Shown: positions 1 to 64,000 of the stretch, piece by piece
Layout: each line of letters begins with the position of its first letter
Position numbering within the stretch: position 1 is the stretch's first letter
Source: Actinokineospora enzanensis DSM 44649
GTDB lineage: Bacteria > Actinomycetota > Actinomycetes > Mycobacteriales > Pseudonocardiaceae
DNA length: 64,000 nt
Assembly: GCF_000374445.1 (NCBI RefSeq)
Contig: NZ_KB894407.1
Coordinates: 124,001 to 188,000, forward strand
Direction: 5' to 3'
Notes under the pieces: model-generated
Database searches by the model: none
What the model saw: only the letters and a program-made list of their open reading frames with translations
Told to the model about the DNA's origin: nothing
Translations under genes and position numbers: made by a program

Positions 1-2
1 AA

Positions 3-461
3 CCGCATGTCCAGCGGCGGATACTTCTCGATCTCCTTGAGGCGGCGGCATCTTCGGGCCGTCGTACGGCTGTCGAAGATCTGGTGGGGGACCTCGACAG
101 GGTCACTCAGGAGGGCCTGACTCGGTTGGAGACGCCTTCGCTCCGCCGGGGTGCCGCGCGATTCCTGGGGTTGCGCAGGTTCAGCTTGCGGAGCCTGCGC
201 GAGATTGTGGAGACGATCGACAGTCATCGACGTGTGTCGATGAGCCCAACGGTGTCTCTGAACGTCTCGAAACGCGTGGTGCCTGTGGAACCACCTGCCC
301 GGCGCACGGACACCGCCGGGCTGCCTGCGGATCAAGTCTTGGCTGTGGAGCTGGTCGAGCGGGACTGGCACTACGTGCTTGACGACCTGCTCGACCGGCA
401 CCCGGAGATCTACCCCGTGATCCTGGCCGAAGTGGACAAGCTGTCAGCGGGCGTTGTGTAG
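3..461 (+). CDS. Hypothetical protein, 5'-truncated by window edge
   Basis: The frame is open from the first codon of the window, so the true start lies upstream. The visible part has about 152 residues. It is rich in Leu, Arg and Glu and predicted helical, with no signal peptide or membrane segment and no motif I recognise. An internal ATG at 84 is possible, but the sequence before it has the same coding character, so a truncated longer gene is more likely. Its 3' end overlaps the convergent DUF6886-type gene by 18 bp. The function is unknown. Confidence 0.5.
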   Translation, partial: PHVQRRILLDLLEAAASSGRRTAVEDLVGDLDRVTQEGLTRLETPSLRRGAARFLGLRRFSLRSLREIVETIDSHRRVSMSPTVSLNVSKRVVPVEPPARRTDTAGLPADQVLAVELVERDWHYVLDDLLDRHPEIYPVILAEVDKLSAGVV

Positions 462-959
462 TCGGATCCCGCTGAACTCCAGGGTGCTGGTCGTGACCGC
501 CGCCCAGAACGCGTGGAGCTCCGGCAGGACCCGCAGCTGGATGCCCGCCTCGTCGTGCAATGCGAACAGGTCGCCGACCGGTTCGGCCGGGCCGAGCGGC
601 TCGACCGTCTCCGTCGTCACCATCGCGTGTCCGACCGAGTGGAACGGCTCGGCGGGCAGCCGGTAGGCGTAGAGGCGCACGGTCCGGATCGCGTCGAGCC
701 AGCCGTATTCGACCGCGTGGACGCGGGTGCCGCCGCCGGGGCCGATGATCCGGTCGTGGTCGTCGGGGCTGGTGGTCGGACCGACCCAGGCCATCGCCCG
801 GGGGCATTCGCGGGGGAACCAGTAGTCGGGGCTGCGGGGGGAGCCGACGGCCCAGACGCGGGGTTCGGATTCCGCGGCGGTGACCGCGACGTGGGGGGAG
901 AAGCGGGTGATGGTGGGGTCTTCGGAGAAATGCAGCACCTGGCCGGGGTCTGGACGCAT
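444..959 (-). CDS. DUF6886 family protein
   Basis: A 171-residue soluble protein. The N-terminal block around 'GQVLHFSEDPTI' and the later 'YWFPRECPRAMAW' and 'AIRTVRLYAYRLP' blocks are the hallmark of the uncharacterised DUF6886 family of actinobacteria and bacilli; this assignment is from memory. The ATG at 959 places the conserved block directly at the N-terminus. A GTG at 995 would add 12 residues and overlap the upstream asparaginase gene. The gene follows the asparaginase closely on the same strand, so they are probably co-transcribed. The biochemical role is unknown. Confidence 0.65.
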   Translation of the reverse strand: MRPDPGQVLHFSEDPTITRFSPHVAVTAAESEPRVWAVGSPRSPDYWFPRECPRAMAWVGPTTSPDDHDRIIGPGGGTRVHAVEYGWLDAIRTVRLYAYRLPAEPFHSVGHAMVTTETVEPLGPAEPVGDLFALHDEAGIQLRVLPELHAFWAAVTTSTLEFSGIRLHNAR

Positions 960-985
960 ACCCGAGGCTATGCCGGGCCTCGTTT

Positions 986-1972
986 CTATCGCCACCCATT
1001 CTGGCCGAAGGTGGCGCGGATGCGGTCGATGTCGTGTCCGGTGGCGAGCAGACGGTGGAGGAGGATGCGGGCCTTGAGCGGGTCCAGGAAGTGGGCGCTG
1101 ATCAGTCCGCGGTTCAACAGGTCCGATTCGGAGCCGGGGAATCCGTAGGTGCGGCTGAGCACCGACCCGGCCCCGGTGCGCGAGGCCAGTACGACAGGCA
1201 TGTTCGCGGCCAACTCGGTGAGCCTGTCCACGACGCCCACGGGCACGTGCCCGGCGCCGAACCCGGCGATCACGAGCCCGTCGAACTCGTGGGCCGCGCG
1301 GAGCGACGTGCCGGAATCCCCGAGCGTCATGGTGACCAGCCCGACGTCGACCGCCTTGCCGAGCGCCCCGACGACGGTCTTGCGACCGGTCTGGCCGTTC
1401 AGGAACCGGGGCTGCCCCTCGACCACGTATCCGAGCGGTCCGCCGTCGGCCGAGACGAAGGTGTGCCCGCTGGTCGAATGCGTCTTCCGCACTCGCGCGG
1501 CCGCATGGATCTCGTCGGCGAGCACCACCAGCACACCGTGCCCGGACGCCGTGGCGGCGGTCTGGATCGCGGCCAGCAGGTTCGCCGGACCGTCGGCACC
1601 GGCCTGGGCCGCGTTGCGCATCGCCCCGGTGACCACCACCGGCTCGGGTCGGGTGTGGCCGAGGTCGAGCAGGTAGGCGGTCTCCTCGATCGTGTCCGTC
1701 CCCTGCACGACCACCACCCCGGTCGCCCCACCCGCCAACCGCTCCTCGATCGCCTCCGCCAACGCGTCCACGTCCTCGAACGACACCGACGCCCCCGGCA
1801 CCCGCCGGAACTCCACCACCTCGATGTCGATCCCCGCCGCGGCCAACCCGGGCACCGCCGCCACCAACTCCGCCGCCGACAACGCCGGAACGGCCCCCGC
1901 GCCGGTCGCCGAACTCATCGAGATCGTGCCCCCGAGACCGAACACGACGACGTGGGGCGTGGAACCGGACAT
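986..1972 (-). CDS. L-asparaginase (type I/II asparaginase fold)
   Basis: A 328-residue protein hydrolysing L-asparagine to aspartate and ammonia. The first catalytic Thr lies in 'GLGGTISM' (Thr16). The second Thr-Asp pair lies in 'VVQGTDTIEETAYLLDL'. The family Lys follows in 'AARVRKTHST'. All key residues are therefore present. There is no signal peptide, so it should be cytoplasmic. I chose the ATG at 1972 because GGAGG sits 8 bp upstream; an in-frame ATG at 1978 is too close to that site. The DUF6886-type gene lies downstream and the padR gene upstream, on the same strand. Confidence 0.88.
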   Translation of the reverse strand: MSGSTPHVVVFGLGGTISMSSATGAGAVPALSAAELVAAVPGLAAAGIDIEVVEFRRVPGASVSFEDVDALAEAIEERLAGGATGVVVVQGTDTIEETAYLLDLGHTRPEPVVVTGAMRNAAQAGADGPANLLAAIQTAATASGHGVLVVLADEIHAAARVRKTHSTSGHTFVSADGGPLGYVVEGQPRFLNGQTGRKTVVGALGKAVDVGLVTMTLGDSGTSLRAAHEFDGLVIAGFGAGHVPVGVVDRLTELAANMPVVLASRTGAGSVLSRTYGFPGSESDLLNRGLISAHFLDPLKARILLHRLLATGHDIDRIRATFGQNGWR

Positions 1973-2040
1973 GAGCATGTCCTCCAATCGGCGGGTGATC
2001 ATCGAAGCGTAACCGCCGCAGGACATCCGGGGAGCATGGC

Positions 2041-2586
2041 TCAGTTCGCTGCCAGTCCGCGGAGGGTTCGGAGGGTTTCGTCGGCCCAGGCGAGGGTGGC
2101 GCGGGCGCCGTGTTCGCCCGCCGAGACGGTCAGCAGCCAGAACGGATGGTGGGCCCGGTCCTCTTCCTCGGTCGCCATCGTGGCGCGGATCGCGGCGTAG
2201 TTGGCGAGGCGTTGTTCGGCGTCGACTTTGGCGGCCTGGACCAGTTCCACGCACGCGTCCACCCCCAGCTCACGGCCGAAGAACAAGCGCAACAGCAGGC
2301 CGTTGCGTTCGGGGCGCGGTGACTCCGGTTGCCGTAGCAGTTCCGACAGCCGGGCCCGGCCCGCGGTCGTGAGCGAGTACGTCATCGATCCGGACCGTTC
2401 CCCGCCGTGGCGGTCGAGGAGGCCTTCGGTGTGCAGGCGGGTCAGGGTGGGGTAGATCTGGCCGTAGCTCTCGTTCCAGAAGTGGCCGAGGACGGTGCGG
2501 ATCGCTTCCCGGACCGCGTATCCGGTCATCGGGCGGACGCTCAGGGCGCCCAGCACCGCCATCTCCGACTGGCTGACCCTTGCCAT
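2041..2586 (-). CDS. PadR family transcriptional regulator
   Basis: A 181-residue protein with an N-terminal PadR winged helix. It shows the typical 'MAVLGALSVRPMTGYAVRE' start and the 'SYGQIYPTLTRLHTEGLL' recognition region, and ends in a helical dimerisation domain of the Vir_act_alpha_C type. Such proteins are usually repressors of an adjacent transport or stress gene, released by small molecules. It is divergent from a small membrane protein gene. A near-perfect inverted repeat fills the short gap between them, so both genes are probably repressed together. The asparaginase gene lies downstream on the same strand. Confidence 0.85.
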   Translation of the reverse strand: MARVSQSEMAVLGALSVRPMTGYAVREAIRTVLGHFWNESYGQIYPTLTRLHTEGLLDRHGGERSGSMTYSLTTAGRARLSELLRQPESPRPERNGLLLRLFFGRELGVDACVELVQAAKVDAEQRLANYAAIRATMATEEEDRAHHPFWLLTVSAGEHGARATLAWADETLRTLRGLAAN

Positions 2587-2594
2587 CGCCCACC

Positions 2595-2620
2595 TATCTG
2601 TTAGATATTTCTGTCAGATA
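2595..2620. promoter_or_regulatory. Probable PadR operator
   Basis: TATCTG and CAGATA half-sites are separated by 14 AT-rich bases with further internal symmetry. The site lies between the padR start at 2586 and the divergent gene start at 2644, where it would cover both promoters. The binding protein is inferred from position only. Confidence 0.55.
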
Positions 2621-2643
2621 CTCCATGAGGATAGGGGAACACG

Positions 2644-3048
2644 ATGACGACCACCAGGGTCGCGGCGGCCGCCGCCGGGCTGTTCGGGGTGCTCGGCCTG
2701 TTCCAGGCGGCGCTCGCGCTGGGGGTGCCGTGGGGGAGGGCGGCGTGGGGAGGCTCGGCCGCGGAGTTGCCGACCGGGCTGCGGATCGCCAGCGGGGTGG
2801 CCGTGTTGCTGTTCGCGCTGGCCGTGGTGACGGTCCTGAGAGCGGGCGGGCATCCCGTGTGGACACCGCTGTCCGACACCTGGGCGCGCCGGGTCGTCTG
2901 GTTCTTCGCGGTGTACTGCGTGCTCGGCACGGTCGCCAACGCCATCTCGCGCAGCGCCGTCGAGCGCGCCGTCTGGACACCCGTCTGCCTCGTCCTGGCC
3001 GTGCTCACCTTCATCGTGGCCCGGTCCGCCCGACCGCGGGTCACCTGA
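2644..3048 (+). CDS. Small four-helix membrane protein
   Basis: A 134-residue protein with four hydrophobic segments (about residues 5-27, 48-66, 84-102 and 110-128) and short loops. It resembles the DUF3995-like class of uncharacterised actinobacterial membrane proteins. The ATG is preceded by a purine-rich AGGGGAAC stretch. It is divergent from padR and separated from it by a palindromic operator, so it is probably the PadR target. PadR-linked membrane proteins often respond to cell-envelope-active compounds, but nothing here defines a substrate. Confidence 0.7.
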   Translation: MTTTRVAAAAAGLFGVLGLFQAALALGVPWGRAAWGGSAAELPTGLRIASGVAVLLFALAVVTVLRAGGHPVWTPLSDTWARRVVWFFAVYCVLGTVANAISRSAVERAVWTPVCLVLAVLTFIVARSARPRVT

Positions 3049-3451
3049 CCGTCCGGCGTCGGTCGGCGCGGCCGGGCGCCGGACGAGCTGTGGACGGCAT
3101 TCGTGGTCGCCCGGGTTCCTTGTTGGACCCGGCCAGATTGTGGGTGGCGAGTTCCTCGCGCATGCGGGGATGCCCCGGCCCTGAGTCGCCCCAGGGACCG
3201 GGGCACCCCACACTGCATTCTCTTCCCAAGCCACGTATGGCCATGTAGTCGATTTCGGGAACCGGGCAGTCGCCTTGGGGGCCACCAGGTGGCGACTTGT
3301 CCACTGGTAATGGGCTCACCCGGTTGGTGGTATTCCGCCCCGGCCCCCGCGGGATGGACGGTGGTTGAACGTTGCCCGAACAGGTCTATCCCCGGCCGCC
3401 CCCACCATCTAGTTTCAGCCGGCAACTGTTCTCACAAGGCAGGGAGTTGAC
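3049..3451. other. Intergenic region without a convincing gene
   Basis: About 400 bp lie between the small membrane protein gene and the large secreted nuclease gene. Reading frames here lack coding-type third-position bias over any useful length. The stretch contains one terminator-like hairpin (3171-3205) and, presumably, the promoter of the nuclease gene. AGGGAG at 3440-3445 serves as ribosome-binding site for the GTG at 3452. Confidence 0.6.
3171..3205 (+). terminator. Terminator-like hairpin
   Basis: The arm 3171-3183 (TGCCCCGGCCCTG) pairs with 3192-3205 (CAGGGACCGGGGCA), with a single bulged base. No T-run follows, as is common in actinomycetes. It lies 123 bp after the membrane protein gene. 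Confidence 0.5.
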
Positions 3452-6400
3452 GTGCGCTCACGTCTGCGACGGCTGTTCGGCGGGGTGGTGGTGACCGCGC
3501 TGGCGGGATCCGCGGTCGCCGTGGTCGGCGTCCAGTCCGCCGCGGCGGCCGGGTTCGCGCCGGGCAACATCGTGGTGGCGAGGGTGGGGAGTGGGGACGC
3601 GGCGTTGAGCAGTGCCGCGACCGCCGTGTTCCTCGACGAGTACACCCCGTCCGGCACGCTCGTGCAGTCGGTACCGCTGCCCACCGCGACAGGTGCGGGC
3701 AAGCGGCTGACGTTGAGCGGGTCCGCGACGTCGGAGGGGGCGCTCGCCCGGTCCGCCGACGGTCGCTACCTGACTCTCGCGGGCTACGACGCCGATCCGG
3801 GTACCGCGAGTGTGGCGGGCACGACCGCCGCCGCGGTCAACCGGGTCGTGGCCCGGGTCGACGGCAACGGGACCGTCGACTCCAGCACGGCCATCTCCGA
3901 CACGTTCAGTGCCAACAACGTGCGCGGCGCGGTCACCGACGACGGCAGCCGGTTCTGGGTGGTCGGCGCGAACGGCGGTGTGCGGCTGGCGAACCTGGGC
4001 GCCACCGGCACCAGCACGCAGATCAACTCCGCCAACCCCGTCAACCTGCGCGGCGCGGTCATCGCGGGCGGACAGCTCTACGTCTCCACCGGCAGCGGCA
4101 CCACCGGTGTCTACTCCGTCGGCGCGGGCCTGCCCACCACCGGTGGCCAGACCCCGCAGCTGACCGTCCCCGCCGCCAGCCCCTACGGCGTCGCCGCGCT
4201 CGACCGCGACCCGGCGGTCCCCGGCATCGACACGGTCTACGTCGCCGACGACACCTCGGCCACCGGCGGCATCCTCAAGTTCTCCTCGGACGGCACCACC
4301 TGGACCGCACGCGGCACGTTCCGCCCGGCCAACAGCGCCGTCCGCGGCCTCACCGGCGAGGTCACCGGCTCCGGCGCGACGCTGTTCGCGACCACGACCA
4401 ACAACCTGCTGGTCAAGGTCGACGAGACCGCCGCCCCCGCGGCCACCATCACGGCCACCGCGACCACGCTGCGCACCGGCGCCGCCAACACCGCCCTGCG
4501 CGGTGTCGCGTTCGCGCCCGGCGCGAGCACGAGCGCGCCGTCGATCACCACGCAGCCGCAGGACACCTCGGTCGCGTCCGGCGCCTCGGCCACGCTCTCC
4601 GTCGCCGCCACCGGCACCGGCCCGCTGACCTACCAGTGGTACACCGGCACCGCGGGCGACACCGCGAACCCGATCGCGGGCGCCACCGCCGACACCTACC
4701 CGACCCCGGCGCTCACCGCGTCGGCCTCCTACTGGGTGCGCGTCAGCGGCCCCGGCGGCCAGGCCGACAGCCGCACGGCGGCGGTCGCGATCTCCGGTGG
4801 CGTCAACACCCCGCCGACGATCACCGGCGGCGCCGAGATCGCGCTGACCGCGGGCGACCCGGACAACCCGCCCGCCGTCCGCACGGTCACCGTGGCCGAC
4901 GCCGAGACCCCGGCGAGCGGCCTGACCGTCACCGTGACCAGCAGCGACCCGGCGATCGTCACCGGCGGCAGCACCGGCACCGGTGACGTCCGCACGCTCA
5001 CGTTCGCCCCGGTCGCCGTGGGCCGCGCGACGCTGACCGTGACCGTCTCCGACGGTTCGGCCACCGCGTCCACTGCCGTGCCGGTCGCCGTGTCCGCCGC
5101 GCTTCCCGCGGGCAGGCACAACTACTACGGCGCCAGCGACGCCAGCACCGCGATCGACCTCGGCGACGGCGCGATGGTCGTCGCCGACGACGAGACCAAC
5201 GTGCTGCGCGTCCACGACCGCGACCACTCCCGCTACCCCGCGCAGTCCCTGGACGTGCGCGCGGCCGGGTTGGCGCTGCGCGACACCGACGTCACCCGCG
5301 AGATCGACATCGAGGCCGCCGCGCGGTTCGGCGACACGATCTTCTGGGTCGGCTCGCAGGGCCAGAACTCCTCGGCCAAGACCCGCCTCAACCGCCAGGA
5401 ACTGTTCACCACCACGGTGACCGGTACCGGCACGGGCGCCACGCTCGCGCTCGGCGGCAGCTACCAGCACCTGCGCGACGACCTCGTCACCTGGGACCAG
5501 GCAGGAGGCAACGCGCTCGGCCTGGCCGCCGCCGCGGCCCGCGCCCCCGAGGGTGACGGCGCGGGCGGCCCGACCGGCGTCAACATCGAGGGCGCCGAGT
5601 TCGCCCCCGATGGCGCGCTGCTGCTGGGTTTCCGCGGTCCGCTCACCGCCGACGGCAAGGCCATCGTGATCCCGGTGACCAACCCGAACGCGCTGGTCAC
5701 CGCCAACCCGACCACCGGTGCCGCGGCCACCTTCGGCACCCCGCTGCGCTGGGACCTGGGCGGCAAGGGCATCCGCGAGATCCGTCGGAACGGCGCGAAC
5801 CAGTACCTGATCATCGCGGGCCCCTCGGACGCGGGCACCGGCGCGGCGGGCGAGTACCGGTTCTACAGCTGGGACGGTGACGCCACGCACCAGCCGGTCC
5901 CGCGCGCGGGCTCGCTCGACGCGTTCACCCCGGTCGGCAAGCCCGAGGCGATCGTGGACGTGCCCAACCCCCTGCTCGACTCGTCCTCGGCGCAGATCCT
6001 CTCCGACGACGGCGACACCGTCTTCTACGGTGACGGCACCATCGCCAAGGAACTGCCGCTGTGGCAGCGCAAGGCGGTCGGCGCCACCGTCGCGATCGGC
6101 GCGGCGCCCGCGTGCACGTCGTCGGTCGTGACGATCGGCTCCGTGCAGGGCACCACCGACACCAGCCCGCGCAACGGCCAGACGGTCAGCGTCCGCGGCA
6201 CGGTCGTCGCGGACTACGAGGGCGCGCAGCCCGCGCTGCGCGGCTTCTACCTCCAGGACGCGGGCGACGGCGACGCGAACACCTCGGACGGCATCTTCGT
6301 CTTCGACAACGGCGCCGACCTGGTGTCCAACGGCGACGTCGTCCAGGTGACCGGGCCGGTCTCGGAGTACCAGGGGCAGACGCAGATCACCGCGTCCGCC

Positions 6401-9028
6401 GCGGGCGTGCAGGGGTGCGGCGCGCAGGCCGCCGTCGCCCCGACCGTGGTGACGCTGCCGGTGCCCGACCCGAACTACCTGGAGCGCGTCGAGGGCATGC
6501 TGGTCAAGTTCGACCAGACGCTCACCGTCACCGAGCACTTCCAGCTCGGCCGCTTCGGCCAGGTCGTGGTGTCCGCCGGTGGTCGGCTGCTCCAGCCCAC
6601 CTCGGTCATCCGGGCCACCGACCAGGCGGCGGTGCAGGCGAAGCAGACGGCCAACAACCTCAGCCGTCTGATCATCGACGACGCCACCCAGGCACAGAAT
6701 CCCGACCCGATCGTCTTCGGTCGCGGCGGTCAGCCGCTGTCGGCGTCGAACACCCTGCGCGGTGGCGACACCGTGACCGCGCCGGTCGGTGTGCTGACCT
6801 ACACCTGGGCGGGCAACGCGGCCAGCGGCAACGCCTTCCGGCTGCGGCCGATCGGCGCGCTCGGCGGCTCGGCGGTGTTCGACGCGGCCGACCCGCGCCC
6901 GACCGACCGGCCCGACGTGGGCGCCGCGACCGTGCGGGTGACCGGTGCGAACCTGTTGAACTTCTTCAACACCTACACCGGCTGCAAGCTCGGCACCCAG
7001 GGCGCGACCACCGACTGCCGTGGGGCCACCGACGACACCGAGTACCAGCGCCAGCTGGCCAAGGAGGTCGCCGCGCTGCGCTCGCTGAACGCCGACGTCA
7101 CCGGCATCATGGAGATCGAGAACGACGGCTACGGCCCGACCAGCGCCATCCAGGCCCTGGTCGACGCGCTGAACGCCGCCGACGGCCCGGGTTCCTGGGC
7201 GTTCATCGACCCGGACGCGGCCACCGGCGTGGTGGACGTGGCGGGCACGGACGCGATCAAGGCGGGCATCCTCTACCGGACGGCCGCGGTGACCCCGGTC
7301 GCCACCTTCGTGGACCAGAACCCGCTGTTCGAGCGGCGCCCGGTCGCGGAGACCTTCCGCACCGCGGACGGCGGCCGGTTCACCGTCGTGGCCAACCACT
7401 TCAAGTCCAAGGGCTCCTGCCCGACCAGCGGCCCGGACACCGACCAGGGTGACGGGCAGAGCTGCTGGAACGCGCACCGCACCGCGCAGGCGAACGAGCT
7501 GGCGGGCTGGATCGGCTCGACGGTCGTGCCCGGCGCGGGCGACCCGGACGTGCTGATCGTCGGCGACCTCAACTCGTACGCGGGCGAGGACCCGATCGCC
7601 GCCCTGGAGACCGCGGGCTACGTCAACATGCCCAAGGCCTTCCACGGCGACGAGGCGTACTCCTATGTCTTCGACGGCCAGTGGGGCTACCTCGACCACG
7701 CGCTCGCCTCGCGGTCGCTGGTGTCGCAGGTGACCGGCGCGGCCGAGGCGCACACCAACGCGGACGAGCCGTCGGTGCTGGACTACAACACCGACTTCAA
7801 GACCCCGGGCCAGGTCGCGTCGCTGTACGCGCCGGACCGGTTCCGCACCAGCGACCACGACCCGGTCCTGGTGGGCCTGCGCCCCGGCGCCCCGGCGACG
7901 ATCTCCGGCACGCCCGGGGCGGCCGCGGTGGGCGAGCCGTACTCGTTCGCGTTCACCCTGAGCGGTCCGGCGGCGGTGTCGCCTGCGTCGGGCACGTTGC
8001 CTGCGGGCCTGTTCCTCAGCGAGGAGGGCGTGCTCAGCGGCACCCCGACCGTCGCGGGGGAGTCGACCTTCACCGTGCGCGCGTCGAACAGCTACGGCGC
8101 GACCGAGACCACGGCGACCGTCCGGGTGACCGCGGGCGTCAGCACCACCAGGCTGACCGCCACGCCGAACCCGGTCGCCGTCGGCGACCCGACCACCCTG
8201 ACCGCCACGGTGACCGGGCCGGTCCCGGCAACCGGCTCGGTCCGCTTCCTCGACGGGACAACGGTCCTGGGTGACGCGGCCCTGGTCGACGGCTCGGCCT
8301 CGCTGTCGGCCACGCTCGCGGTCGGCAACCACCCGGTGACCGCGGTCTACTCCGGCAACCCGAACCTGGCGGGCTCGACGTCCGCCGAGGTCCGGGTGGA
8401 CGTGCCTGCGAAGGCCGCCACCACGACCACGGTCACCGGCTCGGCCGACCCGTCCATCCTCGGCGGCGCGGTCCGCTTCACCGCGACCGTCGCCGGGTCT
8501 GGTGGCTTGGTCCCGTCCGGCACAGTTCAGTTCACTGTGGACGGTAAGAACACGGGTGCCCCGGTGGCCTTGGTGAACGGCGTCGCGGTGAGCGCGCCGG
8601 TTTCCGGCCTCGCTCTTGGCGCCCACCAGGTTCGTGCTGTCTACAGTGGATCGTCGTTCTTCGTGGGCAGCACGGGTTCTGTCGGCCAGTATGTCCAGTT
8701 CGGAATCCGGATCCTGTCGCCCGCGGACAACTCCAAGGCCCGCGCGGGGGACATCATCCCGGTCCGTTTCCGGCTGGTCGACGCCAACGGCAACCCGATC
8801 CCGCCGCTGGCCTCGGCCCTGGTGTTCCTGACCGGCCGCGTGACGGTCTCGGTGACGGGCGTGCAGACGCTCGCCTCGACACCCGCGTTGTACGACCCGT
8901 TCGGTGACTCGTTCGTGGTGCTGTGGAAGTCGGCGAAGAAGCCGACCGGGCAGGTGACGGTCACGGTGTCGGTGAACTACCCGGACGGGCCGGTGCAGAA
9001 GGTGCCGGTGCGGGTCACGCTGAACTGA
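3452..9028 (+). CDS. Giant secreted ExeM/NucH-like nuclease with Ig-like repeats
   Basis: An 1858-residue exported protein. A Sec signal peptide (cleavage near residue 34, after 'AAAA') is followed by a beta-propeller-like region (35-360) and an Ig-like domain (364-450). A second Ig/cadherin-like segment (453-550) and another propeller-like segment (556-885) come next. An OB-fold region starts at the conserved 'CTSS' (about 888), and an endonuclease/exonuclease/phosphatase domain spans about 1150-1475. The metal and catalytic signatures are 'IMEIEND' (1219), 'VANHFKSKGSC' (1312), 'IVGDLNSYAGED' (1368) and 'SDHDPVLVG' (1467). Three further Ig-like modules and a C-terminal PxKF-type domain ('IIPVRFRLVDANG') follow. 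The catalytic part matches extracellular nucleases of the ExeM/NucH group. The start is a GTG with AGGGAG upstream. Likely role: extracellular DNA degradation or phosphate scavenging. Confidence 0.8.
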   Translation: MRSRLRRLFGGVVVTALAGSAVAVVGVQSAAAAGFAPGNIVVARVGSGDAALSSAATAVFLDEYTPSGTLVQSVPLPTATGAGKRLTLSGSATSEGALARSADGRYLTLAGYDADPGTASVAGTTAAAVNRVVARVDGNGTVDSSTAISDTFSANNVRGAVTDDGSRFWVVGANGGVRLANLGATGTSTQINSANPVNLRGAVIAGGQLYVSTGSGTTGVYSVGAGLPTTGGQTPQLTVPAASPYGVAALDRDPAVPGIDTVYVADDTSATGGILKFSSDGTTWTARGTFRPANSAVRGLTGEVTGSGATLFATTTNNLLVKVDETAAPAATITATATTLRTGAANTALRGVAFAPGASTSAPSITTQPQDTSVASGASATLSVAATGTGPLTYQWYTGTAGDTANPIAGATADTYPTPALTASASYWVRVSGPGGQADSRTAAVAISGGVNTPPTITGGAEIALTAGDPDNPPAVRTVTVADAETPASGLTVTVTSSDPAIVTGGSTGTGDVRTLTFAPVAVGRATLTVTVSDGSATASTAVPVAVSAALPAGRHNYYGASDASTAIDLGDGAMVVADDETNVLRVHDRDHSRYPAQSLDVRAAGLALRDTDVTREIDIEAAARFGDTIFWVGSQGQNSSAKTRLNRQELFTTTVTGTGTGATLALGGSYQHLRDDLVTWDQAGGNALGLAAAAARAPEGDGAGGPTGVNIEGAEFAPDGALLLGFRGPLTADGKAIVIPVTNPNALVTANPTTGAAATFGTPLRWDLGGKGIREIRRNGANQYLIIAGPSDAGTGAAGEYRFYSWDGDATHQPVPRAGSLDAFTPVGKPEAIVDVPNPLLDSSSAQILSDDGDTVFYGDGTIAKELPLWQRKAVGATVAIGAAPACTSSVVTIGSVQGTTDTSPRNGQTVSVRGTVVADYEGAQPALRGFYLQDAGDGDANTSDGIFVFDNGADLVSNGDVVQVTGPVSEYQGQTQITASAAGVQGCGAQAAVAPTVVTLPVPDPNYLERVEGMLVKFDQTLTVTEHFQLGRFGQVVVSAGGRLLQPTSVIRATDQAAVQAKQTANNLSRLIIDDATQAQNPDPIVFGRGGQPLSASNTLRGGDTVTAPVGVLTYTWAGNAASGNAFRLRPIGALGGSAVFDAADPRPTDRPDVGAATVRVTGANLLNFFNTYTGCKLGTQGATTDCRGATDDTEYQRQLAKEVAALRSLNADVTGIMEIENDGYGPTSAIQALVDALNAADGPGSWAFIDPDAATGVVDVAGTDAIKAGILYRTAAVTPVATFVDQNPLFERRPVAETFRTADGGRFTVVANHFKSKGSCPTSGPDTDQGDGQSCWNAHRTAQANELAGWIGSTVVPGAGDPDVLIVGDLNSYAGEDPIAALETAGYVNMPKAFHGDEAYSYVFDGQWGYLDHALASRSLVSQVTGAAEAHTNADEPSVLDYNTDFKTPGQVASLYAPDRFRTSDHDPVLVGLRPGAPATISGTPGAAAVGEPYSFAFTLSGPAAVSPASGTLPAGLFLSEEGVLSGTPTVAGESTFTVRASNSYGATETTATVRVTAGVSTTRLTATPNPVAVGDPTTLTATVTGPVPATGSVRFLDGTTVLGDAALVDGSASLSATLAVGNHPVTAVYSGNPNLAGSTSAEVRVDVPAKAATTTTVTGSADPSILGGAVRFTATVAGSGGLVPSGTVQFTVDGKNTGAPVALVNGVAVSAPVSGLALGAHQVRAVYSGSSFFVGSTGSVGQYVQFGIRILSPADNSKARAGDIIPVRFRLVDANGNPIPPLASALVFLTGRVTVSVTGVQTLASTPALYDPFGDSFVVLWKSAKKPTGQVTVTVSVNYPDGPVQKVPVRVTLN

Positions 9029-9042
9029 TCGAGGAGTGAGGG

Positions 9043-9074
9043 AAGGGGCGCACCCGGCACGGGGTGCGCCCCTT
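9043..9074 (+). terminator. Rho-independent terminator
   Basis: A perfect 13-bp stem pairs AAGGGGCGCACCC (9043-9055) with GGGTGCGCCCCTT (9062-9074). It is followed by TT and lies 15 bp after the nuclease stop codon. Confidence 0.85.
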
Positions 9075-9363
9075 TTCCGTTCACCCGCGCGCTCAAACCG
9101 ACAAAACCGGCGTGCTTGGTCAACCGGATGAACTCATGACGGACCGGCGCGGCGGATCTTGACACGTGCCGCGATTCTCCAGGACTCTGGCATCGCTCGC
9201 CGACGGCCGGGAACAACGCGAACCACCCGCCCGTCGGCGACGATTCGTGGCGTGTGGCTCGCGTGATCGGCGGGTCGCACGCCATTGATGTGGCGACCCT
9301 GAAATCACCGCCCGGGGGAGTATCGGCCCTGTTCCGGGGGTACGGCACAGCGGAGGAGTAGGA

Positions 9364-9918
9364 ATGCTCATCGCAACCCGACGTAGACGCGGTCTCGCTC
9401 GTTTCGGCGCGGCTCTGGCCATCGCTTCCTTCCTGACCACGGTCCTGGTCGGCGCCCCGGCGAACGCGGCATCGATCACGGGCCCGCTCGCCAACGGCAG
9501 CTACCTGTTGAACAACGCCAACAGTGGCCTCTGCCTGGCCTACGACCCGTCCGCCCGCGGCGCCGCCCGCCAGGAGGGCTGCAACGACGACAACACCACC
9601 ACCTGGTACGTCGCCAACGCGGGCGGCGACAACTACGTCATCATCAACGAGCACAACAACCAGTGCCTCTCCATCTGGGGCGGCGGCGTCAACGACGGAG
9701 ACGCGGCTTTCGTCTACGACTGCCAAGGCACCACCGACCAGATGTACACGCTCATCCCGGCCACCCTGCCGATTTACGCGGGTTCCTACCAACTCCGAAA
9801 CGTCCACAGCGGCAAATGCGTCGCGGTCGGCGGCGGTCGGACCAACAAGGGCGCCTGGGTGATCCAATGGGGCTGCGCCGAGAATGGCGCGTACATGTGG
9901 CGCGCGTACAACTTCTAG
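9364..9918 (+). CDS. Secreted ricin-type beta-trefoil lectin
   Basis: A 184-residue protein. Its N-terminal signal peptide has an Arg-rich n-region and a cleavage site near 'PANAA' (about residue 38). The mature part is a single ricin-B/RICIN beta-trefoil of about 140 residues. It shows repeated 'SGLCLAYD', 'NNQCLSIWGG' and 'SGKCVAVGGG' blocks with paired cysteines and Trp/Tyr at the degenerate QxW positions. It probably binds galactose- or other glycan-containing polymers outside the cell. There is no catalytic domain, so it is a stand-alone lectin. A strong ribosome-binding site (GGAGGAGTAGGA) precedes the ATG. A terminator follows at 9941. Confidence 0.82.
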   Translation: MLIATRRRRGLARFGAALAIASFLTTVLVGAPANAASITGPLANGSYLLNNANSGLCLAYDPSARGAARQEGCNDDNTTTWYVANAGGDNYVIINEHNNQCLSIWGGGVNDGDAAFVYDCQGTTDQMYTLIPATLPIYAGSYQLRNVHSGKCVAVGGGRTNKGAWVIQWGCAENGAYMWRAYNF

Positions 9919-9940
9919 GAAATCCCGGATAACCACAGCA

Positions 9941-9974
9941 CGAGGTCACCCGGAGATGGGGCCGGGTGACCTCG
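9941..9974. terminator. Bidirectional-type terminator hairpin
   Basis: A perfect 13-bp stem pairs CGAGGTCACCCGG (9941-9953) with CCGGGTGACCTCG (9962-9974). It lies between the convergent lectin gene and bioM. Confidence 0.75.
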
Positions 9975-10066
9975 GCGACCATTCGGCCTGTCGTGACCAA
10001 ATCGCCGCGGATTACGCGCTCACTGAAGGGTGCAGCGGCGACACGATCCTCCGGACGCTCGCCCAC

Positions 10067-10744
10067 CTAGGGTTCGATCAGATCGAGATAGGCGGGAATG
10101 GCTTTGTCCGGTGGGCCGTCGAAGGCCACGCGAGTGTCGTCGAAGACGAGGACGCGGTCGAAGTCGGTCAGCAGGTCCAGGTCGTGGGTGACCAGGACGA
10201 CCCGTTGTGGGAGTCCGGCGATCACGGCCGCCACCCGGCGTTTGTTGCGCAGGTCCAGCAAGGTCGTCGGCTCGTCGAACACCACGTGGGCCGGTTCCGT
10301 GACCAGCACGGCGGCGATCGCGAGCATCTGTTTCTGGCCGCCGCTGAGCAGGTGGGCCGGGTGGTCGCGGTGTTCGGCGAGGTCGTACGCGGTCAGGGCG
10401 CGGTCGACGAGGGCGGGGATCTCGGTCTTGGGCACGCCGTGGTGCCTGAGGCCGAAGGCGAGGTCCTCGGCCACCGTCGGCATCACGATCTGGATGTCCG
10501 GGTCCTGGAAGACGAACCCGACCCGCCGCCGGACTTCCCGGCCGCGTTTGCGGGTGTCCAGCCCGTCGACCGTCACCCGCCCGTCGCTGGGCAGCAGCAG
10601 GCCGTTCAGGAGACGGGCGAAGGTGCTCTTGCCGGAGCCGTTCGCGCCGATCACGCCGACGCGGTGTTCGTCCAGGCGGAGGTCGATGTCGCGGAGGACC
10701 CAGCGGTCGCCGTACCGGTGGGCGACGCCGGTGAGGTCGATCAT
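10067..10744 (-). CDS. bioM: Biotin ECF transporter ATPase BioM
   Basis: A 225-residue ABC ATPase of the energy-coupling-factor type. The Walker A is 'GANGSGKST', the Q-loop 'FQDPDIQ', the signature 'LSGGQKQ' and the Walker B 'HVVFDEPTTLLD'. The switch His lies in 'VTHD'. The 'FQDPDIQIVMPTV' Q-helix is typical of ECF ATPases. With BioN and BioY it powers biotin uptake at the cytoplasmic membrane. The ATG overlaps the bioY stop by 4 bp (ATGA), indicating translational coupling. It is the last gene of the bioN-avidin-bioY-bioM operon. Confidence 0.9.
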   Translation of the reverse strand: MIDLTGVAHRYGDRWVLRDIDLRLDEHRVGVIGANGSGKSTFARLLNGLLLPSDGRVTVDGLDTRKRGREVRRRVGFVFQDPDIQIVMPTVAEDLAFGLRHHGVPKTEIPALVDRALTAYDLAEHRDHPAHLLSGGQKQMLAIAAVLVTEPAHVVFDEPTTLLDLRNKRRVAAVIAGLPQRVVLVTHDLDLLTDFDRVLVFDDTRVAFDGPPDKAIPAYLDLIEP

Positions 10745-11289
10745 GCGCGGGCCTCGACCAGGGGATAGGCGCGACGGACGGCCACGGCGGCGAGCGCGGC
10801 GACAATGACCTTGGCCGCGTCGCCGGGCAGGAAGACGATCGAACCGGTGATCGCCTTGCGCAACGGGAGGTCGCCCACCACAGCCATCCACGGGATCCCG
10901 ATCACATAGAGCACCAGCGCCCCGCCCACCGCGTTGCACAGCAGCGCCCACGCCAGGTTGTACCGGCGCCAGGCCAGCTCGGTGAGCAGTCCCGTCACGA
11001 ACGCGCCCACCGGGTACGCGACGATGAAACCGCCGGTCACACCCAGGATCACACCGATACCGCCGCGGCCGCCGGGCAGCACCGGCAGCCCGATCGCCAC
11101 CAGGACCGTGAACAACAGGATCGCCAGGCCGCCGCGGCGGGCGCCCAGGATCGAGCCCGCGAGCATCACGCCCAGGGTCTGGGCGGTGAAGGGGGCCGGT
11201 ACCAGCGGTAGCTCGATCAGCGGGAACAGCCCCAACACCACCATGACTGCCGCGAACAACGCGATAAGCGCGATGTCCCTGCTGCGCAC
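10741..11289 (-). CDS. bioY: Biotin transporter substrate-binding subunit BioY
   Basis: A 182-residue membrane protein with about six helices. It is the S-component that binds biotin in the membrane. The BioY signatures are visible: 'PAPFTAQTLGVMLAGSILGARRGG' in two parts, then 'LPVLPGGRGGIGVILGVTGGFI' and 'FLPGDAAKVIVAALAAVAVR'. The GTG at 11289 has GGGGAG just upstream. It lies 41 bp after the avidin gene and overlaps bioM by 4 bp. The whole set should be one biotin-uptake transcript. Confidence 0.92.
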   Translation of the reverse strand: MRSRDIALIALFAAVMVVLGLFPLIELPLVPAPFTAQTLGVMLAGSILGARRGGLAILLFTVLVAIGLPVLPGGRGGIGVILGVTGGFIVAYPVGAFVTGLLTELAWRRYNLAWALLCNAVGGALVLYVIGIPWMAVVGDLPLRKAITGSIVFLPGDAAKVIVAALAAVAVRRAYPLVEARA

Positions 11290-11330
11290 CGGCTCCCCCT
11301 CGACACCTCGGCGGGGCGCGGTGCCCCGGG

Positions 11331-11777
11331 TCAGCCCCGGGCCGTGACCAGCTGCAGCGGGTGCGAGGACCTGTGGCCCAGGGCCAGCCGTCGCTCGACC
11401 TCCTCGTCCGAGGGACGCGTCCGGGTGAACACGTCGAATCCCACCATGGTGGACTCCCAGAGGTTCGCGGGAGTGGTCTGGACGGTCAGCAGCCAGGTGG
11501 TGGTGAGCCGTTCCTCGTCGATCTGGAAGTACTGCCCGCTCCAGGTCGTGACCGAGTCGGAGTCGTGCGTGCCGTTCACCCACGCGACCGTCCACCCGAC
11601 GGCCGACCCGTACCGGGTGACCACGCGCGAGTCGTTGACCCTGCCCACGAGCTGGTACTCATCGGGAGCGTCACCGACCACGGACTGGTAGGTGCCGACG
11701 ATCTGCAGGCCGTCGGGCTGGGTGTTCAGCGTCATCTTGGACTGCAGCTCGTTGTACCAAACCCCGTCGATGCTCAT
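11331..11777 (-). CDS. Avidin/streptavidin family biotin-binding protein, no signal peptide
   Basis: A 148-residue protein. Residues 1-118 align by eye with streptavidin across the beta-barrel ('GVWYNELQS', 'GTYQSVVGD', 'GWTVAWVN', 'TTWSGQY', 'TWLLT', 'STMVGFDVF'). Streptavidin biotin contacts map as N23 to N9, L25 to L11, S27 to S13, Y43 to Y30, S45 to S32 and V47 to V34. N49 becomes D36 and A86 becomes S73. W79 maps to W66, S88 to S75, T90 to T77, W92 to W79, W108 to W95, L110 to L97, W120 to W107 and D128 to D115. Nearly all are conserved, so tight biotin binding is likely. Unlike secreted streptavidin it has no signal peptide and carries a 30-residue polar C-terminal tail. It sits between bioN (4-bp ATGA overlap) and bioY, so it is made together with the biotin importer. 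Confidence 0.9.
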   Translation of the reverse strand: MSIDGVWYNELQSKMTLNTQPDGLQIVGTYQSVVGDAPDEYQLVGRVNDSRVVTRYGSAVGWTVAWVNGTHDSDSVTTWSGQYFQIDEERLTTTWLLTVQTTPANLWESTMVGFDVFTRTRPSDEEVERRLALGHRSSHPLQLVTARG

Positions 11778-12436
11778 CGATCCCCCTGTGGATCCGCGGA
11801 TGGGCCGTGCCGCACGGTAGCGCTCCCGGCCTGGGAGCGCTCCCCGGAACCGACGCCCCGTGCGTCCAGCGCCTCGCCCAGCCCGGCCGCCAGCCGCAGC
11901 GTCTTGATCAACAGCGGGGCGAGGAACCCGGTGCCCCGGCGCGCGCCCCGGGCCCGTTGGGCGGCGCGGACCTGGTCGGCCTGCTCCTTGATCACCGGGA
12001 TGAACCGGATCGTCAGCGCCACGACCAGACCGACCCGCTCCGGCCGCACGCCCAGTGGCCGCAGCGGCCGCAGGAGTGCCTCGATCGTGGCGACCATGGC
12101 CGACGTGCGGGTGGTCAGCGTGACCAGGTTCGCCAGCAGCACCACGGCGAGCAACCGCAACGCCACCAGCGCCGCGGTGCTCCAGCCGGTGAGCAGCCCC
12201 TGCGCCGCCGCGATCACCACCAGCGGCGGCAGCACCGGAACGGACTGCCGCAACGCGACCCGCCACGGCACCCGCGCGATCACGTACAGAACCACGACTA
12301 CGCCCAGCGCGGCGGCCAGCACCGGAACCGACCGCACCAGGAACGCCGCGGAACCTGCCGCCAGGAGTACCAGCAGCTTGACCCCGGCGGGCAACGCGTG
12401 CACGGGGGACCTGGCCTCGTGGTACAGGCTCAACAT
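11774..12436 (-). CDS. bioN: Biotin ECF transporter transmembrane protein BioN (EcfT)
   Basis: A 220-residue membrane protein with several N-terminal helices. Its cytoplasmic coupling region carries the two short Ala-Arg-Gly motifs of EcfT proteins ('AQRARGARR' and 'ALDARGVG'). It links BioM to BioY. The ATG at 12436 matches the usual '[19 protein letters not shown]' N-terminus; an upstream ATG at 12478 would extend into the bioB promoter region. It is the first gene of the biotin-uptake operon and is divergent from bioB across 86 bp. No BirA/BioR-type palindrome was recognised there. Confidence 0.85.
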
Positions 12437-12522
12437 CCCGGGTCCCCCACTCGGCTCTCGTGTCCCGAACCTACCCAACGCGCCGGGACCGGGTCTCGAA
12501 CAGCCCGTGCCATGATCGGGAG

Positions 12523-13593
12523 ATGGACGCCGCCGACCTGTTCACCGCCCTCGCGCGGAAGGCCCTGGACCGCGAACCGCCGACCCGCGCCGAGGCGCTG
12601 TCGGTCCTGAGCGCGCCGGACGACGACCTGATGGACCTGGTCGCGGCCGCGTCCCGGGTGCGCAGGCACTACTTCGCCAACCGGGTCAAGGTCAACTACC
12701 TGGTCAACCTGAAGAGCGGCCTCTGCCCGGAGGACTGCGGCTACTGCTCTCAGCGCGTCGGCTCCAAGGCGGACATCCTCAAGTACACCTGGCTCGAACC
12801 GGTCGCCGCCGCGGCCGCCGCCGAGACCGGCGTGGCCCGCGGCGCCAAGCGCGTCTGCCTGGTCGGCAGCGGCCGCGGCCCCACGGACGGCGACGTCGGC
12901 CGGGTCGCGGACACCATCGTCCGGATCAAGCAGGACCACCCCGACGTCGAGGTCTGCGCCTGCTTCGGCCTCCTCACCACCGGCCAGGCCGAACGCCTCC
13001 GCGAGGCGGGCGCCGACGCCTACAACCACAACCTCAACACCGCCGACAGCCGCTACGCCGACATCTGCACCACACACGACTACAGCGACCGCGTCGACAC
13101 GGTCAACCAGGCCAAACACGCGGGTCTGTCACCCTGCTCCGGCCTGATCGTCGGCATGGGCGAAACCGACGACGAGATCGTGGACGTCCTGTTCGCCCTG
13201 CGCGAGCTGGACGTGGACTCGGTGCCGGTGAACTTCCTGATCCCGATCAAGGGCACCCCGCTGGACACCCGCTGGTCCCTCACCCCACAACGCTGCCTGC
13301 GCATCCTGGCCCTCACCCGGCTGATCCACCCGGACGTCGAGGTGCGCGTCGCGGGCGGCCGCGAGATCCACCTGCGCTCGTTGCAGCCCCTCGCCCTGCA
13401 CCTGGCCAACTCCCTCTTCCTGGGCGACTACCTCACCAGCGAGGGCCAGGACGGCGACCTGGACCTGGACATGATCGCCGACCTCGGTTTCACCGTGGAG
13501 GGCGCCGACCAGCCGATCCTCCCCGAAGGCCGCCACGACCTCGTCCGGTCCCGCAAGCGCGGCGCGGGCACCGACCTCCCCGCCAACGCCTGA
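12523..13593 (+). CDS. bioB: Biotin synthase BioB
   Basis: A 356-residue radical-SAM enzyme that inserts sulfur into dethiobiotin as the last step of biotin synthesis. The 4Fe-4S motif is 'CPEDCGYC' (Cys68, Cys72, Cys75). The auxiliary-cluster region includes 'YNHNLNTA', '[10 protein letters not shown]', '[14 protein letters not shown]' and 'VAGGREIHL'. The length and order fit the family. The ATG at 12523 is just after CGGGAG. No bioA/D/F gene lies nearby, so the upstream pathway must be elsewhere or dethiobiotin/biotin is imported. The divergent transporter operon supports a biotin-supply locus. Confidence 0.93.
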
Positions 13594-13881
13594 GTCATCC
13601 GAAAAGCAACCGGTACCCCATGGAATGGCTTTGTGTGGGGCCCGCCTTGGCGAACATCGCTCCGACAAACCCGCAACCAGAAAGCCGTCCACCCCGTACA
13701 CCGCAACCGGAGGAGCCCCACCGGCCGTAGCCATTCATTCGAATGGAGCCATCCTCGTAGCCCAAGCGCGGACCACCCGTGACCGTATTCCGCCACCCGT
13801 CACTCCAAACGGCTGACCGCACCGGACAGAAACGCGTCACCTGCCCGATCCCGGGACCGCGACCACCCCCTCCCGCGTACA

Positions 13882-15459
13882 GTGCCCCAGGTGGGGGTGG
13901 ACCGACCGCGGAGACTCTGGCAGGCACGACTACACGATGAGGCAGGCCGCACGATCGGCGCGGCCATCGTCCTGGATCAGGACCACATACTCACCTGCGC
14001 CCACATAGCAGACCCTGCCGCGCCGATCCTCGTCCATTTCCGGGGAGCCGACAAAGCGACCGCGCATGTGCTCGATGGTCATCGGGTCCCCGCCACGTCG
14101 GACGAACGCGGCAATGTGGCCCTGCTGAAGCTGGCCGAGCCATTCCGCGCGGCGGAAAGCGCCCCGCTGCGTCGGAAAATAACGGTCGACGACCAGATCG
14201 TCGACGTATACGGATTCGCGGAGACCTCCGACAGCGGATCATGGACGAGCGCAACCCTGGCCGACACCGGCGTTCCGGGTTCCGAATGGCTGCGGCTGCA
14301 CCGGGATGCCGAGCCGATCACCCGGGGATTCAGCGGCGCACCCGTCCTGGAGCCGCCCTCCGGCGACGTGATCGGCATGGCCGTGAGCAACGGCCACCAG
14401 GCCTGGATGATCCCCGTCGAGACCATGGCGGGCCACCTCCCCGCCCTGTCCCGCTGGCTCACCGGCACCCCCGCCCTCGACGACACCTTCGCCACCGTGA
14501 CCCACGACGGCGTCGACCTCACCTTCACCCGCGAGGTGGTCGCCTGGTTCGCGGGCGCCGGTTCGCCGGTATGGGTGGTGATCACCGGCGACGCCCGCTC
14601 GCCCCGCGCCCGAGCCTTTCGCCTGGGCGTGGCCCTCGCCGATCGCGAACGCGCCCCCCGCCTGTCGGCCCTGCTGCCCGACCTGCGGCCGCGGCCGGGC
14701 AGCGTGCACGTCGCGGTGGACGCCGCGGGCAAGACGTCCGACCAGGTCGGCGGCCGGATCGCCGAACGGATCGGGCCCGGTTCCACCGCGCTGCGCACGA
14801 TCGTGGTCGACGGCATCGACGAGGCCATCGACCCCGACCACCTGGTCCGCACGGTCATCGCCCCGCTGGCCACCAGCGCGGGCGTCCTCGGCCTCCGCCT
14901 GGTCCTCGGCTTCCGCCACGAGGCGTCGCCCGCGGTCACCGTCGCCCGCTCACTGCCCGGCACCGCCCACCCGCCCGGCCCGCTCGACGACCGGATCAAG
15001 GCGATGGCCGAGCTGGTCGACGAGCTCGCCGCCATCGAGGAACACCATCAGGTCATGGCGCCCCGGTTCACCGGCGTCCCCCGGCTCGCCCTCAAGGCCA
15101 GGCGCCTGGGCGGCGCGCTCACCCAGCTCCGCACCCACCGGACCGCCGGTGACGCCACCTGGGTCGCCCGCAAGCTCGGCGACTGCGAGCGTTCCATCAC
15201 CGTCGCCGTCGAGGCCGGTCGCCGCGGCCGCGCCGGTATCGACCACCTGGTGTCCCGCCGCGCCGAGCTGCGCGCGCGGCTCGCCGCCTACGCCGAGATG
15301 GCCCGCGACCACGACCTGGTCGAGGACGCCGCGCTGGACACCGCCTACGGCCGCGCCTACCGGCTGCTCTTCGAGGGCCCGTGCGACATCGAGGAGGCCG
15401 GTCGCGCGGTCGACGCCTACATCGCCGTGGTGCGCGGCAGGATCGAGGGTCGCGGATGA
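13882..15459 (+). CDS. Trypsin-like protease domain fused to degenerate STAND-like NTPase
   Basis: A 525-residue protein without signal peptide. The N-terminus (about 1-190) is a trypsin-like fold with His41 in 'LTCAHI' and Ser151 in 'RGFSGAPV'. The position of the catalytic Asp ('D-x-ALL') reads 'GNVALLKL', with Asn78. The following part (about 220-360) looks like a P-loop NTPase, but the Walker A site reads 'VVITGDARSPRA' and lacks the Lys; a Walker-B-like 'TIVVDGIDEA' is present. The C-terminal 150 residues are helical. Effector-type proteases fused to STAND modules are known in actinobacterial conflict and signalling systems. Here both catalytic centres look weakened. It is the first gene of the pknG operon, 19 bp upstream of the kinase gene. 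The GTG start is uncertain (13891 and 13897 are alternatives). Confidence 0.68.
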   Translation: MPQVGVDRPRRLWQARLHDEAGRTIGAAIVLDQDHILTCAHIADPAAPILVHFRGADKATAHVLDGHRVPATSDERGNVALLKLAEPFRAAESAPLRRKITVDDQIVDVYGFAETSDSGSWTSATLADTGVPGSEWLRLHRDAEPITRGFSGAPVLEPPSGDVIGMAVSNGHQAWMIPVETMAGHLPALSRWLTGTPALDDTFATVTHDGVDLTFTREVVAWFAGAGSPVWVVITGDARSPRARAFRLGVALADRERAPRLSALLPDLRPRPGSVHVAVDAAGKTSDQVGGRIAERIGPGSTALRTIVVDGIDEAIDPDHLVRTVIAPLATSAGVLGLRLVLGFRHEASPAVTVARSLPGTAHPPGPLDDRIKAMAELVDELAAIEEHHQVMAPRFTGVPRLALKARRLGGALTQLRTHRTAGDATWVARKLGDCERSITVAVEAGRRGRAGIDHLVSRRAELRARLAAYAEMARDHDLVEDAALDTAYGRAYRLLFEGPCDIEEAGRAVDAYIAVVRGRIEGRG

Positions 15460-15478
15460 TCGGCATCGGGGGTCGGGC

Positions 15479-17662
15479 ATGACCGTCTGCGGCCGGAACG
15501 GCTGTCCGGGCACGATAGGCCGATCCGGGTTCTGCGGCACGTGCGGCTTCCCGCCCCAGGACACCACCGCCGAACCCCCACCCGCCGACGACCCGCCGGT
15601 CCTGTTGCCGGGCCGGGTGACCAGCACGATCGCGACCCGTGCCCAGCAGACCACCGGCCAGGGCACCGGCGACGTCGGCGTGCCGCTGCCGGAGGTGGAG
15701 CTGCCCGACCTGGACGGCCTCGTCCTCGCCGACCCCACCGTCCCGCCCGAGGACCGGTTCTGCGGCAAACAGGGCTGCGGCGCCCGGGTCGGCCGTTCCA
15801 TCGGGGGCGGATCCGCCCCGCTGGAAGGGCACTGCGCGGAGTGCGGCAGCCGCTTCTCCTTCCGCCCCAAGCTCAAACCGGGCGACGTCGTCGCGGGCCG
15901 CTACGAGGTGCGCGGCTGTGTCGCGCGCGGCGGCCTCGGGTTCGTCTACCTCGGCAACGACGTCCGCCTCGGCGTGCCGGTCGCGATCAAGGGCCTGATC
16001 GACACCAACAACACCGCCGCCACCCGGCTCGCGGAGAACGAGAGCCAGGTGCTCATCGCGTTGGAGCACCAGAACATCGTGCGGATCTTCGACGTGGTCA
16101 CGCACGAGGACGCCCGCTACATCGTGATGGAGTTCGTCAACGGACTGTCCCTGCGCGAACTTCTCGTCCGCGAGGACCGCCTCCTGGTCGAGCACGTGGT
16201 CGGCTACGGGAGAGAGATCCTGACCGCGTTGTCCTATCTGCACAATCAGGATCTCCTGTACTGCGACATGAAGCCGGACAACGTGATCCACGGCGACCGC
16301 CGGGTCAAGCTGATCGACTTCGGCGCGATCCGCCGGGTGGGCGACCACGACAGCGTCCTCGTCGGCACCGACCGCTACCAGGTCGGCCCGGAGGAGATCG
16401 CCCACCACGGCCTGACCGTCCGCTCCGACATCCACACCGTCGGCGTGACGCTCGGCGACCTGTTCGCCGCCAGCGACGGCGCGCGCGCCGGGGGCCACCA
16501 CCCTGCCGCGTTCGGCATCGAGTCCTTCCGGCACGTCCTGGCCCGCGCCACCGCCCCCTACGAACGCCGGTACGCCAGCGCCGACGAGATGCTCGTCCAG
16601 CTCGACGGGGTGCTCAACGAGATCCGCGGCCTGCGCGAGGGCAAGTCGTTCCCCATGTTCTCCACCCTGTTCGCCGAGCCGACCGTCCTGCTCGACGCCG
16701 GACTCGGCCACGCCCCGCCGCTGGCGCGTTGGACAGGCGAGCAGACCACTCTCGACACCCGCCCCACCCCGCACGAGATCGCGACGGCCCTGCCCGCGCC
16801 GCGCGAGGACCCCGGCGACGAACGGATCTCGTTCCTGCGCACCGTCCGTGCCCCCGATGCCGCGCGGCTGCTGCGCAAGCTCGACGGCACGTCCTCGGTG
16901 GAGGTCGAGTTCCGCCGCTGCCGCGCCCTGCTTGAGCTGAGCAGGATCGACGAGGCGAGGCAGGCCGTCGCCGAGGCGGCCCGCCTGCTCGCGGACAAGG
17001 CCGCGCACGACTGGCGCGTGCAGTGGCACCACGGCCTCGTCGCCCTCGCCGACGGTCGCACCGACGCGGCCCGGACCCATTTCGACCGCGTCTACCGCGA
17101 CCTGCCCGGCGAGGAGACCCCCAAGCTCGCCCTCGGCTTCTGCGCCGAGCACCTCGACGCCGCCGACCCCGCCCCGTACTACCGCGCGCTCTGGGTCAAC
17201 CACAACCAGGTCAACGCCGCGTTCGGGCTGGCCAGGGCGGCGCTCGCGCGGGGCGACCGGGCGGCCGCGTTCGCCGTGCTGGACGAGGTCCCGGCCTCCT
17301 CCCGACACGACGAGGCCGCCCGTATCGCCGGTATCCGGGTGCTCTCCGAGCCGCTGCCGTCCGCGTCCGGGGTGTCGCTGCCGTCCGAGGACGACCTGAC
17401 CGAGGCCGCCGGGCTGCTGGCCAAGCTGCGCCTGGACCGGGTCCGCGAGGCCCGGCTCACCGCCGTGCTGCTGGAGACCGCGCTGAGCCGGATGGAGGCT
17501 GGGTTTGCGCCCGGCGCGGTGCTCGACGACCCGACCGAGCGGTGCCTGCGGTCGCGGCTGGAGGAGACGCTGCGCGCCCTGGCCACCTGGGCGCCGCGCG
17601 CCGCCGAGCACGGCGTGCTGACCGACCTGGCCAACCGGCATCGGCCGGTCACGTGGTTCTGA
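15479..17662 (+). CDS. pknG: PknG-like serine/threonine protein kinase with TPR domain
   Basis: A 727-residue soluble kinase with the PknG layout. N-terminal Cys pairs (residues 4-25 and about 96-125) form a rubredoxin-like metal site. The kinase domain spans about 135-390, with Lys171 in 'VAIKGL', Asp263 in 'YCDMKPDN' and the Mg-binding Asp280 in 'IDFG'. A helical TPR region occupies about 470-727. In mycobacteria and corynebacteria PknG controls 2-oxoglutarate dehydrogenase through GarA/OdhI and sits with glnX and glnH. Here the same neighbours follow (membrane sensor and solute-binding lipoprotein), with a VWA gene between. The activation loop begins 'GAIRRVGDHDS'. The gene is closely spaced in an operon of five. 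Confidence 0.9.
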   Translation: MTVCGRNGCPGTIGRSGFCGTCGFPPQDTTAEPPPADDPPVLLPGRVTSTIATRAQQTTGQGTGDVGVPLPEVELPDLDGLVLADPTVPPEDRFCGKQGCGARVGRSIGGGSAPLEGHCAECGSRFSFRPKLKPGDVVAGRYEVRGCVARGGLGFVYLGNDVRLGVPVAIKGLIDTNNTAATRLAENESQVLIALEHQNIVRIFDVVTHEDARYIVMEFVNGLSLRELLVREDRLLVEHVVGYGREILTALSYLHNQDLLYCDMKPDNVIHGDRRVKLIDFGAIRRVGDHDSVLVGTDRYQVGPEEIAHHGLTVRSDIHTVGVTLGDLFAASDGARAGGHHPAAFGIESFRHVLARATAPYERRYASADEMLVQLDGVLNEIRGLREGKSFPMFSTLFAEPTVLLDAGLGHAPPLARWTGEQTTLDTRPTPHEIATALPAPREDPGDERISFLRTVRAPDAARLLRKLDGTSSVEVEFRRCRALLELSRIDEARQAVAEAARLLADKAAHDWRVQWHHGLVALADGRTDAARTHFDRVYRDLPGEETPKLALGFCAEHLDAADPAPYYRALWVNHNQVNAAFGLARAALARGDRAAAFAVLDEVPASSRHDEAARIAGIRVLSEPLPSASGVSLPSEDDLTEAAGLLAKLRLDRVREARLTAVLLETALSRMEAGFAPGAVLDDPTERCLRSRLEETLRALATWAPRAAEHGVLTDLANRHRPVTWF

Positions 17663-17678
17663 CCGCCCGGGAGGAGCG

Positions 17679-19070
17679 ATGACGTCCGTCGAACTCGGTG
17701 TCGAAGTGCACCAGCAGAGGTTCCTGTCCGCGGGCGAGGCGGACATGCACGCCGTGCTCACGGTCAGCTCGCGCGGCGCGCCCGCCAAGCCCGCGGGCCG
17801 GGCCGCAGAGGTGCTGCTGGTCGACTGCTCCAGCTCCATGCGCTCGCCGCACACCAAGATCGAGGCAGCCAAGCGGGCCGCCGCGGCCGCGATCGGCGTG
17901 CTCCCGGACGGCGCGCGGTTCGCCGTCGTGCGCGGGACCGAGACCGCGGACATGGTCTACCCGCGCGACGAGGCGCTGGCGGTGGCCTCGGCCGACACCC
18001 GGCGGGAGGCGCAGCGGGCGGTCGCGTACCTCGCCGCGTACGGCGGCACGGCGATGGGGACCTGGCTGGACCTGGCCCGGCGACTGCTGGAACCGCAGGC
18101 CGACAGCGTCCGGCACGCGATCCTGCTCACCGACGGCCGCAACGAGACCGAGTCCCGCACGGCCTTGCGCCGCACGCTCGCCGCCTGCGAGGGCCGGTTC
18201 GTCTGCGACGCGCGCGGCATCGGCGACGGGTGGGAGCCCGCCGAGCTGACCGAGATCGTGACCGCGCTGCGCGGCAACGTGGACTCGGTGGTCGAGGACG
18301 ACCGGCTCGCCGACGACTTCCGCGGGCTCATCGAGACCGCGCTGACCAAGGTGCTGCCCGAGGTGCGGCTGCGGATCGGCCTGATGCCCTACAGCAGGCT
18401 CCGGTTCGTCAAGCAGGTGCGGCCGGACAAGTACGACCTCACCGACCGTTGCACGCCCGACGGCGAGGGCGAGCTGGTGCTGTCGCTGGGGGCCTGGGCT
18501 GGGGAGGAGTCGCGGGACTACCACGTCTGCCTCGACCTCGACCCGAGCCTGCCGCCCAGCCGCGACCAGGACCGTCAGCTGGCGTGGGTGGACCTGGAAC
18601 CGGTGGGCATGGACCGGCCCGCGGTGATCCTCGGCCGGTGGACGCTGGACCCGGTGCAGCCCACGCTGATCCACCCCATGGTGCTGCACTACACGGCGGA
18701 GGCCGAGCTGGCGGCCGCCGTCACCGAGGGCGGCGACGCGCTCGCCGCCGGGCGCACCGCCGACGCGGAGGCGGCCTGGGGCCGGGCGGTGCGGCTGGCG
18801 ACCGAGCAGGGCAACGACGAGATCCTGCGCAGGCTGCACCGCGTCGTGCGGGTCGACAAGGACTGTGTGCGGCTGCGGCAGGACGCGGGCCGTAGCGAGG
18901 TGCTGAACCTGCTCATCTCGCACGTCTCGCGGATCGCGCACCCCCCGAACCGCCGCGGGCCGGACACCGACGGCCCGCTCGTGGCGTGCCCGCACTGCGC
19001 GAAACCCACGCGCGCGGACAAGGAGTTCTGCGTCTCCTGCGGGAAACCGGTCCGGACGGGCGAAACATGA
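17679..19070 (+). CDS. VWA-domain protein with C-terminal zinc ribbon
   Basis: A 463-residue soluble protein. A von Willebrand A domain (about 40-225) has an intact MIDAS start 'DCSSSM' (DxSxS) and 'LLTDGRNE' as the distal Asp motif. A beta-rich middle section and a helical segment (about 340-420) follow. The C-terminus is a CPHC...CVSCG zinc ribbon (about 435-458). VWA proteins of this kind often accompany PknG-type kinases in actinobacteria, perhaps as metal-dependent adaptors. It starts 16 bp after pknG and overlaps the next gene by 4 bp (ATGA). Confidence 0.8.
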   Translation: MTSVELGVEVHQQRFLSAGEADMHAVLTVSSRGAPAKPAGRAAEVLLVDCSSSMRSPHTKIEAAKRAAAAAIGVLPDGARFAVVRGTETADMVYPRDEALAVASADTRREAQRAVAYLAAYGGTAMGTWLDLARRLLEPQADSVRHAILLTDGRNETESRTALRRTLAACEGRFVCDARGIGDGWEPAELTEIVTALRGNVDSVVEDDRLADDFRGLIETALTKVLPEVRLRIGLMPYSRLRFVKQVRPDKYDLTDRCTPDGEGELVLSLGAWAGEESRDYHVCLDLDPSLPPSRDQDRQLAWVDLEPVGMDRPAVILGRWTLDPVQPTLIHPMVLHYTAEAELAAAVTEGGDALAAGRTADAEAAWGRAVRLATEQGNDEILRRLHRVVRVDKDCVRLRQDAGRSEVLNLLISHVSRIAHPPNRRGPDTDGPLVACPHCAKPTRADKEFCVSCGKPVRTGET

Positions 19071-20161
19071 GCCGCGCCGGGACACGGGTCCGGCTGACCC
19101 GGCTGCGGGCGGCGCTGCTCGCCGTCACGACCCTGATGCTGGTGCTCTCGTTCTGGGCGGTGAGCCTCGTGCAGGACACCGCCGAGGTCGCGCGCGACCG
19201 CGCCACCGTGGCCGTCCTCGGCACGGCCGACGTGCGGACCGCGTTGGTGGCCGCGGACCGGGCGGCGGTCACCACGTTCGCGCCGGGGGAGACGACGCTG
19301 GTCGGGCTGGGGCAGGAGTACACGAACCAGCTGGCGATCGCGAACCAGAGCCTGGCCCGGGTCGCGGAGGCACACCAGTCCGCCGCCGGGACCGGACAGC
19401 TGCAGGTGGTCGCGGGCCTGGTCGCCGCCTACGCGGGGGCGATGGCGCAGGCGGACGCGCACTATCGGCAGGCCGACTCGCTCGCGCTGGGCACCGCCGA
19501 CCTCTGGTACGCCTCGCGCCTCCTGCACGGCCCGGGTGGCGTGTTGGACCAGCTGTCCGATCTGGAGGATGCCGAGCTGGCGGTGTTGGACGCCCAGTTG
19601 CGGGACGGCGGGTCGGAGGTGTTGCCGGAACAGCTGCGGTTGTTGCCGGTCGCGTTGATCCCTCCCGCGGTGTTGTTGGTGCTGATCGTGTTCGCGCACC
19701 TGGCTTTCCGGCGCTGGTTCCGGCGGCGCCTGGTGCCGGGGCTGTTGGTGGCGGCGTTGTTGACCGTGGGCGTCGGGGTCGCGGTGGTCGGGGCGATGAG
19801 CAGGCAGGGGCGGCTCGACGCCGTGCGGGCGGAGGTGCATGCGGAGGTGACCGACCGCGGCCTGCGGATCACCGATGAGGACGTGCTCGGCCAGCGGGCG
19901 CTGGAGTCGTTGCTGGCCAAGCGGTGCGTCGATCTGTGCGGTGCCTCGGTTGCGGCGTTCCGGAACTCGTTGCCGCCCACGCCGCCGGAGCCGGGGCCTG
20001 CTTCGCCGCGTCCCGTCGCCGCGATGGCGCGGGACGCGGCGGAACCGTGGATCCCGGAGTGGCTGGTGGCGGTCGCCGTGGTGTTGGCGGGGGGTTCGTT
20101 GGTGGTGGGGTTCCGCGCGCGCATCGAGGAATACCGGTACCGGGAGACGGAGGCGGTATGA
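19067..20161 (+). CDS. glnX: GlnX-like membrane sensor protein
   Basis: A 364-residue protein. It has an N-terminal transmembrane helix (about 16-36), an extracytoplasmic helical domain of about 140 residues, and two central helices (about 191-212 and 222-245). A second extracytoplasmic segment with a Cys pair ('KRCVDLCG') and a last helix near 325-345 complete it. This four-helix layout matches mycobacterial GlnX, which passes the signal of the lipoprotein GlnH to PknG. Gene order pknG - VWA - this gene - solute-binding protein supports that role. It overlaps both neighbours by 4 bp. Sequence identity to GlnX could not be measured, so the symbol is by architecture and context. Confidence 0.68.
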   Translation: MSRAGTRVRLTRLRAALLAVTTLMLVLSFWAVSLVQDTAEVARDRATVAVLGTADVRTALVAADRAAVTTFAPGETTLVGLGQEYTNQLAIANQSLARVAEAHQSAAGTGQLQVVAGLVAAYAGAMAQADAHYRQADSLALGTADLWYASRLLHGPGGVLDQLSDLEDAELAVLDAQLRDGGSEVLPEQLRLLPVALIPPAVLLVLIVFAHLAFRRWFRRRLVPGLLVAALLTVGVGVAVVGAMSRQGRLDAVRAEVHAEVTDRGLRITDEDVLGQRALESLLAKRCVDLCGASVAAFRNSLPPTPPEPGPASPRPVAAMARDAAEPWIPEWLVAVAVVLAGGSLVVGFRARIEEYRYRETEAV

Positions 20162-21441
20162 ACCACCGGACTCGCCTGGTGTTGCTGCTGGTGATCACGG
20201 CGTTGCTGGGCAGCGGGGCGTGCTCGGCCCGACGCGCCACGGTGACCGTGCTGGCGTCGTGGACCGGGGACGAGGAGGTGCGGTTCCGGGCCGTGCTCGA
20301 CGCGTTCGAGCACCGCACCGGCATCCACTACGACTACGCGGGCAGCCGCGCGGTGGACCAGGTGCTGGCTTCCCAGGTCCAGCAGGGGAACCCGCCCGAC
20401 ATCGCCGTGCTGCCCAACCCGGGCTCGGCGGCGGCGTACGTGCGGAGCCGGAAACTGACACCGCTCGACGGTGTGCTGAGCCCCGAGGTGCGGGCCGGGT
20501 ATGGACCCGCGTGGACGGTGCTGCAGCGGATCGGCACGGACAGCCAGTACGCGGTGGCGGTGAAGACCGACCTGAAGAGCATGATCTGGTACGCGCCCAA
20601 GAAGATGGCCGAACCGTTTCCCCAGACCCGGCAGCAACTGCTGGACCTGAGCGCGCGCCTCACGGCGGCCGGACGCACACCGTGGTGCCTGGGGATGGGC
20701 GCACCGCCCGCGTCCGGCTGGCCCGGCACGGACTGGATCGAGGACATCCTCCTGCACGCGTCCGGCCCGGACTTCTACCGACGGTGGTCCGGGGGCAAGG
20801 TCGCCTGGACCACCCCGGAGGTCCGGGACGCGTGGCAGACCTGGGGAACGCTGGTCACCGGCCAGGGCGCCGTACGCGGCGGCTCACGCGCGGCACTGCT
20901 GACGGACTTCGGCGACGCGGGCGAGGGCCTGTTCACCGACCCGCCCGGATGCCTGCTGGAACACCAGGCATCCTTCGCGCTGAGCCGCTATCGGGCCGAA
21001 CGATCGTCCACGCGGTCGGTCGCAGGCCAGGACTTCGACTACTTCCCGTTCCCGCCCCGGGGAGTGTCGGAGGTGTCGGCGGACCTGGCCGTGATGTTCG
21101 ACGACACCCCCGAGTCCCGTGCCCTCATCGACTTCCTGGCGGGCGACGAGGCCCAACTGATCCAGGCGGGCACCGGCGACAACGTGTTCTCGCCCCGCCG
21201 CAGCCTCGCCGACCAGCACACCGACGTCGTCAGCCGAGGCATCGCCCGAACCCTGACCGCCGAGTCGCTCTGCTTCGACGCCTCGGACCTGATGCCCGCC
21301 CCGATGACCGAGGCCTTCTACCGCGCCGTCCTGGAGTTCCTGGACGACCCGGCCCGCCTGGACGCCCTGCTGCACGAGCTCGACGGCATCCGCCTCGCCA
21401 TCCCCGCCGACCAATGGCTCGACATCCCTTGTGGACAGTGA
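20158..21441 (+). CDS. Extracellular solute-binding lipoprotein (family 1 type)
   Basis: A 427-residue exported lipoprotein with lipobox 'LLGSGAC' (Cys at about residue 22). The mature part is a type 1 solute-binding protein of the carbohydrate/COG1653 type ('VLASWTGDEEVRFRAVLDAFE', 'NPPDIAVLPNPG', 'DWIEDILLHASGPDFY'). No ABC permease or ATPase genes are adjacent. Together with the preceding GlnX-like gene this suggests a sensory binding protein for the PknG system rather than a transporter. It occupies the place of GlnH, but GlnH is an amino-acid-type (family 3) binder, so the ligand here may differ. It ends the operon that begins at 13882. Confidence 0.8.
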   Translation: MNHRTRLVLLLVITALLGSGACSARRATVTVLASWTGDEEVRFRAVLDAFEHRTGIHYDYAGSRAVDQVLASQVQQGNPPDIAVLPNPGSAAAYVRSRKLTPLDGVLSPEVRAGYGPAWTVLQRIGTDSQYAVAVKTDLKSMIWYAPKKMAEPFPQTRQQLLDLSARLTAAGRTPWCLGMGAPPASGWPGTDWIEDILLHASGPDFYRRWSGGKVAWTTPEVRDAWQTWGTLVTGQGAVRGGSRAALLTDFGDAGEGLFTDPPGCLLEHQASFALSRYRAERSSTRSVAGQDFDYFPFPPRGVSEVSADLAVMFDDTPESRALIDFLAGDEAQLIQAGTGDNVFSPRRSLADQHTDVVSRGIARTLTAESLCFDASDLMPAPMTEAFYRAVLEFLDDPARLDALLHELDGIRLAIPADQWLDIPCGQ

Positions 21442-21542
21442 CAGGTGCTCGACACGATCCGGCTCGCTCGCTCACCCGCCTGGACCGAGAACCGGGTCGT
21501 GGCGTCGGTGCGCCCGGACTCGCCGTCGGTCGTCGGGGTCGG

Positions 21543-22466
21543 TCAGAGTCGGTCGAACCATGTGCGAGCGGCGGCCACGCCGCCACCGGCGCCGAGGGCG
21601 GTCATCAGGGCGACGCGGGCGTGCGGGCCCGCCAGCCCTCGGGAACCGATGGCCCCGACCCGCAAAGCCAGGGCGGCGGTGTCGTGCCGCTCGGGGCGGG
21701 CCCGGGAGGCGATGACGACCGGGATGTCCCAGCCGGTGAGTTCCATGATCGTGGTGAACAGTTCCACGGGGACGTTGCCCGCTCCCGTGCCCTCCAACAC
21801 CACCCCCCGCGCTCCCGCGTCGACCACCGAGGTGAGCACGACCGTGGGCATCCCCGGATAGGTCTTGATCAGCGCCACGTCCGTCTCGGGCGGATCGTGC
21901 ACCGGGCCGAGCCGGTCCGGCGGGGGAGTGGTGACGATGACGTCGTTCCCCGCCACGCGACCGAGTGGCGCGTGGGGCGCCGAGGAGAACGTGACGTCCG
22001 TCAGCGTCGCCCAACGCGCGGCGTGCAGTAGGTGGTCGAAGCAGACGACTGCGCCGAGTACGCGGGTCACGGGATGGGCGGCGGCGACAAGCGCGTCCGC
22101 CAGGTTCGCGAGACCGTTACTGTCGGGGTCGTCCAGACGGCGGGTCGCGCCGGTGAACACGACACCGCCCCGGGCCGGGCCGAGGAACAGGTCGGTGAGG
22201 AAAGCCGTCTCCTCCACCGTATCGACCCCGTGCGTGACGACGACGCCGTCGAACCCGTCGGCCGCCAGCGCCTTCCGGGCCCGGCGAGCCAGGGCGAGCA
22301 TCGTCGCGGGCGAGGTGTCCCAGGACGGTTCGGCCTGCACGTCCTCGACCCGCACGTCCACCGGCACCTCGCCGAGCCCGGCGAGCAGCTCGGCCCCGGT
22401 GGCGATCGAGTTCCGGCGGTGGGCCAAGGTGTCGCCGGTGGCCAGGAGAAGTACGCGGGGAATCAC
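21543..22466 (-). CDS. Asparaginase-like protein with degenerate active site
   Basis: A 307-residue protein with the asparaginase/glutaminase fold. It keeps 'LLATGDT' at the first nucleophile loop. The normally invariant 'GTDT' motif reads 'HGVDTVEETAFL', so the second catalytic Thr is Val81. The region that should carry the catalytic Lys ('KTH') reads 'ARWATLTDVTF', with no Lys. Two key residues are therefore missing and true asparaginase activity is doubtful; amidase variants or a binding role are possible. It has no signal peptide. The GTG overlaps the preceding small membrane protein gene by 4 bp. That gene in turn is coupled to an RHH-Clp protein, forming one operon. Confidence 0.78.
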   Translation of the reverse strand: MIPRVLLLATGDTLAHRRNSIATGAELLAGLGEVPVDVRVEDVQAEPSWDTSPATMLALARRARKALAADGFDGVVVTHGVDTVEETAFLTDLFLGPARGGVVFTGATRRLDDPDSNGLANLADALVAAAHPVTRVLGAVVCFDHLLHAARWATLTDVTFSSAPHAPLGRVAGNDVIVTTPPPDRLGPVHDPPETDVALIKTYPGMPTVVLTSVVDAGARGVVLEGTGAGNVPVELFTTIMELTGWDIPVVIASRARPERHDTAALALRVGAIGSRGLAGPHARVALMTALGAGGGVAAARTWFDRL

Positions 22467-22678
22467 ACCGCTCCGATCAGGATGAGCACGACTGTCGCCA
22501 CGAACAGCGCACTGCTAGTGGTGCGACCCAGAACGTCGACCATGTCTCGACCCGCCCACGACGTGCCTGACGGCACCGCCGAAACGACCAAGTACATCCA
22601 GTACGAGGCCGTCCCGGCGGCACCGCCAGCCACGCCGTGGACCCGCCGATACACGGCCGACGTTCTGAGTCGCACCAC
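22463..22678 (-). CDS. Small two-helix membrane protein
   Basis: A 71-residue protein with a basic N-terminus ('VRLRTSAVYRRVHG') and two hydrophobic stretches (about 15-35 and 52-71). The start is a GTG at 22678 that overlaps the last base of the RHH-Clp stop codon. Its stop overlaps the next gene start by 4 bp. Such tight packing and GC3-rich codons support a real gene, but no family is recognised. Confidence 0.62.
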   Translation of the reverse strand: MVRLRTSAVYRRVHGVAGGAAGTASYWMYLVVSAVPSGTSWAGRDMVDVLGRTTSSALFVATVVLILIGAV

Positions 22679-23391
22679 TAGTCACCGGCCCGCTGTTCCA
22701 GCCGCTCCACCCGTTCCAGCACCGGCCGCAGCTCCTGCCGCACCACGGCCGCGATCATGCCCGCCGCGTCCCCACCCGTCTGTGCGCGCAGATGCGTGTA
22801 CCCGGTGAGCGCGGCGACGACCGTACGACGCGCGACCCGCAACTCGACGCCGACATCCCGCAGCACCTGCCCGCCGGTCCCATCGGGCTCGCCGACCAGG
22901 CCGAGCAGCAGGTGCTCGCAACCGACATAGTTGTGCCCCAACGCCAACGCCTCGGTCACCGTCAGCTCCAACGCGTTCGCCGCCGCCCCACTGAACTGCG
23001 TCGCGGTCCCTTCCGGCCCGGCCTCGGCATTGGCCAACGCGCGGGACACGTGCGCGGGATCAATCTCCATGGCCCGCAACACATGCAGCGCGAGATTGGT
23101 TCCCTCGGCGAGCATCCCGTGCACCAGATGCTCGGTCCCGACCGTCGCCGCCCCAACCTCCCGCGCCTGCCCGACAGCCAGCTTCACCACGACCCGCGCC
23201 CGTTCCGTGAACTGCGAGAACTGCGCCGTCGGATCCTCGGTCTCCAGATCGCCCAACACGGTCGCCCGGATCGCGCTGACCCGCCGCACCGACTGCTCCA
23301 ACGCCCGCTGGCAGATCGCGGACACCGGCACCCCGGTCGCCTTCACACTGTCCGCCAGCTCATCGGGCAGATACACGTTGATCTTCGGCAT
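22678..23391 (-). CDS. RHH domain fused to double Clp N-domain
   Basis: A 237-residue protein. Residues 1-40 ('MPKINVYLPDELADSVK') look like a ribbon-helix-helix DNA-binding unit. Residues about 75-205 contain a tandem Clp N-terminal-type repeat ('VGTEHLVHGMLAEG' and 'VGCEHLLLGLVGEP'), normally a substrate- or adaptor-binding module. The last 35 residues are charged helix ('ELRPVLERVERLEQRAGD'). There is no ATPase domain. The ATG at 23391 has GGGAGG 8 bp upstream. A palindromic, AACCC-rich element just upstream fits autoregulation by the RHH part. Function is unknown; Clp-N domains in regulators may sense proteins or antibiotics. Confidence 0.78.
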   Translation of the reverse strand: MPKINVYLPDELADSVKATGVPVSAICQRALEQSVRRVSAIRATVLGDLETEDPTAQFSQFTERARVVVKLAVGQAREVGAATVGTEHLVHGMLAEGTNLALHVLRAMEIDPAHVSRALANAEAGPEGTATQFSGAAANALELTVTEALALGHNYVGCEHLLLGLVGEPDGTGGQVLRDVGVELRVARRTVVAALTGYTHLRAQTGGDAAGMIAAVVRQELRPVLERVERLEQRAGD

Positions 23392-23410
23392 GCCGACCAC
23401 CTCCCGAATC

Positions 23411-23446
23411 TATAACCCTATTTATAACCCCGATCGGGGTTAGGGT
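23411..23446. promoter_or_regulatory. Probable operator of RHH-Clp operon
   Basis: Two direct TATAACCC repeats (23411 and 23423) run into a perfect 16-bp palindrome AACCCCGATCGGGGTT (23426-23441). An outward TAGGGT follows. Four AACCC-type half-sites in this arrangement fit cooperative binding by a ribbon-helix-helix protein. It lies 20 bp upstream of the RHH-Clp start. Assignment is inferred. Confidence 0.55.
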
Positions 23447-23511
23447 CAACCGGGTGTCGGTGGAAGGGGCTTGTCCACCTCCGGGGCATGGGCCGGTGGT
23501 GGACACGGCCG

Positions 23512-24645
23512 TCAGGACGATGCTGCTCCCTCGCCCCGGACGCGGCCCGCGATCCACGGCGGGAGGCCGTCCTCGTCGTTGCGTCCCTTCTCGATGAAGG
23601 CGATGTTGTGGTGGACATGCACACCGACGACCGCGCCCGCGGTCGCGCCCGGCGTCGCCGCCGAGACCCGCTCGGCGTGGTGCAGGCCGTCGAGCAGGGA
23701 CTTGAGCAGCCCGACCGAGGTGTGCCCGGGTGCGGTGTCCGTGTCGACCCCGCCGAACGACGGCCAGTACGCCGTCTGCAGGTCCTCCACCACGTACACG
23801 CCCCCGTCGCGCACGTGCGGGAACAGCGTGGCGAACGTGCTGTGGACGTGGGCGTTCAGGTGGCTGCCGTCGTCGATGACCACATCGAACGGTCCGTGTT
23901 CGCGGGCCACGGCCAGCAGTGTCCCCGGATCGGACTGGTCGCCCACCACGACGGTCACGCGCGGCGCGGTCAGCGCGGTCTTGTCGACCACGTCCATGCC
24001 CACGATCCGGCCGCGCGGGAACCATCGTCGCCACATCCGCAGGGACGCCCCGCCCAGTTCGCGCCCGTACCCGCCGATGCCGATCTCCAGGAGTCGGATC
24101 GGCCGGTCGCGGAAGGGCGCCAGGTAGTTCTCGTAGTGCCGCGTGTACCAGTGGAAGCTCGCCCACTTGTCCGAGCCGTACCGCACGGACAGCTCGCCGA
24201 GCGCGGGGGCGGCCGCCAGGCCGGACATGATCGTGCCGGTGGCCTGTGCGGCGGCGCGCATCAGCGGGTCCGGTCCGGCGTGGTCGCGCGGGGGAGCGGG
24301 CAGGAAGCGGTTGCCGAAGTCACCGCCTCGCCGGGTACCGCCGAAGAGTCGGCAGGCGAGGTCGACCGCGGTGAACCGCAGGACCATGCCGACCGGTTCC
24401 GCGTCGTTGTCCACCGCGGTCGGCGGTTCGTCCCGCACCAGCCGGAGCGCGGTCCGTGCCGTCTCGGTGCCCGCGGTGATGTCCAGGACGACGTGCACGG
24501 GGTGGGTGTTGGCGGGCGGGTCGCAGCGGAACACGACCTCGTCGACCAGCACCGCCGCCACCGCGGCCAACCCGGCCTCATCGACCAAGCGGGCCACCGC
24601 GTCCGGGTCCGGTCCGGCGAGCAGGAGACGGGTCACGATGTCCAC
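23512..24645 (-). CDS. Deoxysugar O-methyltransferase (MycE/ElmMI type)
   Basis: A 377-residue SAM- and metal-dependent sugar O-methyltransferase. The C-terminal half shows the family's 'ELSVRYGSDKW' entry, Rossmann 'LLEIGIGGYG', 'VIDDGSHLNAHVH', 'YVVEDLQTAYWP' and 'HVHHNIAFIEKG' blocks. The N-terminal 130 residues form the extra domain of MycE/ElmMI. In tetracenomycin/elloramycin and mycinamicin pathways these enzymes methylate sugar hydroxyls after glycosyl transfer. The GTG at 24645 lies 8 bp after the C-methyltransferase stop with GAGGGG upstream. A longer open frame upstream only reflects GC bias. It is the last gene of the 27113-23512 transcript and marks the left edge of the polyketide cluster. 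Confidence 0.85.
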   Translation of the reverse strand: MDIVTRLLLAGPDPDAVARLVDEAGLAAVAAVLVDEVVFRCDPPANTHPVHVVLDITAGTETARTALRLVRDEPPTAVDNDAEPVGMVLRFTAVDLACRLFGGTRRGGDFGNRFLPAPPRDHAGPDPLMRAAAQATGTIMSGLAAAPALGELSVRYGSDKWASFHWYTRHYENYLAPFRDRPIRLLEIGIGGYGRELGGASLRMWRRWFPRGRIVGMDVVDKTALTAPRVTVVVGDQSDPGTLLAVAREHGPFDVVIDDGSHLNAHVHSTFATLFPHVRDGGVYVVEDLQTAYWPSFGGVDTDTAPGHTSVGLLKSLLDGLHHAERVSAATPGATAGAVVGVHVHHNIAFIEKGRNDEDGLPPWIAGRVRGEGAASS

Positions 24646-24653
24646 GGGACCCC

Positions 24654-25931
24654 TCACCCGGCCATCGCGGAGTCGCCCGCGGCCACGACCGCCGGGTGCG
24701 GGATCGGGCGGATGAACCGACCGCCGCCCGCGAGGAACTCCCGTTCCCGCCGCACGATCTCGTCGGTGTAGTTCCACGCCAGCAGCAGGAAGTAGTCGGG
24801 CGGGTTCGCCCTGGCGTGCGCGGGCACCTCGACCGGGATGTGGCTGCCCGGCAACACCTTGCCCTGCTTCAGATCGGTGGTGTCGATGCAGAACGACACC
24901 TCGTCCCGGCCGATGCCGCAGGTCGTCAGCACCGTGTTCCCCTTGGCCGGGGCCCCGTACCCGGCGATGGTCGCGCCGCCCGCGCGCAGGTCGCGCAACA
25001 GCTGCGGCAGCTCGGCCCGGATCAGCGCCACCCGCCGGGAGAAGTGCCCGTAGGTCCCGTCGTCGAACACGCCCGCCGCCCGCTCCAGCTCGACCAGCCG
25101 GTCGACCGACGGCCTGGTCGGCCACGGGCCCTCGGCGCGCGCGACGACCACCACGACGGAACCGCCGTGCACCGCCGTCCGCTCGACGTCGACCACCCGC
25201 AGCCCGAACCGCGCGAACAGCGTCGCCATCGTCGACACGCACAGGTAGGACAGGTGTTCGTGGTAGATGGTGTCGAACGCGGTCTGGTCCAGCAGGTCCA
25301 GCAGGTACGGCACCTCGATGGCGAACACGCCGCGCGGCGAGAGCAGCTCCCGCACGCCCTCGGCGAGCCCGGCGAGGTCGTCGACGTGGCCGAAGACGTG
25401 CCGTCCCAGCACCAGGTCGGCGTGGCCGCGCTCGCGGGCGATGCGCCTGCCGAGGTCCGCGTCGAAGAACTCCACCAGGGTCTGCACCCCGTTGGCCGCG
25501 GCGCGGCCCGCGAGGTTCCTGGCCGGGTCCACGCCGAGCCCGCGCATCCCCGCCCGCTGGAACTCCACCAGCTGCTGCCCGGTGTTGCTGCCCAGCTCGA
25601 CGACGAACGAGCCGGGGCCGAGCCCGAACCGGGTGCCCAGCAGCTCGGCCACCCAGCGCATGTGCCGGGTGATCGTCACCGACTCGGAGGTCACGTACGC
25701 GTAGTCGCGGTAGAGCAGCTCGGGGTCGACCACGTGGGTCAGGCTCATCAGCCTGCAGGACCGGCAGGACTGGGCGCCCAGCGGGAACGTGCGCTCGTCC
25801 GCGTAGGACGCGGCCGGGTCGAGGTAGTTGTTGGCCAGCGGGACCGAGCCGAGGTCGACGACCGGCAGCCAGTCGTCGGCCCCGCAGACCCGGCAGGCGG
25901 TCACGCGGCGCACGCCGTCGGCGGTGTTCAC
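24654..25931 (-). CDS. NDP-deoxysugar C-methyltransferase (TylCIII/NovU-type)
   Basis: A 425-residue enzyme of the three-part C-methyltransferase family. An N-terminal zinc site (CRVC ... CRSC) is followed by a SAM domain ('FVVELGSNTGQQL') and a C-terminal domain with 'GYGAPAKGNTVL'. The central 'YEH'-like motif 'FDTIYHEHLSYL' is present. Members add a methyl group to C3 or C5 of NDP-4-keto sugars, giving branched deoxysugars such as mycarose, axenose or noviose. The GTG at 25931 overlaps the upstream stop by 4 bp (GTGA) and has GGAGG upstream. It implies that at least one sugar of the product is C-methylated. Confidence 0.88.
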   Translation of the reverse strand: MNTADGVRRVTACRVCGADDWLPVVDLGSVPLANNYLDPAASYADERTFPLGAQSCRSCRLMSLTHVVDPELLYRDYAYVTSESVTITRHMRWVAELLGTRFGLGPGSFVVELGSNTGQQLVEFQRAGMRGLGVDPARNLAGRAAANGVQTLVEFFDADLGRRIARERGHADLVLGRHVFGHVDDLAGLAEGVRELLSPRGVFAIEVPYLLDLLDQTAFDTIYHEHLSYLCVSTMATLFARFGLRVVDVERTAVHGGSVVVVVARAEGPWPTRPSVDRLVELERAAGVFDDGTYGHFSRRVALIRAELPQLLRDLRAGGATIAGYGAPAKGNTVLTTCGIGRDEVSFCIDTTDLKQGKVLPGSHIPVEVPAHARANPPDYFLLLAWNYTDEIVRREREFLAGGGRFIRPIPHPAVVAAGDSAMAG

Positions 25932-26290
25932 AGTGGAGCCTCCCTGTCGGCGCGGTCGGTATGGCCGCGGCCGGTCGCGGTACCCGCGATCTCGTAGAGC
26001 TCGTACCGCCCGGCCGGGCGGTCGAGGTGGCGGTAGCCGTCGAGCTTCCCGGTGTGCGCGCGGTGCGCGGGGTCGTCGGCCCAGGCGCGGAAGGCGACCA
26101 GGCTCTCCCACTCGCTGGCCACCACGAACTCTCCGGGCGCGGACACCGACCGCAGCAGCTCGTTGCCGCGCAGGCCGGGGACGTCCACCAGCCCGGCACC
26201 GATCTCCCGGTAGGCCCGCTCCAGGTTCTGGACCTCATCGCCCGTCGCGCGGTACCACAACAGCGCGCGCACGCGGCCCACCTCAGCCAC
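25928..26290 (-). CDS. ABM-family (antibiotic biosynthesis) monooxygenase
   Basis: A 120-residue small alpha/beta-barrel protein of the cofactor-free monooxygenase (ABM/TcmH-like) group, with 'VRALLWYRATGDEVQNLERAYREIG' split by a helix and 'ELLRSVSAPGEFVVASEWES' as the strand region. Such enzymes oxidise anthrone-type carbons to quinones without flavin or metal, or act as cyclase-like partners. The GTG start overlaps the preceding ABM gene by 8 bp and the stop overlaps the C-methyltransferase start by 4 bp. It is clearly co-translated with polyketide tailoring genes. Which carbon it acts on cannot be told. Confidence 0.75.
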   Translation of the reverse strand: MAEVGRVRALLWYRATGDEVQNLERAYREIGAGLVDVPGLRGNELLRSVSAPGEFVVASEWESLVAFRAWADDPAHRAHTGKLDGYRHLDRPAGRYELYEIAGTATGRGHTDRADREAPL

Positions 26291-26606
26291 GGCCCGCCCC
26301 GGCCAGCTCGGTCACGACGGTGGTGGTCCACATCCGACCGCCCTCGCGGAACGGCTGGAGCCGCTCGCGGTGGCCGACGTGGGCGTCGCTGTGCTCGAAG
26401 GTCCGGAACGCCGCCTCGTCCGTCCAGTCGCTGATGATGTAGTAGTGGCCGTCACCGGTGGTGCTGCGCATCAGCCACTGGCCGAGGTTCGCCGGGTCGC
26501 CCGCGACGACGTCCCCCACGCTCACCCATGTCTTCTCGAACTCCTCTGCCATGCCCTCGCGGATCCGCATCTGCAGGATCACGCGGAACGGCGCGGAAAC
26601 ACTCAT
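26283..26606 (-). CDS. ABM-family (antibiotic biosynthesis) monooxygenase
   Basis: A 107-residue ABM-domain protein ('FRVILQMRIREGMAEEFEKTW', 'GQWLMRSTTGDGHYYIISDWTD', 'AFRTFEHSDAHVGHRERL'). It is similar in plan to WhiE-ORF/TcmH-type quinone-forming monooxygenases of type II polyketide clusters. The ATG at 26606 has GGAGGTTGG upstream; a TTG two codons earlier is less likely. Two ABM genes in a row plus a DUF1772 gene upstream suggest a cofactor-free oxygenation set. It lies 45 bp downstream of the DUF1772 gene. Confidence 0.78.
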   Translation of the reverse strand: MSVSAPFRVILQMRIREGMAEEFEKTWVSVGDVVAGDPANLGQWLMRSTTGDGHYYIISDWTDEAAFRTFEHSDAHVGHRERLQPFREGGRMWTTTVVTELAGAGRG

Positions 26607-26651
26607 CTCCAACCTCCGGAGGGGATATGCGCGGGAAGCCCGCGCGGGGTC

Positions 26652-27113
26652 TCAGGCGAGCACGAGGCACACGGCGACCGCGTCCGCGACGACGGCACCG
26701 CAGATCAGGCCTGTCCGCACCAGGTGCCAGCGGCGCCACCGCGCCCGCGGGTCGACGGCGGCCCAGTCGGCGGGCAGGTGGTCGGCGTCCAGACCGGCCA
26801 CCCAGCGGTTGATCGGCGCGGTGCGGGTGGCGGAGACCGCCAGCACCGCCGCCGTCGCCAGCACCGCCACGACCACCGGGACCCGCGCCCGCTCCGGTAC
26901 GGCGACCGCGGCGCCCAGCTCGCACAGCCAGGACAGGCAGGTCAGGATCGGCATCAACGGCTCCAGCCGTGGTCCGGCGAACTGCTTGGCCAGCACGTAG
27001 TCGCGGGGCGCCATGGTGACCAGCAGTGGTTCCGAGGCGAGGGCGGCGCCCAGCATCACCCCGGCCACGACGGCGCTCATGGCGAGTGCCAGCGTGGGCA
27101 GCAGACCGGCCAT
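26652..27113 (-). CDS. DUF1772 anthrone-oxygenase-like membrane protein
   Basis: A 153-residue membrane protein with four predicted helices. It shows the DUF1772 pattern: N-terminal helix with 'GVMLGAALASEPLL', central 'FAGPRLEPLMPILTCLSWL' and C-terminal 'INRWVAGLD ... DPRARWRRWHLVRT'. Eukaryotic members include anthrone oxygenases (HypC/EncC-like), and bacterial copies occur in aromatic polyketide clusters. The ATG at 27113 has a strong GGGAGGTGAC site; an ATG 12 bp earlier would lie across that site. A SARP-type promoter sits at 27151-27183. It is the first gene of the 27113-23512 transcript. Confidence 0.75.
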   Translation of the reverse strand: MAGLLPTLALAMSAVVAGVMLGAALASEPLLVTMAPRDYVLAKQFAGPRLEPLMPILTCLSWLCELGAAVAVPERARVPVVVAVLATAAVLAVSATRTAPINRWVAGLDADHLPADWAAVDPRARWRRWHLVRTGLICGAVVADAVAVCLVLA

Positions 27114-27150
27114 GTCACCTCCCATTGTGCGTTCTCCCGGTGCCGCAACG

Positions 27151-27183
27151 ACTATCGCGGCCGACGGTCGAGGCGATCTCGAA
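27151..27183 (-). promoter_or_regulatory. SARP-type promoter of DUF1772/ABM/sugar-methylation operon
   Basis: On the minus strand, TTCGAGA and CTCGACC-type heptamers repeat with an 11-bp period (27166-27183). After 8 bp (counted from the TCGAcCG heptamer) comes GATAGT (27156-27151), a good -10. The expected start leaves a leader of about 30 nt with the GGGAGGTGAC ribosome-binding site. Confidence 0.6.
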
Positions 27184-27188
27184 TGGAC

Positions 27189-28196
27189 TCAGGTCCGCAG
27201 CACCGCCGCGGACCAGGTGAAGCCGGACCCGATCCCGAGCACCAGCAACAGCCGGTCGGTGGCAGGCGCGCCCGCGCGCAGCAGGTGGTCCAGGCCCGCG
27301 AACTGGTCGGCCGCGCCCAGGTGCCCGATATGCCTGCTCCACGCCCAGTTCGTGGCGTCCGGGTCGATGCCGAACGGCCGGAGGAACCCGGCGGTGAGGC
27401 GGCCGAAACCGAAGTGCGGCAGCACGAAGAGGTCGATGTCGGCCAACCCCACGCCCGCGTCGGCGAGCGCCCGGTCGACGGCGGCGCGTTGCCCGTCCAG
27501 GATGCGACCGATGACCTGCGCCAGTCCGACCCGGCGCAGGTACTGCCGGACCCGGGCGTCGGCGGCGAACGGCACACCGCCCGCGAGCGGGGTGTCGGTG
27601 AACGGCTCGTCCCCGCGGTGCATCCGTTCCAGCTCGCCGTCGCCGACGGTGGCCACGCTGAGCAGTCGGGCGAGACCGCCACCACGCGCCAGCACGATGG
27701 CCGCGGCCCCGTCACCGAAGACCATGCCGTTCTCCGCGGTCCACCGGTCGAACGCGGGCGGGCAGAACTTGTCCCCGGCGGACAGCAATGCGGCCTGCCG
27801 CCGTGGGTCGGCCGCCAGGTAGGACGCGGCCAGTTCGAGCGCCGCCATGCCGCCGTTGGACATCTGCCGCACCTCGAACGCCGGGCAGCTCCCGCCCACC
27901 GCCTCGCGTTGCACATAGGACGCGGGCGCCCACAGGTCCAGGCCCTGGTGGTACACGCTCGCGTGCAGCACCAGGGCGAAGTCGGCCGGGTCGCGCCCGG
28001 AGTGCGCCACCGCGCCGATCGCGGCGGCGGCCGCCATCTCGATCGCGGCCTCGTCGCCCGCCACCCGGATCGCCGCCACCCGATCGGTCACCAGCCGGTC
28101 CGCGGGCCAGCGCCCGGCTTCCACCGCCGCCCGAGTGGGCACCTCCGGCGGGAGGTAGGAGCCCGTACCGGCCACGTACAAGTCGTCGCACCGCAC
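27189..28196 (-). CDS. KSIII-like acyltransferase with Ser in place of catalytic Cys (DpsC-like)
   Basis: A 335-residue protein of the KSIII-like acyltransferase/DpsC group. The nucleophile position reads 'VRQMSNGGMAAL', so Ser113 replaces Cys. A His is present in 'LPHFGFGRL', and the family's 'HIGHLGAADQFAGL' carries the C-terminal catalytic region. DpsC of daunorubicin synthesis also uses Ser and selects a propionyl starter with the acyltransferase DpsD. Other relatives (CerJ, ChlB3, PokM2) acylate sugars or aglycones. A divergent discrete acyltransferase gene (28312) fits the DpsC/DpsD pairing. The GTG at 28196 has no leader after the predicted promoter. Confidence 0.82.
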   Translation of the reverse strand: MRCDDLYVAGTGSYLPPEVPTRAAVEAGRWPADRLVTDRVAAIRVAGDEAAIEMAAAAAIGAVAHSGRDPADFALVLHASVYHQGLDLWAPASYVQREAVGGSCPAFEVRQMSNGGMAALELAASYLAADPRRQAALLSAGDKFCPPAFDRWTAENGMVFGDGAAAIVLARGGGLARLLSVATVGDGELERMHRGDEPFTDTPLAGGVPFAADARVRQYLRRVGLAQVIGRILDGQRAAVDRALADAGVGLADIDLFVLPHFGFGRLTAGFLRPFGIDPDATNWAWSRHIGHLGAADQFAGLDHLLRAGAPATDRLLLVLGIGSGFTWSAAVLRT

Positions 28197-28202
28197 GCGG
28201 GC

Positions 28203-28235
28203 AGCCTCGCGGTCCGGCCTCGAACCGCCCTTGAC
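28203..28235 (-). promoter_or_regulatory. SARP-type promoter of KSIII-like gene
   Basis: On the minus strand, GTCAAGG and TTCGAGG repeat at 11 bp (28218-28235). After 8 bp comes GAGGCT (28208-28203), then 6 nt to the GTG start. The transcript would be leaderless. Confidence 0.5.
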
Positions 28236-28242
28236 CGCACCG

Positions 28243-28275
28243 TTCGAGGCCGGTTCGAGGCCCGGGATCCACTGT
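28243..28275 (+). promoter_or_regulatory. SARP-type promoter of acyltransferase gene
   Basis: TTCGAGG repeats at 28243 and 28254 (11-bp period). The hexamer CACTGT (28270-28275) lies 8 bp after the TCGAGGC heptamer. A leader of about 30 nt carries AAGGGAG before the ATG at 28312. It is back-to-back with the minus-strand site. Confidence 0.6.
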
Positions 28276-28311
28276 GGATTCCGGAACCGTGGATCCCGGA
28301 AGGGAGTCGCC

Positions 28312-29517
28312 ATGACCACCGGGGAGCCCCGACTGGTGTGCTGGTGGGGCGCCGACGAGCGGGCCGCCGCGCGGATGGCCGAGCGGGTCGTCGCGGCCCT
28401 GGCCGCGGGGACCGATCCGCCCGACCCGTCGGTCGCGGGCCCGGGTGACCTGGTGCGCGGCGCCGTGGTCGCCGCGGACGCGGCCACGGCCGCCGCCCGG
28501 GTGTCGGCCGTCCGACCGGTCCGCGCTCGTGACCGCCCGGTCGTGCTCCTGCTCCCCGGCCAGGGCGCGCAGCAACCGCGCATGGCGGCGGGCCTGTACC
28601 GGCACGAGCCGATGTTCACCCGGCACGTCGACGAGCTGCTCGACCGGTTCGACGACCGGGTCCGCGCGGCCTGGCTCGCGGACCCGGCCCCCGGTCCCGC
28701 GGTCTTCGACGACCTGGCCATCGCCCAGCCGCTGCTTTTCGCGATCGGCCACGCACTGGCCCGGGTCGTGCTCGGGTGGGGCCTGCGGCCTGCCGAGCTG
28801 CTCGGCTACAGCGTCGGCGAGTTCGTGGCGGCGACGGTGGCGGGTGTCTTCGCCCCCGCCACCGCGGCGGAACTGTTGCGGGAGCGGGTCGAGCGGCTCG
28901 GCGAGGCCACCCCCGGTGGGATGCTGGCCGTGCTGGCCCCGCCCGACGCGGTGGCCGACCTGCTCGGCGGGGGAGTGGCGGTCGGCGCGGTGAACGCGCC
29001 GCGGCAGACGATCCTCGCGGGTCCCGACGGCCCGCTCGACGCGGTCGCGGCCCGGTTGCGCGAGCGCGGGATCACCTGCCGTCGGGTGCGTGCCCGACAG
29101 CCCTTCCACAGCCCGGTCATCGCCCCGGCCTGTGCCGCGTCGATCCCCGCCGTGGCGGCGGTGCCGCTGTCCGCGCCCGTGATCCCGGTGCGCTCGGCCT
29201 ACACCACCCGGGTGCTGCGCCCCGACGAGGCTCGCGACCCGGTGTTCTGGGCCATGCAGCCCGCGGAACCGGTGCTGTTCCACCCGACGCTCGACACCCT
29301 GCTCGCCCGCGACCACCTGCTGCTCGACATCGGACCGGGACAGAGCCTGACCTCACTTGCCGCGCTGCACCCGGCGGTGCGGTCCGGGGCGAGCGGGGTG
29401 GTCCCCCTGCAACCGGCGGCAGCGTCGCCTGTGGACGATCGAGCCGCGCTGCTGGCCGCCAAGGGCAGGCTGTGGGCCGAGGGCTCCCTGCCCCTGCACG
29501 GGTCCCGATCGATCTGA
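28312..29517 (+). CDS. Discrete acyltransferase (malonyl/acyl-CoA:ACP type, DpsD-like)
   Basis: A 401-residue protein. After about 75 N-terminal residues comes a full acyltransferase domain with 'LLLPGQGAQQPRM', nucleophile Ser167 in 'GYSVGEF', and His266 in 'QPFHSPVI'. Both catalytic residues are intact. Discrete ATs in type II clusters (DpsD, ZhuC) help select or edit the starter unit. It is the only polyketide gene in this block on the plus strand. It is divergent from the DpsC-like gene, which suggests joint expression. The ATG is preceded by AAGGGAG. A terminator follows at 29567. Confidence 0.85.
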   Translation: MTTGEPRLVCWWGADERAAARMAERVVAALAAGTDPPDPSVAGPGDLVRGAVVAADAATAAARVSAVRPVRARDRPVVLLLPGQGAQQPRMAAGLYRHEPMFTRHVDELLDRFDDRVRAAWLADPAPGPAVFDDLAIAQPLLFAIGHALARVVLGWGLRPAELLGYSVGEFVAATVAGVFAPATAAELLRERVERLGEATPGGMLAVLAPPDAVADLLGGGVAVGAVNAPRQTILAGPDGPLDAVAARLRERGITCRRVRARQPFHSPVIAPACAASIPAVAAVPLSAPVIPVRSAYTTRVLRPDEARDPVFWAMQPAEPVLFHPTLDTLLARDHLLLDIGPGQSLTSLAALHPAVRSGASGVVPLQPAAASPVDDRAALLAAKGRLWAEGSLPLHGSRSI

Positions 29518-29566
29518 ACTCCGTTTCCCGTCCCCTGCGCGGGTGATCCCCGTGGGACGGCACGGC

Positions 29567-29601
29567 ACCGCCCGACCGTGAGATCGTCGCGGTCGGGCGG
29601 T
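29567..29601. terminator. Bidirectional terminator hairpin
   Basis: A perfect 12-bp stem pairs ACCGCCCGACCG (29567-29578) with CGGTCGGGCGGT (29590-29601). It lies between the convergent acyltransferase gene and the end of the long core polyketide operon. Confidence 0.75.
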
Positions 29602-29613
29602 ACCCGTGGGACC

Positions 29614-30639
29614 TCAGCGCCGGGTCGCGATCACCAAGGTCTCGGTGCCCGCGATCGGTTGCGACGTCACGTCGTCGAACCCGTGCCGGACCAGCAGCTC
29701 CCGACAGTCCGCCACCGTGTACTCGGCACCGTCCGGTGTGGTCAGCAGCATGTTCAGGCTGCCGAGCAGGCTCAACGCCGACCCCCGGCGGTCGTCGGCG
29801 ATCATCCGGTCGTAGATCGCCACCCGGCCGCCCGCGGGGAGCGCGGCGTGCGCCTTGCCCAGCAGCATGGCGCGGTCGTCGGGGGACGCGCCGTGCAGGA
29901 CGTGGCCGAGGACGAGCACGTCCCCCGCGGGCAGCGGTGCCCGCTCGAAGTCGACGGCGGCGAACCGGATCCGGTCGCCGAGCCCGAAGCGGGGGATGTG
30001 CTCGTCGTACAGGCGTTCCACCGCGGGCAGGTCGAGGCAGACACCGCGCAGCGTCGGGTTGGCGGACAGCAGGACGCCGAGCAGGTTGCCGCGGGCGCCG
30101 CCGACATCGACCACGGTGGTCGGCTCCGGTGCCTCCGACAACCGGAGCGCGGCGGCCAGCTCGACCGCCACCCTGGTGCTGACGGTGTCCATGGCGGCCA
30201 TGAACTTCCGCGCCGTGACCGGGTCCTGGTACATGCCGTCGAGGAACACCGCGCCTGCCGCGCCCTGCGGCTTGCCCGTGCGCAACGCCTCGGTGAGGTT
30301 CCCCCACACTCCATAGAGGACTGTCCCGGCCATCTCGGCCAGTCCGCCGAGGTAGGCGGGCGAGTTCCGGTCGAGGAACATCCGCGTCGACGGGGTCGGC
30401 TGGTAGCGGTCCTCGTCGTCGCGGTCGAGCAGGTCGAGCGCGACCAGCGCGTCCAGGAAGTCGCGGCTCGACCGCGGGTGCAGGCCGCACCGCCGCTCGA
30501 CCTCGGCGGCCGTGCCCGCCGCGGCGGCCAGCTCGGTGAACAGGTCGAGCTCGACCGCGGCCTGCACGGCCCGGGAGGCGAAGAACCCCATGGTGAGCTG
30601 GTGCAGGCGGGCGGGGTCGAGCCCGGCGGTGGTGGTCAT
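29614..30639 (-). CDS. SAM-dependent O-methyltransferase (TcmO/polyketide type)
   Basis: A 341-residue class I methyltransferase with an N-terminal winged dimerisation domain ('AVELDLFTELAAAAGT') and a SAM site 'VVDVGGARGNLLGVLL'. A conserved acidic loop 'AVDFERAPLPAGDVLVLGHVLHG' follows. It belongs with polyketide O-methyltransferases such as TcmO. The ATG overlaps the preceding methyltransferase stop by 4 bp. It is the last gene of the core operon. It probably methylates a phenolic hydroxyl of the aglycone; the position is unknown. The usual catalytic His of strict O-MTs seems present as 'GHVLHG'. Confidence 0.83.
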   Translation of the reverse strand: MTTTAGLDPARLHQLTMGFFASRAVQAAVELDLFTELAAAAGTAAEVERRCGLHPRSSRDFLDALVALDLLDRDDEDRYQPTPSTRMFLDRNSPAYLGGLAEMAGTVLYGVWGNLTEALRTGKPQGAAGAVFLDGMYQDPVTARKFMAAMDTVSTRVAVELAAALRLSEAPEPTTVVDVGGARGNLLGVLLSANPTLRGVCLDLPAVERLYDEHIPRFGLGDRIRFAAVDFERAPLPAGDVLVLGHVLHGASPDDRAMLLGKAHAALPAGGRVAIYDRMIADDRRGSALSLLGSLNMLLTTPDGAEYTVADCRELLVRHGFDDVTSQPIAGTETLVIATRR

Positions 30640-31685
30640 GCTGGTCTCCTCGTGGTCGGGTGCTCGGTGGTCGGTCGGCAGCGCAGCACGGTCCAGCGGC
30701 CGGGTTCGGGGTCCTCGACCAGTCGGTAGCCCGCCCCGCCGACCAGCTCGCGCCAGTCGGCGAGGGTGCGGTCCCGGCCGCCGAAGACGGCGAGCATGTC
30801 CAGGTCGAGGAACTTGGCGTTGTCCCACGTGCCGGGTTCGGCGAGCACGCGGTCGAGCACGTGCACGTCCGCGCCCGCCTCGGTGGCGACACCGTGCGCC
30901 CAGCGCAGCACCCGTCCCGCGGCGTCGTCGTCCAGTACGTGCAGCACGCTCTTGAGCAGGTAGTGCGTGCAGCCGCGGGGCGGGTCGGCGGTGAAGAAGT
31001 CGCCCCCCACGACCTCGGCGCGGTCGGCGACCCCCGCCCCGGCCAACACCGCGGGCGCGTGCGCGACCGCGGCCGCGCGGTCGAACAGCACCCCCGTGCA
31101 CTCCGGGTTGGCCCGCAGCAGCGCGGCCAGCAGGGTGCCGTCGCCGCCACCGAGATCGGCGATCCGCGAGCCGGGCGGGAAGCGCAGGCGGGCCTGGTAG
31201 ACGTGGCTGACCGACGCCGCCAGCGCGCCCATCGCCTCGTCGAACACCGCCTCGTGCTCGGGGTGCTGTTCGATGTAGCGCCAGACCGGGGCGCCGAACA
31301 CGGCGTCGAACGCCGTCTCCCCGGTGCGCACGCTGTGCCGCAGCGCGCCGAAGGACCGCCAGCCCAGCTCGCCGCCGAGCAGCCGGAACAACGCGCCGGG
31401 CCCGCCGCGCAGGCACGCGCTGACCTCGTTCTGCGCGAACCGGCCGTCGGGGAGCTCGGCGAACACCCCGCCGGTGGCGGCCGCCCGCAGCACCCGGTGC
31501 AGCGACCGCGGGTGCGCGCCGACCCGGTCCGCCAGTGCCGCGGCGTCGCACGGACCGTCGGCCAGCTCGTCCGCGACGCCCAGCTCGGCGAGCACGGTCA
31601 CCGCCTGCATGAGCCGCATCCCGTCGGTGACGTGCAGCAGCCGGGCGACCGGCGGCAGCGTCGCCGGGTCCGGTCCGGCGGTCAC
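30636..31685 (-). CDS. SAM-dependent O-methyltransferase (like the TcmN C-terminal domain)
   Basis: A 349-residue methyltransferase. The N-terminal dimerisation region is 'MQAVTVLAELGVADELADG', the SAM loop 'IADLGGGDGTLLAALL' and the downstream motif 'YLLKSVLHVLDDD'. In tetracenomycin synthesis the aromatase TcmN carries a fused C-terminal O-methyltransferase. Here the aromatase and this enzyme are separate genes with a 4-bp GTGA overlap, in the same order. A first-ring or 3-O-methylation role is therefore plausible. It is followed directly by a second O-methyltransferase. Confidence 0.83.
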   Translation of the reverse strand: MTAGPDPATLPPVARLLHVTDGMRLMQAVTVLAELGVADELADGPCDAAALADRVGAHPRSLHRVLRAAATGGVFAELPDGRFAQNEVSACLRGGPGALFRLLGGELGWRSFGALRHSVRTGETAFDAVFGAPVWRYIEQHPEHEAVFDEAMGALAASVSHVYQARLRFPPGSRIADLGGGDGTLLAALLRANPECTGVLFDRAAAVAHAPAVLAGAGVADRAEVVGGDFFTADPPRGCTHYLLKSVLHVLDDDAAGRVLRWAHGVATEAGADVHVLDRVLAEPGTWDNAKFLDLDMLAVFGGRDRTLADWRELVGGAGYRLVEDPEPGRWTVLRCRPTTEHPTTRRPA

Positions 31686-32146
31686 GAGCCGACCCCGGTG
31701 CGCGCCGCCAGCTCGATCAGGCCCTTGATCCGTGCCATCTGCTCGGCGGAGCCCGCGGTGATCCGCCGCGCCATGAACTCGTCGTCCACCGGCGCGGTGT
31801 CCTTCAGATGGAACTCCTGGCGCCACCGCAGCTCCACTCCCGCGGGCAGCTGCCGGTACTCCCAGGTGATGTGCATGAACTCGAAGTGGCCGGTCTCCAC
31901 GCGCTCGGCGCGCACCCGCAGCCCGGCCCGGTCGCGGACCCGCCGGGACACCCAGCTCCAGGCCCGCCCGTGCTCGTCCGGGTGGGTGTGCAGCCGGAAG
32001 GTGGTGGTGACCCCGTCGTCGTCGAGGATCTCCACCCGCGCGTACTCGGAGAACAGCCCGGTCCACGACGCGACGTCGTTGGACATGTCCCACACCAGGT
32101 CGAGCGGCGCGTCGATGACGACCGCGTGCTCGGTGCGGGCGGTCAC
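31682..32146 (-). CDS. Polyketide aromatase/cyclase (TcmN N-domain type)
   Basis: A 154-residue single-domain SRPBCC (START-like) protein. It has the features of monodomain aromatase/cyclases ('APLDLVWDMSNDVASWTGLF', 'WSWVSRRVRD', 'MHITWEYRQLPAGVEL'). TcmN and WhiE-ORFVI guide first-ring closure (C9-C14 or C7-C12) of the unreduced poly-beta-ketone. No C9 ketoreductase of the actinorhodin type lies in this operon, which agrees with a TcmN-type route. The GTG overlaps the ACP stop by 4 bp. Confidence 0.88.
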   Translation of the reverse strand: MTARTEHAVVIDAPLDLVWDMSNDVASWTGLFSEYARVEILDDDGVTTTFRLHTHPDEHGRAWSWVSRRVRDRAGLRVRAERVETGHFEFMHITWEYRQLPAGVELRWRQEFHLKDTAPVDDEFMARRITAGSAEQMARIKGLIELAARTGVGS

Positions 32147-32412
32147 GACCGGGCCTCGACGAGGCGGTCGTTCACGTAGTCGACGACCGACCGCGGCGTG
32201 GTCAGCCGCTCGACCAGCTCGTCGGGCACCTCGAAGTCGTAGCGCCGCCCGATCAGCGAGGTCAGCTCCAGCACGGCGAGCGAGTCGTAGCCCAGCTCGG
32301 GGAACCCGGTGTCGAGGATGTCGGCGCCCAGGTCGACGCCGTCGTCGACACCGACCGCGGCGCGCATGATCTCCCGCAGGTCGTCGAGGGTGAACGTGGT
32401 GGTCTGGCTCAT
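32143..32412 (-). CDS. Acyl carrier protein of type II PKS
   Basis: An 89-residue ACP with the phosphopantetheine site at Ser44 in 'LGYDSLAVLEL'. It is the only ACP found in the cluster, although clusters that use special starters often carry a second one. It sits in the standard place between KS-beta and the aromatase. The ATG at 32412 is 28 bp after the KS-beta stop. Confidence 0.93.
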   Translation of the reverse strand: MSQTTTFTLDDLREIMRAAVGVDDGVDLGADILDTGFPELGYDSLAVLELTSLIGRRYDFEVPDELVERLTTPRSVVDYVNDRLVEARS

Positions 32413-32440
32413 GGTCTGGCTTCCTCCCGCGGTCGGTGGT

Positions 32441-33670
32441 TCAGCGGTCGAACGGGTCGTGGCGGACGAGGACCATGGCGCTGTTGAACCCGCCGTGGCC
32501 GCGGGCGACGACCAGGGCGGCGCGGACCGGCGCCTCCCGCGGCCGGTCGAGCACCAGGTCCAGGTCGCAGCCGTCGGCGAGGTCCCGGGTGGCGACCGTG
32601 GGCGGGATGAGCCCGTCGCGGATGGCCAGCGCGGCGGCGGCCACGTCGAGCGCGGCCCCCGCGTAGAGGCGGCCGGTCATCGTCTTGGGCGCGGTCACCG
32701 GCACCCCACGCGGCCCGAAGACCTCGGTGAGGACGCTGGCCTCGGCCAGGTCCAGCTCGGCGACCCCGGCCGCGTCGGCGAACACCACGTCGATGTCGGC
32801 CGGGGCGAGACCCGCGTCGTCGAGGGCGCCTGCGACCGCCCGGCCGAGACCGCCGGGCCGCCCGGAGCCCGGCCTGGGGTCGAAGGTGGCGGCGTGGCCC
32901 GCGATCCGCGCGTACGGCCGGGCGCGCCGGTGCCGCACCGCGTGTTGCTCGTCCTCCAGGACCAGGATCGCGCCGCCCTCGCCGGGCACGTAGCCCGCCG
33001 CGTCCCGGTCGAACGGCGTGTACGCGGCGGCGGGGTCGGTGCCGGTGGCGAGGTGCCCGGTGGTCAGCTGGGCCACCAGGCCGTACGGGGCCAACGAGGC
33101 GTCGGTGCCGCCGCTGACGACCATGGTGGCCGGGCCGTCGCGCAGCACCCGCCGGGCGTGCGCGATGGCGTCCAGGCCCCCGGCCTGCTCGGCCGCGATC
33201 GCCGCGCACGGTCCGCGCATGCCGTACCGGATGGACAGCTGGCCGGTGGTGGCCGCGTAGAACCAGGCGATCGACTGGAAGGCCCCGACGTGCCGGGGGC
33301 CCGCCGACCACAGCTTCGCGAGCTCCCGCTGGCCGAACTCGCCACCGCTGGACGAGGTCGAGGTGATCACGCCCATGGCGAACTCGGGGTACCGGGCCGG
33401 GTCGAGCCCGGCGTCGTCGAGGGCCATCGAGGTGGCCGCGAACGACAGGTGCGTCCAGTGGTCGGTCTGCGGGATCACCCGGCCGGGCACCCACCGCGCC
33501 GCGTCGAAGCCGGGCACCTCGCCCGCCAGGGCGCACGGGTAGCCGGTGGCGTCGAACCGGGTGATCGGGCGGATGCCGCTGGTGCCTGCCAGGGTCGCGG
33601 CCCAGTACCGCTCGGTGCCGACGCCGTTCGGCGCGGTCACGCCGATCCCGGTCACCACGACCCCGCTCAC
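32441..33670 (-). CDS. Ketosynthase beta subunit / chain length factor
   Basis: A 409-residue KS-beta. The catalytic Cys is replaced by Gln162 in 'AIAAEQAGGLDAI', the hallmark of chain length factors. It forms the heterodimer with KS-alpha and sets the number of malonyl extensions. The GTG overlaps the KS-alpha stop by 4 bp. Chain length cannot be predicted safely by eye; phylogeny of this protein would be the best predictor of product class. Confidence 0.94.
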   Translation of the reverse strand: MSGVVVTGIGVTAPNGVGTERYWAATLAGTSGIRPITRFDATGYPCALAGEVPGFDAARWVPGRVIPQTDHWTHLSFAATSMALDDAGLDPARYPEFAMGVITSTSSSGGEFGQRELAKLWSAGPRHVGAFQSIAWFYAATTGQLSIRYGMRGPCAAIAAEQAGGLDAIAHARRVLRDGPATMVVSGGTDASLAPYGLVAQLTTGHLATGTDPAAAYTPFDRDAAGYVPGEGGAILVLEDEQHAVRHRRARPYARIAGHAATFDPRPGSGRPGGLGRAVAGALDDAGLAPADIDVVFADAAGVAELDLAEASVLTEVFGPRGVPVTAPKTMTGRLYAGAALDVAAAALAIRDGLIPPTVATRDLADGCDLDLVLDRPREAPVRAALVVARGHGGFNSAMVLVRHDPFDR

Positions 33671-34932
33671 CGCCGGGTCCCCGGCGCGCGCAGCACGAGC
33701 GCGGTCTGGAACCCGCCGAAACCGCTGGCGACGCTGAGCACGGTGCGCACGTCGGCCTGCCGGGCGGTGCCGGGCACGTAGTCGAGGTCGCACTCCGGGT
33801 CCGGGTGCTCCAGGTTGGCCGTCGGCGGGATGACGCCCCGGTCGATGGCCAGGGCGCAGGCCACCGCCTCGATCGCGCCGACCGCGCCCATCGAGTGCCC
33901 GATCATCGACTTGATCGAGCTGATCGCGACCCGCCGGGCGTGCCTGCCCAGCGCCGTCTTGAACGCCGCGGTCTCGTGCCGGTCGTTCTGCCTGGTGCCC
34001 GACCCGTGCGCGTTGACGTAGTCGACCGCGTCCGGGGCGATCCGGGAGCGGTCGAGCGCGAGGGTGATCGAGCGGGCCAGCTCGCGGCCGTCGGGGCGCA
34101 GCCCGGTCATGTGGTAGCCGTTGCTGTGCGCGGCGTACCCGGTCACCTCGGCGTAGACGTGCGCGCCGCGGCCGCGGGCGTGCTCCAGCTCCTCCAGGAC
34201 CAGCGCGGCCGCGCCCTCGGCCAGCACGAACCCGTCCCGGTGCAGGTCGAACGGCCGGGAGGCGCGCTCCGGCGCGTCCACCCTGGTGGAGGTGGCCCGG
34301 ATGGCGTCGAAGCTGGCCACCGAGATCGGCGTGACCGGGGCGTCGGTGCCGCCGCCGACCACCACGTCGGCCGCCCCCTCGCGGATGAGCGCGGCCGCGT
34401 GCCCCACCGCGTCCAGGCCGGAGGTGCAGCCGTTGGACACCAGGGTCACCGGTCCCTCGGCTCCCGCGGTCCAGGCCACCTCGGCCGCGACCGTGCTCGG
34501 TGCCATGTGGCCGTAGAGGTGCGGCACGGCGTAGTCGTGGTCCACGAGCCAGTGCCGCCCGCCGTTGCTGACCACCGTGTACTCGCGCTCCAGGCTGGTC
34601 GCCTGGCCGGTGGCGCAGCCGACGGCGACGCCCACCCGGGTCGGCGCGATCCCGGTGTCCGCCAGGCCGCTCCCGGCGAGGGCCTCGCGGGTGGCGGCCA
34701 CCAGCATCTGGGTCGCCCGGTCCATCCGGCGGATCTCCTGCGCGTCCAGTCCGGACTGGGCCGGATCGAAGTCGCACTCGCCCGCGATGGGGGAGCGGAA
34801 ACCGCCCGCGTCGAAGAAGGTGATCAGCCGGGTCGCCGTCCGCCCGCTCTCCATCAGCTGCCAGAAGTCCTTGGTGCCGGTCCCCCCTGGGGCGACCACG
34901 CCGAGCCCGGTGACGACGACGCGGCGGGTCAC
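33667..34932 (-). CDS. Ketosynthase alpha subunit of type II PKS
   Basis: A 421-residue KS-alpha. Cys169 lies in 'VSNGCTSGLDAVGHA', the same number as in the actinorhodin enzyme. The two His motifs are 'NAHGSGTRQNDRHE' and 'IGHSMGAVGA'. It catalyses the decarboxylative condensations of the minimal PKS. The GTG overlaps the cupin stop by 4 bp. Gene order cyclase - cupin - KS-alpha - CLF - ACP - aromatase is that of tcmI-J-K-L-M-N. Confidence 0.96.
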   Translation of the reverse strand: MTRRVVVTGLGVVAPGGTGTKDFWQLMESGRTATRLITFFDAGGFRSPIAGECDFDPAQSGLDAQEIRRMDRATQMLVAATREALAGSGLADTGIAPTRVGVAVGCATGQATSLEREYTVVSNGGRHWLVDHDYAVPHLYGHMAPSTVAAEVAWTAGAEGPVTLVSNGCTSGLDAVGHAAALIREGAADVVVGGGTDAPVTPISVASFDAIRATSTRVDAPERASRPFDLHRDGFVLAEGAAALVLEELEHARGRGAHVYAEVTGYAAHSNGYHMTGLRPDGRELARSITLALDRSRIAPDAVDYVNAHGSGTRQNDRHETAAFKTALGRHARRVAISSIKSMIGHSMGAVGAIEAVACALAIDRGVIPPTANLEHPDPECDLDYVPGTARQADVRTVLSVASGFGGFQTALVLRAPGTRR

Positions 34933-35351
34933 AGGACCGCTCCGTGGTCCGGGGCGCCCGGCGGGAGCGGCTCGGTGTCCACGTGCCCCAGCTCAGGCCG
35001 GGGGGCCAGGGGCGCGGTGTGGAACACCACGAACGCCTCCGTCGCGCCGGTGTTGACCAACCGGTGCCGGACCCCGCGCGGCACCATCAGCGCGTCGTCC
35101 GCGCCCAACGCCACCGCTTCGCCGTCGAGCGTCATCTCCAGCTCGCCCCGCACGACGAACAGGAACTCCTCGGAGTACGGGTGGTAGTGCTCGGACACGT
35201 ACTCGCCGGGTCCCAGGTGCAGCACGCCGCCGAAGCCCGCGGTCGCGCCGCAGGTGCGGGGACCGAGCAGCACCCGCAGGTCGCCGCCGCGGCGGCGGTT
35301 CGCGGGGATGTCGGCGAGCCGGACGGGTCTGCCCGGCGCGGGCGTGCTCAC
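34929..35351 (-). CDS. Cupin protein (TcmJ-like)
   Basis: A 140-residue single cupin domain with metal-ligand motif 'SEHYHPYSEEFLFVVRGE' and C-terminal 'PRGVRHRLVNTG'. TcmJ and relatives raise yield or fidelity of polyketide cyclisation; exact chemistry is unsettled. The GTG start overlaps the cyclase stop by 4 bp, and the stop overlaps KS-alpha by 4 bp, so it is translated with the minimal PKS. Confidence 0.88.
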   Translation of the reverse strand: MSTPAPGRPVRLADIPANRRRGGDLRVLLGPRTCGATAGFGGVLHLGPGEYVSEHYHPYSEEFLFVVRGELEMTLDGEAVALGADDALMVPRGVRHRLVNTGATEAFVVFHTAPLAPRPELGHVDTEPLPPGAPDHGAVL

Positions 35352-35677
35352 CGCGCCTCCCACCCGTAGAACTGCTGGGCGAACGCGTCCGCGGGCGACC
35401 GCCACGACTCGTGGTAGGGCGCCATGAACGGGCGCAGCCGGTCGGAGACGTCGGTGTAGAGCGGGTGCTGCTGTACCTTGGCGAGGTCGGCCGATATGTC
35501 CACTTCGGACTCGATCAGGTGCAGGTAGAGGTCGTGGAAGCGGAAGAGCGTGCGCCGCCGGACCCCGACCAGGTGGGGCAGCTCGGTGGCGTCGGACTCG
35601 GCGAAGATCCGCGCGATGCCGGTGAGGTCGTCGTCGCGCATCCTGGCCACGATCAGCTTGCGGCTCTGCTGGGGCAT
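35348..35677 (-). CDS. TcmI-type polyketide cyclase
   Basis: A 109-residue cyclase of the TcmI family ('KLIVARMRDDDLTGIARIFAE', 'GVRRRTLFRFHDLYLHLIE', 'HPLYTDVSDRLRPFM'). TcmI closes a late ring in tetracenomycin F1 formation, and related proteins act on pentangular frameworks. The ATG at 35677 follows GGAAAGGA. Upstream is a 47-bp gap to the reductase gene, without a recognised promoter. Confidence 0.92.
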   Translation of the reverse strand: MPQQSRKLIVARMRDDDLTGIARIFAESDATELPHLVGVRRRTLFRFHDLYLHLIESEVDISADLAKVQQHPLYTDVSDRLRPFMAPYHESWRSPADAFAQQFYGWEAR

Positions 35678-35724
35678 GTCCGTTCCTTTCCGGGGGAGTG
35701 CTGGGGTTCCTCGGGTCCGCGCCG

Positions 35725-36690
35725 TCACACCGTGATCACGACCTTCCCGAACACGGTGCCGCGGGCCAGCGCCGCGATCCCGTCGCGCACCCGGGCCAGC
35801 GGCAGCGTGCGGTCGACCACCGGGCGCACCCCCGACTCGACGCAGAACCGGGCCAGCTCGGCGAGCTGCGCGCGGGTGCCCATGGTCACGCCGACCACGG
35901 TCAGCTGGTGGAAGAAGACCCGGGCCAGGTCGAGCGTGGCGAACCGGCCGGAGGTGGCGCCCGCGACGACGATCCGCCCGCCGGGCCGCACCGACCGCGC
36001 CGAGTGCTCCCATGTGGACGGACCGACGGTCTCCATCACCGCGTCCACCCGCTCCGGCAGCCGCTGTCCCGGCGCGAACGCGGCCTCCGCGCCGATGCCC
36101 AGCGCCATCCGCCGCTTGTGCTCGTCGCCGCTGGTGACCCAGACGCGGTGGCCGAGGGCCGTGCCCAGGACGGTCAACGCGGTCGCCACACCGCCGCCCG
36201 CGCCCTGCACGAGCACCGTGGCCGCCTGCCCGAGCGCCGCCTTCTCGGTCAGCATCCGGTAGGCGGTGAGCCAGGCACCGGGCAGGCAGGCCGCGTGTTC
36301 CAGGCTCAGGCCGGCGGGCAGCGGCACGAGGTTGCGGGCGGGCACCTCGACCTGCTCGGCCAGTGTGCCGTCGTGGTCCTCGCCGAGCAGGGTCCGCTTC
36401 GGGTCAAGGGTTTCGTCGCCCGCCCCCGCCGCCGGGTCGCCGACGACCCCGTGCACGAGCACGCGGGTGCCGTCGGCGGCGGTGCCCGCGCCGTCGCTGC
36501 CCAGCACCACGGGCAGCCCGCGCGGCGCGCCCGCGCCCCGCAGGGTCCACAGGTCGTGGTGGTTGAGCGAGGCGGCCCGCACCCGCACCACGACCCAGTC
36601 CGGCCGCGGTCGCGGCTCGGGCCAGTCGCACACCGCCAGACCCGCGAGCGGGTCGGCGGCGTCCGCGCGCAGCGCGACGGCGGCGCGCAT
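35725..36690 (-). CDS. Zinc-independent MDR (quinone oxidoreductase/enoyl reductase-like)
   Basis: A 321-residue medium-chain reductase. The N-terminal GroES-like half is 'VVVRVRAASLNHHDLWTLRG', and the NADPH site is 'VLVQGAGGGVATALTVLG'. The catalytic zinc ligands of alcohol dehydrogenases are not evident, but Asn and His in 'SLNHHD' are typical of quinone/enoyl reductases. It may reduce an unsaturated starter or a quinone/tailoring intermediate. I chose the ATG at 36690 (TGATG overlap with KSIII); the GTG at 36693 is equally possible. Confidence 0.8.
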   Translation of the reverse strand: MRAAVALRADAADPLAGLAVCDWPEPRPRPDWVVVRVRAASLNHHDLWTLRGAGAPRGLPVVLGSDGAGTAADGTRVLVHGVVGDPAAGAGDETLDPKRTLLGEDHDGTLAEQVEVPARNLVPLPAGLSLEHAACLPGAWLTAYRMLTEKAALGQAATVLVQGAGGGVATALTVLGTALGHRVWVTSGDEHKRRMALGIGAEAAFAPGQRLPERVDAVMETVGPSTWEHSARSVRPGGRIVVAGATSGRFATLDLARVFFHQLTVVGVTMGTRAQLAELARFCVESGVRPVVDRTLPLARVRDGIAALARGTVFGKVVITV

Positions 36691-37730
36691 CACTGCTGCC
36701 TGAGGCAGACGCTGCCCCAGCAGAACCCGGCCCCGATCGCGGACAGCAGCACCAGCTCGCCGCGCCGGGGCCTGGCGCCGTGCGTGCCGGCGTGCAACGC
36801 GGTGAAGATCGAGGCGGCGCCGGTGTTGCCCAGCTCCCGCACCGTCACCGGGGCGGCCGACGGCGACACGCCCAGCCTGCCGAGCACGTCGTTGATGATG
36901 TTGAGGTTCGCCTGGTGCAGGTAGAGGTGGGCGATGTCGGTCGGGTCGACACCGGCAAGCGCGGCCGCGGCCCGGATGCTGCGCGGCAGCACGCCGGTCG
37001 CCACCCGCCAGACCTCCCGGCCCTCCATCCGGAGATACTGCTCGCCGCGCGCGGCCGTCTCCGGTGTCGTCGGCCGGGCCGCGCCGCCCGCCACGATCTC
37101 CACGCTGTGCGACAGCGCCGAGCCGAGGTCCCAGGACAGCAGCCCGAAGCCCGACTCGACCGGGCCGAGCACCACCGCGCCCGCCGCGTCGCCGAAGTAC
37201 ACCCGGGTGCGCCGGTCACCCGGGTCGGTCACCCTGGACAGCGCGTCGGCGCCGATCACCAGCACGTGCGCGAAGTCGCCGTTCTGCATGAGCTGCGCGC
37301 CCAGCACCACGCCGTAGACCCCGCCCGCGCACGCCACCTGGTTGAGGTCCAGCGGCACGGCCCGGGTGGCGCCGATGCGCTCCTTCACCGTCAGCGCCGT
37401 CGAGGGCAGCGGCTGGTCCGGGGTGATGGTGGTGACGACGATGGCGTCGATGTCCGCAGGCGCGATCCCGGCGGCGGCGATCGCGTCGGCGGCCGCGGCC
37501 ACGCAGAGATCGGAGGTGTTCTGCCCGGCGGTCACCCAGCGGCGCTCGCGGATGCCGATGTGCGAGCGGATCCACGCGTCGGAGGTGTCCAGGTGCCGTT
37601 CGAGGTCCGCGTTGGTCACCACCGTGTCCGGGACGGCGACGCCGCAGCCGAGGATGCCGACGGGCACCCGCAACCGGCCGCGCGAGGCCGTCCCGGTGGT
37701 CGGTCTCGCGGTCTCGGCGGTCGTGGTCAT
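36690..37730 (-). CDS. Beta-ketoacyl-ACP synthase III
   Basis: A 346-residue KSIII with complete triad: Cys134 in 'QVACAGGVYG', His in 'YLHQANLNIIN' and Asn in 'RELGNTGAAS'. It condenses an acyl-CoA starter with malonyl-ACP. Its presence besides the minimal PKS indicates priming with a non-acetate unit, as in frenolicin, R1128 or fredericamycin pathways. The ATG overlaps the glycosyltransferase stop by 4 bp. It is thus co-translated with both glycosyl transfer and reductase genes. Confidence 0.92.
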   Translation of the reverse strand: MTTTAETARPTTGTASRGRLRVPVGILGCGVAVPDTVVTNADLERHLDTSDAWIRSHIGIRERRWVTAGQNTSDLCVAAAADAIAAAGIAPADIDAIVVTTITPDQPLPSTALTVKERIGATRAVPLDLNQVACAGGVYGVVLGAQLMQNGDFAHVLVIGADALSRVTDPGDRRTRVYFGDAAGAVVLGPVESGFGLLSWDLGSALSHSVEIVAGGAARPTTPETAARGEQYLRMEGREVWRVATGVLPRSIRAAAALAGVDPTDIAHLYLHQANLNIINDVLGRLGVSPSAAPVTVRELGNTGAASIFTALHAGTHGARPRRGELVLLSAIGAGFCWGSVCLRQQ

Positions 37731-38944
37731 GACAGGGCTCCCTGTGCGCGCTCGGAGTTGGCCAGTCGTTCGAGTACCTCGCAGACCTGGGCGAGCGGGG
37801 GCTGGGCGGCGATCTCCGCCGCGGTCCGGACGGCCCGCTCGCGCAGGGCCGGGTCACCGACCACCGCGGCGAACCGCTCCGCCACCGCGTCGGCGGACGC
37901 CTCGGCGGTGGGCAGGTAGTGGCCCACGCCCGCGGCGGCCATCCGCTCGGCGTTGAACAGCTGGTCGGGCACCTGGGGCACGGCCAGCTGGGGCAGGCCG
38001 TGGGTGGCGGCGGTCATGACCGTGCCGGTGCCGCCCTGGTGCACGATCGCGTCGCAGGTCGGCAGCACCAGGTGCAGCGGGGTCGGGTCGATCAGCCGCA
38101 CGTTGTCCGGGACCTCGCCGAGCAGCTCCCGCTCCGCGGCGCCCGCGGTCACCAGCACCTCGGCGTCGTGCTCGCGCAACGCGCGCAGGATCTCCGGCAC
38201 CCGGAACAGGTGCGTCAGCGCGTTGTCCCGGATCCAGGTGCCCCAGGTGAGCAGCACCCGGGACCGGCTCGGCGGTTCCCGCAGCCAGTCCGGCACGACG
38301 CCGGGGCCGTTGTAGGGCACGCAGCGGACCGCCTGGGCGGGGCCGGAACCGGGGGCGCGCATGGCGGTCGGGCACGGGTCGACGGTCAGGTCGCCCGCGG
38401 CCCGCAGGTCGTCCACACCGAACCTGCGGGCCAACGGCGCGAGCCGGTCCCCGGCGAGCTCGTCCATCCAGTGGAAGAAGTCCGGGCCCCACACGTGCCG
38501 CACCGAGGGGATACCGAGCACCCTGGCCAGCAGCGGCCCGCCGACCGCGGTCGGCTCGTGCACCACCAGGTCGGGACGCCAGGAACGACCGAACGCGACC
38601 AGGTCGTCCGCCAGCACCTCGGCGACGTCGCGGAAGTGGTCGAGCCCGCGCAGCACACCCGGCAGCAGGCCCGCGTCGCGCAGACCGGTCACGGTGCCCG
38701 GCCAGCTCGCGGGCAGCCGGGTGGTGGCCCGCAGCTTCGCGTCGAAGCCCTGCCGGAACATCGCGGCCACGTCGACGTCGGGACCCAGGCCCACCGCGGG
38801 CAACCCGGTGCCGGTCACCTTCGGCGCGAACGCGGGCTGGGTGGCCACCAGCACCTCGTGGCCCGCCGCGCGCAGCGCCCAGCCGAGCGAGACGATCGGG
38901 TAGTAGAAGGACGGTCCAGGGTAGGTCGTCATCAGCACCCGCAT
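37727..38944 (-). CDS. GT1 glycosyltransferase (antibiotic type)
   Basis: A 405-residue GT-B glycosyltransferase. The N-terminal acceptor domain starts 'MRVLMTTYPGPSFYYPIVSL'. The donor site 'IVHQGGTGTVMTAATHGLPQ' carries the conserved nucleotide-binding His/Gly-rich motif of macrolide and aromatic polyketide enzymes. It would attach an activated deoxysugar to the aglycone or to a first sugar. Its start overlaps the sulfotransferase 3' end by 13 bp. Confidence 0.9.
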   Translation of the reverse strand: MRVLMTTYPGPSFYYPIVSLGWALRAAGHEVLVATQPAFAPKVTGTGLPAVGLGPDVDVAAMFRQGFDAKLRATTRLPASWPGTVTGLRDAGLLPGVLRGLDHFRDVAEVLADDLVAFGRSWRPDLVVHEPTAVGGPLLARVLGIPSVRHVWGPDFFHWMDELAGDRLAPLARRFGVDDLRAAGDLTVDPCPTAMRAPGSGPAQAVRCVPYNGPGVVPDWLREPPSRSRVLLTWGTWIRDNALTHLFRVPEILRALREHDAEVLVTAGAAERELLGEVPDNVRLIDPTPLHLVLPTCDAIVHQGGTGTVMTAATHGLPQLAVPQVPDQLFNAERMAAAGVGHYLPTAEASADAVAERFAAVVGDPALRERAVRTAAEIAAQPPLAQVCEVLERLANSERAQGALS

Positions 38945-39645
38945 GGTCGTTCCCCTCCCTCGCGGCGCGCCAGCGCGGCGCGCAGGTGGTCCCGGTAGGC
39001 CCCGGCCTCGTTGAGGTGCGGGAAGGGGACGTCGGGGACCGGCACGCCGAGCGCGGCGCACAGCGGTGCCCACCCGTCCTGGACCCGGTAGTCCAGCAGG
39101 CGTTCCGGCGCGATCCCCGCGCGCACCATCCCGGTGTACTGGTCGACGATCGCGGCGGCGTGCGCCTCGTCGCGCAGCAGCGGGGCGCCCGACGGGTGCG
39201 CGGGCGCGCGCGCCCCGTCGTCGTCCGCGCCCAGCGCGGCCAGCATCTGCCTGCGCTGGAACGCGCCGACCTCGCCGACCATCGCGGCGAGCGGCGCCAG
39301 GTCCGGTGTGTCGAACGCGGTCATCGCCTCGCCGAACATCCGGTTGGCGCTGGCGCGCCAGCTCGCCGGGTCCCGGGTCAGCAGCACCACCTTCGCCGCC
39401 GGGAAGTGCTCGGCCAGCTCCCGCCAGAACGCGCCTGCGGGCCAGTCGGCCGCCGACCCGTACCCGGCGAGCACCGCCGACCAGTCCACCGGGGCGCCGC
39501 CCGCCGCCGCCCGCCAGGGTCGCTCGCTGCCCGGCCGGGCCACCACCTCGTACATGTGGTGGCACGGGCCGAAGCCGAGGATCGTCAGCGCCCGCGCCGT
39601 CGACAGCGTGCCCATCCGGCCGAAGCCCGCCACGATCACCCGCAC
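38932..39645 (-). CDS. PAPS-dependent sulfotransferase
   Basis: A 237-residue protein of the Sulfotransfer_4-type family. The 5'-phosphosulfate loop is 'GFGRMGTLS' (residues 7-15), with the 3'-phosphate-binding 'LLTRDPASWRASANRM'. The C-terminal 'APLCAALGVPVPDVPFPHLN' is diagnostic of the family. The substrate is probably the glycosylated or phenolic polyketide. An APS kinase gene lies 1.2 kb upstream on the other strand and shares a divergent promoter region with this operon. The GTG start lies 3 bp after the upstream glycosyltransferase stop. Confidence 0.85.
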   Translation of the reverse strand: MRVIVAGFGRMGTLSTARALTILGFGPCHHMYEVVARPGSERPWRAAAGGAPVDWSAVLAGYGSAADWPAGAFWRELAEHFPAAKVVLLTRDPASWRASANRMFGEAMTAFDTPDLAPLAAMVGEVGAFQRRQMLAALGADDDGARAPAHPSGAPLLRDEAHAAAIVDQYTGMVRAGIAPERLLDYRVQDGWAPLCAALGVPVPDVPFPHLNEAGAYRDHLRAALARREGGERPCGC

Positions 39646-39648
39646 GGC

Positions 39649-40782
39649 TCAGCCCGCCAGCTTCTCAAGGGTGCCGACCAGCTCGGCCGGGCTCGGTGCC
39701 GCGCGCATCTCGTCGGCCAGGGCGCGGGCGTTCCCGGCCAGCGCCGGGTCGGTGCGCAGCCGGTCCACCTCGGCCGCGGTCAGAGTGTCCACTGTGGACG
39801 CGATGCCCGCGCCGGTGCGGGCCAGCTCGTGGATGTTGAAGACCTGTTCGGGCATCTGCGCCACGCCCAGCTGAGGCAGGCCCGCCGCCATCGCGGTGAG
39901 CATCGTGCCCGCCCCGCCGTGGTGCACGACGGCCGAGCAGGCGGGCAGCAACAGGTGCAGCGGCACCGACTCGGCCACCCGCACACCCTCGGGCGACCGG
40001 TCCCGCCCGGCCGATCCGAGCGCGGCCAGCACCTCGACGCCGGTGCCTTCGAGGGCCGCCGCGACCGCGCGCACCATGGCCCGGCCGGTCTCGGCACCCG
40101 CCCGCCCGGTGCCCGCGGTGACCAGCACCCGCTCCCGGACGGGCAGACCGGGCAGCCAGGCCGGGACCTCGCCCGGCCCGTTGTACGGGACGAACCGCAG
40201 CGCCTGGCGGGTCGGCGCGGGCGCGGCCTGCAGCGCCCGCGGGCAGGGGTCGAGGGTGAGCGCGTCCACCAGGTCCGCGAAGGCGGTCCCGGCCCGGCGC
40301 AGCAGCGGCGCCAGCATGGCGGGCTCATGGTCGCGTCCGCGCTCGGTCAGGTCCGGGCCGAACAGGTGGCGCACCGCGGGAACGCCCAGCGCGGCGGCGG
40401 CGACGCGGCCCGCGTAGGCGGTCGGGTCGTAGACCACCGCGTGCGGTCGCCACCAGTCCGCGAAGGCGAGCAGGTCGTCGAGCATGGCGTCGGCGACGGT
40501 GCCGAACATGCCCATCGACCGGGCACCGCGGGCGGCCCGCAGCGCCGCCGGGTCCAGCCGGTCGTCGCCCGGCGCGGGCCGGGTCGCCGCGGCCACCACG
40601 GCCAGGAAGTCGAGATCCGGTCCGACCCGCACCGGGGTCGCCCCGCCCGCGGTCACCGCCGCGGCGAGCGCGGGCGGCACGGCCACCCGCACCTCGTGCC
40701 CGGCCGCCGCCAGCGCCCAGGCCAGGGGCGCCATCGGCAGGAAATGCGTCGGCCACGCACAGGCCGTGAACAGAACGCGCAT
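39649..40782 (-). CDS. GT1 glycosyltransferase (antibiotic type)
   Basis: A 377-residue GT-B enzyme, paralogous to the one at 37727 ('MRVLFTACAWPTHFLPMAPL', 'VVHHGGAGTMLTAMAAGLPQ', 'FVPYNGPGEVPAWL'). It is the first gene of the long minus-strand operon that runs to 29614. Two glycosyltransferases suggest two sugars, or one disaccharide. A SARP-type promoter with TACGTT as -10 lies at 40815-40847. Confidence 0.9.
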   Translation of the reverse strand: MRVLFTACAWPTHFLPMAPLAWALAAAGHEVRVAVPPALAAAVTAGGATPVRVGPDLDFLAVVAAATRPAPGDDRLDPAALRAARGARSMGMFGTVADAMLDDLLAFADWWRPHAVVYDPTAYAGRVAAAALGVPAVRHLFGPDLTERGRDHEPAMLAPLLRRAGTAFADLVDALTLDPCPRALQAAPAPTRQALRFVPYNGPGEVPAWLPGLPVRERVLVTAGTGRAGAETGRAMVRAVAAALEGTGVEVLAALGSAGRDRSPEGVRVAESVPLHLLLPACSAVVHHGGAGTMLTAMAAGLPQLGVAQMPEQVFNIHELARTGAGIASTVDTLTAAEVDRLRTDPALAGNARALADEMRAAPSPAELVGTLEKLAG

Positions 40783-40814
40783 GCGGTCGCTCCTGACTTC
40801 TCGGGATGTCGGGA

Positions 40815-40847
40815 AACGTATGGCCGGGGGCTCGAACGGATCTCGGA
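40815..40847 (-). promoter_or_regulatory. SARP-type promoter of the core polyketide operon
   Basis: Minus-strand heptamers TCCGAGA and TTCGAGC repeat at 11 bp (40830-40847). After 8 bp comes TACGTT (40820-40815). The start would give a leader of about 25 nt before the ATG at 40782. Confidence 0.65.
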
Positions 40848-40856
40848 CGCGGGCGG

Positions 40857-40888
40857 TCGAGGCCGGTTCGAGGCCGCCCGCACAGGAT
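40857..40888 (+). promoter_or_regulatory. SARP-type promoter of APS kinase gene
   Basis: Two identical TCGAGGC heptamers (40857 and 40868, 11-bp period) are followed after 8 bp by CAGGAT (40883-40888). The GTG start is 6 nt further, giving a leaderless transcript. It is back-to-back with the core operon promoter. Confidence 0.65.
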
Positions 40889-40894
40889 CGGCGG

Positions 40895-41449
40895 GTGACC
40901 GAGCGCACCGACGTTCCCGCCCGCCCGTCTGCGGCACCGGGCCGGGTGGTGTTGCTGACCGGCCTGTCCGGCTCCGGCAAGACCACTCTCGCGGCCGCCG
41001 TCGTGACCGCGTTGGTCCGAAGTGGACGGCGCGGCGAGGTGCTCGACGGGGACCGGCTGCGCGGCCGCTTCTGGCCGGAGCTCGGCCTCACCCCGGTCGA
41101 CCGCCGGGCCAACCTGGCGCGCGCCGGGGACCTCGCCGTGCTGCTCGCGCGCCACGGCGTCGACGTGGTCCTGGCGATGATCGCCCCGGAGGCGGCTGCG
41201 CGGGCGCGGCTGCGCGCGGCCTGTGCCGAGCACGGCGCCTTCTACGAGGTGCACCTGGACCCGGGCGTCGAGGTGTGCCGGGCCCGGGACGTCAAGGGCC
41301 TCTACGCCCGGCAGGCCGCAGGCGAGATCACCGGCCTCACCGGGGTGGACGCCCGCTACGACGTGCCCGCGCACCCCGACCTGAGGTTGGACACCGGCGC
41401 GGCCGATGTCGGGTCGTGCGCGCGACGGGTGCTCGACCTGTTGGCGTGA
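40895..41449 (+). CDS. cysC: Adenylylsulfate (APS) kinase
   Basis: A 184-residue kinase making PAPS from APS and ATP. The P-loop is 'GLSGSGKTT' (23-31). It also has 'EVLDGDRLRGRFWPELG', 'DRRANLARAGDLAVLLA' and the family's 'CRARDVKGLYARQAAGEI' and 'GVDARYDVPAHPDL'. A stand-alone APS kinase inside a polyketide cluster, with a sulfotransferase, argues for a dedicated PAPS supply. The GTG is chosen because the P-loop follows at normal distance; no ribosome-binding site is evident, in line with a leaderless message. Confidence 0.92.
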   Translation: MTERTDVPARPSAAPGRVVLLTGLSGSGKTTLAAAVVTALVRSGRRGEVLDGDRLRGRFWPELGLTPVDRRANLARAGDLAVLLARHGVDVVLAMIAPEAAARARLRAACAEHGAFYEVHLDPGVEVCRARDVKGLYARQAAGEITGLTGVDARYDVPAHPDLRLDTGAADVGSCARRVLDLLA

Positions 41450-41540
41450 CGGGGTCGTTCGCACTCATCGCACGCACCAGGTCACCACGGCCGCCCGTCG
41501 TCACCGCGCCGCGATCCTGATCAGTACACAGTGGACGATT

Positions 41541-41562
41541 GGGCCCCGGGATCCCGGGCCCG
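41541..41562. terminator. Terminator-like palindrome
   Basis: GGGCCCCGGGATCCCGGGCC is a near-perfect inverted repeat with core CCGGGATCCCGG. It lies between the convergent APS kinase and NDP-sugar reductase genes. Confidence 0.5.
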
Positions 41563-41567
41563 ACCGG

Positions 41568-42326
41568 TCAGGCCGGGACCGCCGCGGGGATCCGACCGAC
41601 GTAGCGGTCCAGCAGCGTGTCCGCGTGGTCGGCGTCGTCGCGGCTCGGCCAGTCCGGCACCAGTGCGCGCAGTCTGCGCACCGACGTGGCCGTGGTGACC
41701 ACCGGCCGGTCCACGTACCGGCGTGCCACCCGGGTGCCGAGCCGCCGTTCGATCCCCTCCACGATCCGCTCGACCGGGGTCAGCACCCCGGACGCGACGT
41801 TCACGACCGTGTCGCGGGTGTCCGAGGCGAGGAGGCCGTCCAGCGCGCCGACCACGTCCCGGACGTCCACGAGGTCGCGGTGGGCGTGCCGGAAGATCGT
41901 GACCCGGCCCGCGCGCACCTGCCCGACCAGGGCGGGCAGCAGCTGGTGCGGGCGCTGGCCGACACCGAGGACGTGCGCGAGGCGCAGGGTGAGGTGGCGG
42001 GCGCCGGAGGCGGCGAGGACGGCCTCCATGGCGAGCTTGTGCCTGCCGTAGGCGGAGGTCGGGAAGACCGGCCCGTCCTCGGCGCCGGTCGCCCCGATCC
42101 CGCCGTACATGGAGTCCGACGCGGTGGAGAAGAACACGACCGTCCGCCCGTCGGCCCGGCACCGCCGGGTGACGTCGTAGACCAGCGCGGCCTCGCGGTC
42201 GAACTCCGCGGCGGTCGCGTCGATCGTCCGGGTCACCCCGGCGGCGAGCGCGGTGACCTCGGGATGCCGGTCGCCGAACGCGATGTGCAGATGACGGGCG
42301 AGGAACCCGTTCCCGACGATCTCCAT
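41568..42326 (-). CDS. NAD-dependent epimerase/reductase, likely NDP-hexose 4-ketoreductase
   Basis: A 252-residue extended SDR-like protein. The nucleotide loop is the short variant 'IVGNGFLARHL'. Downstream are 'FFSTASDSMYGG' and the catalytic Tyr/Lys in 'TSAYGRHKLAME', then 'RLAHVLGVGQRPHQLLPAL'. The short N-terminus and sequence style resemble NDP-4-keto-deoxysugar reductases of anthracycline clusters (SnogC/UrdR-like by impression). It lies between the APS kinase (convergent) and the membrane protein gene (42369). It is probably co-transcribed with the genes upstream. Confidence 0.75.
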   Translation of the reverse strand: MEIVGNGFLARHLHIAFGDRHPEVTALAAGVTRTIDATAAEFDREAALVYDVTRRCRADGRTVVFFSTASDSMYGGIGATGAEDGPVFPTSAYGRHKLAMEAVLAASGARHLTLRLAHVLGVGQRPHQLLPALVGQVRAGRVTIFRHAHRDLVDVRDVVGALDGLLASDTRDTVVNVASGVLTPVERIVEGIERRLGTRVARRYVDRPVVTTATSVRRLRALVPDWPSRDDADHADTLLDRYVGRIPAAVPA

Positions 42327-42368
42327 GTGCGCTCCCGCGGGTTCGTCGGCGGACTGGGGCGCCGCCCG

Positions 42369-42938
42369 CTAGCGCCTGCGCAGGGACCGGCGCGGGGTGC
42401 GGGCGGTGATCGGCAGCGTGCGCACGCCGGTGGCGCGGGCCCGCGGCACGATGGTGGCGGCCTCGACGACCAGGGACAGGCCGAGCATGAGCATCAGCGT
42501 CCGCTGGTCCGCGGCCACCCGGGCGCCCGCGGCGTGCGCGCCCGCGTCCAGGGCGAGCCGGACGCCGCCGAGCCCGATCCAGATGACCAGCGTCGACACG
42601 CGGTAGCGCATCCACAGGTAGCCGTTCTTCTCGAACAGCGCGACGCTGCGCCCGCGCGCCCATCCCGTCGCCGCCGCGAGCGCGGCGGCGACCAGCAGGA
42701 ACACCACGTCCAGGCCGGTGATCCCGGTGACCCCGCCCGCGAAGTCGGCGACCCCGACCACCAGGAACACCGGCGGCAGCAGGAACAGCCGCCGCGCCTG
42801 GACCGGTTCGCCGTAGAACCGGACCGCGATCACGACCAGCACGATCGCCACGACCACCAGCACGCGCAGCCGCTCGGGTACCGCGGCCAGCGGTCCGCCG
42901 TCGGCCGCGAGCAGCCGTCCTTCACTCGGTGCGTTCAT
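42369..42938 (-). CDS. Membrane protein, CcdC/DUF1453-like
   Basis: A 189-residue protein with about four to five hydrophobic helices (27-41, 52-68, 74-92, 110-127, 145-162). The central 'LFEKNGYLWMRYRVSTLVIWIG' resembles CcdC-type (DUF1453) proteins. Its function is unknown. A palindrome sits 16 bp upstream and matches the operator at the marR start (44831), so it is a likely MarR target. A role in resistance or export is possible, but there is no direct evidence. Confidence 0.6.
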   Translation of the reverse strand: MNAPSEGRLLAADGGPLAAVPERLRVLVVVAIVLVVIAVRFYGEPVQARRLFLLPPVFLVVGVADFAGGVTGITGLDVVFLLVAAALAAATGWARGRSVALFEKNGYLWMRYRVSTLVIWIGLGGVRLALDAGAHAAGARVAADQRTLMLMLGLSLVVEAATIVPRARATGVRTLPITARTPRRSLRRR

Positions 42939-42953
42939 GTCGCCACCATATCA

Positions 42954-42970
42954 TTACTGCCTGGAAGTAA
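42954..42970. promoter_or_regulatory. Second copy of presumed MarR operator
   Basis: TTACTGCCTGGAAGTAA has TTACTKCC/GGAAGTAA symmetry. Its right half GGAAGTAA is identical to that in the palindrome at the start of the marR gene 1.9 kb away. It lies between the SDR stop and the membrane protein start. Confidence 0.55.
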
Positions 42971-42983
42971 ATTCCCCGAATGC

Positions 42984-43721
42984 TCACATGCCGCCGTCGA
43001 CCGTCAGGGTCTGCCCGGTGAGGTAGGTGGACAGTCCACTGGCGAGGAACACGACCACCCCGGCGACCTCGGCCGGGTCGCCGAGCCTGCCCAGCGCGGC
43101 CATCGCCTCGTAGCGCGCCAGCCGCTCCCTGGGCAGGGCGGCGGCCTCCTCGGTCAGGATCGCGCCGGGGGCGACCGTGTTGACCCGGATCCGGCGCCCG
43201 CCCAGCTCCTTGGCCAGGGTCCGGGTCAGCCCGAGCAGGCCCGCCTTGGCCGCGGCGTAGTGGCTGCGCAGCGGGACGCCCACCACCGCCACCCGGGAGC
43301 CGATGTTGACCACCGACCCGCCGTCGGCGAGCACCGGCAATGCCGCCCTGGTCACCAGGTAGGCCGAGGTGAGCCCGGCGGTGAGGACCCGGTTCCACTC
43401 GGCCAGTTCGAGCTCGGCGAACGGCACGTGGCTGATCGCCGCGGCGTTGTTGACCACCACGTCGAGTGCGCCCAGTCGCTCGCGGGCGGTCTTGACCAGT
43501 ACCTGCACGTCGGCGGGATCGGCCACGTCGGCCCGGACGAAGTGGTGCTCGCCGGGGGTGTCGGCCAGCTCGGCCGCGAGCGCCGCGGCGGCCGCGTCGT
43601 CACTGCGGTAGCAGCCGACCACCGACGAGCCCGCGGCCGCGAAGGCGCGGGTGATGCCCGCGCCGATGCCGCGGGTGGCCCCGGTGATGAGGATGTTCTT
43701 GCCCGTCAGGCCGAGTGTCAT
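42984..43721 (-). CDS. Short-chain dehydrogenase/ketoreductase (FabG-like)
   Basis: A 245-residue classical SDR with all motifs intact: 'GATRGIGAG', 'NNAAA', Ser in 'VNIGSRVAV' and Tyr/Lys in 'HYAAAKAGL'. FabG-like enzymes in aromatic clusters reduce a polyketide carbonyl or a starter beta-keto group made by KSIII. The latter would fit the KSIII and enoyl-reductase-like genes here. It has its own SARP-type promoter and appears leaderless. Confidence 0.85.
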   Translation of the reverse strand: MTLGLTGKNILITGATRGIGAGITRAFAAAGSSVVGCYRSDDAAAAALAAELADTPGEHHFVRADVADPADVQVLVKTARERLGALDVVVNNAAAISHVPFAELELAEWNRVLTAGLTSAYLVTRAALPVLADGGSVVNIGSRVAVVGVPLRSHYAAAKAGLLGLTRTLAKELGGRRIRVNTVAPGAILTEEAAALPRERLARYEAMAALGRLGDPAEVAGVVVFLASGLSTYLTGQTLTVDGGM

Positions 43722-43728
43722 GGTGGCC

Positions 43729-43760
43729 AGCCTGGCCGCCGGGGCTCGTGCGGACCTCGA
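43729..43760 (-). promoter_or_regulatory. SARP-type promoter of ketoreductase gene
   Basis: Minus-strand TCGAGGT and ACGAGCC repeat at 11 bp (43743-43760). After exactly 8 bp comes CAGGCT (43734-43729), and 7 nt later the ATG at 43721. A leaderless transcript is predicted. Confidence 0.65.
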
Positions 43761-43995
43761 ACGCGCCGCGCCGACGGCGAATGGCGCGGGCCCGACGCAT
43801 TCGCCCCGTTCGGCCGGAGCCGTAGGGCGTATGCTTCCTTCGAGTCATCAACACCCCCCGAACTTGCCCGCCGCGACTACGGACAAGTAGCTTTCTTTCG
43901 GCGCTGAAACGAAAAGACCCGGAGGGTCGGCCTCGGTTTACACCGTATTGCCGACGCCTGTGCGAAAATGTGCGGAATGACATCTGGGGGATGGC

Positions 43996-44748
43996 ATGGA
44001 GTTCAGAGTGCTGGGGTCGGTGGAAGTGCACGAGGCCGGACGGGCGTACCGGCCGCGGGCGGCGAAGCTGCGCGATGTGTTGCGGCTGCTGGTGTTCCGG
44101 GCGGGCGAGTTCGTGGCCACCGATACGATCATGCAGGAACTGTGGGAAGACAACCCGCCGGTGAGCAGCATCACCACCACCCAGACCTACATCTACCACC
44201 TTCGCCGGGCCTTCGCCGAGGAGCTCGGCGTGCCCCGGCCCGAGGACGTGCTCACCACCCGGCAGGCGGGCTATCTGCTTCGGGCGGACCCGGCCGACAC
44301 GGACTGCGGTCGGTTCGCCGCACTCATCGGGCGCGGGCGGGACCTCGCGGGCGCGGGCCGGTGGGCCGAGGCGGCCGCGGCACTGCGCGAGGCGCTCGCG
44401 CTCTGGCACGAACCACACGCGAGATCGGCGACGGTGACCACGCTGAACGCCCAGCACCTGGAGCACTACCAGGAACTGCACCGCGCCGCGGTGGAGTTGC
44501 GCGTGACGGCCGATCTGCGCCAGGGCAGGCATCGGGAGCTGATCCCGGAACTGCGGGCGCTGGTCCTGCGGAATCCGCTGAACGAATGGTTCCACGCGCA
44601 GTTGATAAGTTGTCTCGGCGTGTCGGGGCGGCGCGGTGAGGCGCTGGAGGCCTATCGCAGCGCCCGGCGCATCATCATCGACGAGCTCGGCCTTGAGCCG
44701 TCCGTCGAACTGCAGCGGGTCCATCGCGAGATGCTCGCGACCGGGTGA
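43996..44748 (+). CDS. SARP-family pathway-specific activator
   Basis: A 250-residue small SARP. It has an N-terminal OmpR-type winged helix ('MEFRVLGSVEVHEAGRAYRP', 'TQTYIYHLRRAF', 'RQAGYLL') and a bacterial transcriptional activation domain ('CGRFAALIGRGRDL' to 'ELGLEPSVELQRVHREML'). Such activators (ActII-ORF4, DnrI) bind heptameric direct repeats with 11-bp period near -35. Six such sites occur in this cluster. The ATG follows GGGGGATGG. A perfect 17-bp terminator lies directly downstream. About 234 bp upstream of the gene hold no other gene; an imperfect inverted repeat (CTTGCCCG/CGGACAAG, 43863-43887) there may be regulatory. Confidence 0.92.
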   Translation: MEFRVLGSVEVHEAGRAYRPRAAKLRDVLRLLVFRAGEFVATDTIMQELWEDNPPVSSITTTQTYIYHLRRAFAEELGVPRPEDVLTTRQAGYLLRADPADTDCGRFAALIGRGRDLAGAGRWAEAAAALREALALWHEPHARSATVTTLNAQHLEHYQELHRAAVELRVTADLRQGRHRELIPELRALVLRNPLNEWFHAQLISCLGVSGRRGEALEAYRSARRIIIDELGLEPSVELQRVHREMLATG

Positions 44749-44750
44749 CC

Positions 44751-44792
44751 GGTCCGGGTGGGCGCGGACGGCCGCCCGCGCCCACCCGGACC
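44751..44792 (+). terminator. Strong terminator of SARP gene
   Basis: A perfect 17-bp stem pairs GGTCCGGGTGGGCGCGG (44751-44767) with its complement at 44776-44792. It has an 8-nt loop and starts 3 bp after the stop codon. It isolates the SARP gene from the following operon. Confidence 0.85.
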
Positions 44793-44802
44793 CGGGGTGT
44801 GA

Positions 44803-44848
44803 TTGACAGGCGGTCGGACGGCATGGGATGTTACCTTCATGGAAGTAA
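44803..44848 (+). promoter_or_regulatory. Promoter and operator of marR operon
   Basis: A consensus -35 TTGACA (44803-44808) is followed after 18 bp by GATGTT (44827-44832). The expected transcript start coincides with the ATG at 44839, and no ribosome-binding site is present. A palindrome TTACCTTCATGGAAGTAA (44831-44848) covers the start codon. Confidence 0.6.
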
Positions 44849-45318
44849 CTAACAACCAGAGCTGGGCGCTGGTCCGACAGCTGTGGACCGTCGCCCAGCA
44901 CGTGCGCCGCGGTCAGGCGGCCAGTCCGCACAACGCGGTCACCGTGCAGTTGCTCGCGCTCGCCGCGGAACACGGGCCGCTGCGCCCGCAGGACGTGGTG
45001 AGCCTGCTCGACGTCACCGCGCCGTCCGCCACCCGGTATGTCCAGGCCCTGGAGCAGGCCGGGCAGATCGACGTGATCGCCGACGCCAACGACGGGCGGA
45101 CCTACCTGATCCAGGTCAACGAGAAGGGCCGCGAGGTGCTCGACTCGTTGCGCGACGACCTGCTGGAGGCCATGCGGCCGGTCATCGGCGACTTCGACCA
45201 GGAGGAGATAGAGACGCTGCTCGACCTGCTCGGCAGGCTGACCGCCTCGATGGCCGAGCACGCGCAGACCCGGCCCGCGCGGCCGAGTCGCAAGAACCGT
45301 TGGCGGGCGGGCGCGTGA
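44839..45318 (+). CDS. MarR family transcriptional regulator
   Basis: A 159-residue MarR-type winged-helix protein ('LLALAAEHGPLRPQDVVSLLDVTAPSATRYVQALEQAG', wing 'DANDGRTYLIQVNEKG'). The start at 44839 is chosen because the TTG at 44803 belongs to a -35 element. The operator over its start predicts autorepression. The same half-site occurs upstream of the membrane protein gene at 42938. It heads a five-gene run (marR, SDR-like, VC0807-type, LuxR-type, RmlD-like) linked by overlaps or short gaps. Confidence 0.87.
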   Translation: MEVTNNQSWALVRQLWTVAQHVRRGQAASPHNAVTVQLLALAAEHGPLRPQDVVSLLDVTAPSATRYVQALEQAGQIDVIADANDGRTYLIQVNEKGREVLDSLRDDLLEAMRPVIGDFDQEEIETLLDLLGRLTASMAEHAQTRPARPSRKNRWRAGA

Positions 45319-46097
45319 CCGGTCGGTCGACCACATCCCCGCCGCGCCTGCTCGCGGGCCGCACCGTGCTGGTCACCGGGGCGTCGCGCGGCATCGGCGC
45401 GGCCACCGCGCGCCTGCTGGGCGGACACGGCGCGGCGGTCGGGGTCAACTACCACTCCTCCCGCGCGGCGGCCGACGAGGTCGTCGGGGCCATCCGCGCG
45501 GCAGGCTCGCCCGCGACCGCCGTGCGCGCCGATGTCGCCGACGCGGACGAGGTCCAGGCGATGGTCGAGTCCGTCCGCGCCGAGCTCGGGCCGGTGGACA
45601 CCCTGGTGCTCAACGCGGCGGGCCACAAGGGCGCCTTCGCCCCGAGGCCGCTGATCGAGTCCACCGTGTCCGAACTGGCCGCGCTGGTCGACGAGCAGCT
45701 GCGGGCACTGCTCGGGCCGTGTCGGGCGGCCCTGCCGGACATGATCGAGAGCGAGCGCGGCTGCGTGGTCGTGGTGGGCTCCGGCATGTCGACGCAACCA
45801 CAGCCGGGCATGGGCCTGCCCAGCGTGGCCAAGGCCGCGGCGGACGCGGTGGCCAGGGTGCTCGCGCTCGAACTCGGCCCGCTCGGCGTGCGCGTCAACG
45901 TGCTGGCGCCCGGTTTCGTCGAGACCGACACCAGTGCCCGCTTCGTCCCGCCCGCGGCTCGCGAGCACCTGGCCAAGTCGGTGCCGTTGCGCCGCAACGC
46001 GGTGCCCGACGATGTCGCGGGGGCGGTCCTGCTGCTGGTGTCGGAGTACGCGGGTTACCTCAGCGGGGGCCGGATCCGCCTCAGCGGTGGGCTGTGA
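45315..46097 (+). CDS. SDR-fold protein lacking catalytic Tyr
   Basis: A 260-residue SDR with intact nucleotide loop 'VTGASRGIGAATA' and 'LNAAGH'. The normal YxxxK motif reads 'GLPSVAKAA', with Pro169 in place of Tyr and Lys173 kept. The Ser region is 'VVVGSGMST'. The C-terminal 'RVNVLAPGFVETD' and 'YLSGGRIRLSGGL' fit the family. Classical dehydrogenase activity is therefore doubtful. Non-redox SDR-fold proteins can act in dehydration, binding or cyclisation. The GTG overlaps the marR stop by 4 bp. Confidence 0.8.
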   Translation: MTGRSTTSPPRLLAGRTVLVTGASRGIGAATARLLGGHGAAVGVNYHSSRAAADEVVGAIRAAGSPATAVRADVADADEVQAMVESVRAELGPVDTLVLNAAGHKGAFAPRPLIESTVSELAALVDEQLRALLGPCRAALPDMIESERGCVVVVGSGMSTQPQPGMGLPSVAKAAADAVARVLALELGPLGVRVNVLAPGFVETDTSARFVPPAAREHLAKSVPLRRNAVPDDVAGAVLLLVSEYAGYLSGGRIRLSGGL

Positions 46098-46132
46098 AAC
46101 CCCAGCCACCCAACCGAACCGGGGGACACTCG

Positions 46133-46810
46133 ATGTCTGGACCTGCCACCGACACGACCGGCGCGCGCACCGCGCCCACGATCGGCGACCGGGTGAAGGC
46201 CGTCGCGGCGCCGTTGTTGCTCGACCTCGTTCTGCCGTACGCGATCTACCTCGTGCTCACCGCGCTCGACGTGCCCGTGGTGGTGGCGCTGACCGCGGGC
46301 GGTCTGGTGCCCGCGGGCCGGGCCGCGGTGCACTGGCGCCGGACCCGGTCCGTCGACCTGGTCGCGGTCGCGATCGCCGGGCTGTTCCTGCTCGGCGCGG
46401 TGTTCTCCGCGATCACCGGCGACCCGCGGTTCGCGGTGGCGAAGGAGTCCCTGCTCACCGGTGCGGGCGGGCTGTTCTGCCTGGCCACACTGGCGATGCG
46501 CAGGCCCGCGATGTTCTTCGTGCGCCAGCGGTTCTCGCCGTTCCCGCCGCGCGCCTGGGACCGGGCCTGGACCGGGTCGACGGCGCTGCGCCGGGACCTG
46601 CGGGTGCTGACCGCCGCGTGGGGCGTCGGCCTGCTGGTGGAGGCCGCGGGCCTGCTGGTGCTCGTCTACACCGAGCCGGTGGACAAGACCGCCGCGATCG
46701 CGCCCCTGGCCAACATCGGCGTGATCGTCCTGCTGGTCACCTTCACCCACGCCTACACCTTCCTGACCCGCCGCAACCTCGACGTCGCGGCCATGACGGA
46801 CGGGGCATGA
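46133..46810 (+). CDS. VC0807-family membrane protein
   Basis: A 225-residue protein with six likely membrane segments. The order of helices and the motifs 'LPYAIYLVLTALDVPVVVALTAGG' (in part) and 'ITGDPRFAVAKESLLTGAGGL' match the VC0807/intracellular septation protein A-like family. 'RRPAMFFVRQRF' is also typical. The function is unknown; such genes are often near antibiotic or MarR/TetR regulator genes. It is part of the MarR-controlled run, 35 bp after the SDR-like gene. Confidence 0.72.
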   Translation: MSGPATDTTGARTAPTIGDRVKAVAAPLLLDLVLPYAIYLVLTALDVPVVVALTAGGLVPAGRAAVHWRRTRSVDLVAVAIAGLFLLGAVFSAITGDPRFAVAKESLLTGAGGLFCLATLAMRRPAMFFVRQRFSPFPPRAWDRAWTGSTALRRDLRVLTAAWGVGLLVEAAGLLVLVYTEPVDKTAAIAPLANIGVIVLLVTFTHAYTFLTRRNLDVAAMTDGA

Positions 46811-46965
46811 CACCGGCCGCGGCCCGGGGCGCCCGGTGCGTGCGGCCCGTGCCGCGGGTGCGCGTGGACGGTTCCCGACCCGGTCGCCGGGGCGTCCGCG
46901 TCGGGAACCACGGCCCCGGCCGACGACTGTCCGATCGCACCAGTTCGCGTCGAAGGGGGCGGCTC

Positions 46966-47712
46966 ATGCGGGATACCTGCGAGGTCGGCGACAGACGGCT
47001 GCAGCGGATGGCGCAGTGCTTGCGCGGTTTCCAGATCGGCCCGCGGCACGGGCCGGACCCGACGACGTTGGTCGGCCCCCGGTTGCCGTCCGGGCCGGGC
47101 CGGGTCGTCGTGGTCGGCAACGCGGTGCTGTTCCGCGACGGCCTGGCGCAGCTCATCGCCGATGAGGAGGACCTGCGCGTGGTCGCCGCGGTGGACGAGT
47201 CCGAGGACGTCGCGCGGTCGCTGCCGTTGTCGGCCCCCGACGTCGTGGTCTACCACCCGGAGCCGGACGACCCGGGGACGCGCCTGCGCACGTTGTCCGA
47301 TGCCCTGCCGGGGGTGGGTTTCGTCCTGCTGACCCCGCCGTCGCCCGCGTACCCGGTGCCGCTGCCCAGGACGGGGGCCACGGTGCTGCGGGTGTCGGTC
47401 CAGGTGTCCGGCGCCCGGTTCGTGGCCGCGGTCCGGGACGCGTGGACCCGGTCGTGCGGGGCGAGCCGGGTCGGGGCGACCGCCGAGGACGAGCTCTCGC
47501 CGCGGGAGACCGAGGTGCTCGACCTGGTGGCCGCCGCCTACACCAACGGCCAGATCGCCCGGCTGCTGCGGATCTCGGAGAACACGGTGAAGCGGCACCT
47601 GCGCAGCGTCTTCCGCAAGCTGCACGCGGTGTCCAGGATCGACGCGGTCAACCGCGCGACCGCGCGCTCGCCGAAGGGGGCCGCGGATGTCGGGTCGAGG
47701 ACGCCGTCGTGA
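46966..47712 (+). CDS. LuxR-type regulator with degenerate receiver domain
   Basis: A 248-residue NarL/FixJ-like protein. A C-terminal LuxR helix-turn-helix spans about 178-235 ('LSPRETEVLDLVAAAYTNGQIARLL', 'NTVKRHLRSVFRKL'). The N-terminal part is receiver-like ('RVVVVGNAVLFRDGLAQLI'), but the phosphoacceptor position reads 'PDVVVYHPEP', so His97 replaces Asp. Activity is probably phosphorylation-independent. The ATG at 46966 has AAGGGGG upstream. An in-frame ATG at 46807 overlapping the previous stop would add 53 Arg-rich residues and is less likely. Confidence 0.8.
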   Translation: MRDTCEVGDRRLQRMAQCLRGFQIGPRHGPDPTTLVGPRLPSGPGRVVVVGNAVLFRDGLAQLIADEEDLRVVAAVDESEDVARSLPLSAPDVVVYHPEPDDPGTRLRTLSDALPGVGFVLLTPPSPAYPVPLPRTGATVLRVSVQVSGARFVAAVRDAWTRSCGASRVGATAEDELSPRETEVLDLVAAAYTNGQIARLLRISENTVKRHLRSVFRKLHAVSRIDAVNRATARSPKGAADVGSRTPS

Positions 47713-48569
47713 CCGCGCGCACGGTCGTCCTGGGCGCGGGCGGCCAGGTGGGGCGCGCTGCCACGGCCGCGTTGCCCGGCGCGGTCGGACTGGGACACGA
47801 CGAGCTGGACATCGCCCGGCCGGTCGGTCCGGACTGGGCGGCGGTGGACCTGGTCGTCAACGCCGCCGCGTACACCGACGTGGCGGGGGCGGAGCACCCG
47901 ACGGGACGGGCGGCCGCCTGGCGGGCCAACGCCGAAGGGCCCGCCGCGCTCGCGCGTCTCGCCGCCGTGCACGGGTTCACCCTCGTCCACGTCTCCAGTG
48001 ACTACGTGTTCGACGGGCGCCACGGCGAACCCTGCCGGGAGGACACGCCCTTCGCGCCCGTGAACACCTACGGTGCGAGCAAGGCCGCCGGGGACCTCGT
48101 GGTCGGCCTCGTCCCGCGGCACTACGTGGTGCGGCCGTCGTGGCTGGTGGGGGACGGGCCGAACTTCGTACGCACCATGTTGGACCGGGCCCGGCGCGAC
48201 GAGCCCGCGGTGGTGGTGGCCGACCAGGTCGGCAGGCCGACGTTCGCCGTGGACGTGGCGGCGGCGGTGGCGCACCTGGCGGGCTCGGGGGCCCCGTTCG
48301 GGACCTACCACGTGACGGGCACCGGCGACCCGGTCAGCTGGGCCGACCTCGCCAGGACGACCTACCGGCTCGCGGGCGCTGACCCGGACCGGGTCACCGA
48401 CGTGGCGACCGCCCGCTACCGGCAACGGTATCCGGACGCCGTGCCGAGGCCCGCGTCGAGCGTGCTGGACACCGACAAGGCCCGACGTGCGGGCGTCCCG
48501 CTGCGGGACTGGCGGGACCGTCTCGCCGAATACGTGCGCGAGTCGACCTCCCGGCCGCGCACGCCGTAG
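47709..48569 (+). CDS. dTDP-4-dehydrorhamnose reductase family protein
   Basis: A 286-residue RmlD-type reductase. The NADPH loop is 'VLGAGGQVGRAA', the Ser/Asp site 'HVSSDYVFDG' and the Tyr/Lys pair 'NTYGASKAAGD'. It reduces the 4-keto group of an NDP-6-deoxysugar. With the C-methyltransferase and the second reductase it would finish the cluster's sugars. The genes for the early steps (nucleotidyltransferase, 4,6-dehydratase, epimerase) are not in this window. The GTG overlaps the LuxR-type stop by 4 bp. It is the right-hand edge of the cluster. Confidence 0.87.
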   Translation: MTARTVVLGAGGQVGRAATAALPGAVGLGHDELDIARPVGPDWAAVDLVVNAAAYTDVAGAEHPTGRAAAWRANAEGPAALARLAAVHGFTLVHVSSDYVFDGRHGEPCREDTPFAPVNTYGASKAAGDLVVGLVPRHYVVRPSWLVGDGPNFVRTMLDRARRDEPAVVVADQVGRPTFAVDVAAAVAHLAGSGAPFGTYHVTGTGDPVSWADLARTTYRLAGADPDRVTDVATARYRQRYPDAVPRPASSVLDTDKARRAGVPLRDWRDRLAEYVRESTSRPRTP

Positions 48570-48604
48570 CCGCCGAGGTCGAGTACCCCCCTCGACCTCG
48601 GCGG
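48570..48604. terminator. Strong terminator hairpin at cluster edge
   Basis: A perfect 14-bp stem pairs CCGCCGAGGTCGAG (48570-48583) with CTCGACCTCGGCGG (48591-48604), directly after the stop codon of the reductase gene. Confidence 0.85.
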
Positions 48605-48615
48605 CCGCCGGACGG

Positions 48616-48646
48616 CGGAGGGGCGCCCGCGCCGGGCGCTCCTCCG
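48616..48646. terminator. Second terminator hairpin
   Basis: CGGAGGGGCGCCCG pairs with CGGGCGCTCCTCCG with one mismatch. It lies 2 bp beyond the acylase stop codon on the opposite strand. Together with the first hairpin it insulates the convergent units. Confidence 0.75.
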
Positions 48647-48648
48647 TC

Positions 48649-51048
48649 CTAACGGGACGGAACCAGCCGGATCCGCCGGTCCGCGTGCTTCTCGACCTCG
48701 GACCGGCTGTACAGCAGCGGGAACGCCCGACCCGCCGTGTAGGTGGGCATCAGGTCGCGGTAGTGCCTGCTGCGTTCGTCACCCGACTGGCCGGGCGCGT
48801 TGATCGCCAGCGAGTTGTCCCAGCCGCCCACGTCGAGCGACATCTTGAAGGTGGCGCCGATGACCTGGCGGTGCGTCATCGGGTTGTAGAACGACGGGTG
48901 GATCGTGTGGTACGAGCCGCCGATCGGGGTGGGGCCGACGTTCGGCGCGCCCAGCGGGTGGACGAACTCCTGCAGGTGCATCCGGCCCCACTGCCAGGTC
49001 GCCGTGTCCGGGCCCAGCTGCGCGCGGACATCGGCGAACGCGGTCTTCAGAGTGGTGCGCAGCAGGTCGTCGCGGACCGCGGCGCCGTCCGGGCCGAACC
49101 AGCGCACCGGGTCCGCGAAGGAGGCGATGACCAGGCTGAAGTCCGGGTTGATGTTGCGCACCATGGCGTCCGCCGCGGCCTGCGGGAGCACCCGGTGCGC
49201 CCAGCCCGGGTAAAGGTGCATCATGATCCACTGCTCGAACAGGGCCGCCGGGGCCGAACCCGCCGCGGTGACGCCGTCGTAGCCGCGCAGCAGGTCGATC
49301 GCCGCCCGGGTGTCCGGGTCGTCGGACGACAACGTCGCCACGAACGGCACGATGTTGGTGGCCACCAGCGACTTCTCGTCGTTCTGCAGCGCGATCGAGT
49401 CCCGCACGGCCGCCATCGGGGTGGCGGCGATGATCTCGGAGATGCGCTGCTGACGGTAGGGCAGCTGCCACTCGTAGTTCGGGATGACCTTCTGGTCCGG
49501 TGGCAGGTTGTAGTCGTTGGCGGAGGCGAAGAACCCCTGCCCCGGGTTCAGCACGCCGCCCAGTTCGGCGTTGGCGTGGAAGCCGTTCCAGTCGTAGCGG
49601 CCGTCGCCGGGGACCGGGAGCAGGCCGTCGTAGTTCTCCCCGGTGCGGTCGGGCGTGAGGCCCGCGGGCACGTAGGCGATGTCACCATGGATGTCGGCGA
49701 ACACGAGGTTGGACCCGGGCGTGCGCCACTTCGCGGTGGCGTTCTTGAACTGTCGGTAGTCCCGGCTGCGCTGGTAGTTCAGGCTGGCCAGGTAGGGCGA
49801 CGTGCCCGGTTCGGTCCAGACCGTGCGCACCGCGTAGGCCTTGTGGCCTGCCTCGTCCACCTTCACGACCGGGCCGTGCCGGGTGAACTGCAACTGCGCG
49901 CGGGTCGCGGCCGCGCCCTTGACCGGGATGTCCTCGGCGACGGTGCTGAACATCTCCCAGCCGCCCTGGTAGCGGTAGCGCGTCGGGTCGGCCGGGTCGA
50001 GGTCGTAGACGTAGAGGTCGGTCTGGTCGACCGGCAGGTTCGTCAGTCCGAACGCGACAGTGCCATTGTGGCCGATCGCGATACCCGGGTTCCACGGCTC
50101 GCCCGCGCCCTCCAGGTTCAGACCGGGCGCGGACAGCTGCGCGAGGTAGCGGCCGGACGGTAACGCGTCGGCGCCGCGGTGCGGGTCGTTGGCCAGGATC
50201 GGCCGCCCGGTGGCGGTGCGGCCGGGACCGATGGCCCAGGAGTTGCTGCCGGTGGTCGCGTCCTCGATCGCCTTGTCCGTGCCGTCGGCCGACAGCGCGG
50301 GGGAGACCACGCCGGACCGTCGGTCGAACGACACGGCGGCGGTGGCCTGGTTGTAGACCTTCAACACGTCGTCCGGGATGGCGCACGGGTCCAGCCCCGG
50401 CGGCACCTGGGCGGTGTGGTCGGGATGCAGGCCACGGAACACGCGGCTGCCCTCCGGCCCGGCGAGGCACACCAGCTTGGCGCGCGCGACCTCCCAGGAC
50501 AGGTTCTCCCCGATGGCGTGCGTGCGGATGCGCACGACGTCCTCCGGTCGCCACTTCGCGGGCCGGTACCCCAGCTTCCGGAACTCGACCGGCAGGGCGT
50601 CCGGGTTACGGCCCAGGTAGTCGATGTAGGCGTTGATCCCCTCGGCGAACCGGCTCGCGGCCAGCCTGGCCTCGGGCCCGTAGCTCGCCCACTCGGCGGC
50701 CATGTCACCGCGGTAGCGGAACAGCCGTGCGGCGCGGTCCTGCTCGACGTAGGCCGGGCCGAGCACCTCGCTGAGCTGCCCGAGCCCGCGCCTGCGCCAG
50801 GTGTCCACTTGGAACAACCGGTCCCTGGCGATGTTGAACCCCTGGGCCAGGAACAGGTCGGCGGTGTCCTGCGCGTACAGGTGCGGCACGCCCCACTCGT
50901 CCACCACCAGGTCCACCGGCCTGCCCAGCCCGCCCACCGCGATGGTCGTGGCACCCCGCTCCGCGCCTGCCGGGGCGGGCGACGCCAGCCCCAGCCCGGC
51001 CAGCAGCACGGCCCCGAGCGCCGTGCCCCGCTTCCATGATCCGCGCAC
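48649..51048 (-). CDS. Secreted penicillin acylase family Ntn-hydrolase
   Basis: A 799-residue precursor with signal peptide (to about residue 30). An alpha chain is followed by the autocatalytic cleavage site 'TTGSNSWAIGPG', where Ser268 becomes the N-terminal nucleophile of the beta chain. Family landmarks are 'LVVDEWGVPHLYA', 'RDRLFQVDTWRRRGLGQLSE', 'RPILANDPH' and 'FGLTNLPVDQTDLYV'. Members cleave penicillin side chains, acyl-homoserine lactones or lipopeptide acyl chains. The true substrate is unknown. The GTG at 51048 has GGAG upstream. It is divergent from a tetR gene. Its place next to the polyketide cluster does not prove a role in it. Confidence 0.87.
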   Translation of the reverse strand: MRGSWKRGTALGAVLLAGLGLASPAPAGAERGATTIAVGGLGRPVDLVVDEWGVPHLYAQDTADLFLAQGFNIARDRLFQVDTWRRRGLGQLSEVLGPAYVEQDRAARLFRYRGDMAAEWASYGPEARLAASRFAEGINAYIDYLGRNPDALPVEFRKLGYRPAKWRPEDVVRIRTHAIGENLSWEVARAKLVCLAGPEGSRVFRGLHPDHTAQVPPGLDPCAIPDDVLKVYNQATAAVSFDRRSGVVSPALSADGTDKAIEDATTGSNSWAIGPGRTATGRPILANDPHRGADALPSGRYLAQLSAPGLNLEGAGEPWNPGIAIGHNGTVAFGLTNLPVDQTDLYVYDLDPADPTRYRYQGGWEMFSTVAEDIPVKGAAATRAQLQFTRHGPVVKVDEAGHKAYAVRTVWTEPGTSPYLASLNYQRSRDYRQFKNATAKWRTPGSNLVFADIHGDIAYVPAGLTPDRTGENYDGLLPVPGDGRYDWNGFHANAELGGVLNPGQGFFASANDYNLPPDQKVIPNYEWQLPYRQQRISEIIAATPMAAVRDSIALQNDEKSLVATNIVPFVATLSSDDPDTRAAIDLLRGYDGVTAAGSAPAALFEQWIMMHLYPGWAHRVLPQAAADAMVRNINPDFSLVIASFADPVRWFGPDGAAVRDDLLRTTLKTAFADVRAQLGPDTATWQWGRMHLQEFVHPLGAPNVGPTPIGGSYHTIHPSFYNPMTHRQVIGATFKMSLDVGGWDNSLAINAPGQSGDERSRHYRDLMPTYTAGRAFPLLYSRSEVEKHADRRIRLVPSR

Positions 51049-51419
51049 TGCCCCGCTCCTCACGCCAGGACGCGACAACCCGTGCCGCGCCGAAACCAGC
51101 TCAGGTTCAAGCTAACGGCGCCTTGACAGGGTCCCCACCCCTAAAGATCGGCCACCCCTCGGCACGAGAGTGGACAGTCGGCTGCGGGTCGTTCGCGGGA
51201 CGCGGTGCACGGCGCACGGCTCCAGTGGTGTTCATGCATCGTCCTCGGGCTGCTGATCCTGCTCGTCGGCGGCGCCGTGAAGGTGATCGCGGACGAATTC
51301 CGAGGACATCCGGCCTGGTGAACGGCGGTATCGAGTGTCCGTTCACGACAGTGCGGGACACCGGCGGCCGCACCGGGCGGTATATTCGCCCCGACGGGCA
51401 GGTCGACGGAAGGGGCCGG
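51049..51419. other. Intergenic region between acylase and tetR
   Basis: About 370 bp that must contain the divergent promoters. Apart from a doubtful short hydrophobic reading frame (51205-51321), no gene is seen. GGAAGGGG before 51420 is the tetR ribosome-binding site. Confidence 0.5.
51205..51321 (+). CDS. Possible 38-residue hydrophobic peptide
   Basis: A GTG-initiated frame with a single hydrophobic helix ('IVLGLLILLVGGAVKVIADEF') and GC-rich third positions. It could be a small membrane protein or a remnant. There is no clear ribosome-binding site and the start is a guess. Confidence 0.25.
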   Translation: MHGARLQWCSCIVLGLLILLVGGAVKVIADEFRGHPAW

Positions 51420-52001
51420 ATGCCGACCGGGGTGGCCATCCGCGACGCGCGCGAGCAACTGTTCGCCGCCGCCGAACGCGTCCTCCGCCGCGATGGGCCG
51501 AACGCCCTGACCAGCCGCTCGGTCACCGGCGAGGCGGGCGTGGCCAAAGGCGTCCTGCACCGCCACTTCACCGACTTCGACGAGTTCCTCGCCGAACTGG
51601 TCTACGACCGCATCGCCCGCCTGCGCGTCCAGGCCGAGATCCTGGACGCGGCCGTCGGCACCGGCACCATCGCCGCCAACCTCACCGACGCCCTGACCGG
51701 CCTGCTCGACTCGGTCGCGCATGCCATCGTCAGCCTGATCATCTTCCGGGACGAGCTCCGCACCCGCCTGCGGCGCACGCATCCGCGCGGGATCCCGCTG
51801 GCGCAGGAGGTCGCGCTGATGGTCACCGGGTACCTGACGCGGGAGCGCGAACTGGGCCGGATCCGCGCGGACGCCGACATCGACGCGCTCGCCCTGACCA
51901 TCGTCGGCACCGGCCACCTGATGCTCGCCGACCGCTCGGCAGCCGCCGACCCGGACGCCGTGCACAAGGTCGTCGCCTCCGCTCTCGCAGGCGCCGTCTG
52001 A
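51420..52001 (+). CDS. TetR family transcriptional regulator
   Basis: A 193-residue TetR-type protein. The N-terminal helix-turn-helix is 'LFAAAERVLRRDGPNALTSRSVTGEAGVAKGVLHRHFTDFDEFL', seen in two parts (residues 12-55). The C-terminal half is a helical ligand and dimer domain. It has a good ribosome-binding site (GGAAGGGG). It is divergent from the acylase gene, which is its most likely target, but no palindrome was recognised between them. Confidence 0.85.
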   Translation: MPTGVAIRDAREQLFAAAERVLRRDGPNALTSRSVTGEAGVAKGVLHRHFTDFDEFLAELVYDRIARLRVQAEILDAAVGTGTIAANLTDALTGLLDSVAHAIVSLIIFRDELRTRLRRTHPRGIPLAQEVALMVTGYLTRERELGRIRADADIDALALTIVGTGHLMLADRSAAADPDAVHKVVASALAGAV

Positions 52002-52104
52002 CTGTTCGAGGCTCTCTTGTCAGCCTGGACAGGACATCCGGCAGGGCTTGCCCGCCAAAGGCTGCTCCACCCGATCGCAACAGCCGCTCACCAGCGCACC
52101 CGAA

Positions 52105-52138
52105 GGACCGGCACGGGAACGGATCCCCGTGCCGGTCC
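52105..52138. terminator. Terminator hairpin
   Basis: A perfect 13-bp stem pairs GGACCGGCACGGG (52105-52117) with CCCGTGCCGGTCC (52126-52138), between the convergent tetR and secreted repeat protein genes. Confidence 0.8.
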
Positions 52139-52144
52139 CCGACC

Positions 52145-53362
52145 TCACCAGGTGGAGTTGATCAGCCCCGTCCCCAGGTAGACCTGATCGAACCCATTCC
52201 CGTCATGATCATCCGTATACGTCAGCACAACCTGCCCGAACGGGCTCACCGCCACCCCTGGCTCATCCTGCCGCCCCGCGATCTCGGTATGCACCCGCAG
52301 CCGAGGCAGACGACCGGTATCCGAACCGTCCGGGTTGAGCCCCTGCGCGTACACATCGGAACCGTCCGCCCAGCCGACCACCACGTTCAGCTGGTCGTCG
52401 ATCCCCACCTGCGGATCGGCCCCGGGCACGAACACCTCCGCCGCCCGCGCCACCCCGGCAGCGGTGAACGAACGTACCCCGATCTGCGGAGTCCCCGTAT
52501 GGTCGGTCTCCCAGCCCACCACGAAGTCCCCGTTGAAGTCCGCCGCCACCGACGCGTGCCGCTGCTGCCCACCGGCGGTGGCGTTCGCCACCCCCTGGGC
52601 CAGTTTCACGCCGCCGGAAGGCGTGAGGATCTTGCGGCCGACGTTGAACGCCCCGTTGCCGTCCCCGTCCTCGTCCCACACCACGATGGCGTTCCCCGCC
52701 GCGCCCATCGCCACGTCCGGGCGTTGGTGGGTGCCGCCTGCGTTGTTCACCTGGGTCTCGTAGGTCTTGGACGAGATCGACGCGAACCCGGACACTCGCA
52801 CGGTCGGTGCCGCCATGCCCTGCTTGTCCTCGAACGCCACCGCGAAACCGGGCCCGTCCGGGTCTGCGGCAACGGACGGGTCGAGTTGCTGCCCGTCCGC
52901 GCTCGCGTTCGCCGCCGCGGAGCCGGTTACCGTGCCGGCAGTGTTCACGGCTCGTACGGCGATGTTGTAGTAACCGTTGGCGTCAGGGTCCTCTGCCCAC
53001 ACCACCACCGCGCTGCCGTCCTCGTGCAACGACACGTCCGGCTGTACGTGTCGCCAGTTGCCGGTGCCGCCTGTCGAGAGTTTCTTCTCGTACTGCGAAA
53101 CACCGTCCCGGTACAGGCGCAGGAAGATCTCGCTGTGCACGGGGTCGGCGGGATTGGCGGAGTCGCGGTCGTCTTCCCAGACCACGGCCGTGTAGCCGGT
53201 GCGGACAGTGGAGACTGCCGAGTTGTCCTGGTCGCCGGTGGAGTCCGTGTTGGCCACGGTCCAGGCGATGTCGGCGACGGTCGTCCCGTCCGCGAAAGCC
53301 TGCCCGGTGAGCAGGAGGGTCGCGGTGGTGGACAGCGCGCCCACCAGGAGGAGACTGCGCAT
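52145..53362 (-). CDS. Secreted beta-propeller-like repeat protein
   Basis: A 405-residue exported protein with signal peptide (cleavage near 'GQAFAD', residue 25). The mature part is made of repeats of about 50 residues. Each has a 'DPSVAADPDGPGFAVAFED' or 'RPDVAMGAAGNAIVVWDED' pattern, as in bacterial propeller-like surface proteins. There are no catalytic residues that I recognise. It starts 11 bp downstream of the PhoD gene stop on the same strand, so the two are an operon. Confidence 0.72.
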   Translation of the reverse strand: MRSLLLVGALSTTATLLLTGQAFADGTTVADIAWTVANTDSTGDQDNSAVSTVRTGYTAVVWEDDRDSANPADPVHSEIFLRLYRDGVSQYEKKLSTGGTGNWRHVQPDVSLHEDGSAVVVWAEDPDANGYYNIAVRAVNTAGTVTGSAAANASADGQQLDPSVAADPDGPGFAVAFEDKQGMAAPTVRVSGFASISSKTYETQVNNAGGTHQRPDVAMGAAGNAIVVWDEDGDGNGAFNVGRKILTPSGGVKLAQGVANATAGGQQRHASVAADFNGDFVVGWETDHTGTPQIGVRSFTAAGVARAAEVFVPGADPQVGIDDQLNVVVGWADGSDVYAQGLNPDGSDTGRLPRLRVHTEIAGRQDEPGVAVSPFGQVVLTYTDDHDGNGFDQVYLGTGLINSTW

Positions 53363-53373
53363 GGTGCTCCTGT

Positions 53374-54882
53374 TCACGGTGCCTGCAGGCCGGGGTTGCC
53401 TGCCTCGATCACGTAGCTCTGGGCGGTCTTGATCGGGTAGTCGCGCACGGTCACCTTGTCCACGACCCGGAAGTCCACGCGCATCTCGGTGGACGAGGTC
53501 ACGGTGCGGACGTAGCCGCGCTGGTTCTTGTAGAACTTGACGTGCGGGTTGAGGCTCGACGTGCCGGTCTCGGTGGCGCTGCCGTCGCCGCCGGAGGTGA
53601 TCGAGGTGCTGACCAGCTCGGTGCCGATGATCCTGTGCTGGGTGGCGTAGTCGTCCATGATGTTCGCCGCCCAGTGCCGGTGCACGTCGCCGGTGAGCAC
53701 GACCGGGCCGGGGTTTCCGCGCGCCTGCCAGCCGTTCTGGATGCGGGTGCGGTTGGCGGTGTAGCCGTCCCAGGAGTCCATGCTCTTGGAACCGTCGGCG
53801 GCGGCCAGCCGCTGCGCGAAGAACACCTGCTGGCCGATCAGGTCCCAGGTGCCCAGGCGTTGGCCGAGGCCGTCGACCAGCCAGGACTCCTGGGTCGCGC
53901 CGGTGATCGTGCGGGCCGGGTCGTCCGCGGCCGGGCACAGCTTGGTGCCGTCGCCGCAGGCCTGGTCGTCGCGGTACTGGCGGGTGTCGAGCAGGTGCAG
54001 GGTGGCCAGGCTGCCCCAGCGCAACCGCCGGTACAGCTGGAGGTTCGCCCCGGACGGCGCCTGCGCGGACCGCAGCGGCATGTGCTCGTAGTACGCCTTG
54101 TACGCCGCCGTGCGCCGCGCCGTGAAGTCGCCCGCGGGGGAGCTGTCGGCGCGGGTCAGGTTGGCGTAGTTGTTCTCGACCTCATGGTCATCCCATACGA
54201 CCGCCCACGGTGCGACCGCGTGCGCGGCCTGTAGGTCCACGTCCCGCTTGTACTGCGCGTGCCGCACGCGGTAGTTCGCCAGGCTGCTGATCTCGGCCGA
54301 CGGCTGGTGGGCGCGCACGCCCGAGCCCGCGCCGCCCTCGTAGATGTAGTCGCCCAGGTGCAGGATCAGGTCCGGGTGCTCCTCGGCCATCCGGCGGTAC
54401 GCGGTGAAGTATCCGGCCTCGAAGTGCGAGCACGAGGTGAACAGCATGCTCAGCGCCGGGCTCGTGCCCACGGCGGGCGCGGTCAGCGCGCGCCCCACCT
54501 GCGAGATGTGGCCCGCCGCGCGGAAGCGGTACCAGTACTCGCGGCCCGGTTGCAGGCCGGTCAGCGTGACGTGCACGCTGTGCGCCCAGGCCTGTTGCGC
54601 GGTCGCGGTGCCGGTGCGGAGATTCAGGGTGAAGTACTGGTCGTCCGCGACCTGCCACTCCACGGCCACGTCCGCGCCCGACATGCCGCCCAGGCCGTCG
54701 GCGTTGAGCGGGCTGGGCGCGAGCCGGGTCCAGATGACGAAGCCGTCGGCGGCGGGTTCGCCGGAGGCGACGCCGAGGGTGAACGGGTAGCTGATCGCGT
54801 TCGCCACGCCCGCGCCGACCAGGGTCACGCCCGCGGTGGCCAGGCTCCCGATGAGGAACGTACGGCGATGCAGTTCGGTCAT
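53374..54882 (-). CDS. phoD: PhoD-type alkaline phosphatase/phosphodiesterase
   Basis: A 502-residue exported metallophosphoesterase. The N-terminus 'HRRTFLIGSLATAG' is a twin-arginine signal, fitting a folded metalloenzyme. It has the N-terminal PhoD domain ('FTLGVASGEPAADGFVIWTRL') and metal-site motifs 'FTSCSHFEAGYFTAYR', 'ILHLGDYIYEG', 'VVWDDHEVENN' and 'VVLTGDVHRHWA'. The single Cys in 'TSCSHFE' fits the Fe-ligand of PhoD. It probably releases phosphate from phosphodiesters or teichoic acids. It is in an operon with a secreted repeat protein. Confidence 0.9.
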   Translation of the reverse strand: MTELHRRTFLIGSLATAGVTLVGAGVANAISYPFTLGVASGEPAADGFVIWTRLAPSPLNADGLGGMSGADVAVEWQVADDQYFTLNLRTGTATAQQAWAHSVHVTLTGLQPGREYWYRFRAAGHISQVGRALTAPAVGTSPALSMLFTSCSHFEAGYFTAYRRMAEEHPDLILHLGDYIYEGGAGSGVRAHQPSAEISSLANYRVRHAQYKRDVDLQAAHAVAPWAVVWDDHEVENNYANLTRADSSPAGDFTARRTAAYKAYYEHMPLRSAQAPSGANLQLYRRLRWGSLATLHLLDTRQYRDDQACGDGTKLCPAADDPARTITGATQESWLVDGLGQRLGTWDLIGQQVFFAQRLAAADGSKSMDSWDGYTANRTRIQNGWQARGNPGPVVLTGDVHRHWAANIMDDYATQHRIIGTELVSTSITSGGDGSATETGTSSLNPHVKFYKNQRGYVRTVTSSTEMRVDFRVVDKVTVRDYPIKTAQSYVIEAGNPGLQAP

Positions 54883-55058
54883 GGGATCGTTCCTAATCCT
54901 CCCGCCGCCGCGTGATCCAGACCGCACACCGGATGTTCACGCATTGCCCGCCCTCGCGTCTGATTGTCCACAGTGGATTCATCGATGAGCGCGAGTCGCT
55001 TTCACGATCGTCGTCGCGACACCGCGGTGCTACGGTTGCGATCAATAAGATTGAGTGG

Positions 55059-56294
55059 ATGGGGCTCAAGTCGGGGATGGGTGGACTGGGGGCGGTGGTG
55101 CGCGACCGCAATGCCGGGGCGTACCTGGGCACGGTGGTGATGTCCGCGTTCGGCACCGGCGCGATGATCCTCGCGGCGGGCGTGTGGGTGATGTCGCTGA
55201 CCGACAACGCGGGCCTGGCGGCGTTGGTGCAGGTCGTGATGTGGTTGCCCACGCTCGCCGCGCCGTTCGTCGGGACCGTGGTCGACCGGATCGGCCGCCA
55301 CCGCGCCGTCCTGATCTGGACGATGCTGATCACCGGCGCGCTGCTCACCTCGCTGCTGCTGGTGAACTCCGCCTGCCGGCTGTGGCTGCTGTTCGCGGTG
55401 ATGTTCGGGTACGGGCTGTCCTACCTGTTCACCGAGGCCGCCGAGGCCGCGCTGCTGCCCAGCGCCGTGCCGACCGACCTGCTGGGGCACGTCAACAGCC
55501 TGCGCATGGCCGCGCAGGAAAGCAGCAAGCTGACCGCGCCACTGGTCGGGGCCGGGCTGTTCGCCGCGTTCGGCGGGGGAGCGGTCGCCCTGCTCGACGC
55601 GGCCACCTTCCTCGCCGCCGCGCTGCTGTGCCTGTTGGTACGGCCCGTGAACCGACCGATCGGGCCCCGCGCGGGCTCCCGGGTGCGCGACGGCCTTGCC
55701 TACCTCCGGAACTCGCCGCTGTTGCGCCGTCTCGTGCTGGTCGCGAGCATCTCCATGGGCCTGGCCGGGCTCTCCGGATCGCTGACGTTCGCCCTCATCG
55801 ACGACGGACTCGGCTACGCGCCCGCGTTCGCCGGCGTGCTCACCGCCGCCCAGGGCGCCGGGACCGTGCTGTACGCGCTCGGCTCCGGCGGTCTGCTGCG
55901 CCGCGTCGGCCCCGCCCGGCTCGCCGCGCTCGGCGTGGCCATGTTCGCCCTGGGCGCGCTGCTGCGCGCGACCGGCGTGGTGTGGCTCGTGATCGCGGGC
56001 ACCGCCCTGGTCGGTGCCGGGCTGCCCGGTCCGCTCATCGCGTACTCGACCGTCCTGCAGTCGGACACGCCGCCGGGTCTCGTCGCCCGGGTCGCGAGCA
56101 CCGCGAGCCTGATCAGCCTCGCCCCGAGCGTGCTCGGCCAACTTCTCGGCGTCGTCCTCGCCACCGCCGTCGACTATCGGATACCGCTGGCCGCGGTCGG
56201 CGTGCTCGCGCTCGGACTCGCCGCGCGCGTGATGTCGGCCGAGTCGCCCACTCGACGACGCGCAATGGCGCCCGACGGCCGTCCGGGGTCGTGA
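55059..56294 (+). CDS. MFS transporter
   Basis: A 411-residue membrane protein with about 12 helices. It carries the MFS loop 2-3 motif in 'GTVVDRIGRHRAVLIW' and, in the second half, 'GGLLRRVGPARLAAL'. It resembles EntS/MFS_3-type drug or siderophore exporters. The start at 55059 (ATG) is preferred; 55077 is an alternative. It is divergent from phoD. As the only classical exporter in the window it could export the polyketide, but it lies 6.5 kb outside the cluster and has no SARP site. Confidence 0.82.
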   Translation: MGLKSGMGGLGAVVRDRNAGAYLGTVVMSAFGTGAMILAAGVWVMSLTDNAGLAALVQVVMWLPTLAAPFVGTVVDRIGRHRAVLIWTMLITGALLTSLLLVNSACRLWLLFAVMFGYGLSYLFTEAAEAALLPSAVPTDLLGHVNSLRMAAQESSKLTAPLVGAGLFAAFGGGAVALLDAATFLAAALLCLLVRPVNRPIGPRAGSRVRDGLAYLRNSPLLRRLVLVASISMGLAGLSGSLTFALIDDGLGYAPAFAGVLTAAQGAGTVLYALGSGGLLRRVGPARLAALGVAMFALGALLRATGVVWLVIAGTALVGAGLPGPLIAYSTVLQSDTPPGLVARVASTASLISLAPSVLGQLLGVVLATAVDYRIPLAAVGVLALGLAARVMSAESPTRRRAMAPDGRPGS

Positions 56295-56396
56295 TCCGGA
56301 CGGCCGAAATCCGTCGTACGCGCTCAACGTCCGGCCGCCGGGCCACGATCTCGTGGGTGGACGGCCGCGCAGGCGGCCGCGAACCTTGGGGAGACC

Positions 56397-57365
56397 ATGC
56401 GCAAGAGACCAGTCGTCGTGATCGGTGCCGTCGCGGCCATCCTGATCGCCACCCTCGTGCCGGGCGCCGCCGTCGCCGTCCCGGTCGAGGCGCCCGCCGC
56501 GCCCGCGGCCGCGCAGACCGCTGTCGCGCCACAGGTCCCGGCCACGCACGATGCCGCGCACGCGGCCGGGCGCGCCGCGGAGAACACGACCGCGCGCGGG
56601 GACGTCAACGGGGACCGGATCACCGACGTGGTGACCCTCGGCCCCATCCCGCCCGGCTCCGACGACCACACCTGCACGGTCAAGGTCGCCTACGGCAAGG
56701 CCGACGGCACCTTCGGCGCGCCGGTGGAGTCCCGCTACACCTCGCCGCTGGGCGCCGCCCCCTACTGCCCGGACATGCTGGTCGTGGCCGACCTGGGCGG
56801 CGACGGCAAGCCGGAGATCGTCACCACCGGCTTCCAGTGGTACGACGCGACCAAGGCGTTCCTGGTGCTGCGCCGGGTGAACGGCCAGATCAAGCCGGTG
56901 GCCACCTACCCGGGCGTGTCCTTCCCGAGCACCCTGCGCAAGGTCGACTTCACCGGCGACGGCCGCGACGACTTCTGGGTGTCCACCGACCAGGAGCAGA
57001 CGCTGCGGTCGTTCACCAACACCGCCGACGGCAAGATCGTGCCGGGGGCGATCAACCTGTGCAGCCGCAAGCCCATCCCGCAGGTGGCGTTCGCCGACTT
57101 CGACGGCGACGGCGGCCAGGACCTGCTGGTGTCGCGACAGTGCGGCTTCGGCTACACCACCGCCGAGCTGGACTTCGGCAACGGCGGCAAGCCCGCGGTC
57201 ACCTTCGCCCGCGACGACTCCGGCGCCGGCTCCTACGAGGTCTTCCCGACCTTCCACAACTGGGACGGCTTCCCGGACGTCGGCGTGATCACCACGCTCG
57301 GCTCCAGCACCACCGTGCAGTACTTCCTCAACGATGGCACGGGCGCCTTCACCCCGGAGGCGTGA
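56397..57365 (+). CDS. Secreted FG-GAP/VCBS repeat protein
   Basis: A 322-residue protein with signal peptide (to about residue 28). A Pro/Ala-rich linker and several FG-GAP/VCBS-type repeats follow, each with a calcium-binding loop such as 'DVNGDRITDVV', 'DLGGDGKPEIV', 'DFTGDGRDDFW' and 'DFDGDGGQDLL'. It probably folds as a beta-propeller at the cell surface. No enzymatic domain is seen. The ATG follows GGGGAGACC. A terminator lies at 57401. Confidence 0.82.
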   Translation: MRKRPVVVIGAVAAILIATLVPGAAVAVPVEAPAAPAAAQTAVAPQVPATHDAAHAAGRAAENTTARGDVNGDRITDVVTLGPIPPGSDDHTCTVKVAYGKADGTFGAPVESRYTSPLGAAPYCPDMLVVADLGGDGKPEIVTTGFQWYDATKAFLVLRRVNGQIKPVATYPGVSFPSTLRKVDFTGDGRDDFWVSTDQEQTLRSFTNTADGKIVPGAINLCSRKPIPQVAFADFDGDGGQDLLVSRQCGFGYTTAELDFGNGGKPAVTFARDDSGAGSYEVFPTFHNWDGFPDVGVITTLGSSTTVQYFLNDGTGAFTPEA

Positions 57366-57400
57366 AGAATTCGTTCGACCGGTAAGGGCATTGGTCTGTT

Positions 57401-57438
57401 CGGTCGTTGCCGCCGCGCCCGAGTGGCGGCAACGACCG
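57401..57438 (+). terminator. Terminator-like hairpin
   Basis: A perfect 14-bp stem pairs CGGTCGTTGCCGCC (57401-57414) with GGCGGCAACGACCG (57425-57438) after the VCBS gene. Confidence 0.75.
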
Positions 57439-57480
57439 GACATCCGGTAACGATCTTCGCCAATCGGCGACCAACCGGTC

Positions 57481-60400
57481 ATGCGAGTCGGGCGCTTGAT
57501 CATCGCGGTGTCGGCGGCGGTCGTGGTCACGCCGTACGCTTTCCAGTCCTTCCAGGAGGATCGGCACGAGGCTGTCGACCACGGGCACATCGTGGCGACG
57601 GCGGACGCGATGATCGCGACCGCGACGGAGCTGCCGCGCGTGGGCTGGGAGGCGACGGCGACCTCCGAGGAGACGGCGGGGGAGAACGGTCGCGCGGCCA
57701 ACGTCCTTGACGGCGACCCGGCGACGTTCTGGCACAGCACATGGACAACGGCGACACCGCTACCACAGTCCATCACCATTGATACGCGTGCGACGCAACG
57801 AATCTCCGGCCTGGTCTACACACCCCGCCCCGGTGGCGGCAACGGGACCATCGGCCGTTACGAGATCCGGCTCAGCCTGGACGGGGTCACCTACGGGAAC
57901 CCCGTCAGCGCGGGTATCGCCGCCGACGACGCGACCGTGAAGACGTTCAGCTTCGCGGTCGGCGGCGCGCGGTTCGTGCGGCTGACCGCGTCGACGGAGG
58001 CGGGCAACCGCGGATCGTGGGCGAGCGCCGCCGAGATCGGCCTGCTCGGCGACCCGGGCGCGCCCGCACCGGTCGTCCCGCTGCCCCGGACGGGCTGGAC
58101 GGCGACGGCGAGTGACCAGGAGACGGCGCGCGAGGACGGCCGCGCGGCGAACGTGCTCGACGGGAACCCGGCCACCACCTGGCACAGCCGCTATGACGTG
58201 CTTGCAGGCCTGCCGCACCACCTGACACTGGACCTGGGCAAGCCGACCGTCGTGAGTGGACTCACCGACCGGCCGCGGCCGGACGGCACCGGGGGCAACG
58301 GGCGGATCGGCGAGTACCGGATCACCACGTCCACCGACGGGGTCACCTTCGGCGCCCCGATCGGGTCGGGACGGTGGGGCGACGACGCCTCGATCAAGCA
58401 CGCCCTGTTCGCGGGCCCGGTCACCACGCGCTACCTGCGGCTGACGGCGTTGACGGAGGCGGGAAACCGGGGGCCGTGGACGAGCGCGGCGGAGATCGAG
58501 CTGCTCGGACCACCCGCGAAGAACGATCCGCCGTTGCCGCGCACCGGGTGGACCGCTTCCGCCTCTACCGCTGAACCCGGTTACCCCGCCAGCGCCGTGC
58601 TGGACAACCGACTCGGGACGTATTGGCGCAGTGCGGGAACGACAGCCGCACCACACACACTCACGCTCGACCTGCAACGCGCGCAGCGCTTGTCGGCGCT
58701 GGTAGTCGTGCCTCGTTCGGACAGCGCTGACGGGCGGACAGGGCAGTACTCGATTTCCCTGAGCAGCAACGGCTCGACGTTCGATGCCCCTGTCGCGCAG
58801 GGGACCTGGGTGGACGACGGGACGCCCAAGACCGCGCTGTTCACCGGCAACGCGCGATACGTGCGGATCACCTCCACGAGCGAGGCCGGTAACCGAGTGC
58901 CGTGGCACGCGGCGGCCGAGGTATTCGCCTACGGCCCGTCGGGCGCACCCGGCCCCGTCGCCCCGCTCGACCGCGCGGGCTGGGTGGCGACCGCGAGCGA
59001 CGAGGAGACCGTTGGCGAGAATGGTCGCGCGGCGAACGTCCTGGACGGCGACGACCGCACGATCTGGCACTCGAAGTACTCCGCGCCGACCGCGCCACTA
59101 CCGCACTGGATCACCCTGGACATGCGCGCGGCACGCACGGTCGCCGGGGTTTCCGTGCGGCCGCGTGGAGACGTGGGCAACGGCAACATCGGTCAATACC
59201 GGATTCAGACCAGTTCGGACGGTGTCACCTTCGGTGCGCCGGTGGTCGAGGGTTCGTGGCCGGACAGCTCCAACGTGCAGACAGCGCTGTTGGATTCCAC
59301 TGTGTCCACCAGGTACGTGCGCATCACCGCGCTGACCGAGGCGGGCGGACGCGGACCGTGGACGACGGCGGCCGAGATCAACGTGCTGACCCCGTCGTCG
59401 GCACCGGACGCGAGCGCGCTCGGCTCGTGGAGCCCGATGGTCGGCTTCCCGATCGTGCCGGTCGCGTCCGCGCTGCTGCCGAACAACAAGCTGCTCACCT
59501 GGTCCGCCTACGCCCCGGACACCTTCGGCGGGAGCAATGGCTACACCCAGACCGCCATCTACGACCTGACCACCGGCCAGGTCACCCAGCGCCGCATCGA
59601 CAACACCGGCCACGACATGTTCTGCCCCGGCACGTCCACCCTGCCCGACGGCCGCGTGCTGGTCACGGGCGGCAGCAACGCCGACAAGGCCAGCATCTAC
59701 AACCCGTTCACCGACACCTGGACCGCCGCCGCGCCGATGGGCAAACCCCGCGGCTACCAGGGGCAGACCACCCTGGCCTCGGGCGAGGCATTCACCGTCG
59801 GCGGCTCCTGGAGCGGCGACCGCGGCGGCAAGTCGGCCGAGGTCTATTCGCCCGCCACCAACACCTGGCGCACCCTCACCGGCGTCCCGGCCGACCCACT
59901 GGTCACCGCCGACCCGCAAGGCGTCTACCGCGCCGACAACCACGCGTGGCTGTTCGCCTACACCGGAAACCGCGTCTTCCACGCGGGCCCGAGCAAGGCC
60001 ATGCACTGGATCTCGGTGACCGGCAACGGTTCGATAGCCGACGCGGGCCTGCGCGGCGACAGCGCGGACGCCATGAACGGCAACGCGGTCATGTACGACA
60101 CCGGCAAGATCCTGACCGTCGGCGGCGCCACCGCCTACCAGGACGTCGACGCCACCAACCGCGCCTACACCGTCGACATCACCGGCCCGTCACCCATCGT
60201 CCGCCGCGTCGGCGACATGGCCGCACCCCGCGCGTTCGCCAACAGCGTCGCCCTGCCGGATGGGAACGTCGTGGTCATCGGCGGCCAACGCCACCCGGTC
60301 CCGTTCAGCGACCAGACCGCGGTCCTCACCCCGGAGCTCTGGAACCCCGCCACCGGCAACTTCACCCCACTGGCCACGGTCGCCGTCCCCCGCACCTACC

Positions 60401-60828
60401 ACAGCGTCGCCAACCTCCTCCCCGACGGAAGGGTCTTCTCCGGCGGCGGTGGTCTGTGCGGCACCTGCGCCACGAACCACTTCGACGGCCAGATCCTCAC
60501 CCCGCCGTATCTGCTCAACCCCGACGGCTCCGCGAAGGCCCGTCCGTCGATCACCACGGCCCCGACCACAGCGGCCCTGGGCGCCTCGATCCAGGTGACG
60601 ACCGACCGGCCGGTGACCCGCTTCGCGCTGATCCGCACCAGCTCGGCGACCCACTCGGTGGACAATGACCAGCGCCGCATCCCACTGACACCGACACTGG
60701 TCTCGGGCACCACCTATCGCCTGACCATCCCGTCCGATCCCGGCATCGCACTCCGCGGCCACTACCTGCTTTTCGCCCTGGACGGCAACGGCGTCCCCAG
60801 CACCGCCCCCACCATCAAGATCGGCTGA
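57481..60828 (+). CDS. Galactose-oxidase-type copper radical oxidase with four F5/8C domains
   Basis: A 1115-residue exported protein. An N-terminal hydrophobic segment is followed by four F5/8 type C (CBM32-like) domains (about 44-200, 200-345, 345-485, 490-640). Each has 'GWTATASDQE', 'NVLDGDPATFWHS' and 'RYVRLTALTEAGNRGPW'-style blocks. The catalytic part (about 645-1115) has a Kelch-like galactose oxidase propeller and a C-terminal DUF1929-type domain. The full radical-copper site can be placed: Cys715 in 'DMFCPGTS' and Tyr759 in 'RGYQGQ' (thioether pair), Tyr973-His974 in 'RTYHSVANLLPDGRV', and His1058 in 'THSVDNDQRRIPL'. It should oxidise primary alcohols of glycans to aldehydes with release of peroxide. 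Confidence 0.9.
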   Translation: MRVGRLIIAVSAAVVVTPYAFQSFQEDRHEAVDHGHIVATADAMIATATELPRVGWEATATSEETAGENGRAANVLDGDPATFWHSTWTTATPLPQSITIDTRATQRISGLVYTPRPGGGNGTIGRYEIRLSLDGVTYGNPVSAGIAADDATVKTFSFAVGGARFVRLTASTEAGNRGSWASAAEIGLLGDPGAPAPVVPLPRTGWTATASDQETAREDGRAANVLDGNPATTWHSRYDVLAGLPHHLTLDLGKPTVVSGLTDRPRPDGTGGNGRIGEYRITTSTDGVTFGAPIGSGRWGDDASIKHALFAGPVTTRYLRLTALTEAGNRGPWTSAAEIELLGPPAKNDPPLPRTGWTASASTAEPGYPASAVLDNRLGTYWRSAGTTAAPHTLTLDLQRAQRLSALVVVPRSDSADGRTGQYSISLSSNGSTFDAPVAQGTWVDDGTPKTALFTGNARYVRITSTSEAGNRVPWHAAAEVFAYGPSGAPGPVAPLDRAGWVATASDEETVGENGRAANVLDGDDRTIWHSKYSAPTAPLPHWITLDMRAARTVAGVSVRPRGDVGNGNIGQYRIQTSSDGVTFGAPVVEGSWPDSSNVQTALLDSTVSTRYVRITALTEAGGRGPWTTAAEINVLTPSSAPDASALGSWSPMVGFPIVPVASALLPNNKLLTWSAYAPDTFGGSNGYTQTAIYDLTTGQVTQRRIDNTGHDMFCPGTSTLPDGRVLVTGGSNADKASIYNPFTDTWTAAAPMGKPRGYQGQTTLASGEAFTVGGSWSGDRGGKSAEVYSPATNTWRTLTGVPADPLVTADPQGVYRADNHAWLFAYTGNRVFHAGPSKAMHWISVTGNGSIADAGLRGDSADAMNGNAVMYDTGKILTVGGATAYQDVDATNRAYTVDITGPSPIVRRVGDMAAPRAFANSVALPDGNVVVIGGQRHPVPFSDQTAVLTPELWNPATGNFTPLATVAVPRTYHSVANLLPDGRVFSGGGGLCGTCATNHFDGQILTPPYLLNPDGSAKARPSITTAPTTAALGASIQVTTDRPVTRFALIRTSSATHSVDNDQRRIPLTPTLVSGTTYRLTIPSDPGIALRGHYLLFALDGNGVPSTAPTIKIG

Positions 60829-61176
60829 GCTGCGCAGACGGCCCTTCGCGGCCGAGTACGACACCGCAGGCCCCCGACCCGCCATCCGTGGACGGCACTC
60901 GCCAGTAAATCAACTATCCGGATAGCAAATCAAAGAGCGATGCCCCACGCACGCTGGCAAATCCCAAACCTGTGTCGCAACTTTCACTAGCTACTATCAA
61001 GATAACCGATGGCACCCGGCACCGATCAGGTGAGACGACCACGCAGCGTCCCTGTCCAGGAAGAACAGCCCCGACCACGAGGGGCCACCCGGGTGAAGAG
61101 CCGGAACACCGGATGGCGCGCCGACCCGAACGACTAGGATGGCTCGCGCTGTTCGTTGGTCTGACGAGAGGTTGCC
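60829..61176. other. Intergenic region upstream of htpG
   Basis: About 350 bp with no coding frame. It is locally AT-rich and contains a perfect 12-bp palindrome CTATCCGGATAG (60914-60925) that could be a regulatory site. GAGAGG before 61177 is the htpG ribosome-binding site. No HSE- or CIRCE-like element was recognised. Confidence 0.5.
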
Positions 61177-63057
61177 GTGACCGGGAAAGTGGAGACGCTC
61201 GAATTCCAGTCCGAGGCGCGCCAGCTGTTGCAGTTGATGATCCATTCGATCTACTCGAACAAGGACACCTTCCTGCGCGAGCTGGTCTCCAACGCCTCGG
61301 ACGCGTTGGACAAGGTCCGCCTGGAGGCGTTCCGGGACAAGGAGCTGGCGGTCGACACAGACGACCTGCACATCTCCTTGGAGATCGACAGGGAGAACCG
61401 CGCGCTGACCGTGCGGGACAACGGCATCGGCATGAGCCGCGACGACGTGGTGTCGCTGATCGGCACGATCGCCAAGTCCGGCACCGCCGAGTTCCTGCGC
61501 AAGCTCAAGGAGAGCCAGGACGCGGCGGGCGCGCAGGACCTGATCGGGCAGTTCGGCGTCGGTTTCTACGCCAGCTTCATGGTCGCCGACAAGGTCACCC
61601 TGGTGACCCGGCGCGCGGGCGAGACCGGCGGCACCCGCTGGGAGTCGGCCGGTGCGGGCACCTACACGATCGAGGACGTGGCCGAGGCCCCGCAGGGCAC
61701 GGCGGTCACGCTGCACCTGAAGGCCGAGGACGCCGAGGAGCACCTCTACGACTACGCCTCGCGGGCGAAGGTCGTGGAGATCGTGCGCCGCTACTCCGAC
61801 TTCATCACCTGGCCGATCCGGGTCGAGCCCGAGGGCGGCGGCGAGCCGGAGACGGTCAACTCGCGTAAGGCGCTGTGGGCGCGGCCGCAGAGCGAGGTGT
61901 CGGAGGACGAGTACACCGAGTTCTACAAGCACGTCAGTCACGACTGGACGGCTCCGTTGGAGACCATCCGGCTCGCGGCCGAGGGCACGTTCGAGTACCA
62001 GGCGCTGCTGTTCATCCCGGAGCGCGCGCCGTTCGACCTGTACATGCGCGACCGCAAGCGCGGTGTCCAGCTCTACGTCAAGCGCGTGTTCATCATGGAC
62101 GACTGCGAAGAGCTGATGCCGGAGTACCTGCGCTTCGTCAAGGGTGTGGTGGACGCACAGGACCTCTCGCTCAACGTCTCGCGCGAGATCCTGCAGCGCG
62201 ACCGGCAGATCGAGCTGATGCGCAGGCGCCTGGTGAAGAAGGTGCTGTCCACGGTCAAGTCGATGCGGGCGGACCGGCCGGAGAAGTACGAGACGTTCTG
62301 GTCGGAGTTCGGCCGCGCGGTCAAGGAGGGCCTGCTCGACGACACCGACAACCGCGACGCCATCCTGGACATCACCGCGCTGTCGTCCACGCACGACGCG
62401 GAGAAGTCGACCACGCTGGGGGAGTACGTCTCCCGGATGAAGGACGGCCAGGACGCGATCTACTACATGACCGGCGAGACCCGCTCGGCCCTGGAGAACT
62501 CCCCGCACCTGGAGGCGTTCCGGGCCAAGGGGTACGAGGTGCTGCTGCTGACCGACCCGATCGACGAGATGTGGGTCGGCTCGATCCCGGAGTTCGACGG
62601 CAGGAAGCTCCAGTCCGTGGCCAAGGGCCAGGTCGACCTGGACTCCGAGGAGGACAAGGCGGAGGCCCGCCTGCGCGAGGAGGAGTTCGCGCCGCTGCTG
62701 GGCTGGCTGGGCGAGCAGCTCGGCGAGGACGTCAAGGAGGTCCGCCTGTCCTCGCGGCTGACCACCTCCCCGGCCTGCGTCGTCGGCGACACCTTCGACA
62801 TCACCCCGAACCTGGAGAAGATGTACCGGGCGATGGGCCAGGAGGTCCCCAAGATCAAGCGCGTGCTGGAGCTGAACCCGACGCACCCGCTGGTCACGGC
62901 CCTGCGCGCGGCGCACGCCGAGCAGCAGGAGCATGCGGACCTGGCGGACTCGGCCGAGCTGATCTACGGCATGGCGATCCTGGCCGAGGGCGGCGACCTG
63001 ACCGACCCGACCAAGTTCGTCAAGCTGCTGGCGGGCAGGCTGGAGAAGGCGTTGTAA
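61177..63057 (+). CDS. htpG: Molecular chaperone HtpG (bacterial Hsp90)
   Basis: A 626-residue Hsp90 homologue. It has the GHKL ATPase domain ('ELVSNASDALDK', 'VRDNGIGM', 'IGTIAKSGT', 'GQFGVGFYASFMVAD'), a middle domain with the catalytic Arg region ('LSLNVSREILQRDRQI') and a C-terminal dimerisation domain. The length matches other actinobacterial HtpG proteins. It assists folding and maturation of client proteins. The GTG start has GAGAGG at proper distance. It forms a single-gene unit ending in a terminator at 63075. Confidence 0.96.
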   Translation: MTGKVETLEFQSEARQLLQLMIHSIYSNKDTFLRELVSNASDALDKVRLEAFRDKELAVDTDDLHISLEIDRENRALTVRDNGIGMSRDDVVSLIGTIAKSGTAEFLRKLKESQDAAGAQDLIGQFGVGFYASFMVADKVTLVTRRAGETGGTRWESAGAGTYTIEDVAEAPQGTAVTLHLKAEDAEEHLYDYASRAKVVEIVRRYSDFITWPIRVEPEGGGEPETVNSRKALWARPQSEVSEDEYTEFYKHVSHDWTAPLETIRLAAEGTFEYQALLFIPERAPFDLYMRDRKRGVQLYVKRVFIMDDCEELMPEYLRFVKGVVDAQDLSLNVSREILQRDRQIELMRRRLVKKVLSTVKSMRADRPEKYETFWSEFGRAVKEGLLDDTDNRDAILDITALSSTHDAEKSTTLGEYVSRMKDGQDAIYYMTGETRSALENSPHLEAFRAKGYEVLLLTDPIDEMWVGSIPEFDGRKLQSVAKGQVDLDSEEDKAEARLREEEFAPLLGWLGEQLGEDVKEVRLSSRLTTSPACVVGDTFDITPNLEKMYRAMGQEVPKIKRVLELNPTHPLVTALRAAHAEQQEHADLADSAELIYGMAILAEGGDLTDPTKFVKLLAGRLEKAL

Positions 63058-63074
63058 GGCCAGTGGGTCGTACC

Positions 63075-63110
63075 GGGAAGCCGGATCCGCCGACGCGGGT
63101 CCGGCTTCCC
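63075..63110. terminator. Terminator between htpG and marR
   Basis: GGGAAGCCGGA (63075-63085) pairs with TCCGGCTTCCC (63100-63110), an 11-bp perfect stem. It lies between convergent genes. Confidence 0.75.
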
Positions 63111-63111
63111 G

Positions 63112-63534
63112 CTATTCCGGCGTGGGCCGGGCGAGGTCGATGACCTGCGGCCGCTCGCGGAAGTGGTCCGCCAGCACGGTCAGCCGGGTCCGACTCGCCT
63201 CCCGGTGCCGCTGCCTGCCCGCGTCGGTGGCCAGCACGTCGACGATCCGCCGGTCGAACTCGCAGAGCTTCCGCTCGACCAGCCCGTCCCGCTCCAGCCG
63301 GGCGACCGTGCGGGACAGCGCGCTCTGGCTCAGGTACATGTCGCAGGCGAGGTCTTTCATCGGCCGGTACTCGGCGCCGCCGTCGATGAGCCGGTCGAGG
63401 GTCTCGAACTCGTTCATGTTGAGCCCGTGCGCGGCCTGTAACGCCTGGTCGAGCTTGCAGGCGACCCCGTTGTATGTCTGCAGCAGCGCCTTCCACGAGG
63501 CGATCACGCCCACGTCGTCCAGCCCCGCCGTCAT
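63112..63534 (-). CDS. MarR family transcriptional regulator
   Basis: A 140-residue MarR protein ('LNMNEFETLDRLIDGG', recognition helix 'LSQSALSRTVARLERDGLVER', wing 'CEFDRRIVDVLATDAGR'). The wing Cys could be a redox sensor in principle. The start at 63534 gives the usual N-terminus; upstream in-frame starts would run into the operator. A long inverted repeat lies 38 bp upstream. The divergent side has a consensus promoter but no gene, so the only clear target is the repressor itself and a short transcript. Confidence 0.85.
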   Translation of the reverse strand: MTAGLDDVGVIASWKALLQTYNGVACKLDQALQAAHGLNMNEFETLDRLIDGGAEYRPMKDLACDMYLSQSALSRTVARLERDGLVERKLCEFDRRIVDVLATDAGRQRHREASRTRLTVLADHFRERPQVIDLARPTPE

Positions 63535-63571
63535 ATCGCGACGATAGCACGGCGACGTCCCCCTATGTCTT

Positions 63572-63599
63572 GACAAATGATGCTTTGACATCGTTTGTC
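63572..63599. promoter_or_regulatory. Probable MarR operator
   Basis: GACAAATGATG and CATCGTTTGTC form an inverted repeat (10 of 11 positions symmetric) around 6 bases. It overlaps the TTGACA of a rightward promoter. Confidence 0.65.
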
Positions 63600-63611
63600 C
63601 TGGCATATAAT
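63585..63611 (+). promoter_or_regulatory. Near-consensus rightward promoter
   Basis: TTGACA (63585-63590) and TATAAT (63606-63611) are separated by 15 bp, shorter than optimal. Such a consensus pair is rare in this GC-rich DNA. It faces away from marR and no coding gene follows on that strand. Confidence 0.55.
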
Positions 63612-63616
63612 CTGCG

Positions 63617-63755
63617 GTCGGTGGTTGACGAACCCGACGGTCTTTCGGTCATGTCCGTCTTCCGGTCATGTCCGGCCGCGTGAGCGTGCCTGGGGGTCTG
63701 CCGGACATGACGCGGCCCCGGGGGCACATGCCCCGCGCCCCCGGGGCCGCGTCAT
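63617..63755 (+). ncRNA. Putative small RNA or attenuated leader
   Basis: A transcript from the 63585 promoter would end at the 63707-63755 hairpin, about 140 nt long. It contains a doubled CGGTCATGTCCG element (63646 and 63663), a 10-codon frame (63651-63683), and a segment 63701-63711 that can pair with 63665-63675 instead of joining the terminator stem. No known RNA family was recognised. Confidence 0.35.
63707..63755. terminator. Very strong terminator hairpin
   Basis: A perfect 19-bp stem pairs 63707-63725 (ATGACGCGGCCCCGGGGGC) with 63737-63755 and has an 11-nt loop. It can serve both the rightward transcript and the convergent LuxR-type gene. Confidence 0.8.
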
Positions 63756-63804
63756 CCCGCCGTCGTCCGATGAATCGGGAGATCGAGGCCGCGGGGGCCG
63801 GAGG

Positions 63805-64000
63805 TCAGAGCCAGCCGCGGGATTCGGCGAGGAGGGCGGCCTCGGCGCGGGTGCGGGCGCCGGTTTTGCCGATCGCCGAGGACAGGTGGTTGCGGACCGT
63901 CCCCTCGGACAGGTGCAGCGTCCTGGCGACATCGGCCACGGTGCCGCCGTCCCGGGCGGTGGCGAGTACCTCGCGTTCCCGGTCGGTCAGCGGGCTGGCG
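63805..64000 (-). CDS. LuxR/NarL-type response regulator, C-terminal part
   Basis: Only the last 64 or so codons are in the window. They encode a complete LuxR helix-turn-helix ('LTDREREVLATARDGGTVADVAR', 'LSEGTVRNHLSSAIGKTGA') and a short tail ending in 'AESRGWL'. The style is that of DesR/LiaR-like response regulators. The N-terminal receiver lies outside the window. It is convergent with the putative small RNA and ends 49 bp from the strong terminator. Confidence 0.85.
   Translation of the reverse strand, partial: ASPLTDREREVLATARDGGTVADVARTLHLSEGTVRNHLSSAIGKTGARTRAEAALLAESRGWL

Follow-up and report, generated by a model that had tools for sequence, protein, structure and literature searches.

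A type II polyketide cluster of Actinokineospora enzanensis with pentangular-type core genes and a candidate sulfation gene pair

What does the type II polyketide locus of Actinokineospora enzanensis DSM 44649 make, and is the product likely to carry a sulfate? The locus lies within the window analysed here, a stretch of 64,000 nucleotides from contig NZ_KB894407.1, in which gene calling delineated 30 genes (g20-g49) with the exact span 23512-48569. All but two of these genes (28 of 30, the exceptions being g42 and g47) matched Pfam profiles; GC3 is 0.88-0.99 across all 30, and 12 of the 29 gene junctions overlap by 1-13 bases, the pattern expected for real genes. A sequence-only reading had described the locus as a type II polyketide cluster for a probably sulfated, glycosylated, tetracenomycin-like product. 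With KSalpha, KSbeta, ACP and cyclases recognized by Pfam, g20-g49 does hold together as a type II polyketide cluster and encodes the enzyme classes named in that reading:

g20, 23512..24645, minus: MycE-type sugar O-methyltransferase (MycE_N and Methyltransf_24; PDB 3ssm, 8ia9)
g21, 24654..25931, minus: NDP-sugar 3-C-methyltransferase (PDB 4rv9, TcaB9)
g22, 25928..26272, minus: ABM monooxygenase, PdmI-like place (PF03992; next to g23, same strand)
g23, 26283..26606, minus: ABM monooxygenase, PdmH-like place (PF03992)
g24, 26652..27113, minus: anthrone oxygenase-like (PF08592)
g25, 27189..28196, minus: DpsC-like KSIII-fold starter enzyme, Ser for Cys (PDB DpsC; QMSNGG)
g26, 28312..29517, plus: acyltransferase (AT), DpsD-like by place and fold (PF00698; GYSVG)
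g27, 29614..30639, minus: O-methyltransferase (PF00891)
g28, 30636..31685, minus: O-methyltransferase (PF00891)
g29, 31682..32146, minus: TcmN-type aromatase/cyclase, single domain (PDB 3tl1, TcmN domain)
g30, 32143..32412, minus: acyl carrier protein (PF00550; GYDS)
g31, 32441..33670, minus: KSbeta, chain length factor (Pfam, KSbeta tree, motif)
g32, 33667..34932, minus: KSalpha (Pfam, motif)
g33, 34929..35351, minus: TcmJ-like cupin cyclase (PF07883; identity to pentangular-type loci)
g34, 35348..35677, minus: TcmI-like cyclase (PF04673, 135.9 bits)
g35, 35725..36690, minus: zinc-binding dehydrogenase family oxidoreductase, ADH (PF00107, PF08240)
g36, 36690..37730, minus: KSIII with Cys-His-Asn motifs (FabH-like, best PDB 216 bits)
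g37, 37727..38944, minus: EryCIII-like glycosyltransferase (PF21036 and PF06722)
g38, 38932..39645, minus: PF17784 (Sulfotransfer_4) sulfotransferase (Pfam 182.7 bits; PDB 8y9p)
g39, 39649..40782, minus: EryCIII-like glycosyltransferase (PF21036 and PF06722)
g40, 40895..41449, plus: APS kinase, CysC-like (PF01583, 147.4 bits; TIGR00455)
g41, 41568..42326, minus: NAD-dependent epimerase/dehydratase-like, perhaps an NDP-sugar enzyme (PF01370)
g42, 42369..42863, minus: hydrophobic protein (no Pfam or NCBIfam match)
g43, 42984..43721, minus: BenL/PdmG-type ketoreductase, KR (identity to pentangular-type loci; PDB 5thq)
g44, 44008..44748, plus: SARP-type activator (PF03704)
g45, 44839..45318, plus: MarR regulator (PF01047)
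g46, 45315..46097, plus: SDR oxidoreductase (PF13561)
g47, 46133..46810, plus: VC0807-family protein (NF041646, 121.6 bits)
g48, 46966..47712, plus: LuxR-type regulator (PF00196)
g49, 47709..48569, plus: RmlD-like NDP-4-ketosugar reductase (PF04321, 219 bits)

The product is probably a glycosylated, pradimicin-type aromatic antibiotic with five rings, and we favor, with some reserve, the reading of g20-g49 as an orphan pentangular polyphenol glycoside cluster with a built-in sulfation pair, g38 and g40. Both genes of the pair had been named in the sequence-only reading and are present by Pfam. The match of g38 to PF17784 (cut-off 22.8 bits) extends over profile positions 1-214 of 215, and the protein scored 165 bits against SgdX2 (8y9p), on which we found nothing among the titles listed from the open-licence literature, sungeidine and enediyne topics included. 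The gene shares an operon with the two glycosyltransferase genes that flank it, overlapping g37 by 13 bases and lying 3 bases from g39, a position that rules out a chance neighbor, and its reading frame is open at full length (GC3 0.96). In an alignment of PF17784 relatives, g38 keeps R10, G12, T13, S15, H30, R91, S99 and N212, all of which, H30 and N212 apart, presumably have roles in PAPS binding. The protein deviates from its relatives at V5 (G in 76/76), M11 in the GRTGT loop (T in 76/76), A17 (K in 72/77), R97 (Y in 63/84), Y170 (H in 79/84, Y in 3) and A198 (F in 84/84); altogether, it departs at 10 of 60 conserved columns, the most among 58 sequences (next, 9). A single-sequence structure model of g38 had a pLDDT of 40.5 and was worthless.

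The APS kinase gene g40 is divergent from g39 across a 112-base gap and, being on the opposite strand, might still be a chance neighbor of the cluster. Its product matches TIGR00455 with 147.9 bits (cut-off 138.7) and keeps the Walker A, DGDxxR and KGLY motifs; it has L65 where its kin have F (37/37) and E99 where they have Y (34/37), positions that we take to be near the APS site, and deviates at 13 of 66 conserved columns, the third highest count among 38 sequences. Among its relatives, g40 is closest to CysC genes, which adjoin CysN in 26 of 29 loci. No CysD or CysN was detected among the matches of g20-g49; in the source genome, both are encoded on contig C27, and two APS kinase matches other than g40 are present.

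In PF17784 sulfotransferase loci from the taxonomic family of the source, 23 of 31 have a gene for APS kinase, CysN or ASST no more than about 1.5 kb away, and none of 35 control loci has such a neighbor; sulfate-activation genes were near none of the 29 sulfotransferase loci of the wider class and none of the 29 loci of family f19. Two of the same-family genomes, G201 and G137, contain stretches identical to loci of Saccharothrix (L016) and Kutzneria (L047), consistent with Pseudonocardiaceae as the family concerned. Given that same-family sulfotransferases often adjoin these genes, PAPS-dependent sulfation appears to be the best reading of g38. In the tree, g38 groups weakly with the wider-class and f19 sulfotransferases and not with the sulfate-linked ones. 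The source genome also encodes, on contig C1, a cassette of ASST, an APSK-phosphatase fusion, PF17784 and PKS. Neither a sulfotransferase nor an APS kinase gene was found in any of 97 distinct type II loci (0/97; up to about 10 kb on each side), and the sets searched contained no identical or closely similar cluster, in agreement with the earlier remark that no characterized aromatic type II cluster with this gene combination is known.

Under the favored reading, g40 would raise the PAPS supply, and g38 would sulfate one of the hydroxyl groups on the glycoside, a sugar hydroxyl being slightly more likely than a phenol because g38 lies between two glycosyltransferase genes. The genes for the sulfation proposed earlier are in place, and sulfation itself stays a prediction given the substitutions of g38 at conserved positions. 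These substitutions, including the M in the motif GRxGT, together with a tree distance of 2.3 or more to every relative, are also what would be expected if g38 kept the sulfotransferase fold but had lost its sulfation activity, through degeneration or a change of role, in a pentangular glycoside pathway with an unsulfated product. We consider this unlikely, if far from negligible: the full-length frame, the GC3 value and the tight operon argue against it, and the adjoining APS kinase with its three motifs kept would lack an evident purpose. Less probable still is a transient sulfate, placed by working enzymes on an early phenolic intermediate or serving as a protecting or carrier group, and later removed or passed on, such that the end product would carry none. 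ASST enzymes move sulfate between phenols, and 17 of the 31 same-family PF17784 loci match an ASST-like query; however, neither ASST nor sulfatase families are among the Pfam matches of g20-g49. There is only a slim chance that g40 (F65L, Y99E) makes an altered 3'-phosphonucleotide and that the diverged g38 (G5V, T11M, K17A, Y97R, H170Y, F198A) uses this altered donor, or transfers another group, on the branched, O-methylated sugar of a pentangular core; we know of no example of altered-donor transfer chemistry in the sulfotransferase fold.

The glycosylation proposed in the sequence-only reading agrees with the presence of two EryCIII-like glycosyltransferases as well as sugar C- and O-methyltransferase genes by Pfam and PDB matches. 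The g20 protein is most similar to PDB 3ssm ('Methyltransferase', 331 bits), which we take to be MycE, and to the demethylmacrocin O-methyltransferase 8ia9 (292 bits); MycE and TylE presumably methylate the 2-O position. The g21 protein matches the D-mycarose 3-C-methyltransferase 4rv9 (546 bits), presumably MtmC, and TcaB9 (271 bits). The 2,3-dehydratase model PF03559, which had matches in 4 of 9 other genomes, had none in the source genome, and 14 controls of the same search likewise gave none. With a 3-C-methyltransferase and a MycE-type O-methyltransferase encoded and no 2,3-dehydratase detected, the gene content suggests a branched 6-deoxysugar bearing an O-methyl group. Thus, at least one of the sugars attached by the two glycosyltransferases would be a 3-C-methyl-6-deoxysugar that retains its 2-OH, with this hydroxyl O-methylated by g20.

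The core genes g34-g33-g32-g31-g30-g29 follow the order I-J-K-L-M-N of tetracenomycin (tcm), as previously noted, except that 'N' corresponds to the cyclase half of TcmN only (154 aa), with the O-methyltransferase encoded separately (g28). The g29 protein scored 158 bits with the polyketide cyclase 3tl1 and 155 bits with the TcmN domain. KSalpha g32 contains NGCTSG, and KSbeta g31 has AAEQAG at the corresponding place; we take these, along with CAGG/LHQ/GNTGAAS in g36 and QMSNGG in g25, to be active-site motifs. Pentangular clusters, whose products have five rings and about 24 carbons or more, are defined by cyclases of the TcmN, TcmJ and TcmI types, a pair of neighboring ABM genes read in the same direction, and a KR of the BenL/PdmG type; the ABM pair and the KR separate them from tetracenomycin clusters (PMC4383371, in the portion available). 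Here, the three cyclases are g29, g33 and g34 (g33 assigned from its cupin family and its similarity to pentangular-type loci), the ABM genes g22 and g23 are both on the minus strand, 10 bases apart, and the KR is g43, judged against pentangular-type loci and a pradimicin-like cluster. Across the 21 loci labelled as pentangular-type, for which a g23 match was one of the selection criteria, identity is 44-62% for g23, 55-69% for g33 (20 of 21 loci, with no match in L030) and 49-59% for g43, which also matches PDB 5thq (252 bits). The KS, ACP, cyclases, KR (58%) and one ABM protein are 48-66% identical to those of the pradimicin-like cluster, and the other ABM protein is 41% identical.

The KSbeta phylogeny places g31 in a supported set (99/92) of 21 rows, where 19 of the 20 others are loci that both match ABM2 and encode a KR with 48% identity or more. 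The ABM pair, the KR and this tree place the cluster with the pentangular polyphenols (pradimicin, benastatin, frankiamicin). A tetracenomycin- or elloramycin-like cluster, as proposed earlier, would account for the gene order, the TcmN-type cyclase and the seven top-ranked KSbeta matches (64-65%), all Micromonospora loci without ABM or KR gene matches, yet tetracenomycin clusters have a single ABM homolog and no pentangular-type KR, and g31 is apart from the Micromonospora loci in the tree, so that we reject this class and leave only a slight probability for such a product.

The best PDB match of g25 is DpsC (302 bits), with Ser replacing Cys in a KSIII fold; a CerJ/ChlB3-type acyltransferase is less likely because both score lower (208 bits). 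The DpsC part of the DpsC/DpsD-like pair of the sequence-only reading therefore stands on similarity, and g26 is DpsD-like by place and fold. Together with the KSIII g36, this pair makes a non-acetate starter likely. The DpsC/AT pair and/or the KSIII would supply the minimal PKS with a short acyl starter other than acetate, and the three cyclases, two ABM oxygenases and KR would yield a core of the dihydrobenzo[a]naphthacenequinone type found in pradimicin, which two O-methyltransferases would methylate. Daunorubicin shares the DpsC-like protein, with Ser for Cys, and the AT, whereas in g20-g49 these are joined by another KSIII, of the Cys type, and by the pentangular core.

The pradimicin (pdm) pathway shares the minimal PKS, three cyclases, PdmG-type KR, ABM genes and two sugars (PMC5035034, PMC10951976, PMC4383371); in contrast, g20-g49 includes the KSIII and DpsC/AT, sugar C- and O-methyltransferase genes and the APS kinase, and has no Pfam match to P450 or amino-acid ligase families. 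Frankiamicin/benastatin-type clusters share the core set but not the sugar and sulfation tailoring, and those for frankiamicin have no KSIII and a KR as the sole tailoring enzyme (PMC4383371, in the portion available). The sulfate ester, earlier considered unusual chemistry, is unusual but has a precedent: sulfated glycosylated pentangulars are already known chemically from pradimicin S, in which a 3-sulfated glucose replaces the terminal xylose of pradimicin A and which is highly water-soluble, the solubility of pradimicin A being limited (PMC5035034). The available portions of PMC5035034, PMC10951976 and PMC4383371 hold no mention of pradimicin S sulfation genes, and that of the glycosylated griseorhodin paper (PMC13200261) has no word beginning with 'sulf'; the titles and abstract starts listed from the open-licence literature included no report of a type II polyketide pathway with a sulfotransferase. 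The cluster supplies a candidate sulfation pair and a predicted structure class that can be checked by mass spectrometry.

The adp cassette of the adipostatins likewise combines a sulfotransferase with a dedicated adenylylsulfate kinase in a biosynthetic cluster, but includes both ATP-sulfurylase subunits (CysD and CysN) and a type III PKS, whereas g20-g49 has the sulfotransferase and kinase only (PMC12135136, in the portion available). A PF17784 gene is also present at the edge of the pradimicin-like cluster of genome G891, just past TcmI; because G926 contains a similar sulfotransferase-TetR pair without a PKS, this linkage may be accidental, and we did not count the G891 locus, as a pradimicin S cluster, in support.

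The cluster at positions 23512..48569 is, from its gene content, very probably a real, orphan cluster for a pentangular glycoside. It comprises 30 genes (g20-g49) predicted by a codon-usage gene caller, which start and end exactly where the sequence-only reading had placed the boundaries; the enzyme classes named in that reading are borne out by matches to Pfam and NCBIfam profiles, and g42 has no match in either database. Among g20-g39, 19 of the 20 genes are on the minus strand (the exception is g26), the plus strand carries g40 and g44-g49, and 12 of the 29 junctions across the whole cluster overlap.

What sets pentangular clusters apart from tetracenomycin clusters is a pair of neighboring ABM monooxygenases together with a BenL/PdmG-type ketoreductase; non-acetate starters are accompanied by either a KSIII or a free-standing adenylation domain (PMC4383371, in excerpt). 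Both ABM genes (g22, g23), the ketoreductase gene (g43) and a KSIII gene (g36) are present in the cluster. Among the best 80 of 315 loci matched by KSbeta in named genomes (20 of the 80 being shorter than 21 kb), 21 encode an ABM2 homolog and a g43 homolog at 48% identity or more; the label 'pentangular' for these loci derives from gene content, not from named reference clusters. In the KSbeta tree (79 rows), the window is one of 21 rows in a group with 99/92 support, 19 of the other 20 being loci with ABM2 and g43 homologs, and the nine Micromonospora loci of the tree (64-65% identity) lie outside this group; the exact position of the window is unsure because its terminal branch is long (0.72). 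Given the match to the pentangular pattern and the grouping with pentangular-type loci, the tetracenomycin-like product proposed earlier is not upheld. The highest KSbeta identity across 297 genomes of the same family is 64%. A second pentangular-type cluster in the same genome (G000:C4:255700-275600) encodes a KSbeta (59%), a ketoreductase (56%), two ABM monooxygenases and one glycosyltransferase (44% to g37); neither a sulfotransferase nor an APS kinase was matched within the 20 kb examined.

With respect to priming, g25 matches DpsC (302 bits) with Ser at the nucleophile position, and g36 carries the Cys-His-Asn motifs; to our knowledge, a DpsC-like protein together with a Cys-type KSIII in one cluster is unusual, and either protein may prime the synthase. 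Among the sugar genes, g21 matches D-mycarose 3-C-methyltransferase (546 bits), and g20 contains a MycE_N domain and matches 3ssm (331 bits), which we take to be MycE, and demethylmacrocin O-methyltransferase (292 bits), both presumably acting on the sugar 2-OH. The sugar probably retains its 2-OH because the genome (8.1 Mb, 99% complete) has no match to the 2,3-dehydratase model PF03559, although this model matches four of nine other genomes; the 14 controls of this search likewise gave none. A 4,6-dehydratase scores above its cut-off on contig C7.

Sulfation of the product is probable. The sulfotransferase gene g38, encoding a full-length PF17784 protein, starts 3 bases after the end of one glycosyltransferase gene (g39) and overlaps the other (g37) by 13 bases; the APS kinase gene g40 is divergent from g39, at a distance of 112 bases. 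Within the stretches examined, no sulfotransferase or APS kinase match was found in the 80 KSbeta-matched loci or in 18 further loci, three of which are type II loci of the same genome (0 of 97 distinct loci, one being common to both sets).

The solved structures nearest to g38 are SgdX2 (165 bits) and a 'sulfotransferase family protein' (159 bits). The homolog search covered overlapping sets of 16 genus, 297 family and 394 class genomes and 341 genomes of another family (f19), and found no close relative: among the matches listed, identity reaches at most 52% over most of the length and 58% over stretches of about 100 residues. As judged from gene neighborhoods, the link of PF17784 to sulfate activation covers only part of its distribution: APS kinase, CysN or ASST-like genes lie within about 1.5 kb in 23 of the 31 same-family sulfotransferase loci examined versus none of 29 class-wide and none of 29 f19 loci (controls, 0 of 35). 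The 23 are not independent: eight, from seven genomes and including two pieces of one gene, share a genus cassette, and eleven are sulfotransferase genes adjoining cysN (L109, L110, L112-L116, L118-L120, L122), seven of these also with an arylsulfotransferase-like match. Pfam assigns the cassette genes to ASST, an APS kinase with a fused inositol-phosphatase-family domain, the PF17784 family and type I PKS. The copy of the cassette in this genome lies at G000:C1:437000-456900 (L093); in six further genomes of the genus, loci L085-L092 match APS kinase, PF17784 and KS. In the tree, g38 clusters weakly (FastTree support 0.77-0.82) with the class and f19 sulfotransferases, whose loci lack such neighbors. 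The nearest kin of g40 are CysC genes, adjoining CysN in 26 of 29 loci. Elsewhere in this genome (L002, contig C27), a gene for a PLP-dependent enzyme precedes CysC-CysD-CysN-like genes (CysD named by eye), possibly another sulfur pathway.

Both sulfation enzymes bear clear warning signs. Aligned with 84 others (76-84 letters per column), g38 retains R10, G12, T13, S15, H30, D67, P69, R91, S99 and N212, and departs at columns invariant in the others (G5V, T11M, F198A) and at columns 75-94% conserved (K17A, E21T, F143D, H170Y, Y97R). It deviates at 10 of 60 conserved columns, the most among 58 sequences (the next has 9); g40 deviates at 13 of 66, ranking third of 38. Our reading is that these substitutions reflect adaptation to a new acceptor; partial decay is the less likely cause.

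Among known products, the pentangular glycoside pradimicin S bears a glucose sulfated at position 3 and is reported to be highly water-soluble (PMC5035034, in excerpt). The adipostatin (PMC12135136) and notonesomycin (PMC7081687) clusters, according to excerpts of these sources, carry their own sulfotransferase and PAPS genes. No type II cluster with a sulfotransferase was found among the titles and abstract starts listed from the open-licence literature, which takes in only a minority of subscription papers. From the sulfotransferase side, the search recovered one pradimicin-like cluster with a PF17784 gene at its edge. This cluster (L232-L235, G891:C1:365000-440000) contains two P450s, NDP-sugar genes and two glycosyltransferases, with the PF17784 gene directly beyond the TcmI cyclase gene, but another genome has a similar sulfotransferase-TetR pair with no PKS.
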